The notes beneath the pieces are model-generated. The model worked only from the letters and a program-made list of their open reading frames with translations, was not told the origin of the DNA and searched no databases. A program made the translations under genes and the position numbers. Positions 1 to 64,000 of a stretch of DNA of 64,000 nt are shown here, piece by piece. The stretch comes from Echinostoma caproni. Lineage: Eukaryota; Platyhelminthes; Trematoda; Plagiorchiida; Echinostomatidae. The stretch covers positions 42,173-106,172 of the forward strand of contig UZAN01039451.1 of NCBI GenBank assembly GCA_900618425.1. The letters run 5' to 3'. The first letter of the stretch is position 1. Every line of letters starts with the position of its first letter.

Positions 1-88
1 AAAAATAGGGGCTCACATTTGGGCATGGTGATGAACCAACTATGTTGTAAGGTGAACAAATAAACCTATAAATCAGAAATGCACTCAC

Positions 89-97
89 GCCCAGTTT
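89..97 (-). CDS. Collagen micro-exon 51: Lys-Thr-Gly
   Basis: AAACTGGGC, acceptor tttcag, donor gtgagt. Last exon inside the window; the donor shows that the gene continues to the left. Confidence 0.87.
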
Positions 98-3000
98 CTG
101 AAAGATTCGATGTGTTGGAGGAAGAGATGATGAATGTTAAAGTGCGTACATAGCTGCAAAGTTATCAGAAAGATAAATTTAAAATCTGAAATCTGTTACA
201 CTTGGTTTATAAATTACAGTTAACATATAGAAAGTTATAAAAGGCCACTTCACAAGCACTGATGATGTCACCTCGGCTGGTGATGAAACGTTTGCAAACA
301 AATTGCCAAGCTCGGCGAACAGGAATTCAGTTCACCCGAGCTACGAGAACCGATTTTCAATATTTTGTCAACAGTTATAAATGTGTAGCTGACTGAGCGC
401 AAATGGCTTTGACAGAGATGCTCCCTCGTTATTTTTTGTTTGCTTTTTAAATGAAAAAATACGGATAACATAATTCGTTTATCATGTCATGAAAAATGGT
501 TCGGAAAAATATGTTGTAAACATCATGGGGCAAAATTATGCCGCACAAACATTCATCAGTTACGATGGCGTTTGCTGTGGTGATTATTCACGATTCAAAA
601 TGTTCCATGGCACCAAGGTTTCGGTTCGATCCAACCGACGGGAGCATGAAATAGAAACATCTTCCAGTCTCTTACTTGTTTTCTTAAAAAAACCGATGGA
701 GTGCCAGCAATATTTTCTGACAGATTATTTGAGACATTATTTTGTCCATCCATCCAGTCATATGGATATTGTTGCGAGAAAAGCTCACTTAATTTATTTG
801 GGGAGGTGTGTATAGTGACATTCATCAAATCGAACTCGGGCATCGTGCAAAACTCACTGCCAGGACCTAAAATGTAATTTTGTTCGCACATTTATTTTAA
901 AAAGTCGTATCAGATTGCGTATTGGGCAACAGACGCCGAAATTGATTTAGTTAAATGCAATACGTAGGACGGTGAGTTTCATCGTGTACAAATTGAACGA
1001 AGCGTAAAATGTAAAGACAAAAATAACACTGCACCAATATTCAGAATTTGTTAGATGTAATTGGCGTTGCTTACGTCCAGTGATCCAACTGAAGGATCGA
1101 GCCTGAGACTACACTGGCATACTTCCCATTTGCCGTCCACGCTACTGAACGGATACCAGTTGCATTTTGTCGACACAAGACAGCACCGCTTATGATAGCC
1201 AGGCGGTTAACATAAACTGCTCAACGCTTCTGAGCTTTAAACTTTTAAATGTACCAGTTACTCAAACCAGGTACGAATGGTTTTCAAAGCTTATGGTTAT
1301 TGGTATTCACGTCATCAGAATAATGACAACGGGTTTGTTCTAAATTTGTTGTTTTGCTTTAAATGTTCTCTATGGGACCATTCAGATAATTGTAGTTATT
1401 GTCTAGACATCCGGATATGTTTGGTCACTATTTACCGTATGCTGATCCTTATGCACAGGTCCGTGCGTTTCGCATTACTGCCTATAGTGCATCACACGGC
1501 AATGTGTTCCATGCATGTACCCACCAAAATAACAGATACAACTGAGCAACGTTGAAAAAGGACACAAGAAAACGGGACATTTGGCTTACATCCGGGTTCT
1601 GAAAAATAAGCGGACAAAAGAAAATCACAGATCTCACCAAAGTGCTACCAAAAACCCAACTAGATGAAAGAAGAGTAACACGCAATGCATTCCTAATAGA
1701 ACTAGAAACCAAAGTCTACGTAAAAGGTGCTCCAACAATTACATCCTATCTACTTAAGTTATAGTATAAACTAACTGATAGAACTAATCATACTGTGATA
1801 TATTATCATTGGGCAATTTATTTAATCATCTCAGTGGATAGTTAACCTCTGGTCAAGGGCCTTAAGGATCAATTCAACATGTTTCATTTTCAGTTGCTAT
1901 CAGATAATTTGGATCGAAATAAAAGATTGTATGTATTTGTTTGCGGTCGTGGTTGTGAATATGAATTGCAGTATATGAAAAGATCTGGAACGTGAGATGC
2001 AAGTGGTTAATTGTTAAAAACATTTTAGTTCTAAGGATGGCTTTCAAGCTGATCAAAAGTAACCATAGCCGGGTATGTTTTCTGAATCAATGTTTAAAGA
2101 AACTCACTGCCATCAGCTGTAATGGGCAATGAACAAAACCATATGTTCAAAATAATTGAATTGTAAAAGCTTTTTAGGGAATGGTGGCATTGATAATGTT
2201 GCAAATTTATTCTCAAAAGGCCGCTTTTACGAAAAGAAAAATATCCTTTAAATTTTCGAGCTCCATCTCGCCTAAGCAATGTTTCCTTCACCATAGTTCT
2301 TCATTCCCACGTGGTGAAGTGCAAAAGACTTGACAATTGTGATGTGCTTCACACTGGAAAGTGATATCACAAAGACAGAAATGTTTTCGAAATCCATACA
2401 CCTGAACAATGATTACGAGATTCTGCATGGATAATTGTGTTCCCTAAACGTTATTTGCTTGTTGACTTTCAAAAGACCAATCGAGATGGCCCCATCAAAT
2501 GTTTGCCTACTGGAATCCTGACGTGGAAATTGAAACACTACGTAAAATTGACGGGATCTGTTGCTGTGAGCTCGTGTTCGTACAATGAACACAAATTTGT
2601 CAATTACAGCTGGCGACGAACCGTTTGAAACTAAGTTGTAGACTCGTGGTAACATAAATGCATTTCAGTTTGTTAAATACAAACGAATAGTTCTCCTTAG
2701 TGCTGACTGGCCAAGCATGCCGTTCTCTATAAGAACTTCTATAAGAACAATATTATTCAATAAATACAAGGCAATCAATTATTTTATTTCAATCACAGCT
2801 TTTATACACTAAGACCTAGGAAAAGTAATAAATTCAACTAAGCCTTGAATATTTGGGCTCAGTCACGATGAGCTCAGCCGCATTGAGAAATTTTTGATAA
2901 ATTTACCGTATATTTTTGGATAAACGTGAAGTGAACATAGCATTTAGTGTCTTATATCATTTTGACTAGCCTGTCTTATTACTTTTTCCCGATACGCATC

Positions 3001-6000
3001 ACAACAATCCCGACGACTTACCTCCTTTTACTGTCGTACCCCCGGTGAAAATGTAATTACAAAGATGAATGAATAAAATGATAATTACGCCATTTGATTT
3101 TTAATGCAAGATCTACTTATCAATCACTTTTATAATAGTTTGAAGAAGTAAATCATCTTGAATAACAGTTCCTCCAAGCTAATGCATGTATAGATGTTTT
3201 ACTCAATGTCTGAAAGGGACACATTTATTGTGGTCAAGAAGAGAAAGACTATTCCAATTACTGTTCAAACACTGATAGAGATAATGATGTATGATCTCCT
3301 CTCTCGGTCACTTGTATAAATATTATTCGAATAAATGAGACATGATTCTCAGTAAATCTAAACAGTGTGATAATAAGAATAAACGGCACCCCTTAAACAT
3401 TTTGTATTTCTTTGACTCATTTCCCTTGCTTTGGCATATCCAAATGTATCAAAAATATCAATGTTATTTTTTCATCACATCGAGCACCTCATCACTGCCT
3501 CCCCTAAAGGCATTAATGACTAATATAAGTAAGGAAACCCTGATGGCATTCTTATGGTTGCTGCAACCGTAACAAATAACTTACGTCCAGGAACTTGTTT
3601 AATTATATTTGGGATGTAAAGAAAAGACAAACATATTTGTATTACCAATCAACCGGTTTTCTACTAATGTAAATGAAGTACGTCTAGCGTATGGCGTTCT
3701 GTGGCTTGTAAGTCGTGTGAGCATGTGAACACAGCAAAAAGTGAACAGAAAACAAGCACCATGGCAAACGCTGCACTATTGTTTTTGTCAGTAAAGATCA
3801 GGAAATGATGTTGAATAAGCAGTGTGCAGCTTATAATAAAGTATATCAAAGTCGTATTTCAAAAATAATTTATGAATACTTTATGGATGATCAAGTGATA
3901 GATATTATTTGAAATTGTTTGCCAAATTTCTGGGTGTTGCACGCCTTATCTTACGTCATGAAAATCGATACGATTTGACGTTTCCACGTGATTGATAATT
4001 TTTAAGTACGTCAGTTTAGCTGGCACTGATGCAATCATTCAAACTTACCTCCTGAGCCTGCAAACGACGTGAGGATAAAAATGTGGGTGTGATTAATTTA
4101 CAACTAGGTTTATTTGAAAGTATCTGCACATTTGAATTAAACTCGTCACGTGTCTGAATGAAAATAACTTTTACTCGTTTCTGAACTGTAAGAAAAACAA
4201 CGGTTGTTATCGGATTTTATTCTTTCAAGAACACATCGGCTACCTCGGTGTTTGATGCCTCCTCTCTCATCTGATGCTGCGAGAGTACACCGATAGTTCT
4301 GAAACTACTTTGCATTTGACCATTGAGTCTAATTACTGAAGCAGATGGAAACTAACAGTGTGAGCATGTAAGCCGAATGTTCTCAAATAGCGTTCTCACC
4401 GAATCAACTACATTCAAACATGAAATCTACGGCTTAAGTGAATATCTAAAATTAGTGGTTGTAAACATCGGTCGAGTTACAATAAATTGAATACTTTGTC
4501 GTCCACATTTTGTTGACATAAGTATCATCTTTCACAATTAATCAGTCGAATAACTTACGTCCTGGGACTATATTACATGGAGCGTTTGAGAAGAGAAAAA
4601 TAGTATTTCACATTATGTTGATGAAGTTTGCCTTAACAAAACGAAATCAATACAATACAGTTAAACAACGGTGATTTTGATGAATTGTTTACAAAAGCGA
4701 TTTTAAACGAATTAAATTCTGCTGAATTCATCTTGCTCTATATGAGCTTCCACCAGGTTTCTAAGGGATTAATGATAAGAACGTGTTTTGGTTATCCAAT
4801 ATCTGTATGCTTTCAAGGCTTGAAGTAAGTCATTGAAATATCACGTGACCCAAGTTATCTTAGGACCATCATTAAACTGGGACAATAGCCTCATTGTGTT
4901 TGCCTACGCCAACGTGAATCTCAGAATGAGTTTCGAATGAGCAAGTGGCACGAAAATAAGATGATTGAAAAAATAACTTACCTCCAGCTAGTTTGTTTGC
5001 AAGTGAAACAGAGAAAGAACGGGATTAAAACGTGCTACGGCATAACGAAATAAGTGAGTGCTATCGAAGTGCTTGATTTTCAGTGCCGTGATATCTGCGC
5101 TTGTCTGTTATGCAGCTGTGTATGCCAATTGGAATCGAGTACTATACCTTGCTTGAGATATAGTTCGGTAGGCTTCAAAGAGACACAGTTGCTTCGACTA
5201 TTTGAGTTCACAGATCTCAGTATTAATTATTGTGTGTATGTGTGCATTCGCATCGAAGGGGTCAAGAAAAAAAAGACGGAAATGGAAATGGGTTCGGGGT
5301 AGTTTGCGAGATGAACCAGCATACTATGCCTTAGGAATGCGAACAAAAATCTGTCTGTCAAAACTGCTAACGGAATCCCAGCGAGTTAGGGTTGACGAGT
5401 GGACGAATCAAAAATTGCAAGGGGGTTCTTGTGTCTGTTGTCTACTGAAACGAATAGGATTCCTTCTCGCAGAAGTGTGCTCCCGGTGATTGTTCTCTGG
5501 TAAAAAGAATGTGTTCTCCCTTAACTTTGCGTGCGATCACAGAACGAGATAGTACTTTGACAAAAAGTATACATTGTTGTTTCTTCGAGAAAACAGAGGA
5601 GAGTGAGTAAAGTAAACCGTCTTACTTTTACTCCCATATTCCAAACATTAGCGCAATATTTTTCTCAATAACACGCTGGACATTTCTATTCTACATGTGG
5701 TAACTGCCTTCATGGTAAGGTCACTATTGAAAAGTTGAAATAGCTCAAAAAGACTCAAGTGTTATGAATGCGACAAACGTGAATATGCTTCAACCTAGAA
5801 CCTGTAGGAAGTGCAAGATTTTTCCACTGAAATAACTTTCTTATTCTCATTATGACAGGACTGCTTTCTCTGTGTTTTAACAGACACCTAATATGGTTTG
5901 AATCTATGCAATGGCAGCACTTCCCACAACGAGTGAAACAACTGCATAGTGGGTTATGNGGGTTATGGTAAACGATTGGCGGAAGTCAGTTGGTTTGCCC

Positions 6001-9000
6001 ATTTGGTGTTTGTTGTAGGAAACATTTAAACAGAGATGATAGAATAAACACTTTATAGATGAGTGCTACGAGTGCCATCACAGCAGACACGAATGAACTT
6101 AGTAAACAGAAAGGTTTGGTTTTTGTGACGAGCTGGGTCGTTCTCCGAAGGGAGGCTGTTCAAAAACCAAACTAGTAGTTCTAATCTGCTTGGCGCTTTT
6201 GAATTCGCCTGGAATGAGATTTGAGCCCATTAGTTGCAGAACTAATTCAAAAGGTCGTTTCAATCAGAGTCTAGTAGAGTNCCTCCGCGTGCTAAAAAAA
6301 CGGTAGAAAAGGCTCATTCAAAAACTTGCAGAAGAGAAAAGCAGATTCAATTTACTAACTGAAAATAGGATTTCCCAGAAATCCAGGTCTGCTAATATCT
6401 TAGATAATAATTCTCAGTATGGTGTGAGCGTGTATGGAGGAAATATGCAGAGCGGCACGACCATCTATCTGGCGATAAAAGGGATAGTATTCCATCATCC
6501 CTGGATCAATTCTAAGTTAGGTTGATGGATTCGCTTTGGTGATGAGACCATACCAAGTGTACAGTGCTTTCAGTTCTCGCTTTATTTGCTTTGTCCATGA
6601 TGAAATTTCCCAGAACATATGTAACCGCTTATGCAGTAGCTTCAAAATATCGCATCAGGTGTAGTTACAATGATTTCAGTTTCCAGTTAACTAGATCAAC
6701 CAATGCATGCATAATGCGGAGGTCGGGGTAAGGAGGCCTGGAATTGTAAACTCTGCTTGCAACATATGGCGACACGCTGTATAACATTAATTTGAAAATG
6801 TTATTTTCTGATCCATAAACCTTGAGCACCTCTGCTAAGGGCAGCGCGTGAGGCAAGAACGGTGAATAAATCCTAGCCCAACCACAGTTATTATCTTGCA
6901 ATTCAACTTACGGCCAGGTGCTGGAATACAACGCATTGTAAAGAGTTGGATTCATTATTCACATTTCAATCAAATATGTTTACCTCATTATATTAAACCA
7001 TATATTCTATTATTAGTTCGGATTAGTATTTTCTCATGTAAAACCAGTGAATAACGCAATAACGTAGGAGTTGAGTAAACGATATTGTGGCAGAAATGGG
7101 TAACAAGCGACCGGCTAAAAATGAAAATAGCACGTGAGTAACAGAGTAATGATTTGGTATATTAAATCGCTTCGAACTGTTTTCCACTCTTCTATTTTCA
7201 GTCCAAACATTGGATAAACAATGCTATGCAAATGACACATGTTTTGAGCAATAAATCATTCCATGGTCTTCATGTGTGTAGAATTTCATCATATTGCCTC
7301 CGTGGAAAGCACGGAAATTGATAATGGATTAACAAACGAAATCGTCGGCTGATTAAAGCCTATTACGTTAGGTATACAATAGGGGATGGTGATTAGTGTT
7401 AAGGAGCGGTGTCAACTCCCTTGGATCCTACACTGCTAAGAAACTAATCACACGTTCCGATTGTCCGTTGCAGTTTGCCGTCCAGTCAGGCCCTTGAACT
7501 TAATGTCTACATTTGATTGAACCAAGTTGGTACAACTTATTCGGGGATGTTCGAAATAGCGGTTTTACAGGTCATTTATATCAGCTGCATGCATCTGAAT
7601 GTTTCTCGGGTTATATGCTTTGATCTCTGTCGGGGAGAGTAGAAGGGTAATGGATGCACTGTGCGTAACAGATGCTGTACGAAATTCACTCTTTGGGTCA
7701 CGAACCAGCCGTTGGTTATCGTCGTAAGAAGGGTTTTCTGCTGATCAGTTGTTTGGATAGCGAGACAAAGAAACAGCAGTTTGTTATACTGTACTAACTT
7801 CATGGTAGGTGGTCTCTGTCATTTCGATACTGGAAATCTATGCTTTATTAGTGTCTAAATTATTGTTTTGTAAATAAACATTTATTTCAGGAAATGACTC
7901 AAATAGTGATGATTTCGATAGAATCATTAGCATGCTTTGGTCGTTAACATTTGAATTTCTTGAAACTTACGTTATACAAATGACTTTACCATTGATTTTG
8001 ATACACAGCGAACCTTTTGTCTGTTTTCCTAACTGATAAACTTTTCGCATATGATGGTATGACGCTGGTACAGAACTTCACAGGGCGTTTTGCACTAATC
8101 CAAGAATTTTTTCGTGGATTTTGGATGCTTGGACCGGCATCGCGGCGTCTACCACACGTTTGACGTTTCAGTCTGACAAACACATCCGTAAATAATTGGT
8201 AAAATAATTTATTCCAGGTTGCCAAGATTTCTGATTTCAGTTTATCAGTGTATTGCCATCAATTTATTGTGGACATTCCGATTTCCTGGGTAATCTACAA
8301 ACATGGGACATGCGATAACTCCATTCTAATTACCATATATTTTTTCAAATATGTTCACCTGCTAAAATCGTTTTGCCTTTTTATGATATTATTTTCAACA
8401 CTGGTGGTAAATTATTTGCTAATTGAATTCTGCCGATTCAAAAAAATAAGTTGGTTGTATACTGAGAGTTCCATAGATCAAAACTCTCGTTGCCAATGTA
8501 ATGATAAATGCTTTTAAAGTGATTTAATTTGCTTTTCTGCGGATTTCCCTTATTTGCTTTTGTTCAACAAAGACCGCACGCGCAGCACTGCTTATTCAGA
8601 TATGTTCTGTAGCATCCATGATGTCCATCCCCTGCATGAGGTGTTAGTATAGACTCTCTTATGCTTGAGATTAAAAGGAATGGAAAAGGTTGACACTGAC
8701 ATTGTTTGACCATTGTTGTTGTCAAACATGCTCTGATATGAAATTAGGAAAGTGTGTGCAAAGCATTACTGTTTTCTATTCTTATTTCAAAAATTTTAGA
8801 TTGAAGCACATATCACCATATACCTACATGAGTGAAGTTTGATGCCTAGGAATTCTACACAATTGAATGCACTTTCGTAATTTGCTTGCAGCTTTTGTTT
8901 CTAACGGGAACATATCAAGAGATGGGATTGGAAAAATTAAACACACCAGGTTTCACACCGGAAACTAAATGGTGCAAGAAAGGATCTGTCTGAAACTTGG

Positions 9001-12000
9001 AAATGAATGAAAACTGGCTGTCCACGACCGGTCCTTGAATCAAACTCCCATTTTTTCCTACTGGCGCATTCTGCTGAAATTCTGTGTTGATCAAAAACAA
9101 GCATTCCATACGGTACATATTATGTATCAGGGGTTCGCTAATTACTATTAGATCTTTTTATACGCAATACGTTTCAAAAGTAAAATACATTACACGAGAA
9201 ATGAGTGACTCACGTCCTCGAGCTGTAGGGAAGAACAAGGTTCAATTTTAAATTTGCTCTGCAAGCTATCGAGTGTGACCAAAGAAACTACCTGACGGCT
9301 GCACACAGAAACACAGCTGGCAAATTCATGATCGCTAAAATTATGATTTGGAAGACGTACATCATAATAAATGACAATCTAAAGCTGTTGCTGGTTCGTT
9401 TTGGTAATTTTCTTGGACAACAGATCTTATCCCGCATCAATATCTGGTATATGTTAGTGAAAATTATATAAAAACCTAACAACAATCTTAGATCTTTGGT
9501 AATAATTGGTATCTGTTTTCTTGAAACCCTACTGTCTGTAAGATTTTTTGATTGGATAGAGGACGTTGCAAAGATCAGTTACGTGTTCTCAAAACTTACG
9601 TCCAGGTACTGAAACGTAAATAGTTCCGTGGATGAAAAAGTTTATGCATTATTCAGATTTAAATTGCAGTTACTTGTGATAATTGGCGTTAATTTGAACT
9701 GAAAATCCTCGTTGTTACGGTGGCAACACACACCTTCCACGCGGTATGTTGAAAGCTTTGACGGGACCTTAAATATGCACTATCAACAGGCTCTAATAAG
9801 AGCAAAACTCGATTATAGATTGTGTTTGGTGGTCTGCGAGAGCTGAGGATTATGCATGAACGTGCAGTTCGAAGGATTGTTTGTGCAAATCAACGAGCAG
9901 TTTTCAATCAATGTGACCACTGTTTGACTTAGAGTCGAGTGACTAAGCGGATTGCATCAAATTGTTCAAAATTATGTATGCAAAAATGATCTGAAACTGG
10001 TAGTAGTTTATTTACAAATACAGGTATATTAATTCAGGTTTACTCACATCCTTCTGTTGATTGATCACAAGTTTTACATGAAAAGAAAACAAGTATTCAA
10101 TGAGTATCACTTATACACAAAATACATAATTTATTCAGCCTTTTGACTTCTTGGAAACACTATTGCCCAATATGAATGCCCTTTGATTGTGAGTCAAAAG
10201 TTAGGCAAAATTAGTGGATTCCACAGGAGTTTGTTCTAGGAATATCATTCAATTGATTCATCAACAGATAGGATGAAAACGTTTGTGACGGTGTTCTGCA
10301 AACTTTGAAGTTTGAATTTTCACCAGCAACAACACCATTTCGATCGAGCTCAAAAGGACATAAAAAAGCACATTAGGGCACCATCTTTTATGGAAGGCTT
10401 ACCTCCNACTGAAAAAGAGACAGAATACAGGTTAGTTCATCTCGGTGCACTTAAACGTGCATGATACAATTTACAAAATAATTAATTTTAGCATCGCTAG
10501 TAACAGTTTCTACATCTTTAACTTCTTCTGATGCATTCACTTAACCTTTCACAAAATGACTGTGCAAAATGACTACATGTGTCCCATACAGTTGGTTTTG
10601 GATACAGAGTGCATCAAAATTCACCTTCATCTGAATGATTCCTTTACCAAATGGAGAACAGTTCATCCTACTACCTCAACCTATAAATAAACTGAACTAA
10701 ACGTCAGGTTCATTTTGCACAAATGTATTCATCATTCTCAATAGTGAGTGGTTAATTGTGGCATCCATAACCTCGAACTGTCATTCCTTGCAGGCATGTA
10801 TTTTATAACTTCACTAGAATGGTTCCCCGGAACTGTAGAAGACTGTTCTCCGTCTGCGGAATAAATCTGTTTCAGTTATTGTCCCTTTTGTGAAATGATG
10901 CTCAATCGTTTAACCACTAGCATCGTTATGGTAAAGAATACATAAAAGTTTTCGTCTGTTTGCTCTGTTTATTGTGTGATAACCACTCTTATCATCTAAT
11001 ATGGGAGTAAGAGAAAAATTGAACAATGCTACGGATTTCGATAGGACTGTAATGTATAAAATAGAGGCATGTGCACTAGAAGAGATGAGATACATAAGAT
11101 TCCTCGTTAATTACGTTTCGCTTCTCACTTAGATCTATTCACTCACACATTACGCAGCTCCCAACGAATTTGGTTGTAGACTACCTACAGGATTAAGTCC
11201 ATTGGTTAAACTTTTCGATCAATATTGCTTCCAGAAACTGCCCTCCTCAACAAGCAAAACCTATCCGGAGAGTTTATCTAACTAGCACAATTTATTAATA
11301 TGCAGATCCAAAATAACTAGCTTCCAAAGGACGGCATGTGATGGATTCCTTGCACATCATACAAGTTTCAGAAACATTGATCTGGGAACATGAGATAAAA
11401 AATTCAAGCAGTGCGTTGAAATAATTATTCAAGTTTACTATACACTCCTCCTTTAAACACGCGTTCCGGTTCTCAGATTTACTTATTTTTTCCGGTGCGT
11501 GACTATTGTTTGGTGAAGATTTCGGTTGTGTAGTATGATATGTGCGATGCATGATGCAAAATTTTATGATTGCGTTTGTTACGTAGGGCTATGTAATTGC
11601 GAGCTAAAGGCTGCGATTTAATGATTCATGCATCTCTTGTGACTTACTTCCGGGAGCTAAATGAATAAATAACGAACGTTAAAGGATGGTTAGGTTTATG
11701 TGGTATTATGCGGGTATTTTCCAACAATCCAAATAATTAGGTTGTGTTTTGGTAGTGGGGTATTCGGAAACTTACGGCCAGGAGCTGTAAGCAAAAACGC
11801 AAGTTACCTAAGTTAAATTGGATTCGATTGCGTAGGTTAGAGTTTCCAAGTGCAAATCAAGTCAGCGTCTTCCGAAGATGTGTATCTTATTAAATCGTTA
11901 GAAATGCTTTGTTTTATTGGTTATTTCAATAAACTGATTGTGTTCTACACATCGGTGACTTACGTCCAGCAACTAAAATGCACAGAATGTTTGTTTTCGA

Positions 12001-15000
12001 TTAGAATTTTCACTCAGGTACTACGATTTATTGAAGAGAAAAAAATTAAATTGTGCGGTGGTGAAAAGCCTGTAAATCGTTTGAGCACGTCCGGTGGATA
12101 AACCTTAAACTAAGGGTTTCTATCGACCGGAACCACAACCAGCAAATAGATGGTTATTGTTTTACGGAAAAAAGTGTGTAATTATCTGGTTACATAAAAG
12201 AAGTCTTTGAGATGGAGCAGCTTCCGTCTGCATAGTGACTCTGATTTGATCGTGCTAAGCTCATACGAAACCATCTACTGTGCGCTATTGTAAGGGGCAG
12301 AAAATGACCATGACATCCACTATCCCTCGGTCACCAAAATTTGAAGTTTGAAAAGTCCATCATATGTACATATGTACAAATCTGTCCCGTGCAATTGACA
12401 CAACGAATTCCTACTTGCAATTGTCTCAAATGATCAAATCGATAGCCACTTTCCAGTTCTGGTTGACATTGCGTGTTGTTTTTAAAGATTTTAGAAAGAA
12501 AATATCAGTAACTGTAATACAAGCCATCATCACAATTTAAATTGAATGAATAGGCAATAGCTAAAATGTTTTGATCACCAGTGAGTATTGTTTGGATAAA
12601 ATATTTAAAGGAACTTACGTCCAACTACAGGTTTTCGCGATGGATGGAAAATGAGTGAACAGAAAGCGGAATCGCATTAGCTATTTGTTTCATGCGAAAG
12701 CAATTTTGAATCAAAGAGATAGTAAGGAAACAATGCAGACATTCCCTCCAGTTGATTTTCATCCATATTCATAGAATTATTACCCCTGACGGGTGTAGTA
12801 TCGTGTAGAGCCGGAAATACAGATGAGCATATCCATGTTCCTCAGTACCCCCTTACTTAAACCCACACAGTTGGCAATGTGTGATTTTAGCTGAATTTAA
12901 AGTTCAACGACACCATTCGAGACCAGTATTTGGCTGGGGACGTCAAATTGACTGCAAGTACAGGATAGAGGTTACTCTGGTTTGTAATTCTGTTTTGAGA
13001 TCCTATAAGACAGAATAGGTTCGTAGCAGGAACTATTTGATTTTTACTGCACTTTTTCTGGAGTTTTTGAATAAAATTAGTAGCCACTGTGAGAAAGAAT
13101 ATATCTATCTTTTGCTCTTGTTGATCGACTGCACCAAATTTTTGCAAACCGTGATAAGTGACTGAAAATGACTGTGTTCCGACTAGAATGCGATGACCTA
13201 TTGGTAGTATGAATACCGAATTTCGGGACTAGTTAAAGAATATCTTGTTTTATCAAATGACCGGCTGACAGCAGCAGTCCGTAGTTGAAGGTAGTTTGAC
13301 TTTGCATTTATTTATCCATCCCAGTAACCTATTTTCCCGAACTCATTTTAGCTGTTATTCCACTAAATGAAAAAAGAACATTCTGCGCGGTTTAGAGTTT
13401 CCGTGAATGCAACTAACGTCATACGTTCGTTGTCTCACAGAAAATCATATTGAGCTCAAAATTTGCATATCACTTACTTCCCGGTTCTAAAATAAACAAA
13501 CGAGAGCACGTGAATGCCATTTTTTCCTTTCATACTGGGGGGGGGGGGCGGGGNGGGGTATTCTTGGTATGTAACGTATTTCAATTAGAAACCCTTTTTA
13601 AGTGGTGTAGTATGAATCTCTGAATGAGAATGAAAGTTTAAGGGACTGATGAAATTTGAACTGCAATGAATCAGAGCAGTAGTCTGAAAATGCCTAATGC
13701 CGTTGCAAAGGTCATGTTTATCACTGAAAACGTACCTCCTTGGCCTGTGAGTGCATGAAAAAAAATTATTGTTATGCTTTATTAGGAGCTCAATCCGATT
13801 GCACGGCGGTTTTACCATATCGAAATGAGGCTTGAATGATAATCATTCTCAAACAGTGTAGATCAGTACAGTTCAACAATTCGATGATCTTAACAGTTAA
13901 TTTTTGTGTTGCTCAATACGTTGTGGTTCAGTCCGGCGAAAAGTTTGTCAGTCAGTGCAAACTACTTTTATCAAAAGTTGACGAATGTGGTGAGCTAATG
14001 CCGTCCAGAAATTGATTCCCTCAAGGTGCCGTCAATGAGAATTTTAAGACCAAAACGGGTTCAACCGTGAATGATCTTTATTAGAAAGGAAACACTTTTG
14101 ATTTTATTCTATTTGTTATTCGACTATTTTATAAGGTGACTAAATTTGAAGTAGATTATTTCATTGTGTGAAACAAAACAAAAAAATAGTTTTTTCCTTT
14201 TACCAAACCCGAATAAAAATTGCTTCCTTTTCTCATACGAGGACGGAATGCGATTCCTACCGTGTTCGAACGTTTCCTTTATTGATTTTAAGTACATTGC
14301 TCCCATTGAGTGCACTGTCTGTGGAAGCTTCAATAGGTGAATTTTAATCCTTTCTGTCTTTCTCTCCTCGAGTATTGTGCAATTATTATGCGAACACCAG
14401 ATTATCGAGCTAAATGCGACATATAAACTCACGTCCTGGGGCTGTTGGGATTTATGGAAGAAATGCTGGTTCGTTATTGCATTTTAATGCAGTGTTTATC
14501 CATCAACATCGATATGGCTTCATAGGGACAAAACTTTGACAGAAACCTTTGTTGCCGTTTGACATGAATAATCCGAAAGATCTTCCTCGTTCCTGTTAAG
14601 TTATATCCTCTTTATTACCTATAATTTTAAAGATATGTGCATAAAATACTATTGTTGTGCTCTGTTTCATAATGTCTTAATTATTTACTCTATTGCAACC
14701 CCAAATTTTAGCGTGCAATACACACAAACCGGTTTGGTCTTAATAGATGACCACTGAAACGGAGTAAAGTAACTATGCTGTCAAGTGTTTCCATTTTGGA
14801 GCAGTAAAGGAGTATCTATCGGAACCAACCGATGACATGTTACTCCAGACGAATATAGTGTGAGCCTGTCCATCTACACTAAACATTTTTTAAACGTTTG
14901 TAATAAACTAGGGAATAGAGAAAACATGGTTGTGGTAATTTACGAATTATCAAAATTATACGTGGCCATGCTTCGATGACTATTTGTTGTGTTTTCCCCT

Positions 15001-18000
15001 AACTTTAAGAAAGCAAATAAGACGGATTGTAATCAATGAGCAATGTGGAAAACGTACTTCCGGGAGCTGTAACGACGAGTGGACATTTTATGCAGATATA
15101 TGATCAGTTTTGGTGTGCGACTCTATTTAAGTTACTCAAAAAAACATTTTCGATCTCACAAATCATTTCTTGTTTTTCGTTTTACTTCCTTTTATTGAAG
15201 CGGCTAATCAGAGAGCTGCCATTAAACGCACAATGGGGAAGATCAGAGGGCGTCGGGGGCATTCGAGCACATCACGGATTGATAATTTGGTGACTCAGTC
15301 AACGGTACACCACCACCCACACATTTATTCATGCGTACATACAGAAGCAATCTGTGACAGTATAATTATTAAACATATAGCTGTTCCACTTATAATTATG
15401 ATTGTTTCATCTGGACTTCCAAATTAGAACTTTTTGAGGATGTTCTAGGTTTATTGATCAAGGAGAATGCGTGTTCTCATGGTAGCCGAAGTTAGTTTCT
15501 CTATGGTTTCTCCCTTTGGAAGAGAGTGAAAGAAATATTTGTTACTAACAAGATATCATATCGAATGACAGAGTAACATATCTTAGAATACATCAGTCTG
15601 ATCATTAACGAAAACCAATCAAGACATTTTTGGGTTGTTTGGGTTGATAACTTTTCAAGTCACAAGTGGAAACTTACGTCCAGGTCCTAAAATTGTGGAA
15701 GGTAATTTCGTCAACATTGGTATTATGATGAACACTTTAAATCTTTGCCAGCAAAAAACTTTCTTTGTGAATCAAAACAAGTTATTTTGGTATGATTATT
15801 TGTGGTTCCAAACAAAGATTTGGGATTAACATAACTCTGAACTTGGAAAATGTTGACCTTCCTGAAGACTAATGGCTGCAGAGTAAAGGTAGACTGTTTC
15901 AAGACATTAACGTACGGTTTAATAGATTCTTCCTTCTAATCTGAACATTGTTATTGTGTTTCGCTTTTTTATTATATTGCAGTCACATTTAAAAAAGTTC
16001 CTATGGGTAGGATATTTTTAGATCTGATTAAACTAAATGAATTGCTATAAAGTGATCAATCTAGCTTTTTAAAAATAGTTTTGCGTATCATTAGAAAACA
16101 AAATCGTACCAAACGTCAGGGACCAGTGCCGCTCGAAGTTTCACAACTTTTCATGCATCTTGAGAATCCAAAAGCGGATAATATCCGTAGTACTTTAGTT
16201 TGATTACGAAACTCCTAGTCTGATTATGGCCGAACATATATCTATTTGCATTACCTCGATAATTACTGATAAAGTGGTTAGATACAATGTAACGTAAGAT
16301 ATACAGCATCAGTGTAACTCACTTCCTGCTGTTGTATTTTATTATGGAAATGAAAATGTATGAATGAGCTCATTAGTTTTATTTTAGAGAGATGAAGTGC
16401 ATTTCAATTATTACCAATATTTTTAAAAATTTATAAAGTTTATGAAACTCCTTTTTTTGTAGAAATATATAGTAATACATCAAGAACCTCAGTGTTACTG
16501 ATCGATGTCTGTGGAATTGTGTATGCACTAAATGAAGTTTCTTTTGTGTGCTGGTCACGGATAGTTGAAATCAAGTATTTACGTTTTCCCGTAACATGGT
16601 AAAGATAAGGAGGGTCTGCCAATCAGGTTATCGTGCGCCAGCTTGAAATATACGGTGCCCAAATATTCAAGACAAATGAAAACATAAGGTAGATCAAGCA
16701 CAAACTGGACGTAAAATAACATTTTTATTTAATATAAGAAATCAAAAGCAATATATTTATGGAAGTCCAATTTTCCAGACTGAAAGATAATGCAATTTTT
16801 AGGGGTAAATTAACAGCAGCAAATCAAAAGGAAGCTTACCACCGGGGGCTAAAATTAAATAAAGTTTAGAAGTAACCCTTGATCTACATAGGTTCTTAAA
16901 GTGTGTTCTAAAAAAAGGTTGTGACATACTGATTGAATTAAATTTCGGCACAGGTGATTCGAAGTGAATGACGTAAATGACATTAATCTAATCTCGAGGT
17001 CGACGACAGTGCGATTATCAGAGCTTGCACTATTCAAACAATTCCCAATAGTTCTTTCGCACTTTCCTGTGCTATTCTAAAGAACAACAACTTGGAGCAT
17101 GAGCGTTGAAAACACCACATAAAATTGTACTTTTGAATAAATCAGATCCAACGTTTTTGGAGATAGTTGTCAGATTGGTTGGTGATCTCGCCTTTCAGAT
17201 TACAATTATTCCGTAGACCGTTTTCTGTATATCATATCTTCAGTTTCTTACAACGCGAATTATTCCGTTCAGCGTCATCTCTAAGGAAAGTAGCTTTGAG
17301 ATTTTGTCAGATGCATTATTGATTAGCTTTTTATGAATCAAACCAAATTTTGAATTTTATTTCTCCACCCATCTTTAATGAGTTCGTAATGCTCAGAAAC
17401 CCAAAAAGTTTTTCGAATTTGATCTGTTCGTATTTGGTTTTCAACCGCTGTAGTTTTTACTCAGTAAGATTTGGAGAAGACGCAAATGCTGTTTGGGAAT
17501 TGCCTCGCGATGTACGCTTATCGTGCAGTTCATTGATCCAGAAGAACCCGTTGATGTATGAAAAAGATGACTTCATGACATTCTATATCTATAACATCGG
17601 ATGTGCTGGTCAACCATACTGGCACGTTTTAAAAGCGTCAACATGAAATTGTGCTTTTTGTAGGATCATGGTCGCCCATTGGTATACAGTTAGCCCCAAG
17701 TATTTATCAGAATGGTGTAATAATTACAGGTGTTAGTTGAGTAACGCCTGAGCCAAAGGTTAACCAAAAAGACTTGAAAGAAAAATAGATTGATTAACAT
17801 ACCTCCTGGCACTGTAAGAGGATTTGTGTGCATCAAAAGTTTATTCAGTGCTTTTTAATCTGCATCAAATATTCGACTGACTTCAAAATTACATTTGTTT
17901 TATTGTAATAATGATGAGATGGTGGTGCATCATGACGAATGTGTTGTCATCTTTTGAAACTAAAATAATTTGATCTAGAATTTACCACATCTACTATGTG

Positions 18001-21000
18001 TAATAATGATATAAAGCAAAAATAATTGGTGTAATCTGTAATTTTATCTAAGTAAAATAATTGAGAAAAACTCCGATTTCAGTTTCGAAAGATGCAGGCT
18101 CGTTGAAACGTTCGCCCTAGGAATTGATGCCTAGAAATCAGATAAAATGCTTTCCATAGGAGTGTTGTCACTCCGTATGGAGCAGTACAAATTGTTTATG
18201 CGAAAGAAGACCTCATAGAGCATCACAAATTAGGAATAATGGAGTGCAATAGGAGTTTCCGACTTTAAATTGCCCATTTCAAATGCTGTGGTGAAAAAGC
18301 CGGTTACCGCGAACTTACAGCCTCTTTCTACAAGTAATTACATAATAGGAGTAAACTGATTAAATAATTACACTTGAGCAATATTCTCCCCTTCGATTTA
18401 CATACATATCTATAAGTAGAAATGAGTTAGTCAAGAATTGTAAAGAAAAATTGAACATAAAAAGCCATATTCCGGTTGAGGTGAGCAATTACTGTTCTAG
18501 TTGTTTGATGCACCTAATTAACTGTATCACTTGAAGCTGATTGTGCACTGGTAGCCAATGCAATGTTTACGTAGATAAAATTGCGTCGTCTCTTATGTTT
18601 CGGAAGAGAAACAAAATGATTTTGGAATCACTATTTACATGGCAGTGATATATGGAAACTTTTAAGACAGCGATAGTCATTTAAACTACACTCAATGAAG
18701 GTGACTCATCAACATAGCCATCCACTGTCGCATCACTGTCACAACAAACTAGCAAGGACGATATATCCTGATCGAAATCACTGTCGTTCTTTCTTTTTGA
18801 GTTTACACACTTCAAATAGCGGGTTTGAGAAAAAAAAATATTTTAAGTTGCTTTCACCTTTTAAAATAGAAAACGGATTCTACTTCTACTTTGGACTGAT
18901 GTTTTCAGTCGTGACTCATGACAGATGATACATTATAATGGTCAAGTAAAAGTGCGTGATTTTTGTCTTTATTAAAATGTGTATTTAATTCCCAGGTGGA
19001 ACCGAAAAACTTTGAACCAAAACAAACTCAATCCTGCGCGTGCTACTGGGATTGATAACGTGTAAAATTATCCAAGAGCGGAAGTGCAAATAGATGGCTT
19101 CTACAGGAATCAGTTTATGGATGAGGATACCACCCACTAAAGCAATTCAATAGAGATAAAACTATACGATATATACCACTATTTATTTCTTGATCGGATG
19201 TGAGTGATTGAATGACCATGGGAAAACTTTTTCTTTTCTTATCAAAATAAGCAACAATTAATGAATTGTAATTAAATAAGTCAAAATAAAACGTGCCTCC
19301 GGGAGCTGCGAGTCACCGAAAAAATAAGGAAAACGATAGGTTTTATTTTCTTGAACTAAACTTTCAATTACTTCAAATGTCTTGTCGGAGCTTCGTATTA
19401 AAATCAGGCATCACTTATCGATTGTCATTAATCGGAATTTTTTTGATGGGTACGTTTTTCACGCTTTATTAAATAATTTATTTTTTACATTCACATGATG
19501 ATTACTATTTATTATTATTTCTTTAACTCGTTAGTATTATTGCTTGTCAAACATTTTAACCACCCGAAAAAATTACATTCATTTCGTGGTGGTGTAATTT
19601 CCATTTGAGCAAACATAACAATGGTGTTTCAACTCGAACGTGTTACCTTGGCCTTCTTAAAAGCTGCACCGCATTCGTGAAATACTGATGTCATGTTGTC
19701 CTTTTGAAAACGTTGTCTCTGGCTCTTCCATTTTTCATTTCCATGATCGTATACAAAACTCAGCTCTTGATGTTCGTGGATGGTGGTATGCTTATGTTTT
19801 ATATCATCCGATATTTAAGTACCAGTTCGCTAAATGTGCATTTGCTAATCTTTTCGGCTTAAACCTCCAGTCGATATCATATGGTTTGAACACCTTTTAA
19901 TTAAAGAATGCTTTGGATGAGTTTTATCGGTTTGCATGCATAATGTCATGCAATTGCTGTTTACACTTTTTTATACGATATAACAGTCTTATCCTGAAGC
20001 CTGTTTGATATGACAGAAAAAATATCACATATGGTTTTTAGTGTGCAATATTTTAATATTACTTTCACCAATATCGTCAAATAACCTGTAGACAACGGAA
20101 AATATAACAACATACCACTTTTATTTAGATTGAAAAAAACGTGAGACTGTAAAGCTTACCGCCAGGGGCTGCAAGATTCAATGCAAACAGATTTGTAATA
20201 TTTACATTGCCTATGCTATAATTTGATCATGTGCAATCTTCCCGCTTTTGTAGAGACACGTCATAGGGAAAAGAATACATAACTGATCGCTGTTAGTTAC
20301 TTGTGACTATATTGTCGTACATTTGAATTCTTCCTCAGATCGTTTGTTGTTTGGCTATGGAATTAAGGAAAGCAGCCATACATCTCAGAATACAGCGACT
20401 GGCAATATCTCAAAGATGTAGATTTGTGGAGCAGGGGGACTAGAACCCATTCGTTGTTCACAATCGCGTAAAATCTTCCTTTGTTCATTGCCTGCAAATG
20501 TCTGCTTACGCCTAGAGTAGAGCATAATCAGTGGTGAAATAGATATGTCTGTATTAGTATAGACTTCATATTATTACTTTATTGTTTCTCTTGTTTTTAC
20601 ACATATTTGTTTCCGAATAACATCCAATAAACGAGAGCACAAAATGCATAGAATTTCACGCGCATTAAGCTTACGTCCGGCAACTGCAATGATCAACAGT
20701 GTAAATGGTGTTTGAAAATACACGGTTAGTTGAACGTAACGAGCATTTGCGGTAATATCGCTAGTTGTTTAAACTCTGAATTTGTTGTAAATTTCTTAAT
20801 TAGTAGCATGCCGTTGAACAATATTCCCCTGAAAATGCCTCGATGATTGTCACGATCAAGCAATTTAGATGTGTTCACAACGACCCTTCGGGCACCTCTC
20901 TGTTAAAAACAAAACATCAATCTGAGTTATATATACGCAAACCTTTATACTAAGCTTTCATCGGAGCTAATTCCCTTAAAATACCACAAACCTAATGTAA

Positions 21001-24000
21001 AACAACACCCATATGCATGATACTCCCACTGACAATGGTCACATGCAGTCTCTTTAACTCAGAACGTTTCTATAGATTAGGCTTTATTACAATTTACTTA
21101 TTGGCATTATTGGAATATTGTTTGGTCGACAAAAGACTCACCGCCTCGAGCTAAAATGTTAGTTATAGAGAGGTTTTTGTATTTGATCAATATAATTCCA
21201 TTTTGCCAGATCAAAATGCTTTTAAGTGGATCGAATTCAACAGGATGCAAACAAGGTGTGGTCAGTGTATCCAATTGTATAGATTTCCGTTTATTCAACT
21301 TATGATGACTGTCAGTCCGATATGGATTCAAGAGTGCAAGAAAAAGCTCTTGAGAAACCCAATTGAGGATAGAAATATTAATAAACACTAACAATCATAC
21401 GTTCACAAGGTACCACTCCCCAAATTGCATGGCGACAACATAAACCTTATGAAGGATTAAATAATGCTGTGTTATGTTAGGAAATACAGAAAATAATGAA
21501 TTCATGGTGTCATGCAAGTCAGTGAAAAATCTTACCTCCAACTGTTACGTTGTAGTTTGGTAATAAAAGCAATTTCGTTAAAACTCGACATTTTTATTAT
21601 GATAAAGTTGGTTAGCGGTGCAAAAATATCGCTGGGCCCTTTAATAAATCTTTACGAGTAGTAATAATTTGACAAGCGTTACATATAAACTATACCTATG
21701 TTTATTTAATTGTTTTGATCGAAAATAGAATAAACTGAGTGTTCAACATAATTAACTTGGAATCGTGTAACATATTTTCCAGGATGTTTAAAAATCCGAA
21801 GGTCATTCCACATTTTATGCCTCCTCAAAGCGTATTATGTTGAAACCGATATGATATTTATAAGATCCAGAGATTAGGCGGAATCCAAGCAATACTTCAG
21901 GAGTTTAAAACCTGTCCAATTTTCAAGAAAAGAGAAGCGGTCAATCCAATAGCTGCCATACAACAACAGACAATGGGAAAGTTGGGCAAGGGTGAAAATC
22001 GAATACATCACCTTTAGGGAAATAATTATCTGACGTTTACTACTTGTTCTCTACTGCACTTGTTTAAGATTCAGATTGATCACTGGGAAGCGTATAGGTT
22101 CTAGAAGTTAACTGAACTCCATTTGGTTGAACACTTGATGTGTAACGTTCTTCCAGTTTGGATTTGAATCATTCACATCAGTGATTGCCGTCGGACGAAC
22201 TCAAAATAGTTCACATGTTGTGTATCATATAATCATAGTTCAACAGCAGCTCTCGCTAACAAGGTGAATCCTGTGAGATTTTATTGTCTTTGCCCAAAGG
22301 TGTAAGCATATTTTCAAGAAACGTGGTCGCTGAATTATCCACAATTCTGAAGCGTCAAGTTGACAAGTACTTTCTTGAATTTACCCCAACTTGAGGTTTT
22401 CAGCAACCTAAGTGAATAACACAAATTATGAAATGCTGCCAGAAATACTTTTATCATTATGTGTAGACTCAAATCCTCTTAGGTTCCTTTTCTAGAGATT
22501 GTTTTATCAATCGGAATTCTATTTTTATATATTTGAACACTGATCAACCACGCAAAATTCACAAAAACATGCCTAGATACATTAGAGTATTTTAACTCAT
22601 CAGTAAACTTCCGCACAGCAGATTATGTGACTTAACTTGGAGATGCACATTATCTTCAAGGAGTTTTACCTCAACCAAAGTCTGTAAATAATTAAAGCTA
22701 TATTGCTCGAACTATGATTTAATGCGTTCATTTAGCAATTCTTATATAATCATAAAGAAGCTATCTACGTGAAGTTTCCTTCGTATTTCATCTAGGCCAA
22801 GTTGGAAAAGGTGATAAATATATTTTTAATATAAAAATAACTGTAAAGCAGCATTATTGGTTACTTTGACTTAAATTATAATAGGTCGTCAGATGAGGGT
22901 TACCATGGTTGTTATTTCAAATCAAAAGATTCTTACCCCCGGGAGCTGAATGGTAAAAGAAAATACTTCATAAATTTTGGTTCCATAATTTTCAGTACAA
23001 CAAATTGCTTCAATTTATTTTTAAAAAACTGTAACATGAAATTAACAATGTTAAAATATAATAAAAAGCCACGTTTCATCGATGACTGTTAGTGCAAACC
23101 ATGTAAAACTGTTGTAAGCTAATGTGTAAATTGTTAATAATAAACTCACGTCCAGGAGCTGTTTATGAGGAATGATTGATTTGTTCATGTATGTTTGTAT
23201 GTATTAATTATTATTTACAACAAGCAGCTGAATTGTGAAAACAGTAAACGACTTCACCAACTTTGCTGGTGCTTGATGGTCTCCTTCTGTTGAACTGATT
23301 CGCTTTTGCTACGGAGCTACATAACACACATGTTACTCTATTTGGCGGGTGAAATAAGTTCATTTTTTGCTGATACATTTTATTACACTCTTAGAGAATA
23401 AGAAAGCTACGCTTCCTTATTTATTCAAATTGAGAACCAGCCGTGATCATTAACCGCTGGAATTGATCGACACGGTTCAGCCCAACGTGAGTGATGTAAT
23501 TCCCGTTTCTTGGAAAAAACCCACCCAACATCGAAATGAAAAGGATCTGGGGACTTCGTTTGGCAATCAGATGTGCGGCGTATTTAGCGTAAGATATTCT
23601 ACCTTCCGAATTGCACAGAGCTCAATCTATAGTTTAATAAGTACCCGTTCAGCATATATTGCACATAAAGGAAAAATATCAATCGCAAATCTTTGGCCTA
23701 ATAAATACCAGTTTTCTTTACAGCAATTTATACATCGCCCTGTTCGTTATTCTGACCCACCTCGATAGTAATTTAAACGATTTCACTTAAGCGTTATTTT
23801 CCATATATTGCATTGTAAGGACAACGGAATATCTAATAAAGTGATTCATTTTTTACTACTTTAGTAAAACTAATAAAGAAATAATACACCAACTATAATT
23901 ATAAACTCGCGTACATGAACCGAACCCGCACATTCATAGTAGTCAATACTTCTGTAACTCTTTGTTCACAATAGTGATAAATGTTAAATTTGCTTTTTAT

Positions 24001-27000
24001 TGATTCCAGTCTTGTCATATGAGACAGAAGCAGACAAATGCCCACGAAGTATCTGAAATAAACTTACGACCGCGGACTGAATTAGAATAATTCAGGGAGA
24101 AAACCAGAAGTTTCGTGAGGAAATGTGAAAGCAACTTCTACCAAACGACGAATTATTATGGCACAAAAACTTGGCAAACTTTTCTATTAACTGACAAATA
24201 AATGATAAAATTTTGCAATATTTGATGTGTAAAATATTCAAACACTTACGTCCAACTTTTTTGATAAAGAAAATGCAATGGCAAACGTTTCAAATTATGC
24301 GAGTCAGGACGTCAATTGATTTTATATAACTCTGAATTTCAAACTGAAATTATTACTCATTGTTTGTTCCTCAATTTGTAAGATTATATTATGGCACAGT
24401 CTATTATCTATTGTAACTGCAATGCTAAACAATTGATCACCCCAAATATAGCCACATATTGACAGCATATTATACCTAGCCTAGTTACAGACCAATATAA
24501 TACAGCACGTAATTTCACAAGCACCTATCACGTATCAATAGACTTTACTTGGTCAGCAGTATACCTGTTTTGTGATTCCGGCAGAATTCCTTGCGTATAC
24601 ATGTTTGCTAGGTTCTCGGATTTTCCGAAAAATAGATTTCATCCATCGTGTTTTTCGTTTCACAGAGTATTTAAACTTAATTTGACAATCGCTTATGAGC
24701 GTTAGTCATGAATCACGGACCGATTGCGGATATAAGAGACAAAATGTTTTTGAATTTCGATACAATTTAGAGGTTATTAGAAAGAAAATATTCATAAATT
24801 TGTTTGATATAAAACTTACCACCGGGAGCTTAAAACCATAGAGTGCGTAGATAAGTAAAAAGATTTTAGTTCACTGTATTTAGGCAACATCGTAGGGTAT
24901 AATTAGACCGGAAGTGTTAAACACATGATCTTTTATAACTGATCAGCTTATTCCTTATCCACATTTGGTAAACTGCAGAAAAGAGCAGATAAATCTTGTA
25001 ACCTGATACAACTACGCTGAACTTCAGAAATAGGCATGGCTTCATGTTTTTCATACTTCTGAGTTTTCACCCTAAAATACTTATGGTATTTTTAAAAATT
25101 CGTTTGACTTTAAAATAAAGTTACAAAGCAATCAATAGGGCGCCATGGAGAGGTGAAGTATGGATGTTCTATGAGGGTGTATATGGACGTAGTGCTCGTA
25201 GACTGGCTTCAAAGAAAAAAGTGCTATCTGCATTAATATCATCATTTTCGATTTATTAGTGCCATTTTGGACGTAATCCGGGACTTCAAATGCCAAGGTT
25301 CTTTACTTCATTTTTTGGATAAAAGCGACATACAATATTGATAGGTATATTAGGTTGTTCCGCACTTATATTATTTCTCGCAGCCCTAATAATTATAGTA
25401 AGGTCTGAATATTTTGATCGCAATAGGTAGTAATTCGCCATACCTCTTTCTTTTTAAGAGAAACAATTAGAAGGGAGCAAGAACGTTTGCGATGACTCTT
25501 CTACTGGCTAATACACAAATTATTTAGTAGGGGAGGACATCATAACAAAGTGAAAAAGAAATAGTGAACAGTCCAGTTCCATGACCGGATTGTGTTCACA
25601 ACTTGGTCCTCCCCATGTGCACTGGTATGAGCAGCATCCAGTCTTGGAACTGGAATATTGATTATTTTTATTCCACTCTGTCATGCTTTCTCCCCCTCCT
25701 ACTTATCAGCTTAATATAAAATTTGATATATTAGCCTCCAGAAAAATCACCTCATATGAGCTTGTCCACTACTGTGTGTTTTTATTACAATGCGCAGTGA
25801 TGGTATTTTCAGACGGACCTCTCAATATGCGTGCCCTGATTAGGCAGTTCCTTATTTGTTTCGAATTGTAATCTGGTATACTTCAGTTTTTCATCTTATA
25901 CGGTAATGAACAGGTTCAGATAATTTCGCGGGTAATAGCACTGAATTGAAAAAACCTCAGAATCCACTTCCTCGTTATTGTTTTGGAACGGTAGTTCTCG
26001 GAGGAATTTTAGTTAAAATGAAATCCTTGTTTCCAGAGAAGTGCATTTGGAAAATGTCAACTGAAGGAGATTGCTTGTTTAAATCAAACTTCTCCTTTAC
26101 ATTCTTTGTATAACTTACGTCCAGCAGCTAAAAAGTTATGGAATCAGCAGATGATCGAAAGTTACAGGAGCTGTTATCCGGGTTACTGTAAATCATACAT
26201 TTTAGTTACGGTTGACTGATTTCCAAAGAACCACCAAGCGCACTGCAAGGACGTTGCTGAACCGATCATTAGATTCAGTCAGTAGATGTGTCTAAAACTG
26301 GTTCACAAAAACTATTCACTCTACTGCTGTTTAATCCAATTTATTATTTCGCTTTAAACAAAGTTCATTACTTTGCGGGACGTAATCAATAGTAGGACAT
26401 TGAGATGAGTCTGGTAAACTGCTTTTATTCACAATTCCAAACCTGGTAGGAATAAGCTAACTCTGGGAGGTTTTGCTCTAGTTTAGTAACTATTCAATTT
26501 TACAACAACACAAACAACAGGACGGACGATGCGAGAAACGCAAAATTATCACAAAGGTATGGATTTGCAGGTATTCAGAAAGGTAACTCCATAATGTGCG
26601 CATAATCTTCTCATCTAATTTTTTTAATCCTGGATTTGGTTTATATTACAGCTTCTCTGTTTGCAACAGTTATCATCAACGAGGGTACAGACACATTTCA
26701 GTGTTCCACAACAGATGCCGTTGTTTGTGATCACGTAAAGGGTCTATGTTTCTCGTGAGCAAACGTACAATAACATTAGGCTTAGGAGGACGCCATGGAA
26801 ATAGAAGATTTCTATATGCAATTGTAGGGAGATGCGGCCAGAATAAATACCGCATTCAATTGATCTTGCACAAAACTTGAGCTTAGAACTTACGGCCACG
26901 TTCTGAAATCAAGAATGCATGATGATTAATTACAGCAGTCTGTTACCATGTTTTCAGTAGATGTATACAAAAACCAAAACACTTTATGAACTGTTATTTC

Positions 27001-30000
27001 AGTGATTCATTTTTCACAAATACATACACCTTCGAATCTGTTGGAAGAACTTACCACCATTGGCTGGAGAGGGGAGGGAAATTGTATGCATTTAGAGAGG
27101 TCGTGGTGGAGTTTAATGACGAAACAACTAATACGCACACTCAAGTCACATCCGCTGTATCTATACTCAGCCTTCATTGATAAAGCCCATCAAGTGTGGT
27201 ATCCGAATTCACTGCTTATCAGTTTCTCAAGTAGTTTCTCAAGTAGAAACTGATCTTGATCTGGTGCATTAAAACTTTGACGAAAATGAATAGAAACAGA
27301 TGTGGTCTACGTCCGAACATAGATGTTTTATGCACATTAAATGACTTGGATACACTAACTGTTTTGTAAATGCAACTGTAACTTCGTCCCTGATAAACTC
27401 ATTTTTATAATTTGCGTTATCGAACGTTGGTGCGAAATTATGATTTCTACAATTCTTCACTCACGTCCTATACTGGCTTTCTGTTAACTAGACTGATTTA
27501 CCTAAGTTGACCCAAAACATAATTCGCCTCCATCCGTCTGCTATCCTGGTATTTGTTTTCATAAAAAGATATCCACATTAATTTAGAACAATTCATTAAA
27601 AACATTTTGTCCGCCTACATATTCTGTTCGTTCGAGATTTACCACGGCAGAGCGAACAAAATAAAATTGCAAAAACGCTCGTTTGCAGTTATTCGTAATT
27701 ATGCCAATATGTAATAATATCACCAATCAAGAACAAAGGAAAAAAATACACTAGGATTGATTTGATTAGCAGACCCAAGATCAGAATAATAAGGGTAACA
27801 TAGTTGTTTATTCACCACTCCTGGTATTGAGACTCCAGTAGTTGAGTTGTTTGTGAGGTGTGGTGTGAGGCTTAAGCGCTTAGAGGAATGTAGAAGAGGT
27901 TGTACCGAACAATACTGCCGTGGCACGTGACATATAACAGTCAATCTGCCTTGATAATCGACAAAGAAAGTAACTTATAAATGACGACGAAAACACATTC
28001 TCTTTCACAGTATCAGTTGTTTCATCTAAGTTTGAAGTCACTACTTTTATGAGTGACTTCATCGTTCTGGTGTTTATCCATGAGTCCATTTGAACAATCA
28101 AATTATTGTGCATTTTAACTTATATGCGTTTTCATTATTCTTGCATGATTACGAATCAACTATCCGATCCTTGTGTTCCCAATATCTTCTAGGGAACGAT
28201 TTAGATAAAGTAGAGAAGCTACTGTGAGTTGACACAAGATTTTCGGCTGATGATGATTTTATATTAAATATATTAATAATATTATGATATCCTACATTAG
28301 ATATTTCATTCTTCGGAATAAATATGCTCAATCCCGCAGAGATTTTAAAACTCATAATGACTAGTATCACAAGTGTTAAGTTACATTGCAAGAAGAAATT
28401 TCACGATGCCACTGCAGATTTAGCCGAGCATGCGATTTGCTTCTAATTTATTAGTTTATGTCAAAAAACAGATACAGTTTAATCATTTAAAGTTTACTCA
28501 CCTCCAGCGCCTTATACGCAGATTCGGATTTGAGGAAAACAAGCAAAATACACAAAATCAGATCGCAAAGGGAAATTAACATCTTACACCACAATGTTAC
28601 TTATGATACAATTTGTATACAAAGCGCTTTCTGACATACTGTTTTTCTTACATGCGTTGTTATTTATTTATTAAAAATAGGTTAAATATAAACTAAAGTT
28701 GGATCATCATAAACGGTGAAAATCAACTGTGTTACGCTGAGTTTGCTGGACAGTGTTGTTATTGTGGCTTCATAGATATTTCCGGTATGATGAAGGTAAC
28801 TTACATCCACGTGCTGGACGCAACAAATGAAGGAAAAGCATTCGGAAGATATCGCAATTATGGATAGACAGGTGAATCTATGCAAATGAACAGCCTCATT
28901 TGAGCAGAGTAAATGACCAACTACTGTTGCTTCTATTTTAAAAATACGTAAATATGCTGGATATGTGTCTTGCATAGACAAACTGAGTTCCACACGAAAC
29001 AAATGTCTCATACAAATTAAGTGTATTTCATTGAGTCATCCTTTTTCAAAGTTTTGCTGTTGTGATGTGTAATAAACTCCCTTGTCTGAGATAAATAAAA
29101 GAAACGTTAGATTTTTAGGTAGACGTACTTGTTGTGTAATCCTAATTATAATGGTTACTATCACTCCAAATAGAAAGAACCAAAAAGGAGACTTTGATAT
29201 TTCCTTTTTTACTGTACGTTTTAGGTTTTACTAGTGTGACACAACGGACTCTTAGGAGGGGATCACAAACTAAATGCAATCACAAACTTACGACCAGGTT
29301 CTACAAGAGAACAGACAAAAACATTAGTTGCAACGTCGAGCTATTTAATAGAGCTATTTGAGATCAATTAAGTTAAAACGAGGTGAAAACAGGAAATGCA
29401 GAAGTTCAGACTTCCTACGAATCAAAATCGTGATAACCTTATTTCTAGCAATATTCAACCGTGGGTTTATCTAACCTACTGGTTTATTACGCTTCTATTT
29501 GGTTACCACTTTCACAGGTCTAACTCTACATTGTCCGTGAATTTGGAACTTGATTTATCAATAAACTTCATTTCCTCGAGCTTTAGAAAAAATAATGTGT
29601 AAGAAGGTACGGTGATTTGCACAGCAATATCCTGATCACATTTTTTTCAATATCCTTAATTATGCTATTTAAAAGATTCTTATGGGGAGGGCATAATCAG
29701 TGGTTGGTCAGATGATCTACATGATCCAGAACATGAGCAACCATCGCATTCATTTTGGAAAGCGACACGTCCACTATCTCAAACATGAGGTTGCAACTCA
29801 ACAGACTGGCTAAGACAATGAAATCTCGCATGATTTGATCAGCTCTATAATTCGGCTGTAACGTTGATTTCAACTGCTAGCCGGATCGGTATAGCGAAAT
29901 ATTTCTCACGAAAGTACTATCCTGGAAGAGTTTTGATCAATCACATTGTTTGTTAATTAATGTTGTTTTATTCACAGATCAGGTTTGTACTAACCTCCGA

Positions 30001-33000
30001 CACCTAAATGCATTTACAATATTAGGAGAGACAAAACAATAATAATTTTAATAAAAAAACGAGCCTTCTTTTTTCATAAAACATTTTTATTCTAAAGAAT
30101 CAATAATCTGAAAGTGTTTTTCGGTTACATTCTCACATAGGATTTATAGTATTTTCAGTCTATTTTACTACGTTCTCCGAACCATTCTCGTTCTGATATG
30201 CTCACCGCGTCTTCTTCTCCCGTAAGATATATGTGCTAAATTTTTATCACGTGGTGCATACAATAATGTACTTGTGCTATCTATCAAACCGCGTTGCCCA
30301 TCGCTTGTGTCTACTGTCAGGCATATTGAATATAGGAGTAAATAGCATTTAATGCAGTATGGTCTCGGATTCAACCAGCAATCAAACCAGCCATAATCAT
30401 CTCCTAATCGTCTTGGCTGCCACACTATTTTGTTTTCAGTCCTAACGAAGATGTACACACACTGTGATACCCAGGCCTTAGGACTCTTTGCTAATATATT
30501 GGAAACAAAGCACAACTGTTTCAGGAACTTAAAACATTTCAGCCGCTAGGGGGTTGAACGATAGGGACCGTCACCTCACTGTTCAGTGATTTATGTATTT
30601 GAATCACTGTCATAGCTCTTTTAAATCCCGCTCACACTTGTAACCTCCCATTGTTCATGACCGTTCAACTGAATTCTGACTGTAAATTTACCGAATATCA
30701 AATAAATAAAATCTGAAGATTATTTTAGGTAAATAAATCATTATTTTTTTTGTTATACTTTTTTCCATCGGGTGGGCAAACCATTTTCAGATAAATGTAG
30801 TACATTGTGTCTGATAGAAATAGTTTATTCGTTTAAATTCCGCAAATCACACAAAAACCTATAACTCACATCCGGGTGCTTAATAAAGAAAAGGCAGAAG
30901 GAAGATCATTCGAAAATTTAATTAATTACCCTCCAATCAGTGCGTTCGCGTGAAAAGAATACTTACTCAAATGTTTTTACTCTCCCGCCCCTCAAAATGA
31001 ACTGCGTGAAAATCTGGTGGGCATTACAGTGTTCTGCTCTTATTTTACATCATTGTTACTTCACAATTGTTATTATCAACAGATTGATACAATGACTTTG
31101 ACTACAGGCACCCGGGAATAGTTCTCATTATTCGTCTTCTATGAAGCATGTTTTTCACCTGAATCAGAGGCTGACTTTTTATTAGCCCTTTAATATTGGT
31201 TCTGAAAACAAGATCATATATAACATGAAATTTTGAAACTTACGACCGGGTTCTGCGAAATAATAACGAGCAATAACATTGATTATGCAAATGAAGAGTT
31301 TTGACACCCAACATCAAACACAGCATATTACATCATCGAAACATTTTCCGTGTAGGTACTTTTAAATATCCCTTTTTTAAAATTATCGCGCGTGCTAAGA
31401 ACAACGATAAGTGAATTCTCGCAAATCTTTTCAAAATTAAAATATCTGTTACGTATTTTTGTCACATATATACAGATATGTGGTGGATATTTAATCTTCA
31501 AATTACGTGTGGTAGAATCCAAATGGAAAGCAGTGAATGTGACACCCACACTTTGAGTGTACATGCAATCCTTGAAGTATATCCTCACATGTAACCAGTA
31601 AGATTACTTCAGAGGTCATGGACTGTCACTCAAAAGGTTTTCTTATTCATCTATTCCATAGTTCGGGAAACCCTTAATACCCGTGTCGTAATTTGTTGCG
31701 CATTTCAGTCACTTTACATTGCGCACAACTAAGAGTTTTATCATAGTTTCACTTAGGAATCATATTACACTGACCAAAGCACCAGAATACATGATACTGT
31801 TTCCTACATGGCTTGATTTTTAGATAATTCATCGACTGACCAGAAATCAAGTTGAACGGCAAATCTATTAGCATTGAGTTTGAACTCTCCAATGTAAGTG
31901 AACTAGAAACAAACGCGTCTATTTTCATGGAATTTAACATTAGCATAATGACATTTTCAACAAACAGTGACAACGGATCCATGAATTCGGATTCTATTAC
32001 TATCTGAGTATTCATAGCTTGTGCGTTACGGAAAACAAATTTCCAATATGATAAATTATATGTACTTACTTCCGGGACCTAGGTTCATCGATGAGTTTCG
32101 TAGAGAGAGAGAGTAAAATGTATACAATTAAGAGATGTAAGTGATAGTTCGGTTGACCGGAGTCCAAAAGATGCACAACCCCTCCGTTTATTCACCATAA
32201 ATTTTATGAATGGATTTCGATACACATTTTCAGCATGGTCATCGTTTGCCATCGCATTAAGTATACACACGTGCAGAATAATTTCATTGGGTTAGATGCA
32301 AGCAAGCCTTTGCTAACCAGAGCGATTTACTGTCGATTGTGTTCAATCGATCTACTGCTCAACCTAGCTTCAAGAACCAAATAGATTCTGTCAGTAATAG
32401 CTCAAATACACTCAAAATAACTCACATCCACGGGCTGTATATATCAAGTGATGGAGAGGAATAGTGTCAGTATTGGTTAGTTATTAATCGTGAATGCACT
32501 AAATATGCCATAAATTAATTTTTACTTCCATTACAGAGACGCTGCTGACTTTGTTAGACATGTTTTATCTCATTGTACAAAAGAACCAGAGAAAGATTAT
32601 TTAAATATGAAACTGGAAAGCCGGTAGCAGAATGTGACAAATTGCTGGTCACTGTAAGATCCATGATCTAAATTACCTTACCGCACGAATAAAATAAACA
32701 ATGCGTTTGGAGCCCTTAATCTACGTTTAAAATATGGCAAATGTACCACGACAGCTAAATGGGCGTCAAGCTGTACAGGCATAGTCAGTCGAATTGACTC
32801 TCTGGAATAATTTATTATTTGGAATTTCCTGATCCTAAATAAATTTGTTTAGTAATTTCTTTCAGTTATCATTAGATCCCACCCATAATTTCGGTATTTT
32901 TCTGCCGGTTTTCGCCAATCTATTATAAATAATCCACGGACCTGAACATCACAAGCTGGTTATAACCTGAATGGCTTTCAAAACTTACGGCCAGGTGCTG

Positions 33001-36000
33001 TGAGCGCAAAATAATATCAAGTTTTGTGTTAGAAAGCAATGCTTTGTTTATATTACTTTTTGCGTTTTTCACTAAATACTACAACAAAACAGGTACGACT
33101 AACCGTTAATCTTTCTGTTTCATATTTTTTTATCACTACTGTCTGACAAACTAAGATAAGCGGCGGCATTTCAGGAACTGGATAGGTTGCAACTTAGTCT
33201 TCATTTTGGATGCCGTAAAGAACGTGATAGTCTAATGATTTGAAATCTGAAATACTGTACACCTGAAAATAGTTTTTTTTGTTTGGAGATATAAGTTATT
33301 ATGTTTATGGGATGAGGCTACCAGAATTTTCATTCCACCCAGAAATAGACTTTACGGTTTATTCCAAGGAAAGGTGGTTCCTAAATAAATGTGATTCCTT
33401 GAGGCTGCACCTAAATTAGGTCTAATAAGCATTTAACAAAAATATTTCATATCAAAATGCATTTGACTGAGAACCTGCAAGGAAGTATGGTCATACTTAA
33501 TGAAGAAAAACTTCTAAATGGATGCCATGGTTGAGATGAATAATCTATTCATGTCAGATAATATTTATTAACTCCGTTGACTGAATAATGCTGCTTCTTC
33601 AATTTGATCAGATAACTGTTGAAATACATGACAGAAGTTGCATACGACGGCTGAAACAAACGTTTTCCGGATACGCATTAATCGACGAGTACAAGGTGCA
33701 GATGACCGGATAAGAAAAACCTAAAACCGCAATCGATTGTGAATATTTTAAGTGATTGCAACTCACAGAACCAAGTGTCAACAGCCGAGCACAACTCACA
33801 AGTCACAAGGGTTGCTATGCTTGGACTGTAAGGATGGAACTCAGTGGATGTTACTGGAGAGTGATGAATTTCTGCTACCAAAAATGTGGTTTAAAGCAAC
33901 AGCGGCAGCAGCAGAGTATTGATCGTTTACGACCTGCCTTTGGAGAGGAGGTGCCTTAAAGAAGCACTTTTTTGAATCGTTTACGGAGTTCAAGAGTAAC
34001 AGGTCATCCTTGGATGTTGAGATACGGCGCGGTTGACCTGTGGAGGCCACAACAGCGGGCAACATTGGTCCTGTGCAAGCGATGGTGGAGTAAATGTGCA
34101 GGTGACCGTAGCCCAGTTGTCCAATACCATCGGTATATATCCGCACAGTCACCGGTGATTGTTACACCTGCCACAGTATGCCAAAATTGCCGGAAGCTGT
34201 CACGAAGCTTCATCCAACGACTCGAGCACGAGGGACCTTTCTGCACCTTCAAAACTCACCTGCACACAGGTCGGCGATTTTATGGCTGGAGATCGCAAAG
34301 AGGAGGTTGGTCACCTATAGTCCAGACCTGGTTCTGTGTGACTTTTATGTTCTCAAGCGCACGATGAGTGGAGTCTGATGCAAGTCTCCAAAAGCCGCAG
34401 TGGCGGTCTTCACTGAACTAATCGAAGGGTTATTTACTTTGACATAGTCGAGCTCTTTCACCAGATTGCCTCAGCGTATGGAACTGTGCATGGACGCTGG
34501 TGGAGAATACTGTGTGAAAATATAATGCTCATTTTTGTGTAACAAACAAAACTTTTTGTTTAAATGCGGAAACGTTTTGTTCAGTCTTCCATACAATATG
34601 TGATCTGGTCCAACACCGGTTGTGAGACGTGAAATATATCAAGGGTGTACACAGTTTGGATACACTCACCTCCAATACCTTGATCAAAATTTTCGGTAGG
34701 AAAGCAAAGAAACACCGAGATTATAACAATTTTTCAAGATTCCATTTGACTATAAGTTATCTGCAGTACGAATATCGTTGACATACAATTGCTTTATGCA
34801 TCCTCAACCTTCCCATGTTATCTGATCCCACCCCATACAATTAGGACGATCAGTGGAGTTTAATTATTAATGCTTTATCGATTGCTTGCCTCAGATTTCT
34901 TTGCAGATATTCGAATATTTCGAAAATTATTTTGAAGCCTGTACCTTGTATTGAAATTACATAAGGACTATCCACCATGATTCTTTTCAATTCTTCCCAA
35001 AACAAAATTGCACTGAATTTGGGTACCTCACAATTCGGCGCGGAAATTGCTACTACGTCCGTGATCAGGATATATTTCCTTGATCAGTATTCAGTGACTC
35101 AGATCCTCTCATCCACTAGTTATCTCCACATGTTTTACCAGTAAACCTACAATTTGACCTACCTCTTCCACTAAACATCATTTGGTATCATTTTATCACA
35201 AGCATCTCTTTGATTATGAGTTCCGAGTAAAACAGACTTAATTATATTTATTTTCTCATTACTGTCGCCTAACTTTTGTATCCAAAAGATAGCTCTGTGT
35301 TTTGAAATGTTCATTCTTTAAATAATGTCTATTTTTTCTGAGTTCGAAAAGACCTGTGGTATGATATGATGTGATCCCGATGAAAAAGTTGAAAAATCCA
35401 CTCCCAATAACTTACATGCTCCTTTAGGACCTGGATCACAATTGTGCATTTTGAGAGAAAACCGGAACTATATTGGGAATGAAAACTGTGATCCACTATA
35501 TAGAAAGACTTTTAACCTTAATAACAACCGAGTTGAAACCCTGAATGTCAGTGTAGATATGCGCAAGGTGCATTGCCTTCAATAAACTCGCAAGGGAGGA
35601 TTGTGCTATATGGGGCAGAGTTGGTAAAATGCGTGCTTTCGGTCTGTAAGTTCCCGGCTTCGATCCCCAGTTAGATGGATCGATTTGCTCTGCTGATGAG
35701 ACCCAACCGTTTCAAAACAACTGTTCAGTGCTTCCGAGATTTTCACTTCACTTTTAGTTTGCTCTTTACACGATGAACTTTAACAACATGGACAAACCAA
35801 ATCTTCCATTTCTTTCATCTAATGAGTCTGAAGGTTTCATCTTGACTTCTCATTATGACTCTCTTCTCTAAATGATCCCATCATTAACAAAAATAAGTTA
35901 CCAACAAACAGTTACTATAATGACAGTATTCCTTTCTATCACACTTTTATTGCTCTTCACTTTATATCACCAACGAATTGTACAACTTTTGATATCAGGA

Positions 36001-39000
36001 TCGAAAAGTCTTGAACAACACTTTTTACGTTTCTAGTCTGTAGCAGTCTTAAGAAAACTGTGCAGTCCTAGTTTGCCAGAAAATTTGTTTACGTAACCCA
36101 CTTGATGCCCTACCGTCACGCCAATATAACTCCATAACCGTCCTCCATCTAGCTTTCAAATACCTTTGCCAAAGAATTGCATACAACGGGAACGTCTCAT
36201 GCATTACTTTGAATCTCTTGACAATTTATGCTATCAAGAGTCGACTCATTAACCAATAATTTGCGCTTCAGCATTGCTCGTTCATGAATCAACAACCAGG
36301 CTGTAGGCACTGCGTTTGTTCGGGCAGAATATATCNAATATATCATTTTTAGCTGTGAGATACGTATACCAGGTTTGTTTTCTGTTTCAAGACCATTAGT
36401 AGTAGTAGTGGTGTAGCCATAGAAGTAGTAGTACTAATGGTGGTAATAGTAGTAGTCATATCAGTAATGATATCGTATAAACACAAAGGGTTAGAAACAT
36501 TTAAGCACTTAAAACATTGCATACTTGAATCAAAATTTGGCGTTTCGGCATACTGTGATCTAACTGACTTTTAAAGTGCAAAGTGCAACCAGATGAACTT
36601 ACAAGCTGGAAGTGATGAAACTAAATTACCAAACAAAATAACCAAGGGAATTCATATTATCCTCGGATATATCATGATGTTGAGAGGTTTCTTTATTTTA
36701 GTTCAGTTTATGCCAGTCAACACAGTCTTGAAATTTTCTCCTTTGTATTTAGAAGCACAAATGATAACGAATGTAGTAAAGTTAAATGTTGAAATTGTTT
36801 ACTGGCCAACAACTTGAAGTTGCATATCTTATTGATCGCAGATCCGGAACTGTCGTAACAGTGCTGACGATTTGGGGTCAGTGATAAAGAAAACGAAATA
36901 TTCTTAGTTCGGTCATGTTCATGATATATATCGCAGTTCTTTCACACTGTAGATAAAGCTGTAATAAATAATAAATAAAATATAAAAAATAAGTAAATAA
37001 ATAAAAAAGTAAATAAAAAACTGTAATAAAGCCGAATATTCTCATGCTCACTCTTTCATATCCTTTTTCATCCTTCCTTTTTCTTTTTTGTTTGATTTCA
37101 CCACACCAATTTTAAACTGCGTGGATTATTAGGATAACATTGATTTTTATTTATGCTTTTTACCATCACCTTTATTCAAATAATAATCCCAGTTGCCCTA
37201 CCAATTTCCTTGTAAATTTTGCTGCACCCAACCCATTGAGTGGCATGAAATACTGAGGGCTATTGGATCACATGATATAAATTGCAGTATATGGTCTATT
37301 CCATTAACTGCGTGGATCATTGGTTCTCCCCAAGCAATACTCCTCGTTGCCTAAGTGAGCCTTTTAATGTGGTGAGGGAATAGAGCATTCAGGTATCACT
37401 GTTGAACTCACCCGGACATTCTGATTTGTTAAATTGTTTTTTAGTAGAACCATGTTTAATATTGATGGTTATGAGATAAACACCTTATTGCACTGCTTAA
37501 TTACGTTTTACTACAATAATGGTAATTTATAAAAATCTAATGGATCAAATTAAGTAGGACGCTTTGGTATTGTTGTATCTTTGAGCAATGGGTTAATCTT
37601 TATTTTTTGGCATTTCAGCTGCCCTGTTTAGGTATGCAGTAGAATCGAAGCGCTTACTTACTGTGTCCAACATACACCATGAAAGTCCTATACTGAAATA
37701 TCATTCCTGATTGACAAACGGCACTGTGTTTACTAGTTCCGTATAATACATTGCTTGTAATACCGGACTATTGCGAGTACACTGCGAGAAAGCAAACCAC
37801 AAACTGAACGGACTGTGGCTGTTATGCCGAAATCTCCCTCCTTCCCTATTAACACACTCTTTATAGAACGCAGTCATTTTTCATCTACCGCTTGCAGTCT
37901 TTGCATTTGGATAACCCAGCCCTGTATGAATGACTCAATTTGATGAGAGGCTTTTGATTGGAATCAAAAGAGAATAAATATACTGTTTCCACTCTTGGCT
38001 ATCGAGCAAAGTGTACCGAGGGGCTGCCACTGCAAGTGAGATCTGAATAGACTTTGATCAGGAATCCCAGTATCTTTGGTGGCGTCTCCAATGGGTATAA
38101 TGGTAAAGGGCACAAGTTGCATGCTAGTGTTTAAGGGTTCATATCCCGGAATGACCGCTGAGTGCGCACTACTGATAGGCTTTAACAATAGTAAGTGGTT
38201 GACCAAATGAACTGGAAATTGTACCTGGATATTAAGTCAGAAGGATGGTTAAATAAATCAATGTCATATAACTGAGTAGTTTCAAGTCTGCAGTATCTCG
38301 AATAATTCAGCTGACGTTCAAACATTCATTCGCTGCACTCCATTTTGCAGCCCCGTCTATCTATTGGTCAGTCACATAAATAATCGTTGAAGATTCCCAC
38401 TCTTGGTTGTCGCACATTGAGAAATAGGAGGCAGTTTTCATATCAATGTTTTGTCGTGATAATAAAAATTGAATTTTCAATAAACTGCACAAAACGTGAG
38501 ATGAAGCAACGAATTTTAGTTGAACATTTCAAAATGAACTGTGAATTGCCTGATCTAAAGTGAGCTTTTTTGTATTTTGAAACATCAAGTCAAGTCAAGT
38601 TACATTCTCCTTTGCCCATGAATGAATGAATGAATTTCTTCTTACTTCCTTTTCTATTTATTGAATAAACAAATGTACCGTCAGCTCATGATTTATTTTC
38701 GAGAAATTTATAAAATGTTTCGTGAGCCACTCACTATCAACTGCTGAAATAGGAGAATGAAAGCGGCATAGGGAAAATAAAAACCTTATATGTGCATTCT
38801 ACGTTTTTTTCTAGGTTTCTATGTTCAAGCAATCAATCTTATTTGTGCTTCTCATAATTGGTTGCAATTCGTACGGTTAACCCGAACAAATCCTCTCCCA
38901 ATTCAGCACATATCCTCGTATCAAAGAAGCGCCCGTGTATTTAGCATTGCGCAAACATACGGTGACAACCATTTGTGAATTTAAATGCTCTTGATGATGG

Positions 39001-42000
39001 AATGCATCACAAACTGCTTGAAGGACACAGTGTTTATACCCCGTAGATTCATTCCATTATGTGAGGACCGATGAAACATCTGAACCGGGATTACCTCGAG
39101 GCAAAATGAACCAAGATGAACCGGATTCCGAGAAGCAGGTATCTGTTTCATGGAGCACATTTACTCATTTCTGCACAAATCTGTGGCTAGAATAATGATC
39201 CAGTGGGGAAGCTCATCACAAATACTATACTAATTCAACTAGGGTGACACAACAACAATCAAAACTATCTTTGCTATGAAAATGAATGCAACATCGTCAG
39301 TAACATAGATTAGGCCGTTTGTGTGATAAACAGTTCGCGCATTGAACAAGAATCTTTTATAATCCAGCTTTTATTTTATATTAGTCACAATGTTTGTTTT
39401 GCCTAATATTACACGTTTCGTTTATATTCACCTGTTCGAATCGCACTGGGTATCATCAATAGTGCGCGGTCAGTTTGTGTGAGCTGGAACCCAAGTTCTC
39501 ATGAACACACACCTAAAACACAGATACCAGTCACCCGCCTACCCGTTTAATTTATTCAGAATTGCTCTCTGCACGTTTAAAACTTGAAAAGCAGTGAGAA
39601 GCGATCCCATCAGACATTCGATTCGGAGAGAAAATGTTCTTCGGTACAGTAAATTTGGATAGAACAAACAGATAATGCGAAAACAAGCTCATGAACATTT
39701 GAATAATCAGTTTTAATGTGTGTACCTATAAGCTAACCGCATTTTAGCACAAACAAATGGATTGCGTTATTTTCGATAATCTCGATCGCCTGCTAGCCTG
39801 CATTGAAAATATCGGTCGAACACATTCCGATAAAGTGGTAGGGTATCGGGAAAGTGAACGCGTGAACTCGATTAGGCGAAACAGGGGACCGGATCAATGG
39901 AAACCAATTGTCTAACTACACTGATACTCCCGACCGAGAGCCGTCCTGTCTGCTTATTATCATGATGATCTACCTCTGTTATGGGAATGTATACAATGTT
40001 CAGTTTTTGTTATCATGCCGATTCAATTTCTCGGGTTAATGTTCGGTAATCTGAGGCTTTGTTACTAAGTCACAACAAAGTGTTGAAGCACTTCACCGAC
40101 TCACCTTCCACAACAGAGAGCCATTTGGAAAAAATAGCATTTGTCTACTTTCATTTGCTTCAGTCACTGTTATTGGGCAGGCTTCATGCTAATCATTATG
40201 AAAGATTTACCTGTGTGATCACTTCCTCGTTCTTTCCACCTTTATCTCTCGCTGGCCAAACGCGGGTGGCACAATTTGTTGTTACACGAACACTAGCTAC
40301 ATTTTATGACGGATTTATGTGTAGCACCCCTAACTATCCTCTACTTTCCCCAATTTCGCCTATAATGCCACTGATACTCCACCATCCGTTTTTGAATGCA
40401 ATGACTAAATGGCCAACTCGATTTCTATGCTTGTGTTTTCTCCTGGCATGCATGATTTTTACCGTTGTGTTACAGTCAGTGAATGGAGTTGGAAGTACAC
40501 ACCTTTTTAACTGTTTTTTGTATGCAAGCCATAACATGATAGGCCTCCACTGTTTTCCTTAGTAAATCTCATGCTACATAGTTTGAATCAAAAATATACA
40601 AATAAGAAAACTTACACTTGGATGTTCCTGAATAAATTTGGTAAAAAGATGCATCATAATGTATAACCATTTTAGATATTTGTCACTTAATGTGAACTAA
40701 AACAATCAAACTTGATCAGCTCAGTGCGAAGCAATTGGTTTCCGGTTTACCTGGTGACCAACAGTTCAGAAATCATATTTTAGGCTAGAAGACTGATTAC
40801 GCGGCACTATCCATTCGGGCGATGCAGCATAAACGGTTAAGGGTGTCCGAACAGTTGACATAAAAGTCAAACCACCGTCACTACTCATCTTACTCAGGGG
40901 TCGTGATAGTCATGACAGTGGGGGAGGAGGGCTGGTGCCTTGGGTACAACCAATAATCTTCACCTGACTCATTCGCTCTATCAAACATGTTTTCCGAAGT
41001 GAGGACACTATTTTTACGGCCGCCTTTGTCGAAGACCAAGAGTCTAGCCCCAGTTCCGTATGTCTTTCCGTGGCATGTATCAAAAGACTGTAATTGAAAC
41101 AAGTGATCTTTCAATGATAATCATATTTGCAATCGTTGACGATATAAGAGAGTTTTAAAACAAGTAGCAGGTATCTATTTCGATCTAGTAGCTTTCTAAC
41201 GCGTTGAATGTAACTTCACTTCTGTGTCGAAATTATAATCACCGTTGATGTGAATAAGGCTACCCTCTTAAGTTGGATGGTCTATTCGTCCATCCTTTTT
41301 TCAGATTGGCCTATACGATTGCGCGGTTTGGCTTCTTCATGAGGCTCTGTTTAGGAGCTCATTTGCCAATGTGACTTCCATTGTTTTCCGCGTGTGTATT
41401 TGCCCACAGAGGCGTTGGATCATAAGAACTGTGAACCGTGCCTTTGGTTCATTAGTAGCACATTTATTCTCCTTCCGGTAAGACAAGCAGAACAGAATGC
41501 TTCACAGGTAACTCTTAATGGTGTAATGCTAATAATTCACTCTGAGCTAAATTCTTTACTTCAACTGATGAAGCCGTACATATAAGCATAACCACTACCA
41601 GTAGTTCGTGTTCCAGGTCATCTGGTACCAAAATAGTCACACACCGTCCCCACTCGTTTATATCCTCAGATTGCTTTCGAATAGCATTTAATATGCAATA
41701 AATTACAGAATGTAAACGACTATATCATCATATGCCAATTATCTTCATTGTAATGAGATAAACGTAGCTTGGGTGACAAGTAATTGTTTTTGATTCTTAT
41801 ACACAACTCAAGGTGATAATTTCAACAGGCTGAATAAATATCAAATATAAATTTATATTCGTGACATAGTAGATGCAAAATCGAATGTATTCACAGTAAA
41901 AGAAAAATGTGTAGTACTATTGCAAAAATATTTTTTGACCTCACCTCCAGGGACGAATGATAGCGAAATTATAGCTACAAATAGACAGAATGCCAGGTAA

Positions 42001-42005
42001 CCCAT
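89..42005 (-). CDS. Secreted collagen-like micro-exon gene, 5' part; triple helix encoded one Gly-X-Y triplet per exon
   Basis: Spliced gene read on the minus strand from the ATG at 42005 and continuing past the left edge. Order: signal-peptide exon (41945-42005), 12-nt exon (40616-40627), two possible 9-nt exons, 15-nt exon (35416-35430), then 51 exons of 9 or 6 nt. All introns are phase 1. Each repeat exon has the form (2 bases of X codon)(Y codon)(Gly codon)(1 base), so the first base of every X codon comes from the previous exon. All 51 join in one frame without a stop and give 44 triplets and 7 dipeptides, 146 residues. Gly codons are GGA in 34, GGC in 9, GGT in 6 and GGG in 2. Y is Pro in 24 and Arg/Lys in 9, as in real collagens. 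Certain coding sequence is 526 nt in 41.9 kb. Symmetrical tiny exons behind a signal-peptide exon match flatworm micro-exon genes; a collagen product is my inference from the translation. No C-terminal domain, stop or polyadenylation site is visible. Intron sequences look unrelated to each other by eye. Confidence 0.92.
858..866 (-). CDS. Collagen micro-exon 50: Cys-Pro-Gly
   Basis: GTCCTGGCA, acceptor ttttag, donor gtgagt. Fifth Cys of the helix, again T|GT. It is required to avoid a stop between its neighbours. Confidence 0.9.
1085..1200 (-). repeat. Degenerate tRNA-headed SINE relic
   Basis: On the minus strand it contains ctcgatccttcagttggatc, which aligns by eye with the B-box and linker of the repeat at 56834-56945 (cgatccccagttggatcgat). 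It lies in the intron between collagen exons 49 and 50. Its end happens to read CTGGAC followed by gtaagc, mimicking a micro-exon donor. Confidence 0.5.
1590..1598 (-). CDS. Collagen micro-exon 49: Lys-Pro-Gly
   Basis: AACCCGGAT, acceptor tttcag, donor gtaagc. If the next exon (858) were skipped, the junction T|AA with the exon at 89 would be a stop codon. Confidence 0.88.
2108..2116 (-). CDS. Collagen micro-exon 48: Ala-Asp-Gly
   Basis: CTGATGGCA, acceptor ttacag, donor gtgagt. The internal TGA is out of frame. Confidence 0.85.
3022..3030 (-). CDS. Collagen micro-exon 47: Leu-Lys-Gly
   Basis: TAAAAGGAG, acceptor cgacag, donor gtaagt. Read in phase it is C|TA AAA GGA, so the TAA visible in the exon is out of frame. 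Confidence 0.88.
3585..3593 (-). CDS. Collagen micro-exon 46: Val-Pro-Gly
   Basis: TTCCTGGAC, acceptor aacaag (AAG type), donor gtaagt. Confidence 0.88.
4049..4057 (-). CDS. Collagen micro-exon 45: Arg-Ser-Gly
   Basis: GCTCAGGAG, acceptor ttgcag, donor gtaagt. Arg codon C|GC. Confidence 0.9.
4559..4567 (-). CDS. Collagen micro-exon 44: Val-Pro-Gly
   Basis: TCCCAGGAC, acceptor atatag, donor gtaagt. Confidence 0.9.
4982..4987 (-). CDS. Collagen micro-exon 43, 6 nt: Ala-Gly
   Basis: CTGGAG, acceptor aactag, donor gtaagt. Gly-Ala-Gly interruption. It would read Pro-Gly if exon 42 were skipped. Confidence 0.8.
6283..6291 (-). CDS. Collagen micro-exon 42: Pro-Arg-Gly, donor base unresolved
   Basis: CACGCGGAG after a strong acceptor (gtttttttag). 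The donor is gNactc, with the second base an N in this sequence, so GT cannot be confirmed. Confidence 0.7.
6440..6590 (+). repeat. Degenerate hammerhead-SINE relic
   Basis: It contains a decayed hammerhead-like stretch (gtgatgagacc then acagtgctttcag) preceded by a linker like the other copies (ggttgatggattcgc). The catalytic core is not intact. It sits in the intron before collagen exon 42. Confidence 0.4.
6912..6920 (-). CDS. Collagen micro-exon 41: Pro-Pro-Gly
   Basis: CACCTGGCC, acceptor ttccag, donor gtaagt. Same nine bases as exon 2 of the array, but X is Pro here because the previous exon ends in C. Confidence 0.92.
7109..7114 (-). pseudogene. Possible dead 6-nt collagen micro-exon
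   Basis: CCGGTC after a strong acceptor (catttttag), but the donor reads gcttgt. It fits the phase and Gly position of 6-nt exons. Either a relic or chance. It lies in the longest repeat intron (6921-9213). Confidence 0.25.
8957..8964 (-). pseudogene. Possible dead collagen micro-exon (8 nt)
   Basis: TTTCCGGT, acceptor atttag, donor gtgaaa. The 8-nt length would shift the frame. In the same intron as 7109. Confidence 0.2.
9214..9222 (-). CDS. Collagen micro-exon 40: Pro-Arg-Gly
   Basis: CTCGAGGAC, acceptor ctacag, donor gtgagt. It is followed by the longest intron of the repeat part, 6921-9213. Confidence 0.9.
9600..9608 (-). CDS. Collagen micro-exon 39: Leu-Pro-Gly
   Basis: TACCTGGAC, acceptor tttcag, donor gtaagt. 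The Leu codon is T|TA. Confidence 0.9.
10048..10053 (-). CDS. Collagen micro-exon 38, 6 nt: Glu-Gly
   Basis: AAGGAT, acceptor caacag, donor gtgagt. Two 6-nt exons stand next to each other here, giving Gly-X-Gly-Glu-Gly. Confidence 0.78.
10403..10408 (-). CDS. Collagen micro-exon 37, 6 nt: Ile or Met-Gly
   Basis: TNGGAG, acceptor tttcag, donor gtaagc. One base is unresolved. With A from the previous exon, ATN is Ile or Met. Gly-X-Gly interruption. Confidence 0.78.
11648..11656 (-). CDS. Collagen micro-exon 36: Pro-Pro-Gly
   Basis: CTCCCGGAA, acceptor atttag, donor gtaagt. Confidence 0.92.
11776..11784 (-). CDS. Collagen micro-exon 35: Pro-Pro-Gly
   Basis: CTCCTGGCC, acceptor ttacag, donor gtaagt. 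It is followed by the shortest intron of the array, 119 nt (11657-11775). Confidence 0.92.
11964..11972 (-). CDS. Collagen micro-exon 34: Leu-Ala-Gly
   Basis: TTGCTGGAC, acceptor ttttag, donor gtaagt. Confidence 0.9.
12619..12624 (-). CDS. Collagen micro-exon 33, 6 nt: Ile-Gly
   Basis: TTGGAC, acceptor ctgtag, donor gtaagt. Gly-Ile-Gly interruption; the residue is Ile, not Val, because the previous exon ends in A. Confidence 0.82.
13478..13486 (-). CDS. Collagen micro-exon 32: Glu-Pro-Gly
   Basis: AACCGGGAA, acceptor ttttag, donor gtaagt. Confidence 0.9.
13537..13558. repeat. G tract with an unresolved base
   Basis: Run of G broken by one C and one N, in the intron before collagen exon 32. 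The N suggests that sequencing had trouble here. Confidence 0.85.
13736..13744 (-). CDS. Collagen micro-exon 31: Arg-Gln-Gly
   Basis: GCCAAGGAG, acceptor tcacag, donor gtacgt. Confidence 0.87.
14433..14441 (-). CDS. Collagen micro-exon 30: Thr-Pro-Gly
   Basis: CCCCAGGAC, acceptor caacag, donor gtgagt. Confidence 0.9.
15058..15066 (-). CDS. Collagen micro-exon 29: Pro-Pro-Gly
   Basis: CTCCCGGAA, acceptor ttacag, donor gtacgt. Same nine bases as the exon at 11648-11656. Confidence 0.88.
15678..15686 (-). CDS. Collagen micro-exon 28: Arg-Pro-Gly
   Basis: GACCTGGAC, acceptor ttttag, donor gtaagt. The Arg codon A|GA is split over the junction. Confidence 0.9.
16323..16328 (-). CDS. Collagen micro-exon 27, 6 nt: Ala-Gly
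   Basis: CAGGAA, acceptor caacag, donor gtgagt. Gly-Ala-Gly interruption. Confidence 0.8.
16840..16848 (-). CDS. Collagen micro-exon 26: Ala-Pro-Gly
   Basis: CCCCCGGTG, acceptor ttttag, donor gtaagc. Confidence 0.9.
17803..17811 (-). CDS. Collagen micro-exon 25: Leu-Pro-Gly
   Basis: TGCCAGGAG, acceptor ttacag, donor gtatgt. The Leu codon is T|TG. Confidence 0.88.
18319..18327 (-). CDS. Collagen micro-exon 24: Glu-Arg-Gly
   Basis: AAAGAGGCT, acceptor ttgtag, donor gtaagt. Confidence 0.88.
19297..19305 (-). CDS. Collagen micro-exon 23: Ala-Pro-Gly, GC donor
   Basis: CTCCCGGAG, acceptor tcgcag, but the donor is gcacgt, so it would be spliced as a GC-AG intron. The flanking match is otherwise excellent. 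It is either a genuine GC donor or an exon losing function; skipping it keeps the frame. Confidence 0.65.
20160..20168 (-). CDS. Collagen micro-exon 22: Pro-Pro-Gly
   Basis: CCCCTGGCG, acceptor ttgcag, donor gtaagc. Confidence 0.9.
20675..20683 (-). CDS. Collagen micro-exon 21: Val-Ala-Gly
   Basis: TTGCCGGAC, acceptor ttgcag, donor gtaagc. Confidence 0.9.
21142..21150 (-). CDS. Collagen micro-exon 20: Ala-Arg-Gly
   Basis: CTCGAGGCG, acceptor ttttag, donor gtgagt. Confidence 0.9.
21536..21541 (-). CDS. Collagen micro-exon 19, 6 nt: Val-Gly
   Basis: TTGGAG, acceptor taacag, donor gtaaga. Y codon absent, giving Gly-Val-Gly. Confidence 0.82.
22937..22945 (-). CDS. Collagen micro-exon 18: Pro-Pro-Gly
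   Basis: CTCCCGGGG, acceptor attcag, donor gtaaga. One of only two exons with the Gly codon GGG. Confidence 0.88.
23150..23158 (-). CDS. Collagen micro-exon 17: Pro-Pro-Gly
   Basis: CTCCTGGAC, acceptor aaacag, donor gtgagt. This is the commonest form of the repeat exon. Confidence 0.92.
23911..23919 (-). pseudogene. Possible dead collagen micro-exon
   Basis: TTCATGTAC with damaged acceptor (tcgg) and donor (gcgagt); GGA would have become GTA. It is similar to the array exons but has lost both splice dinucleotides and the Gly. It could be chance. Confidence 0.25.
24068..24076 (-). CDS. Collagen micro-exon 16: Leu-Arg-Gly
   Basis: TCCGCGGTC, acceptor attcag, donor gtaagt. The intron before it (24077-24249) is 173 nt. 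Confidence 0.9.
24250..24255 (-). CDS. Collagen micro-exon 15, 6 nt: Val-Gly
   Basis: TTGGAC, acceptor aaaaag (AAG type), donor gtaagt. It lacks the Y codon and so produces a Gly-Val-Gly interruption. Same sequence as the exon at 12619-12624. Confidence 0.8.
24820..24828 (-). CDS. Collagen micro-exon 14: Pro-Pro-Gly
   Basis: CTCCCGGTG, acceptor tttaag (AAG type), donor gtaagt. Confidence 0.88.
26119..26127 (-). CDS. Collagen micro-exon 13: Pro-Ala-Gly
   Basis: CTGCTGGAC, acceptor ttttag, donor gtaagt. Confidence 0.9.
26894..26902 (-). CDS. Collagen micro-exon 12: Glu-Arg-Gly
   Basis: AACGTGGCC, acceptor tttcag, donor gtaagt. Gly-Glu-Arg is a classic charged collagen triplet. Confidence 0.9.
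27055..27063 (-). CDS. Collagen micro-exon 11: Ala-Asn-Gly
   Basis: CCAATGGTG, acceptor ctccag, donor gtaagt. The next intron is only 152 nt. Confidence 0.82.
27465..27472 (-). pseudogene. Probable dead collagen micro-exon (8 nt)
   Basis: TATAGGAC between acceptor gccag and donor gtgagt. It looks like a repeat exon that lost one base. Eight nt would break the frame between exons 10 and 11, so it should not be included in a functional transcript. Confidence 0.45.
28502..28510 (-). CDS. Collagen micro-exon 10: Cys-Ala-Gly
   Basis: GCGCTGGAG, acceptor tataag (AAG type), donor gtgagt. Fourth Cys of the series, codon T|GC. Confidence 0.87.
28805..28813 (-). CDS. Collagen micro-exon 9: Pro-Arg-Gly
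   Basis: CACGTGGAT, acceptor gtccag, donor gtaagt. It ends in T for the next Cys codon. Confidence 0.88.
29292..29300 (-). CDS. Collagen micro-exon 8: Glu-Pro-Gly
   Basis: AACCTGGTC, acceptor ttgtag, donor gtaagt. Confidence 0.9.
29995..30003 (-). CDS. Collagen micro-exon 7: Cys-Val-Gly
   Basis: GTGTCGGAG, acceptor atttag, donor gttagt, the only donor with T at +3. Third Cys of the nine-residue series (T|GT). Confidence 0.82.
30870..30878 (-). CDS. Collagen micro-exon 6: Pro-Pro-Gly
   Basis: CACCCGGAT, acceptor attaag (AAG type), donor gtgagt. It ends in T, feeding the next Cys codon. Confidence 0.87.
31244..31252 (-). CDS. Collagen micro-exon 5: Lys-Pro-Gly
   Basis: AACCCGGTC, acceptor tcgcag, donor gtaagt. 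Confidence 0.9.
32070..32078 (-). CDS. Collagen micro-exon 4: Cys-Pro-Gly
   Basis: GTCCCGGAA, acceptor acctag, donor gtaagt. The Cys codon T|GT is split over the junction; second Cys of the nine-residue series. Confidence 0.9.
32426..32434 (-). CDS. Collagen micro-exon 3: Pro-Arg-Gly
   Basis: CCCGTGGAT, acceptor atacag, donor gtgagt. It ends in T, which makes the next X codon Cys. Confidence 0.88.
32989..32997 (-). CDS. Collagen micro-exon 2: Ala-Pro-Gly
   Basis: CACCTGGCC, acceptor tcacag, donor gtaagt. The intron before it (32998-34669) holds the mariner relic. Identical in sequence to the exon at 6912-6920. Confidence 0.9.
33600..34600 (+). mobile_element. Remnant of a mariner-type DNA transposon
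   Basis: Approximate limits. The only convincing coding relic is at 34178-34378. Surrounding open stretches are in other frames and probably come from the same decayed transposase. I did not find terminal inverted repeats. It lies in the 1.7-kb intron between collagen exons 1 and 2. Confidence 0.5.
34178..34378 (+). pseudogene. Mariner-family transposase fragment, C-terminal catalytic part
   Basis: The translation contains LQNSPAHRSAI and, about 23 residues on, YSPDLVLCDFYV. These correspond to the HDNAPAHRS and YSPDLAPCDFF motifs around the second and third catalytic acidic residues of mariner transposases. The first of these Asp residues is replaced (LQN instead of HDN), and upstream parts are in other frames, so the gene is dead. 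Confidence 0.8.
34670..34678 (-). CDS. Collagen micro-exon 1: Cys-Ile-Gly
   Basis: GTATTGGAG, acceptor tcaag, donor gtgagt. The Cys codon is T|GT, with its first base from the 15-nt exon. First of four Cys spaced nine residues apart. Confidence 0.8.
35416..35430 (-). CDS. Micro-exon, 15 nt, start of the collagen helix
   Basis: GTCCTAAAGGAGCAT, acceptor atccag with a pyrimidine-rich tract, donor gtaagt. It reads (N)GT-Pro-Lys-Gly-Ala and leaves T. If the 37412 exon precedes it, the first codon is Gly, giving Gly-Pro-Lys-Gly-Ala. The leftover T makes the Cys codon of the first repeat exon. Confidence 0.75.
35609..35735 (+). repeat. tRNA-headed SINE with degenerate hammerhead
   Basis: Head with box A-like ggcagagttggtaaaatg and box B-like ggcttcgatcccc, then a linker and CTGATGAG (35693-35700). 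The tail cagtgcttccgag is shared with other copies. The second core strand reads CAAAA instead of CGAAA, so it is probably inactive. Located upstream of the 15-nt exon in the collagen gene. Confidence 0.6.
36399..36457. repeat. Imperfect (AGT)n trinucleotide repeat
   Basis: Runs of agt/ggt units. Intronic to the collagen-like gene. Confidence 0.8.
36603..36605 (-). CDS. Possible 3-nt micro-exon
   Basis: CTT between acceptor ttccag and donor gtaagt. The splice sites are good and the length is symmetrical. Including it would turn the next Gly into Cys (T|GT), which makes the collagen start less regular. It may be chance. Confidence 0.15.
36960..37024. repeat. A-rich (AAAT)n low-complexity tract
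   Basis: Imperfect aaat units over about 60 bp, intronic. Confidence 0.8.
37412..37420 (-). CDS. Possible micro-exon, 9 nt, leader region with Cys
   Basis: AATGTCCGG, acceptor aatcag, donor gtgagt. After the preceding possible exon it reads Lys-Cys-Pro and leaves G. With the 15-nt exon that G makes Gly, giving Cys-Pro-Gly-Pro-Lys-Gly-Ala, which starts the collagen pattern. That good junction is its main support. Confidence 0.5.
38735..38743 (-). CDS. Possible micro-exon, 9 nt, leader region
   Basis: CAGTTGATA with a pyrimidine-rich acceptor (gctttcattctcctatttcag) and donor gtgagt. It would add Ser-Val-Asp. The acceptor is a NAGNAG pair (cagcag), so a 6-nt form TTGATA is also possible. It does not carry Gly, so only splice-site quality and frame support it. 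Confidence 0.45.
40616..40627 (-). CDS. Micro-exon 2, 12 nt, non-collagen leader
   Basis: GAACATCCAAGT, acceptor attcag, donor gtaagt. After exon 1 it adds Gly-Thr-Ser-Lys and leaves T for the next codon. It is symmetrical phase 1 like all other exons. Assigned from splice sites, length divisible by three and an open frame. Confidence 0.65.
41945..42005 (-). CDS. Exon 1: start codon and signal peptide
   Basis: 61 nt from ATG (42005) to donor gtgagg, that is 20 codons plus one base. The peptide starts MGYLAFCLFVAIISLSFV and ends Pro-Gly. It has a hydrophobic core of about 15 residues, as in a secretory signal peptide. A TATA box stands about 60 bp upstream. The last bases, CCTGGAG, look like the end of a collagen micro-exon (Pro-Gly plus one base), so phase and Gly register are already set here. 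The exon joins to the 40616 exon as G|GA, Gly. Confidence 0.85.
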
Positions 42006-42064
42006 GGTTACGTAAGTGATTTGGTTTCGTCGGTCTGTTTGGATGAGCTAGAAAACTCCTCGAT

Positions 42065-42073
42065 GTTTATATA
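42065..42073 (-). promoter_or_regulatory. TATA box of the collagen-like gene
   Basis: Minus-strand TATATAAAC lies about 60 bp upstream of the ATG at 42005. Transcription would then start near 42035-42045, giving a short 5' UTR of roughly 30-40 nt. Inferred from sequence and spacing only. Confidence 0.55.
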
Positions 42074-42109
42074 CTGCTTCTGATCCACTGAGACCCGTGT
42101 TTTGAGTTG

Positions 42110-43299
42110 AGTGTGATCCAAATTTCCGCGATTTTGGATACGCACACAGGTCCCGCAATCATCATATTTTGACAAAACTACTACAATGAGTGGATAGATT
42201 ATTATTAACTTGTGTAGCTGTAGTTTGCAGATGAGGTCTTTGTACAAAAAGCTGCTGATGTTGGAGAACAGCATTTGAATAACATGAGAGTCGAAATGAG
42301 GTCTATTCGCTTTCCTAATTGAGAGACACGATGATTCTTGCTTTTTTGCTTACCAAACCAATGATGGAAAGTATGTCAGCGGACAAACTGTCATCACGAT
42401 CGGATTGCCAAAACATCCACCCTAACAGCTACGGTGAACTGGAGTTCACTTCACTGGACTCCTTCAAAGTGTCCATAATATATTGCTTTCAGTTGATCAT
42501 TCAGTTCTTTGTTTACGAAAACCTGCTCCAGTTCATCAGTCCATATAGATTTCCAATTTGTTTTATTATTATTATTACTCCTCCTCGTCCTACTGATGCA
42601 TATAATACCACCAGTACTTCTGTACGTAGCTCAGTGGATTTGCCAGACAGCATCCTCACAATTAACTATCGAGTTTCTTGATGTTAAGCCACATCAGAGG
42701 TAAAAAGTAATACATAAGCGTTAGGTATGCAAGCCCATTTAGAATGACATAATGAGGAGGAATCTTTAAAATCTTCTCCATCCTAACACAAGCGATAATT
42801 CACAAGTTGTTTGAAATTCTGAAAGAATAATCTGTGCAATAAATAAATGTTTTACCGACATGTTGGCTTGTTGAATCTGCTGGTCTGTACAGGCGAAACA
42901 AGACTTGAGGGATGCACAGATAGCAAATAGAATACAGGTACATTTTTAACATGATTATATTTAGGATAGGCTTCAGCAAATCATTGATCAGTTACTTCTT
43001 AAATTTATCGGCGGAAGATACCTCAGTTATTATGTATCGAAGAAAAGAAATTGTTCCCTAGAAATGGAGGTTTAATGGTCATCCCGCCTTATCCTCTCCA
43101 TGAAGGATTCGGTTGAAAAACGGATATATTGGGAGTAAGGTTATTTGACGGTAGCAAAAGACTGGAAACAAGCAAAGCATTTATTTCAAAATTTGCGAAA
43201 GATGAGAACCTCTTTAAAATAAGCAAACAAGCATGATTTTGAAGAAACGTCCACCACGATCGAGCGTGACGTACTTCAGAACGGAAACCCCGAGCTCGC
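42110..43299. other. Upstream flank of the collagen-like gene, no gene seen
   Basis: A+T-rich DNA. The longest open stretch (42319-42681, plus strand) starts with Met but has no recognisable family, no splice pattern and ordinary base composition. I regard it as chance. Confidence 0.5.
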
Positions 43300-44227
43300 A
43301 ATACAACCAATTTACAGCTGGTTAGACCAGAAGACTTGTGGTTGTAGACGTTTATTGAGGTACCGTGGCACGGAGAAAGTACCGGTACCGGCTAACAAAC
43401 GAAGGCAAGAGAACCAACGAGCGCGATAACGAGCAAAACGGAGCAAAAGCGAGGAGTGAAAGTTCCCTTCGCGGAAGGATACAGCAGTTTTCGATCGTAT
43501 AAAACAAACGTCACGTGGCGTTGGTACTGAAGTAAAAATGTGAACATACATTTAGATTGTAGATATAAAGTGGTGTCCGGCAAATGTTTGCTATTGTCCG
43601 GCTTTCACCGTACAATCGGCCACGCTACAGCAGCCACCCGCTAGAAAGTGTGAAACAACTTTCGGTTGGCAACATAAAGATGGTGATATTCTGAGGTGCA
43701 TGATGTTCACAAAAGTTCGCAGTAGATACCTAATGTTCGCGGTCGGGGCAGCATCGAGGGCATTGGAACAGCGGAGTAAGGTACTCAATGTCGAGTCAGA
43801 TGCGTGGCCGTGATTGGAATCGGAACAGAATACCAGCGAGAATTGCGTTCTGGGTTGACCAGTTGGCGTGCTTCGCCCCAGCCAAAGTACATACTTTGTT
43901 GACTAAGGTAATCGAAATCACAAGTGGATGAAAGGGCATGCCGTTCGATTCGTGGATAATCTGCAAAGTCGTTGGCTGCATAGGTGGAACCAGAATTCGT
44001 GCCAAATACATTGGACCCTGAGTGCAGTAGCCAGAGCGCGTATGTGGCTCGGTGAATATGAAAATGAAAAGAGAGCAACACATGGTGTAGCAACCGCAGA
44101 TAGACAAATGTGTACGCTTTCAGTACCAAACAGCGATTTCAATGCTAAACAAATGTCGAGCACAACTCGTGGTATTAGCCGATGCAATGGTATTGCTGTG
44201 CAATGTGCAATGTTTTAGGATCGAGTT
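43300..44227 (-). mobile_element. G+C-richer stretch, probably 3' part of the gypsy element
   Basis: This stretch directly follows the pol relic in its reading direction and is visibly richer in G+C than the surroundings. It has several overlapping open frames but no recognisable protein. The likely content is the element's 3' untranslated region or LTR. I could not define LTR ends or a second LTR copy. Confidence 0.3.
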
Positions 44228-45490
44228 TCACCTACGCTCAAAAACCTGCTTGCAAATCGATCCTGCGACCAGATTGTGAGGCAGAAGTCTCGTTCGATGG
44301 TCGAGATAGAGCTGCATCGGGTTGACTTGGACATGAACAGGGGTCACGTCCGAAGTTGTGAACGTTGCGCGAGGCTGCCGGTCTGAATACGAAGTGAATG
44401 CCTCATCCAAAACCGTGGCAGGAAGTGGTGGTTGCCGACTCGAATGTGAGGGTGTAACCTTATTCGAAGTCGTGGCAAGTTGTGGAGGCAGCCAGCTAAG
44501 ACGTGAAGCAAATGCTTCATCTAAACCTGATACAGCGGGAGAATAATGCAAGCCTGAACGTGAGACTGGTGTCGAGTTCGGAGGCTCAGAGAAATTAGCA
44601 GAAATTTCAATGTTAGCGTGCATAACGTCTCCGTCAACGTATGCCGCTTTAAGACAATCTATGATAATCGTATCGACGCGGCCCTATCGATCAACCTTGA
44701 AGATTTTATCGTGAAGTAAATTGACACGAAAGGGTCCTTTGTAAGGCTGTTGTAAGGGTTTACGTACCGTATCAAATCCTACGAATACATGTGAGCAGGA
44801 TGACAATTCTAGGGGGGCACAAACACCTGCCACTGTTGCATTCGTGTTTGCGCCGGAGACAGTGTCTGCATGAAGGTGGACAAACGTTGAATGTATGTCG
44901 GTATGCTTATGTTGACACTACTCCGTGGCGTAAATAATTCCTCAGGCAGTCGCAATGTCGTGCCGAAGATCAGTTCAGCGGCGGAACATTGGATGTCTGC
45001 CTTTACACAAGTTCTGATTCCAAGCAGAACTAGAGGTAGCGTTTCGTGCCAATTAGAATTTTCGCGCGCCTTTAGGGCAGCCTTAAGCTGGTGGTGAAAA
45101 CGCTCGACTAAACCATTAGATGCTGGATGGTAGGCTGTGGTTCGAATGCGTTCCGTACTCAGCATACGCGTTAATGAGGGGAAAAGATCGGACTCAAATT
45201 GTTGTCCTCTGTCGGTGGTGACCGTGGAGGGACAACTGTCTGNTTCTACAAATTGTCGAGCTACTGTTTCGGCCGTGACGATAGAGATGGGAATAGCTTC
45301 GGGTCATCTTGTTAACCGGTCAACGCATGTAAGTATATGCGTATACCCCTGTGACGATGGTAAAGGTCCAGCAAAGCCAATGTGCACATGATCGAATCGA
45401 GCATCAGGCGTGACAGCTCCCTGATTACCGAACATGACCCAACATCTTTTTATGTGCCCTCCAAAGTGAATGAGGCAAGCCACATCGGAT
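44228..45490 (-). pseudogene. Ty3/gypsy retrotransposon pol fragment: integrase core and C-terminal tail
   Basis: On the minus strand the part at about 45480-45400 shows the end of the integrase zinc-binding region, with its second Cys lost. It is followed by FDHVHI, LTCVDRLTR, TTDRGQQFES (45220-45180), RIRTTAYHPASNGLVERFH and LLGIRT motifs of the gypsy integrase core (to about 44930). A tail with KPLQQPYKGPF-like and IIIDCLK-like stretches follows, running into an open frame that ends at 44228. Breaks: an in-frame TGA at 45304-45306 in place of an expected Trp, an N at 45243 in a short deleted-looking stretch, and further stops in the tail. No reverse transcriptase, protease or gag is seen. 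Confidence 0.88.
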
Positions 45491-45499
45491 AGTCAGGTC

Positions 45500-48400
45500 G
45501 TCCCCAGTAAATAAGGGCTACCTATTGGATAATATCTCATTGTAGCCAAACGAATTATTCTTCCGCTTTCAATTTGACGAACCCGTGGTGCCAAACTTCG
45601 AGGGATTCATGTAGGATTATTATTTCAATTAAATCTTCGCACTTAGTGTACCTAAATGTTGGTGATGGAGTTAGTAAACTTGTCAGAGATATCTTTTTCA
45701 GTCTTAGTGACACTTGTTTGTCTGGACAGTGTGTACCATAAATGAAAGAACGGCTTTTAGATGACCGTATACAGTGATTGCCCACTTATGGGTGAACAGT
45801 TCAGCTGAATTCATAGGTTGTTGAGCCTTGCGCGTGGATATTGATTGTAAACTATGGATTAACTTATCACCTGTATAATTTACCATGACAAGCATACGAT
45901 AACTTAATTGGAACCAGTTAATCAAGCGATCCATTCACATCTTATTCAGTCCTCAGACATCTAGAACAAATTAACATCAATTTACAATGGAACGATCACA
46001 ATGTCCGAATTCCCTGTAGATACCAACTAGTAAGTTGAAATTCTTTTGTGAATAATCGGTTGGTTCCCGGCATCGAATGCCTTAAATAATTGTTTTCCAC
46101 TTCAACTACCAAACGAAGCAAGAGATTGATCTCTGCCGGTATAACGGTCTGTTGTGTAATCGATCCGTCGTTTTCCCGACTATTCGGATACCAACATCTG
46201 CGATGAAAGAACCGTTGCCCCTCCGTCAAATCAAATTGCATCATTCAATTCAGTTGTGGCTGCTCGGTCATTTACATAGATAAGACAGAGAGTCAGTTGC
46301 ATTGCAAGTGTCTAAACACATCCTGGTGTGAGTTCGGAAAGCCATGAACGACAAATTCAAAACTTTTATGTCATCTACTGAACAAAAATATCGGAATCTT
46401 GGATTGTGCTACATCTATATGATAAGTTAATGCCCAGAGTTTTCACGTGGTGATCAAATGAATTTCAAAGGAGAATTAACGAATCCAATTCAAATCTGCC
46501 CTGAGTCTCAAAAATGGATTGATCAAATCTCACATGAATATCGCGGACAACACAATGATGATGTACGCGTTAGCAGATTTGCCGTTGAGATATCTCTTCA
46601 TGTGTGCGCAGTGATACAGCGGAATGTTGCAACCGTCAATGTGAATTCGACTCAACCCTGGAACAGCGAAGGAACTTTGGCTGATGCGACCACTTTGCAC
46701 TATTTCGGTTTGTCGGTTACGGATTCATTTGATGAAGGTCGATGGGTTTTCTTCGCATGTCGGCTGTAATGCCACAACAACACAAATGCCGGCAAGTTTT
46801 ATCTTTTACACCGAAGTAGGAGACAAACTTTTGCCTTAACGGATGCCCCAACATTTGATTTGTAACGTGATTGGCGATATGGAAACCAGTGCGGATCATG
46901 TGTTAGCATTAGAAACATGTGTGTGCCTTTGCTTTATCTACATGCGTAGCATATGACGCACATCATTCATTTCGTCACCTGTGATAGATGTCATCTTTCA
47001 CTTGTCAGGGTTTGCTTTCAGAGGACGAATACTGACAGAGTTCTTTTGGTTATATTTGGATTACTTTTGACGAAGAACACTCTCGATCATTTATTATTAT
47101 GATTTTCCATGAGTTGACGGAATCATTGAACGTTGCATTATGGTCTTATCCTCGACAAATGGAAATAACGTTCCATATTTACCAAATCAAAAATTAAACG
47201 GTGTAAAATCCGAAGGTGCAATAACATTTCAAGTATGGTATACTTTTGATTGGGCACGTTCTCCACCATACTAGAAAAATAACACATTCTGCATGTTTGT
47301 ACCAGAATCTCAATGCCCCCATGCAGCTTCCATAGATCTACGTTAATTAAAGAACCTGATCACCATTCAAAATATTTGTGGGAAATTTACATGATTATTG
47401 GTGGTCGGGTTATTTCTAAGTCATTTATCTTCCGCAGTCATCATGAATTGCTTTGTTCAATTTAAGAAGTGGAAAATTATTTAAAACAAACAATGTCTAG
47501 AAACGTAATCAATTAATCCGAAAAGAAGTTCAACTTACTGTTCAGCAGTACTAGGAGAGTCAAACATTGAGGTTCTTCCACCGCTAGTCTTAAATTTTTT
47601 CATTGTGGACATCCGAGAACCGAATTTGATGTTGATAGATCTTTTGACCATCCTTCTCAAATCGTATTATCGTACCCCTGCTATAGTAAATTCTGTAAAT
47701 AGCTTCATACTGGTTCCCAAATACAAATAAAGAAACAGAAAAATTTGCGTGGAGCTAAATTTTAAGTCAACTGGAATCCTGTAATTATTTTGAACAAACA
47801 AGTTAGAAGGCAACTATTTCTAAAGGAATTCCCAAGTACCATGTCCACAAGTAAGCCTGATCACGATCACGTTCATCGATTCATCGTATCGCGACTCACA
47901 CTAACCGATCCAGTGGCCGTCATGTATGTTTATTCTCGTCTCAATTTAATTGGTCCCATATAGAAGACATACAACACCGTTTTAAAACCGATAAATCCCG
48001 CCAAAACCCGATGTTTCAAAAGGTGATAAACGGTTTCATAGAGAATACATTCAGAGAATACATTCCTTGATTCATGCGACACAATTTGCAAGATATGAGG
48101 AGACCAAAACAAGTAAAATTTAAACCGGACACAAAGTATGCCATCTAAAGTTTTCATTTCCGCTTTCTATCTTTCTCCTGGGAAAACGAAAAAAAGGTTT
48201 CGAATATGCACTGTAGTTTTAGAATTACATGTGTAATTATTGTTTATAATCCTCAAATTTCTACTTTGATGAGTTGAGAACAAAGAGATTCGCACATAGT
48301 ATGGTGTTTAGTGGTACAAAGAAGAGCTCCACGAATGTTCCACAGGGAAACAGCAGCTATGAAAATCAGTTGTTTGAACCTCCTAAATTCACTCTAGTAT

Positions 48401-49499
48401 AAGGTTAGACTGTTTGATTCTTTCAGTATTTATTGCAGCGATTTAAATTTAAAAAAAACGTCGAGATACTTGTGTCAAAAGCAAGTTTGTAAAAATCATT
48501 GGCTTTGCGGGGTAGACAAAAGCTCGTTTAGACATTGATGCATTGAGGCGTATAAAGACCCGAGATCCTAATAGAGTATGATTATTTTTTTCAAGCACAA
48601 CTACGCAGAAGTATTAAACCGTAACGCATGCGTAGTACAGAATTCGTGTAATCACTCCGGATTCAGTTCTCAGAATGAAAACAATGAGCGTTTTTGCGTG
48701 AAAATGTTTGGTTTTCATCATAAATAAGCCGTAGCATGCAGCTGAAGTAGCTACTCCCTTTTGAAAAACAGTTCCTAAATACAAGTGATCTTTTATCTCC
48801 TTGTGGTTCCCATATGCATGAAAGCATAAAATGAAGCAACACAGTGCTTTTTCATGATTCTTCATCTCTGAATGCCTTAGTCGGAGATGTTGAAGCGATG
48901 AAAATAATTCACAGCTGCTTCAGTGTCATTGGTTTAACCACCACCAACTCCGCTTCCCATTTTTCGCACTTCGGCATGCCACAGGTAACCTTTATTTGAC
49001 CTTTAAGTTCTCAAAGAATGATAAATGAAATGAATTTCTTTTTACTAATGATTATTTTTGCCATATTCCATATGAAAAACGAATTCGAAACCAGACCATC
49101 AGTTTACTATGGCTTGGTTTCATACTGCCAAAAACTGGGTCGATTTTCTCTCTAGTAGAATCACACGAAGACCCATTCAGTTCGATTATTCCAGCTTTTG
49201 GTCTAAACTGGGTTTTAGTCTGCCTATGTTCTCGTTCAACTGGGGCAAACATGGTTTTAGTCCTCCACTTTCAAACAAAAACATACAAGACCCCCACCTC
49301 CTAAGGATATTAGAAAACATTCATCTCAATTAAAGTGTTACTCCGTTAAACTTGGCACTATTACATTGTTTATTGATTTAAAAAACGATAGCATACGCAG
49401 AATTTGAAAGCCTATTCCCCTTTCTTTAGAGCAGCACTATCGGCTAACATGAACGATCTCGCTGTTCGCATATCCGAAGTCGCTATACGACTTACAGTT
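45500..49499. other. Intergenic, no gene identified
   Basis: Only short open stretches on both strands, for example 45996-46244 minus and 46458-46769 plus, without recognisable domains or coherent splice sites. No RNA gene seen. Confidence 0.5.
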
Positions 49500-49660
49500 G
49501 GAAACTCATTGGTTTCACTCATTCGAATTCATAGGTGTCGCATTCTGCCATACGTTCTGATCAACTATAACGTTCTGAGTTCGATTCCTGACACGGATAC
49601 CAAATGTTTCTTTTGCTATTGAGTCCGAACAAGGACAGTGCTTTTTTCTTGGTGTTCAGT
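49500..49660 (+). repeat. Degenerate tRNA-headed SINE
   Basis: It contains gagttcgattcctgacac (box B and linker like the other copies) and a remnant tgagtccgaacaaggacagtgc of a hammerhead part that lacks the loop sequence. Limits approximate. Confidence 0.4.
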
Positions 49661-50336
49661 GTTTTGCCGCATTAAAAAGGGATGTTTTTTTCACGGAGCG
49701 CCCTGTAACATCAGTTTGAAAAATCTTTTTATGTCAAGTTTCGAGAAGGATTCTTAAGTTTAACCAGCCTATCAAACGCATTTTAAGATATGCATCATTT
49801 GGACACAAGTCCACAAAACCCTGTTTTCTAGCTACCACCTTTTCGGACAGTAATTATTTCAACTAATTAGTTGATAGCAGGTTTCAGAGTTGTGGTTGAA
49901 ATTTAACAACGGCGAATGATAAAAGACAATGTCTATTTTGCTTTAATTCAAGTTTGCTGCAGTCACAGAAGTAATATAAAGGAAATTACCAGGAGATATT
50001 CGTGCAAAACCTTCACAACTCGTTCACATTCTGGTTAATTAGGCGTTTCCGTTAATAAACAAGTGCTTCATTCTGCCACGCTGTTTAATTCACGCAATCA
50101 ACTGGCTGCGTTTTCACGTGCTCGAGTGACACAAGCTAGTGAGAACCTGATTAATCACCGCTTAAGAACTGCGTATGGTGGTCAGAGATGAGTCAGGACT
50201 CCGGTTTTCCGGTTGTACGGATAAGCAGCTCACAGAGTTTGGCAGTCAGTTTATCCCCAGTGATTAACGACGTACGAATGACTAATAGTTATAATCCGCA
50301 TGACACTACCTTCAAATCTTTGCATAAAATATGCCC

Positions 50337-50517
50337 GGTGGTGGCCAAGTGGTTAGGTCACCACATTGTGACCCGGGAGTCCCGGGTTCGAACCGTTCTA
50401 CGCCGCCGATCTTCCTTAGTTCTCGGTTTGCCCAGGCAGCCTTTGTATGGCCGCAATCTCCTTCCTGAAAGTTGCCTGTACATTGCATATTCAATAAAGA
50501 AATGGAAGTAAAAAGAC
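50337..50517 (+). repeat. tRNA-derived SINE of a second family
   Basis: The first 71 bp (50337-50407) look like a tRNA: GGTGGTG can pair with CGCCGCC at the other end, box A-like ggccaagtggttagg, and box B ggttcgaacc. A tail without hammerhead follows and ends near aataaagaaatgg. More likely a SINE than a working tRNA because the arms are imperfect. Confidence 0.6.
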
Positions 50518-50689
50518 ATTAAAAAAGAAGAGAAAACCAGCAGAAATCTGATGAGAAATTCTGAAGTTCATGAGTAAACTGAAGTGCAAACATCACTCGA
50601 TCGATTCAACAATCAAGAAATTATTTAGAAAAAATCTCTTTCCATAAATATCGGAGGCAAACATAACTATTTGACTGCGTTTACTCTGC

Positions 50690-50880
50690 ATATTTTGGTT
50701 TTAGGTAGCTCTGCTGTCATCCGGTTCAATACTACACCTAACCTATCGGAGCCCCTATGTGGTTCACCACTCCAAGTTCCGGGGATTATACCGCTGGTTT
50801 CCACCACTGAACAACTGTAGGGTTCGCCCCGTCTGCTGTTCATCACACTTCGGTGTGTTATAAATTTAAAAAAGCATGTT
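50690..50880. repeat. Unidentified repeat-like stretch
   Basis: G+C-richer than its neighbours, about 190 bp. It ends with a small hairpin (cacttcggtgtg) followed by A+T-rich DNA, as many SINE tails do. I do not recognise the family. Confidence 0.2.
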
Positions 50881-51179
50881 GATTTATGCACAACCGCTGT
50901 GAAAGTTCCATCTAGATTGGTGGAAAATGCTTGTTAGTTAACTGTATTATTCAGTTTTTAGAACAGTAAGACAGCTAGAATTTATTCAACGATCACATTG
51001 AAAGGTTTATTGCACAAGACGGCAAGTAAAAGCTAAAAGGCAGTGCGATACCTCTTCAACTGCAAATGCAACCAATGTAAGAGTAGCAAGTTTAGAGTAC
51101 ACTGACACTGTACACTGTCACTAGGTGTTGTTGATGGTTGATGTTCGCGACTAGAGTCCTGACAGGAACAAAACGGTAT

Positions 51180-51224
51180 GCACTGCTGATGAGTCCCAAA
51201 TAGGACGAAGAAGCTGTCCAATGC
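51180..51224 (+). ncRNA. Hammerhead ribozyme in SINE copy
   Basis: Stem I strand GCACTG, core CTGATGAG, stem II TCC/GGA with loop, core CGAAG, then GTC (cleavage site) and CAATGC, which pairs with GCACTG with one mismatch. The third core strand has G instead of A after GAA, so activity is doubtful. It matches the schistosome Sm-alpha hammerhead in layout, including CTGATGAGTCCCAAATAGGA. Upstream flank gtcctgacagg is shared with the other copies. Confidence 0.75.
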
Positions 51225-51457
51225 TTTTGTTTTGGTCATCACAAATCTTTAAATCACCCAGAAACCACGGTAACTTAATTAGATCCAAACAATCACATTT
51301 CATTAGTAGCCAAACAAAGTGATTGATACTTCGGCGTCACACGTCACCGATTACACCGGGTCTGTCAAAACCCCATTCAGGAGGAATGATCTGATTTCTT
51401 CATAAGCAAACAAAAGTACTAACATGCAATATAAATGTTTGAGATAACCAACAAAGA

Positions 51458-51502
51458 GCACGGGACCGCTGTTTCGTCCTGTTTGGGACTCGTCAGCAGT
51501 GC
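51458..51502 (-). ncRNA. Hammerhead ribozyme in SINE copy, minus strand
   Basis: GCACTG, CTGACGAG, stem II GTCC/GGAC, GAAA, GGTC and CCGTGC. All conserved core positions (CUGANGA, GAAA, NUH) are present. Stem III is very short, as in other flatworm copies. Its tRNA-like head lies at about 51530-51590 on the same strand. Confidence 0.8.
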
Positions 51503-51600
51503 GTATTTTTGTGTCCCTGTCAGAATTCGAACTGCGAATGTTCGGATTAGGATTTCAAACCATTACCCCTGAGCTACACGGTCGACGTCATCATCTTGTG
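51503..51600 (-). repeat. tRNA-like head of the minus-strand hammerhead SINE
   Basis: Minus strand shows tagctcaggggtaatgg (box A-like) and gttcgaattc (box B-like), then ctgacagggacac leading into the ribozyme. This is the internal RNA polymerase III promoter layout of a SINE. Confidence 0.65.
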
Positions 51601-51636
51601 CAAGTGGCTCAATCCTGACAGGGACGCAAAACGTAT

Positions 51637-51681
51637 GCACTACTGACGAGTCCCAAACGGGACGAAACAGCTGTCCCGTGC
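51637..51681 (+). ncRNA. Hammerhead ribozyme in SINE copy
   Basis: GCACTA, CTGACGAG, stem II with loop, CGAAAC, CTGTC and CCGTGC. The core is intact; the last two pairs of stem I next to the core are mismatched. It is an inverted neighbour of the copy at 51458-51502. Confidence 0.78.
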
Positions 51682-51699
51682 TCTTTGTTGGTAATCACA

Positions 51700-54600
51700 A
51701 ACATTTCTATCGCATGTAAATGTATAAAATTGTGGCGAATTAACAATCTCCCAAGGAGTGAAACCCACACCCAAGAACATCAAGAATGTTCGATGCCTCT
51801 CAACAAACGAATGGGCTAATCCATACTTAGTGCTGTAAAATAAAAGTACTATTTGAGTGAGTTACCAAGCGAGGTTGCCAATTTCGGTGGGGTGAGATTT
51901 GACTGACCCCAGCTCCACCCGTGAACGGTATGTCCTTGACGAGATCGGTGTTAATTGATATCGTTCAACCGGTTATAGATAAATCGTTCACCATACTGGG
52001 GTTTGAATATTTTATGACTGGATTCAATCTTATCTCTCAGTGAGCTAGTGAGGAAATCCAGTGGAGACCATGGTTCCAACTCTTTTGAATCAAATGCAAT
52101 CGCTAGCATAAACCCCATCACAATGGTAATGCACCATCCCTCCCCTGAGATGTTTGAACTATCTCCCATGTGCATCATCATCACTTTGACAATCTTGACA
52201 GCAACCTCAAGATGAGCTAAAGTACGAAATTTCATTGAATTGCTCTTTTCTTAACAAACACATGTCGAGAAAAGAAAACATTTTTCACCGCGAAAAAATA
52301 ATGTAGCCCCCATGGATTTCACACATCTGGTCCGGTTTAAAAATGTGTTCACTAAACATCCCTTGTCATGGAAACTGGAAATCTCGAGGAGTTGCTGTTC
52401 AACAGACTCGTGTAAGTCATGATTATGTGACACTGCTGACAGTGGCCATATACCACGTCACTTGTAATGACCGTAAAGGAACAAAGCAGAGCATTACAAG
52501 ACATTATCAAATATAACACTTTGGATGAGACTTACTGATAACGAGAAATCCAGAAATGACGTCTTTCATTAGGTTGGTGTCAGCAAACGGATTGGACAGC
52601 AGAAAAAGCTTTCTGGAAAAGAAAAGCTTAGATTCCTACTTTTGGCCTCAAACACCACGTGTCGTGCATTAGAGTCGAAAACGGGCTTCAGTGAGAATTC
52701 GAGGTCCGAACGATACACTAGAAACTCAACATAGCCCCTTGGATGAAATTCAAGAAATTGAGAAGGCGCATAGGTGGAACAGATTTCCTAACCAAACAGA
52801 AACGTTTATTGTGGGTTGAAACGTACGTAACTTAGCAAAACGAATGAAATTTAATCTACTTCAGAGGCGAAAAATTTAGTACAATCTGACGTGTGTAACC
52901 ATTACTGGCATACAGCAATACTCCAGTTGGTGAAACTCCGTGATGGTATACGGTGCTGGATCAAGCAACGTCCTCAACAATTTCGCCATACTACGTGGGG
53001 TGGAATACTCTGAGTCATATACCTGTAAGTTGGTGCGGCATCTTATACCAGCAACGGTACCGAATCGACGTTCCGAGGCCAATTTCTAGTATGATACTGA
53101 AGCACTTAATAACTCCTATCTGACAAAATACCTTTTATTATTTCACGGCAACAAACCAATGGTATGTTCTGCGTACAGCCCAGATTTTAGCCCAATAAAA
53201 AAACATTTAGGCTATTCAAACCTGAACGGTGTACTAGCGTTCCAGATATACCCCCACAAACCAAGAATTAGAGAGAATCTATGATACGAAAATGCTATAC
53301 TATCGGCACGGGCATGAATCGAAATCTTGTAGTTAGTATATCGAGATGTGTAAAAATTTCCAGACAGGATTGTCAATACGCCTAGGTACTAAACAGGGTT
53401 CAATGGTAATGTTCTAGGGGGTGGGTGGGCAGTGTAATGCTTTACTCATGGAAAGGCTCACTCGTCAAGATACTTAGCAATTCCACAGGGATAAATTGCG
53501 AGAATTAAGAACGTTTCATCCGACTGGCAAAATCAAAGTTGAACTAAATTGCAATCTAACAGAGTTCACCTCTTTCGCCTGGATTCACGGACTGACTACA
53601 ACGGATATTAGCTTTGTACTGAGTGCTTCTTGGGGTAATAAGCTGACGTTTGTACAGTATTCGACCCATGGTTGTATTGATTCTGTTGGGCGACGGTCTC
53701 CAACGTGAGAAAGAGTAGACCTCGTGAAAGAATTCACGGAGAATTCTGGAATTATGTCACAAAGTCATATCACGTTTTAGTCATACGACTAAAACGTTTA
53801 TCATATTCGCTGCTGACAGAGGTTTTCGGCTTCACTCAGGTGCACCGAACATGTCCTCAAAATTGTCTACCAGTTCCGGTCAAAATGATCACCTTATCCG
53901 AAGGAACTAAGTTTAAACAATCATGGGTGCTAACTACTTGCTGGTTATGACATCAAAATTTTTCACTGTTCTGAAGGAAACTGCAAAATTAAAACGAATC
54001 TTTCAGAAACCAGTGATGTGATGCATTTTTTGGGCTTAGGGATATGTGTTGTGTAATAATGTAATAAGTTTTTCATTCGTGCCCCTCGGCACTAGGCTTT
54101 ACCCTGTTCATTAAATCCCACCACGTTGACTTACTTGCCCATTTCTTCCAAGATTTTCTGCTCCCACTTCGTGGACTATGTACGTAACGAAATTGATCAC
54201 ACCTATCAAATCAAACTGTCCTGCACTCTCCTCTAACACCAGTTGGCAAAGAACCTCAGTATTCGAAGCATTAGTTATGGTATTTACCATTTTACTTCCC
54301 ACTTCCATTTACCAGTACCCTATATCTCATGGCGGAAAAGTTCATACATTTTCAGGCTGATAATGCGATACATCACTGTTTTTCTCTTCTCAATATACTC
54401 AATAATTTTGAAATTTGACGAACTGTCTTAGTTTCATTCAGTCTCCAGTGGAAAGGAAATAGAAAAATACTATAATAATACAGATCGCTTGAAAGTGCAA
54501 GCTGGAATAATCTCACCATTCGTATGCTCTCAATCTGCTGGTCATCTCGGACTGGAGCTGAATTGTAGCTATTACAAAAACCTATTGAAGTGAAAAATTA

Positions 54601-55700
54601 TTCTCTAAGGTACATCACATTAAGCTTATCATCGTTGTTTACAATCTGAAAATTGTAAATGGATAGCGAGCTGCTAAGAAGACAAACTGTATGTGCCTAC
54701 TTTTATCGACGCTAAGAAATAACTAAGAAGTAAGTGTTACGGCAAATGAAACATTTTGTCATCCATCGCTATAATAGTTACCCCCCCCTTCCCAAAGTGT
54801 CCTTGACACATGGAACACCACCCGTATTACCTGGTGTTCATGAACAGGACGTCCTGCATAATTCTATGTCTGTCCTCAACTCAAGTGGGTATTCAGCTGA
54901 CCCACATTCCCCTTCCACCGCCAGAGATTTCACACGTTATGTAGAATATAAAAAGCCAATGCGTCCACCTCATTAACTGGCCAGCCCTTCGAGTGAATCA
55001 ATTGATCAAGCAGGCAATCGATTAATTAATGCAATTTATAACCACTTGACCGATATCGAGCAGGATAAATTGAGTTTTGGTATCACAGATTCGTTGTTTC
55101 CACTGTCCATTTGTACCCCCACCAACACGTATGCTTTTGCACATTGTATTCCCGCGATGAGTTGGTTATCTTTATATCGTGAAAGAAAAATATGAGATGG
55201 AAGGCATTTGCGGTTGAATTTATATATAAAAAGTATATCTATTCGGAGGACATAACCCTGGAACGATTATAAGAACCTCTTAGCAAACTAGCTTATTTTC
55301 AAGGAACCGGAACATTTAGATCCCTTGTAGAATTTTAACGGGCAAGTCAAAGGATAAACACGGCCATGTAGTGGAAATGTGGTAGGGACAAAGGGGAAAA
55401 GCAAATGAACACATTCTAATGAGATGAAAGAGAACTGTCATAACTAGTAGCTATGGTAATTGTGCGGATGGATGGAAGTTGATGAAAATTTTCGAGCCAC
55501 TGGATAAACGGAACTTCGTGGGCAGAGGTTATGTTCACATTTCTTCATGTACGAAGTTAGGAGGCAGAATACTTCGTTTCACGTTTACCTATTCACCTAC
55601 TTTGGAAGAGCTATGTAGGTCAAATGTCAAGACATCTTTCCGTTCTTACTAAAAGAAACACCAACATAGCTGTTCTAAGTGGGACATTGGGATCAAAGTG
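51700..55700. other. Intergenic, little identified
   Basis: Apart from the weak transposase-like relic near 53120-53260, I see only short unrelated open stretches and A+T-rich DNA. Confidence 0.5.
53120..53260 (+). pseudogene. Possible relic of a Tc1/mariner-type transposase
   Basis: One frame reads AYSPDFSPIKKHL, resembling the YSPDLNPIE motif near the C-terminus of this superfamily, with the catalytic Glu replaced. The stretch is short and no other motif was found, so chance is possible. Confidence 0.25.
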
Positions 55701-55708
55701 AAACATTT

Positions 55709-56310
55709 ACCAACTACCTCACTGAGTTGAAGCAAGCAGTCACTTCGTGTAAGGCTTCCTTGCCGCTCCATACCGCCAAAGAAAGGCTATCCAAATAAGT
55801 CAAATCCCGAGTGTTGTCAGCGGTTGAGGTGATTTTGAAGCATCTCTACCACACTCTCCCTTGTGAGCCAAGAAACTAATTCTACTATGGGCATTCACTT
55901 ATAATCTAGTGATATAAAGTCGGTCCATAAATTCTCATTAATTCGTCTCTGTCACTCACACATATTTACTCACCATCAAAAAATTCATTCATTAAAACCA
56001 GTCTAACTGAAGGAATCAAGGAAGGACAAGATTTCAATGGACGACACATACCAACTACCTCACTTGTTCTAATCACACAGTCAATAGGGAGAGGCTTTTT
56101 CTCCTCTCCATAAAGCCGAAGAATTGTATCAAAAACTGTCGTGTACCAGATTCTGTCAAAAATCGAGGTGATTACACATCCGTCCTTATACTTCCCGTCT
56201 TTGGTGCTCAGAATACGTTTCAAGATCAACGGACGTTCAGTGACCATTTACTTATAATTTGATGATGTTGAATCAGTCCATAATGCTAATTTGTTCATCC
56301 GCTCACACAC
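55709..56310. repeat. Diverged tandem duplication of a ~255-bp unit
   Basis: Copy A at 55709-55962 and copy B at 56049-56310. Both begin with accaactacctcac, share ttacttataat and gtccataa near the end, and finish in ctcacaca. In copy B the tail has expanded into a (CA)n tract. Confidence 0.6.
56053..56247 (-). other. Open stretch in copy B of the duplication, possible orphan exon
   Basis: The minus strand is open for 93 codons (56247 to 55966). It has a donor-like GTTG|gtatgt near 56053, so it could be an exon of about 190 nt. The peptide (for example IFDRIWYTTVFDTILRLYG) matches no family I know. The corresponding part of copy A contains stops. Function unknown; may be non-coding. Confidence 0.2.
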
Positions 56311-56327
56311 ACACACACACACACACA
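56304..56327. repeat. (CA)n microsatellite
   Basis: About 12 CA units at the end of duplication copy B. Confidence 0.95.
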
Positions 56328-56569
56328 TGACAGCTGCGCAAACACCACGCACAACAATCATTGTAGTTACTGCGTGCAGTTCTTTGTTGCTCATCTTGTT
56401 CAATTGTATCACTCCTCTCACTTCATATTTGGACTGCTAAAATTGTGCAGCAATAGGCCAGTTGTCTATACAGTCCCACCTAGCCCATTTCAAATAGAAC
56501 AGAGAGTAGTAAACCATCTCGTCTTCCGTGATTTGTAGTCGTACCAATAAATCACAGTAAATATCACTC

Positions 56570-56632
56570 TGTATATATATGATATATATATATATGATAT
56601 ACATATATACATGTTTATATATATCAGTATAC
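56570..56632. repeat. (TA)n-rich low-complexity tract
   Basis: Alternating TA with interspersed GATA and CATA units. Confidence 0.85.
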
Positions 56633-56833
56633 AACAATAACAACCAAATAATTATTTTGTGAAAAGGAAAACTAACACAATAGATTGTTTTGGGCTAATT
56701 TCGACCTCGGACCGGATGTGGTATTCTCAATGATCATATAATTTCATGTGAGTAATGGAGGGTTTGATCCAAATTCCAAGGAGAAAATTCCTCGTATATG
56801 TAGCAAATTAAGCGTGGACTGAAAAGCTAGGAA

Positions 56834-56945
56834 GCACTGGATAGCTGTTTCGACCCGGTTGGGTAGCATCAGCAGTGTGAATCCATCGATCCAACTGGGG
56901 ATCGAAACCGGGACCTCCCATGCAGAAACATGCTACCCAACCCCA
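56834..56945 (-). repeat. tRNA-headed SINE with degenerate hammerhead
   Basis: Minus strand: gggttgggtagcatg (box A region), ggtttcgatcccc (box B-like), linker, CTGATGCT, GTCGAAAC, CAGTGC. The core A after CUGAUG is C, which should abolish cleavage. Confidence 0.65.
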
Positions 56946-57267
56946 GTTTAAACATTCATCTCATAACTTCTCCCTCCCATTATAGGAGCCTTAGCAATCA
57001 GATTTTTCAGATCCCTACATTTTTCCTTCGACTAAATAATACGCTGTCATTGGTCCTTAGCTAAAGCCCAATAAAGATTACAGATACTACTTCTTCTGTC
57101 GTGTATAAAGCGGAATGTTCAGATCGAGAATTTTCAGCTGTTATGAAGACCTTTACTTCTTCGTGATTGAACCACTTCTTAACCTACCCTATCCTGTTTC
57201 GATTGGTTCATTCGCTAGTATTGTTGATAGTTCGCGATCCGAGTCCTGACAGGCACACAAAAGGTAC

Positions 57268-57312
57268 GCACTGCTGACGAATCCCAAACAGGACGAAACA
57301 GCTGTCCACGGC
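57268..57312 (+). ncRNA. Hammerhead ribozyme in SINE copy
   Basis: GCACTG, CTGACGAA, TCC/GGA, CGAAAC, GTC, then CACGGC. The first stem II base after the core is A opposite C, and stem I pairing is reduced, so it is probably weak or inactive. Flank gagtcctgacaggcacac is shared with the 51180 copy. Confidence 0.7.
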
Positions 57313-57319
57313 TTTTGTT

Positions 57320-60300
57320 CGGTCATCACAAATAGTTTCATGGTTTTTGATCCTAAATTACTTTAAAGTGATTTATTCAAAGCACCCATAGCATACATGT
57401 GAAATTCACCATACATTTTGCAATTTAAGTTCCCCGAGTATCAAATCAATATATGGGGTCATATTTCGCGTTATCGCATTGATCCCATCAGAGGTGCCCA
57501 ACACGTACTGTAAAAGCCTCATAACCTCATAGCGTCTTCTGTGAAATTAGGCTCAAACAACTTGATGTGATACCCGGACATCTCAAAATGATATTCGGAC
57601 AACGAGAACTGCAAAAAGTTTAGACGATCACCATTCGGCATAAGTTTATGAACCTCTTGTCGATTCATGGGGGCAGACGATATTGTAACCACGCCCTCCT
57701 TCAGTCACAGGCCCTAAATCTCATGACATGTGTGGGTCGTTTGCCTTACCCGCATCCACCTCTTGATAATTAGCACGATGCTGTGTTCCGCTGATATCGA
57801 TGGGACATACTTGATCGTGATACAAGCGTTACTATCACCCACATTCACCATCAGTTGGTGAACTTTTGCCGGATTATATTTCACTTTCATGTTACCACCC
57901 TAGAAACACGCTTGATTTCGCAATCCTAATTTCATAATCCATGATTACTGTCTTGCGCACATCGAAATCTAAATATGTCATATGAGTTGTTGGAAGATCG
58001 TCTAAAACAAGTCATGTCAGTTAAGTTCAATTAATACAAATATAAGTTATGACACATCAGGTTGATCAGAGAATGCCAATCTGAGTTGTGTAATTTCTTC
58101 TGTACACAATGAAATGAAGGCACAGTGCAAAATGAACTGATGTTTCACTGACTGACCTTTCAATCTCGTATAGCTAGGGGGAATCAGTAATGAGCAAAAA
58201 TCGGATGAGTGACCAAACAGTCAAATGAATATTCGGGATTTCATGGTGTGGTCCTGCTTGAATGCAAGGACACATGATCTGCGATCTGTCTGAGATGCCA
58301 CTAGATCACCGTTTGTTTGAGCATTGAAGATTCGAAAAACATCAAAAGATTTTGAATGTGAGAAAACTCGAGCTGTGTTTGTACCTATTCACTACGTTGC
58401 TTGCCTGTGTTTGTTAGACCAGAATTTCAGGTTATTTTTAGAGAAACGGTTTCAGTGATTTCTACCTGCTTGTGAATGTGTTTGTTACGCACGGACCTCG
58501 CGCATACACCTACAAACACGAACAGCACCGAACAGATCTTGAGATGTACGGACCATCTTGATTTGCATATGTTCTTCACTCCGTGGTTTTCGCGCATACC
58601 AGTGAAGCACTGGTTCAAACAGACACACGAGAAGATAACTCATTCCGGTCCGTTTTAGACATCACACTGAATGAAACTGGCTTGTTGATGTGGTTCATCG
58701 AATCATGCTATGACCCAGCACAACTCAATGCTCTAACTATTGATGCGTACATTGTATGCCTGTGTGTGTGCTTGTGTGCGCAGACGCCAGACATCAGAAG
58801 GGATTTTGAATCAAACACAACAGCCATGAAGTTATTTGCCTTCCTTGCACACATACGAACATGGATGTATAAATACAATGTCAACCATCCCCTCCTTGTT
58901 CACAGTTGTCTCAACAGCCACTGCATTCATTTGTAGATATCCTGCTGTGAACAAAACTTCATAGGGTTCGTGAGAACAAAATTATTTGCCTAAAATCCCG
59001 TTGTTTGGTTAGCGTGCTCTGATACACACACAGACACACAGAGAGTTCTGAATGCATCAATTCCCCATGCGTGGTTCATTAGTGAGGTTCAACCGACTGC
59101 GCTGTGCCGTCCATTCTGTTGCGGGGAGGGTATGCTGTTTGGAGAGATTGGTAAAGAAACGAGGTATACTAAACCAACTGATTTGTCTGCCCACTGAACT
59201 GGACTTTACACATTGTCCTCCTACTTTCATCTCTCGCTATCTCCCGCTCTGTGCTCACTCCCCCCCCCCACGCCCAATCTTGATTGTCCGAACTTCATAG
59301 TGGCATCTGGTTTGCGCGACGTGCGTGTGTGTGACTTGGGCCGATTCCCCTCTCTTTAATTGGATTGGGTTGGATTCCGAAAATCCACCACGCGCATGCC
59401 ACTGGTTTTCCACGGCAGAGTAACAGTGCTGCTACAGCACACAAATGTGGATACGCATCACAAACGTTGTTGGTTGTCTAACAAAGTTTACCTCAGTTGT
59501 TGTTGTTTGATTGCTTCTATTGGTCATATGATTAGTGGATCCCCAAACGACAAACGCGGTATGGATGCAGTATTTCGCATTGTTGATGGAGTTGATATTA
59601 CCACCATAATAATATCAAACTGTGTAGTGCAATCGATCTACCGGAATTTCTGACTGAGCGTGGATAACTGAAAGATTTGTAGGAATTTATGATTCAAGTT
59701 TTATTTCCCTAGTGCTCTCCTATCTCGCTACACACACAGGTTGAGCGAGTGACACATGCGAGCAATCAGCCGTACGCGCATAGCCAGCATGATTTCACAA
59801 TTGAATTAGTCGTGTGTGTAGTGGGTGGTGCGTGTGCAGCTGAAGGATGACGGCAATGTGAGTTCGAAAGTTGGCATACACACATCTTACTCAAGCCGTA
59901 GAAAGTTTGAGGAAAGGGACTATTTGTTTTACAATCAGGAATTGAAAAGTGTTCCTCAATAAGGGAGTTTCTCTACATCCCGATCACCCCGTTTATCTGT
60001 TCTCAAGTCCGGGTGTTTATTTCTGTTGTTACACACCTTGAAAAACTCTGATTAGCAGAACAACAGTGTTGCGTTGGCATTTTTAACCATAATAATTTAG
60101 TTAATCTGTGAACTTAAATAGGCAGATGCGATAAGGAAATAGTTTAGAATAACATTTTCAGCCTGGGAAAGTGCAATCAATTATTGTGCGACAAAACAAC
60201 AGAAAAAAACGGAGGAAAATTTGCCAGTTCAAGTCAGATCAAATAATTGTAAACAGAAAACTATGATCAGTAATTGCTACCTAAAGTTGAAATGACGCGC

Positions 60301-63300
60301 AAACATAGCATGGTTGTACTGATTAAATTCACCAACAAAATCAAAGCTAACTGCATTATAAGCTTCCAATTAATAATCTCAATGTTAGGATTCTGGCGAA
60401 GTAGGAACCCACCGAGGATTTTTGTTATTTATGTGCCGTAGTTCTGCACAATTGTGCTCGTTGAGTATGTGGTATGGTGCATTTTTGATTCAGGCATTGT
60501 GAAGAGCATGAGGTAAACGGCAGGAATTTGGTGTTGGTATGTTCTACGAGCTGGAAGTGATGTTCGCTGACGTTTCGTAGCTAGGCTAGGCAAAATCATC
60601 AGTGTAACTTGCACTTCAAGGGACACCCAACACAGCTGATCAATGGTCGACTGATATGATATCGAAATGTAGGGCCATACCACTACGCCACCGAAATCGT
60701 TTTTCCCCTCCAACATCGAAAAGCGAGTGATGAATCGAATACTACGGGTGTTTGTATGAGCTTTGAAGGCAATCTAAGCTGATCAACAAACTGTCCGGGA
60801 TTGTCGTACCTGGCTCTAAGGCACTTTAGTCTACTTAAGTGTGTCTGTCCCAGACTTAATCCAACGCTGCTCCGGGGTTTGTTACAGTCGCCTACACACT
60901 GAGTATATCATCCAGTTTGAAATCCGTGACTAAAACGCAATCGCANCGGAATACCCACAAAGAATACCCATCAAGATGGTTAAGGAACCACGTTGGAGTA
61001 GCTGTATGGAGAAACCACAATCATTAAGTTTAGATTTCATTTCACATCTTTAAATTCTAGTAAAACTTTGGTGCATTATACACAACAGAACTCTAATCTT
61101 TCTTGTTGACCGTCACCAAAATTGCCTCTCACAACTCAACTTTGGGAAGATTAATTTAATGTATTGCTCCAAATCGCAAGTAAATGACAGTATATTTCAT
61201 TTGCCCTCAGGGTGAACCCAAACTAAATTTTCTTCCCACTTTAACTCAAGTCAAAAGTGTCCTTTATTCATCCATTGTGGGTAGAATTTTCAGTGGAAAA
61301 AAGAAATCACTTTTGCTTTGACATAAATGATATTAAAATGGATTTAAATATATGACACACGGTACCTAGACAATAATGAGGCGTAACGGAGAACCCGTAG
61401 AAATTGTAGAAAACTGCACCGTTTATGCACTCATAAGTAGGGACTTGATGAGCCATTGGAATTCTTTTGAAAGTGTATGATAGAGTAAAACCATGTGAAA
61501 TTTTTGTATGTGAAACTGCTTACGGTATTTCTCATCTCATTTCTTCCTGAAAAACCATTTATTTGAGGAAAACTCTCTGTGATACTAGAAAAGCATCAGC
61601 TTGTAAGCATTTCCTATAATAGAAAGACTTTCATACGGTTCTAGTGTGTCACAATCTCATAAATATGGCACACAGGCAATCATAGAAACTGCCCTAAATT
61701 CACAAACATGTCAGTATAAAGGTGCAATTTGCGAATCTCTACATCGATTTTCCCAGATGACATAAGCTATCATCCTTTGGATCTGGGAATCGTCTGTAGT
61801 AATAAACTCACCGCTGTATAACGTTTTTATGTATTTGTGCTTTTTGCTGGCACTTTGTTCGCATTTTTGCTCCAAGAAATTAGTTGGATACTTGTTTATT
61901 CTTCCTAAAGAAGTATGGTGTTTGAAATCACTCAGTTTTGTAGTTCAGAATGAAATGGAAATTTATCAATCAGTCAGAAAATCGAACTGTTGAAAACAGG
62001 AACGAAATTCACTGAGGGTTATATGCCAAAGACATTTAGCGCACTGAAGAACACTGAGAATGTTGTATCAAACAATAAGTGATTGAACTATACTGAGTGG
62101 CTCTCAAACAAAAAAAAATTCTGTGACAGAGTGATACTGTTTACCAAACCCCATAGGCACCAAGTATGTGAATGGCTTGACGCGTTAACCTTGCTTTGGT
62201 GAAAATCCCTACCGCTTTCATTGAGTATAATAGTCAATTCGACTGCAAAATTCACATTATTATAGATACGAATAAAAGATCCTTGTTGCATTATGCAATC
62301 GAATGTTTGTGATCCTTCTACTCAGATCATGCTCAGTTTCAATCTTGTTTTGCTACAATCGTCAGACTGTCATTCGGATATTCTGAAACTTTTTTCAGTC
62401 CTGGGAGGGATAGTGACCTTGGTGATCTCGTGGACCGGATAGACAACAGCGATAACTTCAACAATAATAACACTGTTCTTAAGCCTCCCCCTCCAACCCC
62501 TCAGATGTGCGCGCCGAGCGATCTATCGTTAACAGAGAACAGATGGACAGACTACAGGGCACTTGAAGTGCCGCAGGGTATACGCCTGACTGAACATAGT
62601 ATTTTATCACTCGATTGCTTCCGTGGTCGAGTCGGCTTTGGAAAACGTGGGACTGGGAATCGAAGGGGTGGGGGAATAGGTTGGGAGGCCTGAGGAAAGA
62701 AAACCTTTGGGATAATGGAGTAAGGCACATAATTTCTGTCTATGGCTAAATTGGTCTACCTTAGGGGGCCGCCAATGGTCAATGGCGAAACGGACCTGAA
62801 CTTGGTGATATTTTTCAGGTGGAAAATACCGAACTGGAGGTGACTTGTTAGCGGTCTTTTCGGTCTGTGGGCATATATGCAGAAGGGTGGGTATTAACTG
62901 GTCAGATGTCCCTATAGTTTGAGCAAAATAAGGCAAAAGGACAGATGGAGGAAGGTAGACAAGAGTAAAGTTGAGGGTGTGCATGCGGACGTGGAATGAC
63001 ATAATTCCCTTAACTCTCAGTATTTAACACACTTAGTAGCCTCAGGTCGCACGAGCAGTATATTTGCCTTGGCTATGGCGATAAGTGTCGCGGAGCAGGT
63101 TGTGACGATCCACTTCAGTTTGGATGGGACTTCAGGGCAAATGACCGCAATGTGGACAGTGTTGTTTGCCCTCAACACTGCTCAGTTATTGGGAACGATG
63201 ACGGTTAGTTACCGAAACAGGAATGTGTTTGAGGTCAGAGTTCGATACAAAAACAATAGGAAATCGATGATATTAAAGCAATGCTCATGCCTAGAGCTGA

Positions 63301-64000
63301 ATTAGAAACGAATGCTATTTAGCGTTTTATACATTAGAGTCCAATTCGTGCACAAGAATGTGAATCTTATAATGTAAAGGGAAATCAATTGAAGCACAAA
63401 GAACGGGGTGGGATGAGGAGCAGAAATCAACTAGCAAGTTGTACAACTAGCATAAGACCAAATTGGATACAGAAGAGTATACGCAGTACCAAGACACCAG
63501 GATAGTAACTGGCAAACGGCATACGGAAGACAGACAGACAGTCGATGAATATAAAGGTAACATGATGATGGAAATGTGCATCAAATGGTGAAGACAAGAA
63601 CCGTCAAAGAAAAAGTAGACCGTCGTACATCAAAACATCTGAGTGTNNNGATTGAGAGTAAAAGTGTGACGGGTGTGTGCGAAATCTAAGGCGAGTAGAG
63701 AGAGCAACTTATCGACAAAGAATGAAACGTTCGCAAAAGAACTCATTCAGACAGCTTGATAAAGAATCATGCTACCAGAAAGGACAACGTAAGGGCGCGG
63801 ATAATGTGGCGGGGATGATTAGAATCTATTTACAAGAAAAAGACAAGAACAGTGCGGAACGAAATGCACTGAAAAAAACCTGATAATTAGGCGCAGAAAA
63901 AACGTCAATCAAAACATCACGGGAAAATTACAAGCCAACCGAACGTAAAGAATGATCGGATATTTTCTCTGAATGCAATGGCCTTGTTCACGAATGTACC
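57320..64000. other. Intergenic, no gene identified
   Basis: Low-complexity CA-rich patches near 59020-59045 and 59700-59900. A G+C-richer patch at about 62430-63300 has overlapping open frames on both strands, none recognisable; it may be old transposon DNA. The purine-rich right end (from 63600) is unassigned, with Ns at 63647-63649. Confidence 0.5.

Follow-up and report, generated by a model that had tools for sequence, protein, structure and literature searches.

One important question raised by this locus is whether a collagen chain can be encoded one Gly-X-Y triplet per exon. The window (the whole stretch of 64,000 nucleotides analysed, which lies on contig C508) was originally predicted to contain 44 such exons of 9 nt and seven of 6 nt. 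Each 9-nt exon would run from the last two bases of one X codon to the first base of the next, in phase 1, and would thereby supply one X-Y-Gly step.

Structure of the locus

On the minus strand, between window positions 1 and 35000, 43 exons of 9 nt and seven of 6 nt were accepted, with a Gly codon in each and in a single register. The number of 6-nt exons agreed with the prediction, whereas that of 9-nt exons was one too high, since the unit at 10672-10680 (minus strand) has a stop in the Y codon and a weak donor and was dropped. Position 89 is not the end of the array either; it extends a further 30 kb or so beyond the window, as far as window coordinate -30131 (C508 12041), with 41 additional 9-nt and two additional 6-nt exons. 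The whole array consists of 84 exons of 9 nt and nine of 6 nt (Gly in all 93 accepted exons was a selection criterion), follows a 61-nt signal-peptide exon, spans about 65 kb and has introns with a median of 636 bases. Upstream of the array the following features were annotated:

42066..42073, minus, TATA-like box (TATATAAA), 68 bases upstream of the ATG
41945..42005, minus, exon 1, coding part 61 nt, phase 1, predicted signal peptide MGYLAFCLFVAIISLSFVPG; donor score just 5.5
40616..40627, minus, probable 12-nt micro-exon, splice score 25.0
38735..38743, minus, probable 9-nt micro-exon without Gly, splice score 26.7
37412..37420, minus, probable 9-nt micro-exon with Cys, splice score 23.4
35416..35430, minus, probable 15-nt micro-exon GPKGA, splice score 24.4

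Exon 1 and the array are thus probably separated by four extra tiny exons; their choice was ours, and equally scoring alternatives existed. Candidates of 18 nt or 3 nt near 36605-36620, of 45 nt at 37706 and of 54 nt at 33853 scored the same as those kept and were omitted because support was wanting. A 61-nt signal exon with a hydrophobic stretch (hydropathy being the sole criterion) was present in C508 and in the related contigs C5137 and C7938, and none was found in the part of C7334 that was searched. In both C5137 and C7938 the array is likewise preceded by a 12-nt exon, and the sequence TATAAAT stands about 52 bases upstream of the ATG.

The array exons within the window, all splice-score exon calls with particulars added where they apply, were as follows:

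34670..34678, minus, 9-nt collagen exon, I-Gly, splice score 18.4
32989..32997, minus, 9-nt collagen exon, P-Gly
32426..32434, minus, 9-nt collagen exon, R-Gly
32070..32078, minus, 9-nt collagen exon, P-Gly
31244..31252, minus, 9-nt collagen exon, P-Gly
30870..30878, minus, 9-nt collagen exon, P-Gly
29995..30003, minus, 9-nt collagen exon, V-Gly, weaker donor GTTAGT
29292..29300, minus, 9-nt collagen exon, P-Gly
28805..28813, minus, 9-nt collagen exon, R-Gly
28502..28510, minus, 9-nt collagen exon, A-Gly
27055..27063, minus, 9-nt collagen exon, N-Gly
26894..26902, minus, 9-nt collagen exon, R-Gly
26119..26127, minus, 9-nt collagen exon, A-Gly
24820..24828, minus, 9-nt collagen exon, P-Gly
24250..24255, minus, 6-nt exon, X-Gly
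24068..24076, minus, 9-nt collagen exon, R-Gly
23150..23158, minus, 9-nt collagen exon, P-Gly
22937..22945, minus, 9-nt collagen exon, P-Gly
21536..21541, minus, 6-nt exon, X-Gly
21142..21150, minus, 9-nt collagen exon, R-Gly
20675..20683, minus, 9-nt collagen exon, A-Gly
20160..20168, minus, 9-nt collagen exon, P-Gly
19297..19305, minus, 9-nt collagen exon, P-Gly, GC donor, weak score 14.1
18319..18327, minus, 9-nt collagen exon, R-Gly
17803..17811, minus, 9-nt collagen exon, P-Gly
16840..16848, minus, 9-nt collagen exon, P-Gly
16323..16328, minus, 6-nt exon, X-Gly
15678..15686, minus, 9-nt collagen exon, P-Gly
15058..15066, minus, 9-nt collagen exon, P-Gly
14433..14441, minus, 9-nt collagen exon, P-Gly
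13736..13744, minus, 9-nt collagen exon, Q-Gly
13478..13486, minus, 9-nt collagen exon, P-Gly
12619..12624, minus, 6-nt exon, X-Gly
11964..11972, minus, 9-nt collagen exon, A-Gly
11776..11784, minus, 9-nt collagen exon, P-Gly
11648..11656, minus, 9-nt collagen exon, P-Gly
10403..10408, minus, 6-nt exon, X-Gly, one N inside
10048..10053, minus, 6-nt exon, X-Gly, weaker score 15.3
9600..9608, minus, 9-nt collagen exon, P-Gly
9214..9222, minus, 9-nt collagen exon, R-Gly
6912..6920, minus, 9-nt collagen exon, P-Gly
4982..4987, minus, 6-nt exon, X-Gly
4559..4567, minus, 9-nt collagen exon, P-Gly
4049..4057, minus, 9-nt collagen exon, S-Gly
3585..3593, minus, 9-nt collagen exon, P-Gly
3022..3030, minus, 9-nt collagen exon, K-Gly
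2108..2116, minus, 9-nt collagen exon, D-Gly
1590..1598, minus, 9-nt collagen exon, P-Gly
858..866, minus, 9-nt collagen exon, P-Gly
89..97, minus, 9-nt collagen exon, T-Gly; array goes on past the window on C508

The modelled gene has 916 coding bases in 98 exons over 72 kb. Of these exons, 97 measure 6-15 nt (the 3' end is missing from the model), so that most of the coding sequence lies in exons shorter than about 36 bp. The 97 micro-exons are 6, 9, 12 or 15 nt long and all in phase 1; the model admitted only lengths divisible by three, and lengths of 7, 8, 10 and 11 nt gave no excess in the scans. An acceptor scan of the tail past the last unit returned ten sites, none of them convincing; 9478 of the 12041 bases of this tail are N, and the gene may end inside the N stretch.

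Strand, length and register of the units

Units were counted with the pattern AG, N5 GG N2, G(T/C), the donor matching GTRAGT in at least five of six places. In window positions 1-35000 this gave 42 units on the minus strand and none on the plus strand, and the 42.2 kb of C508 preceding the window gave 39 and none, respectively, whereas positions 35001-64000 and the 30 kb of C508 after the window each gave none on the minus strand and one on the plus strand. A splice-score scan blind to Gly, the matrix of which had been trained on Gly-bearing units, was run over 136 kb and yielded 94 candidates of 9 nt on the gene strand versus 13 on the other, and 22 candidates of 6 nt versus 10; each of the remaining lengths from 2 to 60 nt gave 5-20 on the gene strand. 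With a stricter score over the same 136 kb, 91 units (81 with Gly) were obtained on the gene strand versus eight (two with Gly) on the other.

The plain consensus YAG-9nt-GTRAG was also applied to the array region. It detected 64 units on the gene strand, 63 of them with GG at offset 5, and two on the other strand, neither with GG at that offset; other lengths from 3 to 30 nt gave 0-10 units. This register among units picked without regard to Gly bears out the prediction of minus-strand, phase-1 exons with Gly always in the same place. Pyrimidine tracts and branch-point-like words were enriched upstream of the exons, and A/T-rich words, with a mild excess of TTGCA, downstream; no special splicing regulator is claimed from these motifs.

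Probable reading order of the exons

In C508 the final base of an exon is informative about the opening base of the exon that follows (MI 0.252 versus 0.080 after shuffling; 3 of 5000 shuffles attained 0.252). Joined in genomic order, the exons give Pro or Ala at X 38 times versus 28.4 when shuffled (0 of 5000), and no stop at 90 junctions versus 1.6 expected, a result shared by 814 of 5000 shuffles; the count of 90 omits two junctions that touch an N. The signal was absent in reverse order and at a lag of four units (p 0.33 each). Correlation was also present at lag 2 (MI 0.209, p 0.002; Pro plus Ala 29, four stops) and weakly at lag 3 (MI 0.144, p 0.07; two stops). One might simply expect Phe, Trp, Tyr, Cys, His, Met or Ile to be rarer at X than after shuffling, but in C508 they were not (9 versus 5.7). 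Because the bases flanking the introns correlate in genomic order and none of the 90 junctions creates a stop, the C508 exons look as if they are read consecutively.

These data bear on a second reading, of a kind proposed for schistosome micro-exon genes, in which the units are mainly cassette exons: any one cell or tissue would splice in a selection of them, and the locus would yield many chains unlike in length and sequence. Every exon of the array is symmetric and has the same phase, so any subset stays in frame, and micro-exon genes are described as alternatively spliced in parts of PMC10526429 and PMC4350168. Against this, the split codons are tuned to the immediate neighbour, as the fall in Pro plus Ala and the rise in stops from lag 1 to lag 2 indicate; the usual product would therefore join neighbours. 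We regard predominant cassette use as a serious possibility, albeit the less probable one.

Related contigs in the same genome

The same 9-nt exon plan was found on six further contigs, with 29, 22, 10, 9, 18 and 7 Gly-bearing 9-nt exons on the gene strand and none on the other; the counts for C5137 and C7334, which have long N runs, are lower bounds. As judged by eye, the exons follow one another in matching order, and one related contig contains an apparent recent unit duplication. On sequence grounds, the plan is common to four or more related loci outside C508. In the six contig pairs with at least four exons lifted by blastn, splice sites were 86.5-97.5% identical versus 63.5-85.6% for introns. 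Pairing of exons by order is weak for distant contigs (flank identities of 0.60-0.64, one of 0.70, for C6505-C9296 and C7938-C7334, near noise), so the blastn-lifted pairs were relied on there; the GG identity of 1.00 that pairing by order gives is circular, GG having served to call the exons. When C5137 units were lifted to C6505, five of 20 fell on sequence not called as exon, as did one unit each for C5137-C7938, C5137-C8943 and C6505-C8943; all eight have an in-order partner by eye and were taken as mis-lifts. For the C6505 exon at 5640 the C5137 exon list has no counterpart. Candidates for a longer terminal exon were detected in C8943, C6505 and perhaps C9296, and none in C508. Cys precedes the predicted helix and, in the C8943 and C6505 candidates, also follows it.

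An 18-nt exon of C6505 contains a stop, and some of the related copies may be decaying. This stop, like the low-scoring C508 unit with its GC donor, speaks for the array being the relic of a formerly working gene, now decaying or transcriptionally silent. Such a relic is very unlikely in view of the stop-free C508 junctions, the Gly register of the units picked blind to it and the conservation of splice sites above introns. Although short motifs do arise by chance and the original prediction was made without tools, a chance pattern or scan artefact is refuted by the opposite strand of the array region (no units with GG required, two without), by the clear length excess at 9 and 6 nt only and by the six other contigs.

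Collagen character of the predicted protein

At residue Y, Pro occurs in 46 and Arg in 13 of the 84 C508 9-nt exons; at X, Pro occurs at 23 of 90 junctions (6-nt exons counted). The predicted preference for Pro or Arg/Lys before Gly was upheld as a trend, its frequency within the window being 32 of the 43 accepted exons rather than 33 of 44. Each 6-nt exon encodes X-Gly and leaves a Gly-X-Gly step, so the helix is not strictly uninterrupted and that part of the prediction was too strong. The Pfam Collagen profile (PF01391; cut-off 27.2 bits) scored 44.5 bits over the first 139 residues of the C508 chain, with no single stretch passing alone, and 68.6 bits on the C5137 chain, scores partly expected because the exons had been chosen for Gly. 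The first 60 residues of the C508 product had no relative at E 0.001 or better among five candidates from a database of uncertain animal coverage. Beyond the array, a search for COX1 came back empty, an ordinary collagen exon had no match at 1e-20, and a retroelement piece had six relatives.

Discussion

The exon lengths, the register, the split-codon correlation, the related loci, the signal exon and the unit duplication in one related locus, all legible in the DNA itself, point to a protein-coding gene of the micro-exon type that makes a secreted collagen-like chain from units joined in genomic order. We give this reading a probability of about 0.9. The single register, the split codons and the related contigs with conserved splice sites uphold the idea of one collagen triplet per exon. 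Behind the TATA-like box and the signal-peptide exon would come a few tiny exons, one with Cys, and then the 9-nt and 6-nt array, whose units would be joined by ordinary splice sites (strong GTRAGT donors and pyrimidine-rich acceptors). Since the units are symmetric and of one phase, adding, losing or skipping any of them would preserve the frame, and gain or loss of a 9-nt unit would also preserve the Gly register; growth was probably by duplication of exon-plus-intron units. We infer that the gene is transcribed, that all its units are spliced into one mRNA, and that the chain is secreted and forms a triple helix. More speculative are alternative splicing of the units and diversification of X and Y under selection.

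Micro-exon genes are typical of parasitic flatworms and are marked by alternative splicing and by products secreted from glands. Schistosome micro-exon genes have, according to PMC4671649 and PMC10526429, a signal peptide in the 5' exon, central tiny exons mostly divisible by three, long introns and a terminal exon. The C508 gene shares the predicted 5' signal-peptide exon, the tiny exons divisible by three and the long introns. It differs in that 93 exons of 9 or 6 nt encode a strict collagen-triplet repeat, whereas the Schistosoma mansoni genes are described in part of PMC10526429 as having 10 to 20 short exons, mostly of 15 bp, and products with few conserved motifs. The word "collagen" is missing from the main text of PMC10526429 and PMC4350168.

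Fibrillar collagen exons are, in a passage of PMC9320522, whole numbers of Gly-X-Y triplets whose skipping keeps frame and register. The 9-nt C508 exons are likewise whole triplets in length, and skipping one would keep frame and register. However, fibrillar exons are mostly of 54 nt and complete codons, whereas here they are of 9 nt with a split X codon. Fibrillar collagens have a C-terminal COLFI domain, and collagen IV an NC1 domain. Short breaks in the triplet series occur in collagen IV as they do here. Its split codons at exon borders are described in PMC5395295 as glycine codons, and exons of the Mnemiopsis genes measure from 40 bp up. The C508 array resembles collagen IV in splitting codons at exon borders and differs in splitting the X codon instead of the glycine codon. 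Cnidarian minicollagens are short-chain collagens with cysteines at both ends; they resemble the present gene family in the predicted short triple helix with Cys before it and, in the C8943 and C6505 candidates, after it, and differ in gene structure.

On sequence evidence, the C508 gene is a micro-exon gene in architecture and a collagen in product, as predicted, strict helix continuity excepted; their pairing as one triplet per exon has no description among the open-access literature matches listed. To our knowledge, the C508 gene would be extreme in how finely its coding sequence is cut. Exons of 9 nt fall below the length usually assumed necessary for exon definition, and the gene is a natural test of how the spliceosome copes with dozens of tiny exons in a row. 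It is relevant, too, to the long-standing proposal that collagen genes expanded by amplification of a small exon unit, for which the title of Yamada et al. 1980 (in PMC5395295) names a DNA segment with a 54-bp exon; the unit here is one triplet. We suggest, tentatively and with some doubt, a secreted collagen family that makes a separate splicing cassette of every Gly-X-Y triplet. A single locus would then give many helix lengths and triplet choices in frame, with Gly and the splice sites kept constant and X and Y changing faster than the surrounding introns; host collagen receptors would be a possible target. If true, this would be a modular, fast-evolving collagen.

The tiny exons and the repeat that they encode

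C508 (contig UZAN01039451.1), of which the window covers bases 42173-106172, was searched for units in which AG is followed by nine nucleotides, the sixth and seventh being GG, and then by a donor that agrees with GTRAGT in at least five of six positions. Within window positions 1-35000 this pattern scan returned 42 Gly-type units on the minus strand and none on the plus strand; the remainder of the window gave 0 and 1, respectively. The 42.2 kb of the contig preceding the window added 39 minus-strand and no plus-strand units, and the 30 kb following it 0 and 1, respectively. When 136 kb were scanned by splice score without the Gly requirement, 94 candidates of 9 nt were obtained on the gene strand versus 13 on the other, and 22 versus 10 of 6 nt; the remaining lengths from 2 to 60 gave 5 to 20 candidates each. 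Since the splice matrix had been trained on Gly-bearing units, the scan was repeated with the bare consensus. YAG-9nt-GTRAG units in the array region then numbered 64 on the gene strand and 2 on the other, with GG at one common offset in 63 of the 64, and other lengths from 3 to 30 gave 0 to 10 units each. A stricter score applied to all 136 kb left 91 units on the gene strand (81 with Gly) and 8 on the other (2 with Gly). The 9-nt unit pattern is not due to chance.

The original prediction had placed 51 tiny minus-strand exons at 89-34678, of which 43 of 9 nt and 7 of 6 nt were accepted in the window; one 9-nt unit (10672-10680), with a stop and a weak donor, was dropped. In each 9-nt exon, two bases that complete an X codon are followed by the Y codon, the Gly codon and a single base that opens the next X codon. 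The Y residue is Pro in 46/84 and Arg in 13/84 of the C508 9-nt exons, and at the control offsets 0, 1 and 3 in the same exons Pro is found in 9 to 16 of 84. One Gly-X-Y triplet per exon, as had been proposed, holds for the 9-nt exons. The 6-nt exons encode X-Gly alone, so that each leaves a Gly-X-Gly step, and the predicted helix, described earlier as uninterrupted, has nine one-residue interruptions.

Gene model on C508

Principal features (negative numbers, positions on C508 before the window)
42073-42066, minus strand: TATATAAA box, 5' of exon 1
42005-41945, minus strand: exon 1, 61 coding bases, encoding MGYLAFCLFVAIISLSFVPG; it ends in phase 1 and its donor score is modest (5.5)
-30131 to -30123, minus strand: last array unit found

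Between exon 1 and the array lie four probable micro-exons (12, 9, 9 and 15 nt) that would add GTSK-SVD-KCP-GPKGA, with one Cys; their splice scores, the basis for choosing them, range from 23 to 27, and they are less certain, rival candidates there scoring equally. In the full predicted array 84 exons measure 9 nt and 9 measure 6 nt, and the whole model has 98 exons with 916 coding bases over 72 kb. Its 97 introns measure 108 to 2293 bases (median 636). No convincing terminal exon was found in the tail past the last unit; it may be hidden, because 9478/12041 bases there read N. Within the array region only 28/65,200 bases are N.

Several other elements were observed nearby. Four type I hammerhead ribozymes scored above the Rfam cut-off, at window positions 51180-51224, 51637-51681 and 57269-57312 (plus strand) and 51458-51502 (minus strand). 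Together with the micro-exon genes, such ribozymes would fit a flatworm origin of the DNA. An open frame at 44812-45303 (minus strand) resembles a retroelement integrase by eye and gave no Pfam match at 0.001. A short stretch at 248-321 is common to C508 and two other contigs, C5137 and C6505 (85-89%). In sequence L021 (7538-8212) an open frame adjoins this shared stretch and matches GIY-YIG marginally (22.7 bits, cut-off 22.6); the two are perhaps a Penelope-like element.

Order of the units

Splicing of neighbouring exons to each other would create a codon shared between them, its first base supplied by the end of one exon and the others by the start of the next, hundreds of bases away. This was examined at 90 junctions of C508, two junctions touching N being excluded, against 5000 shuffles. 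The last and first bases shared a mutual information of 0.252, versus a shuffled mean of 0.080 (reached by 3/5000 shuffles), and Pro plus Ala occurred at X 38 times versus 28.4 (reached by 0/5000). Junction stops were absent versus 1.6 expected, as they also were in 814/5000 shuffles. Phe, Trp, Tyr, Cys, His, Met and Ile, expected to be rarer at X, were not so (9 versus 5.7). With seven contigs taken together, a test not independent of the first because the contigs are related, mutual information was 0.249 versus 0.038, Pro plus Ala 74 versus 59.3, these seven residues at X 17 versus 14.7, and stops 0/180 versus 2.9 expected (none in 197/5000 shuffles).

As controls on C508, each exon was paired with partners at other distances. 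Mutual information was 0.089 (p 0.33) in reverse order, 0.097 (p 0.33) four units on, 0.144 (p 0.07) with 2 stops three units on, and 0.209 (p 0.002) with 4 stops two units on. Regional composition may be the cause of this last signal.

Related loci in the genome

The genome (426.5 Mb, 12,689 contigs) was scanned with the pattern YAGNNCCNGGNNGTAAGT, which gave 58 matches versus 3 for its reversed control: 20 in C508, 10 in C5137, 8 in C6505, 6 in C9296, 4 in C8943, 2 each in C7334 and C7938, and single ones in six further contigs. All contigs with a match were examined, each at least in part.

Gly-bearing/all 9-nt units in the related contigs
C5137: gene strand 29/32, other strand 0/1
C6505: gene strand 22/22, other strand 0/0
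C7334: gene strand 7/11, other strand 0/2
C7938: gene strand 10/11, other strand 0/1
C8943: gene strand 9/9, other strand 0/1
C9296: gene strand 18/19, other strand 0/1

C5137, C6505 and C8943 are distinct loci, since their overlaps are 70 to 91% identical. C7938 overlaps with C5137. Counting the more distant C7334/C9296 type, there would be at least four related loci, and more than one contig may belong to a single gene. From 5' to 3', C5137 has a 61-nt signal exon (MSSYILSAVTWLVLFSCFVQ), a 12-nt exon, a Cys-bearing 9-nt exon, 29 collagen exons and finally an exon of 18 nt; the 5' part of C7938 is the same. A search of part of C7334 for the 61-nt signal exon did not find one. A candidate terminal exon reads SPNSTCSGSLFTPCF before a stop in C6505 and SPNPTCSGSLFTPCF before a stop in C8943. 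The 18-nt exon of C6505 contains a stop, and the corresponding stretch of C5137 reads differently.

Among the single-match contigs, C685 (Gly units 3/4) and C11781 (2/5) contain other micro-exons, and the other four have 0 or 1 Gly-bearing unit per strand. C685 (L033, contig 27711-33891) shows what appears to be another micro-exon gene, with Gly/Ala-rich exons, one of 15 nt and three of 12 nt, two of them identical; a further one is apparent on the minus strand of C11781 (L031, 1603-5465), with exons of 9, 12 and 30 nt.

At least 134 PF01391 matches in ordinary long-frame collagens were obtained in the same genome (150 of 227 candidates scored); neither C508 nor any of the six related contigs contributed to them. 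Tiny exons are thus not this organism's way for all collagens.

Divergence and probable growth of the arrays

No internal repeats were detected in the C508 array at the settings used. In C9296 (L029) a 410-bp stretch occurs twice, at 4156-4565 and 6741-7150, with one exon in each copy. The copies have only two base differences, both within the 9-nt exon (TACCTGGAT versus TACTTGGAG); the chance that two random changes in 410 bases both hit the exon is about (9/410) squared, or 0.0005. An assembly effect may lie behind this repeat. Two adjacent C5137 exons show 80% identity across 74 bases. Both repeats are compatible with growth by duplication of exon-plus-intron units. C5137 also contains a 438-bp tandem repeat of 100% identity without exons (L019, ~5420-6290), either real or an assembly effect.

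Exons were lifted between contigs through blastn alignments, and the partner position was checked for an exon call.

Lifted exons that fell on a partner exon
C5137-C6505: 15/20
C5137-C7938: 9/10
C5137-C8943: 8/9
C6505-C8943: 8/9
C5137-C9296: 4/4
C6505-C9296: 9/9
C7938-C7334: 1/1

The alignments allowed no lifting of exons for the pairs C7938-C9296 and C508-C5137. In all the tabulated pairs but C7938-C7334, splice sites were 86.5 to 97.5% and introns 63.5 to 85.6% identical; whole exons (63 to 83%) were roughly at the intron level. Between related contigs conservation extends to the splice sites and Gly but not to X and Y. For C5137-C6505, a well-aligned pair, the second position of the X codon was identical in 9/20 pairs versus 80% for the flanking introns, and the Y-codon differences comprised 9 amino-acid-changing and 1 silent. 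This suggests, without proving it, diversification of X and Y in the related arrays.

Relation to known genes

According to three papers (PMC10526429, PMC4671649, PMC4350168), micro-exon genes (MEGs) have a 5' exon with a signal peptide, short exons, most of them symmetric, and long introns, and are alternatively spliced; S. mansoni has 35 of them, with 10-20 short exons each, mostly of 15 bp. Accelerated evolution is reported in one of them (PMC4350168) for schistosome host-interface genes, MEGs being among the set studied. Fibrillar collagen helix exons are whole triplets, most commonly of 54 bp (PMC9320522), and assembly of collagen genes from a 54-bp exon was proposed by Yamada et al. in 1980 (title as cited in PMC5395295). 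Among the matches listed in the open-access literature there was no description of 9-nt collagen exons, and one may exist elsewhere. By analogy only, the product would most likely be a short collagen that is secreted and linked through Cys at one or both ends, in a structural or host-facing role.
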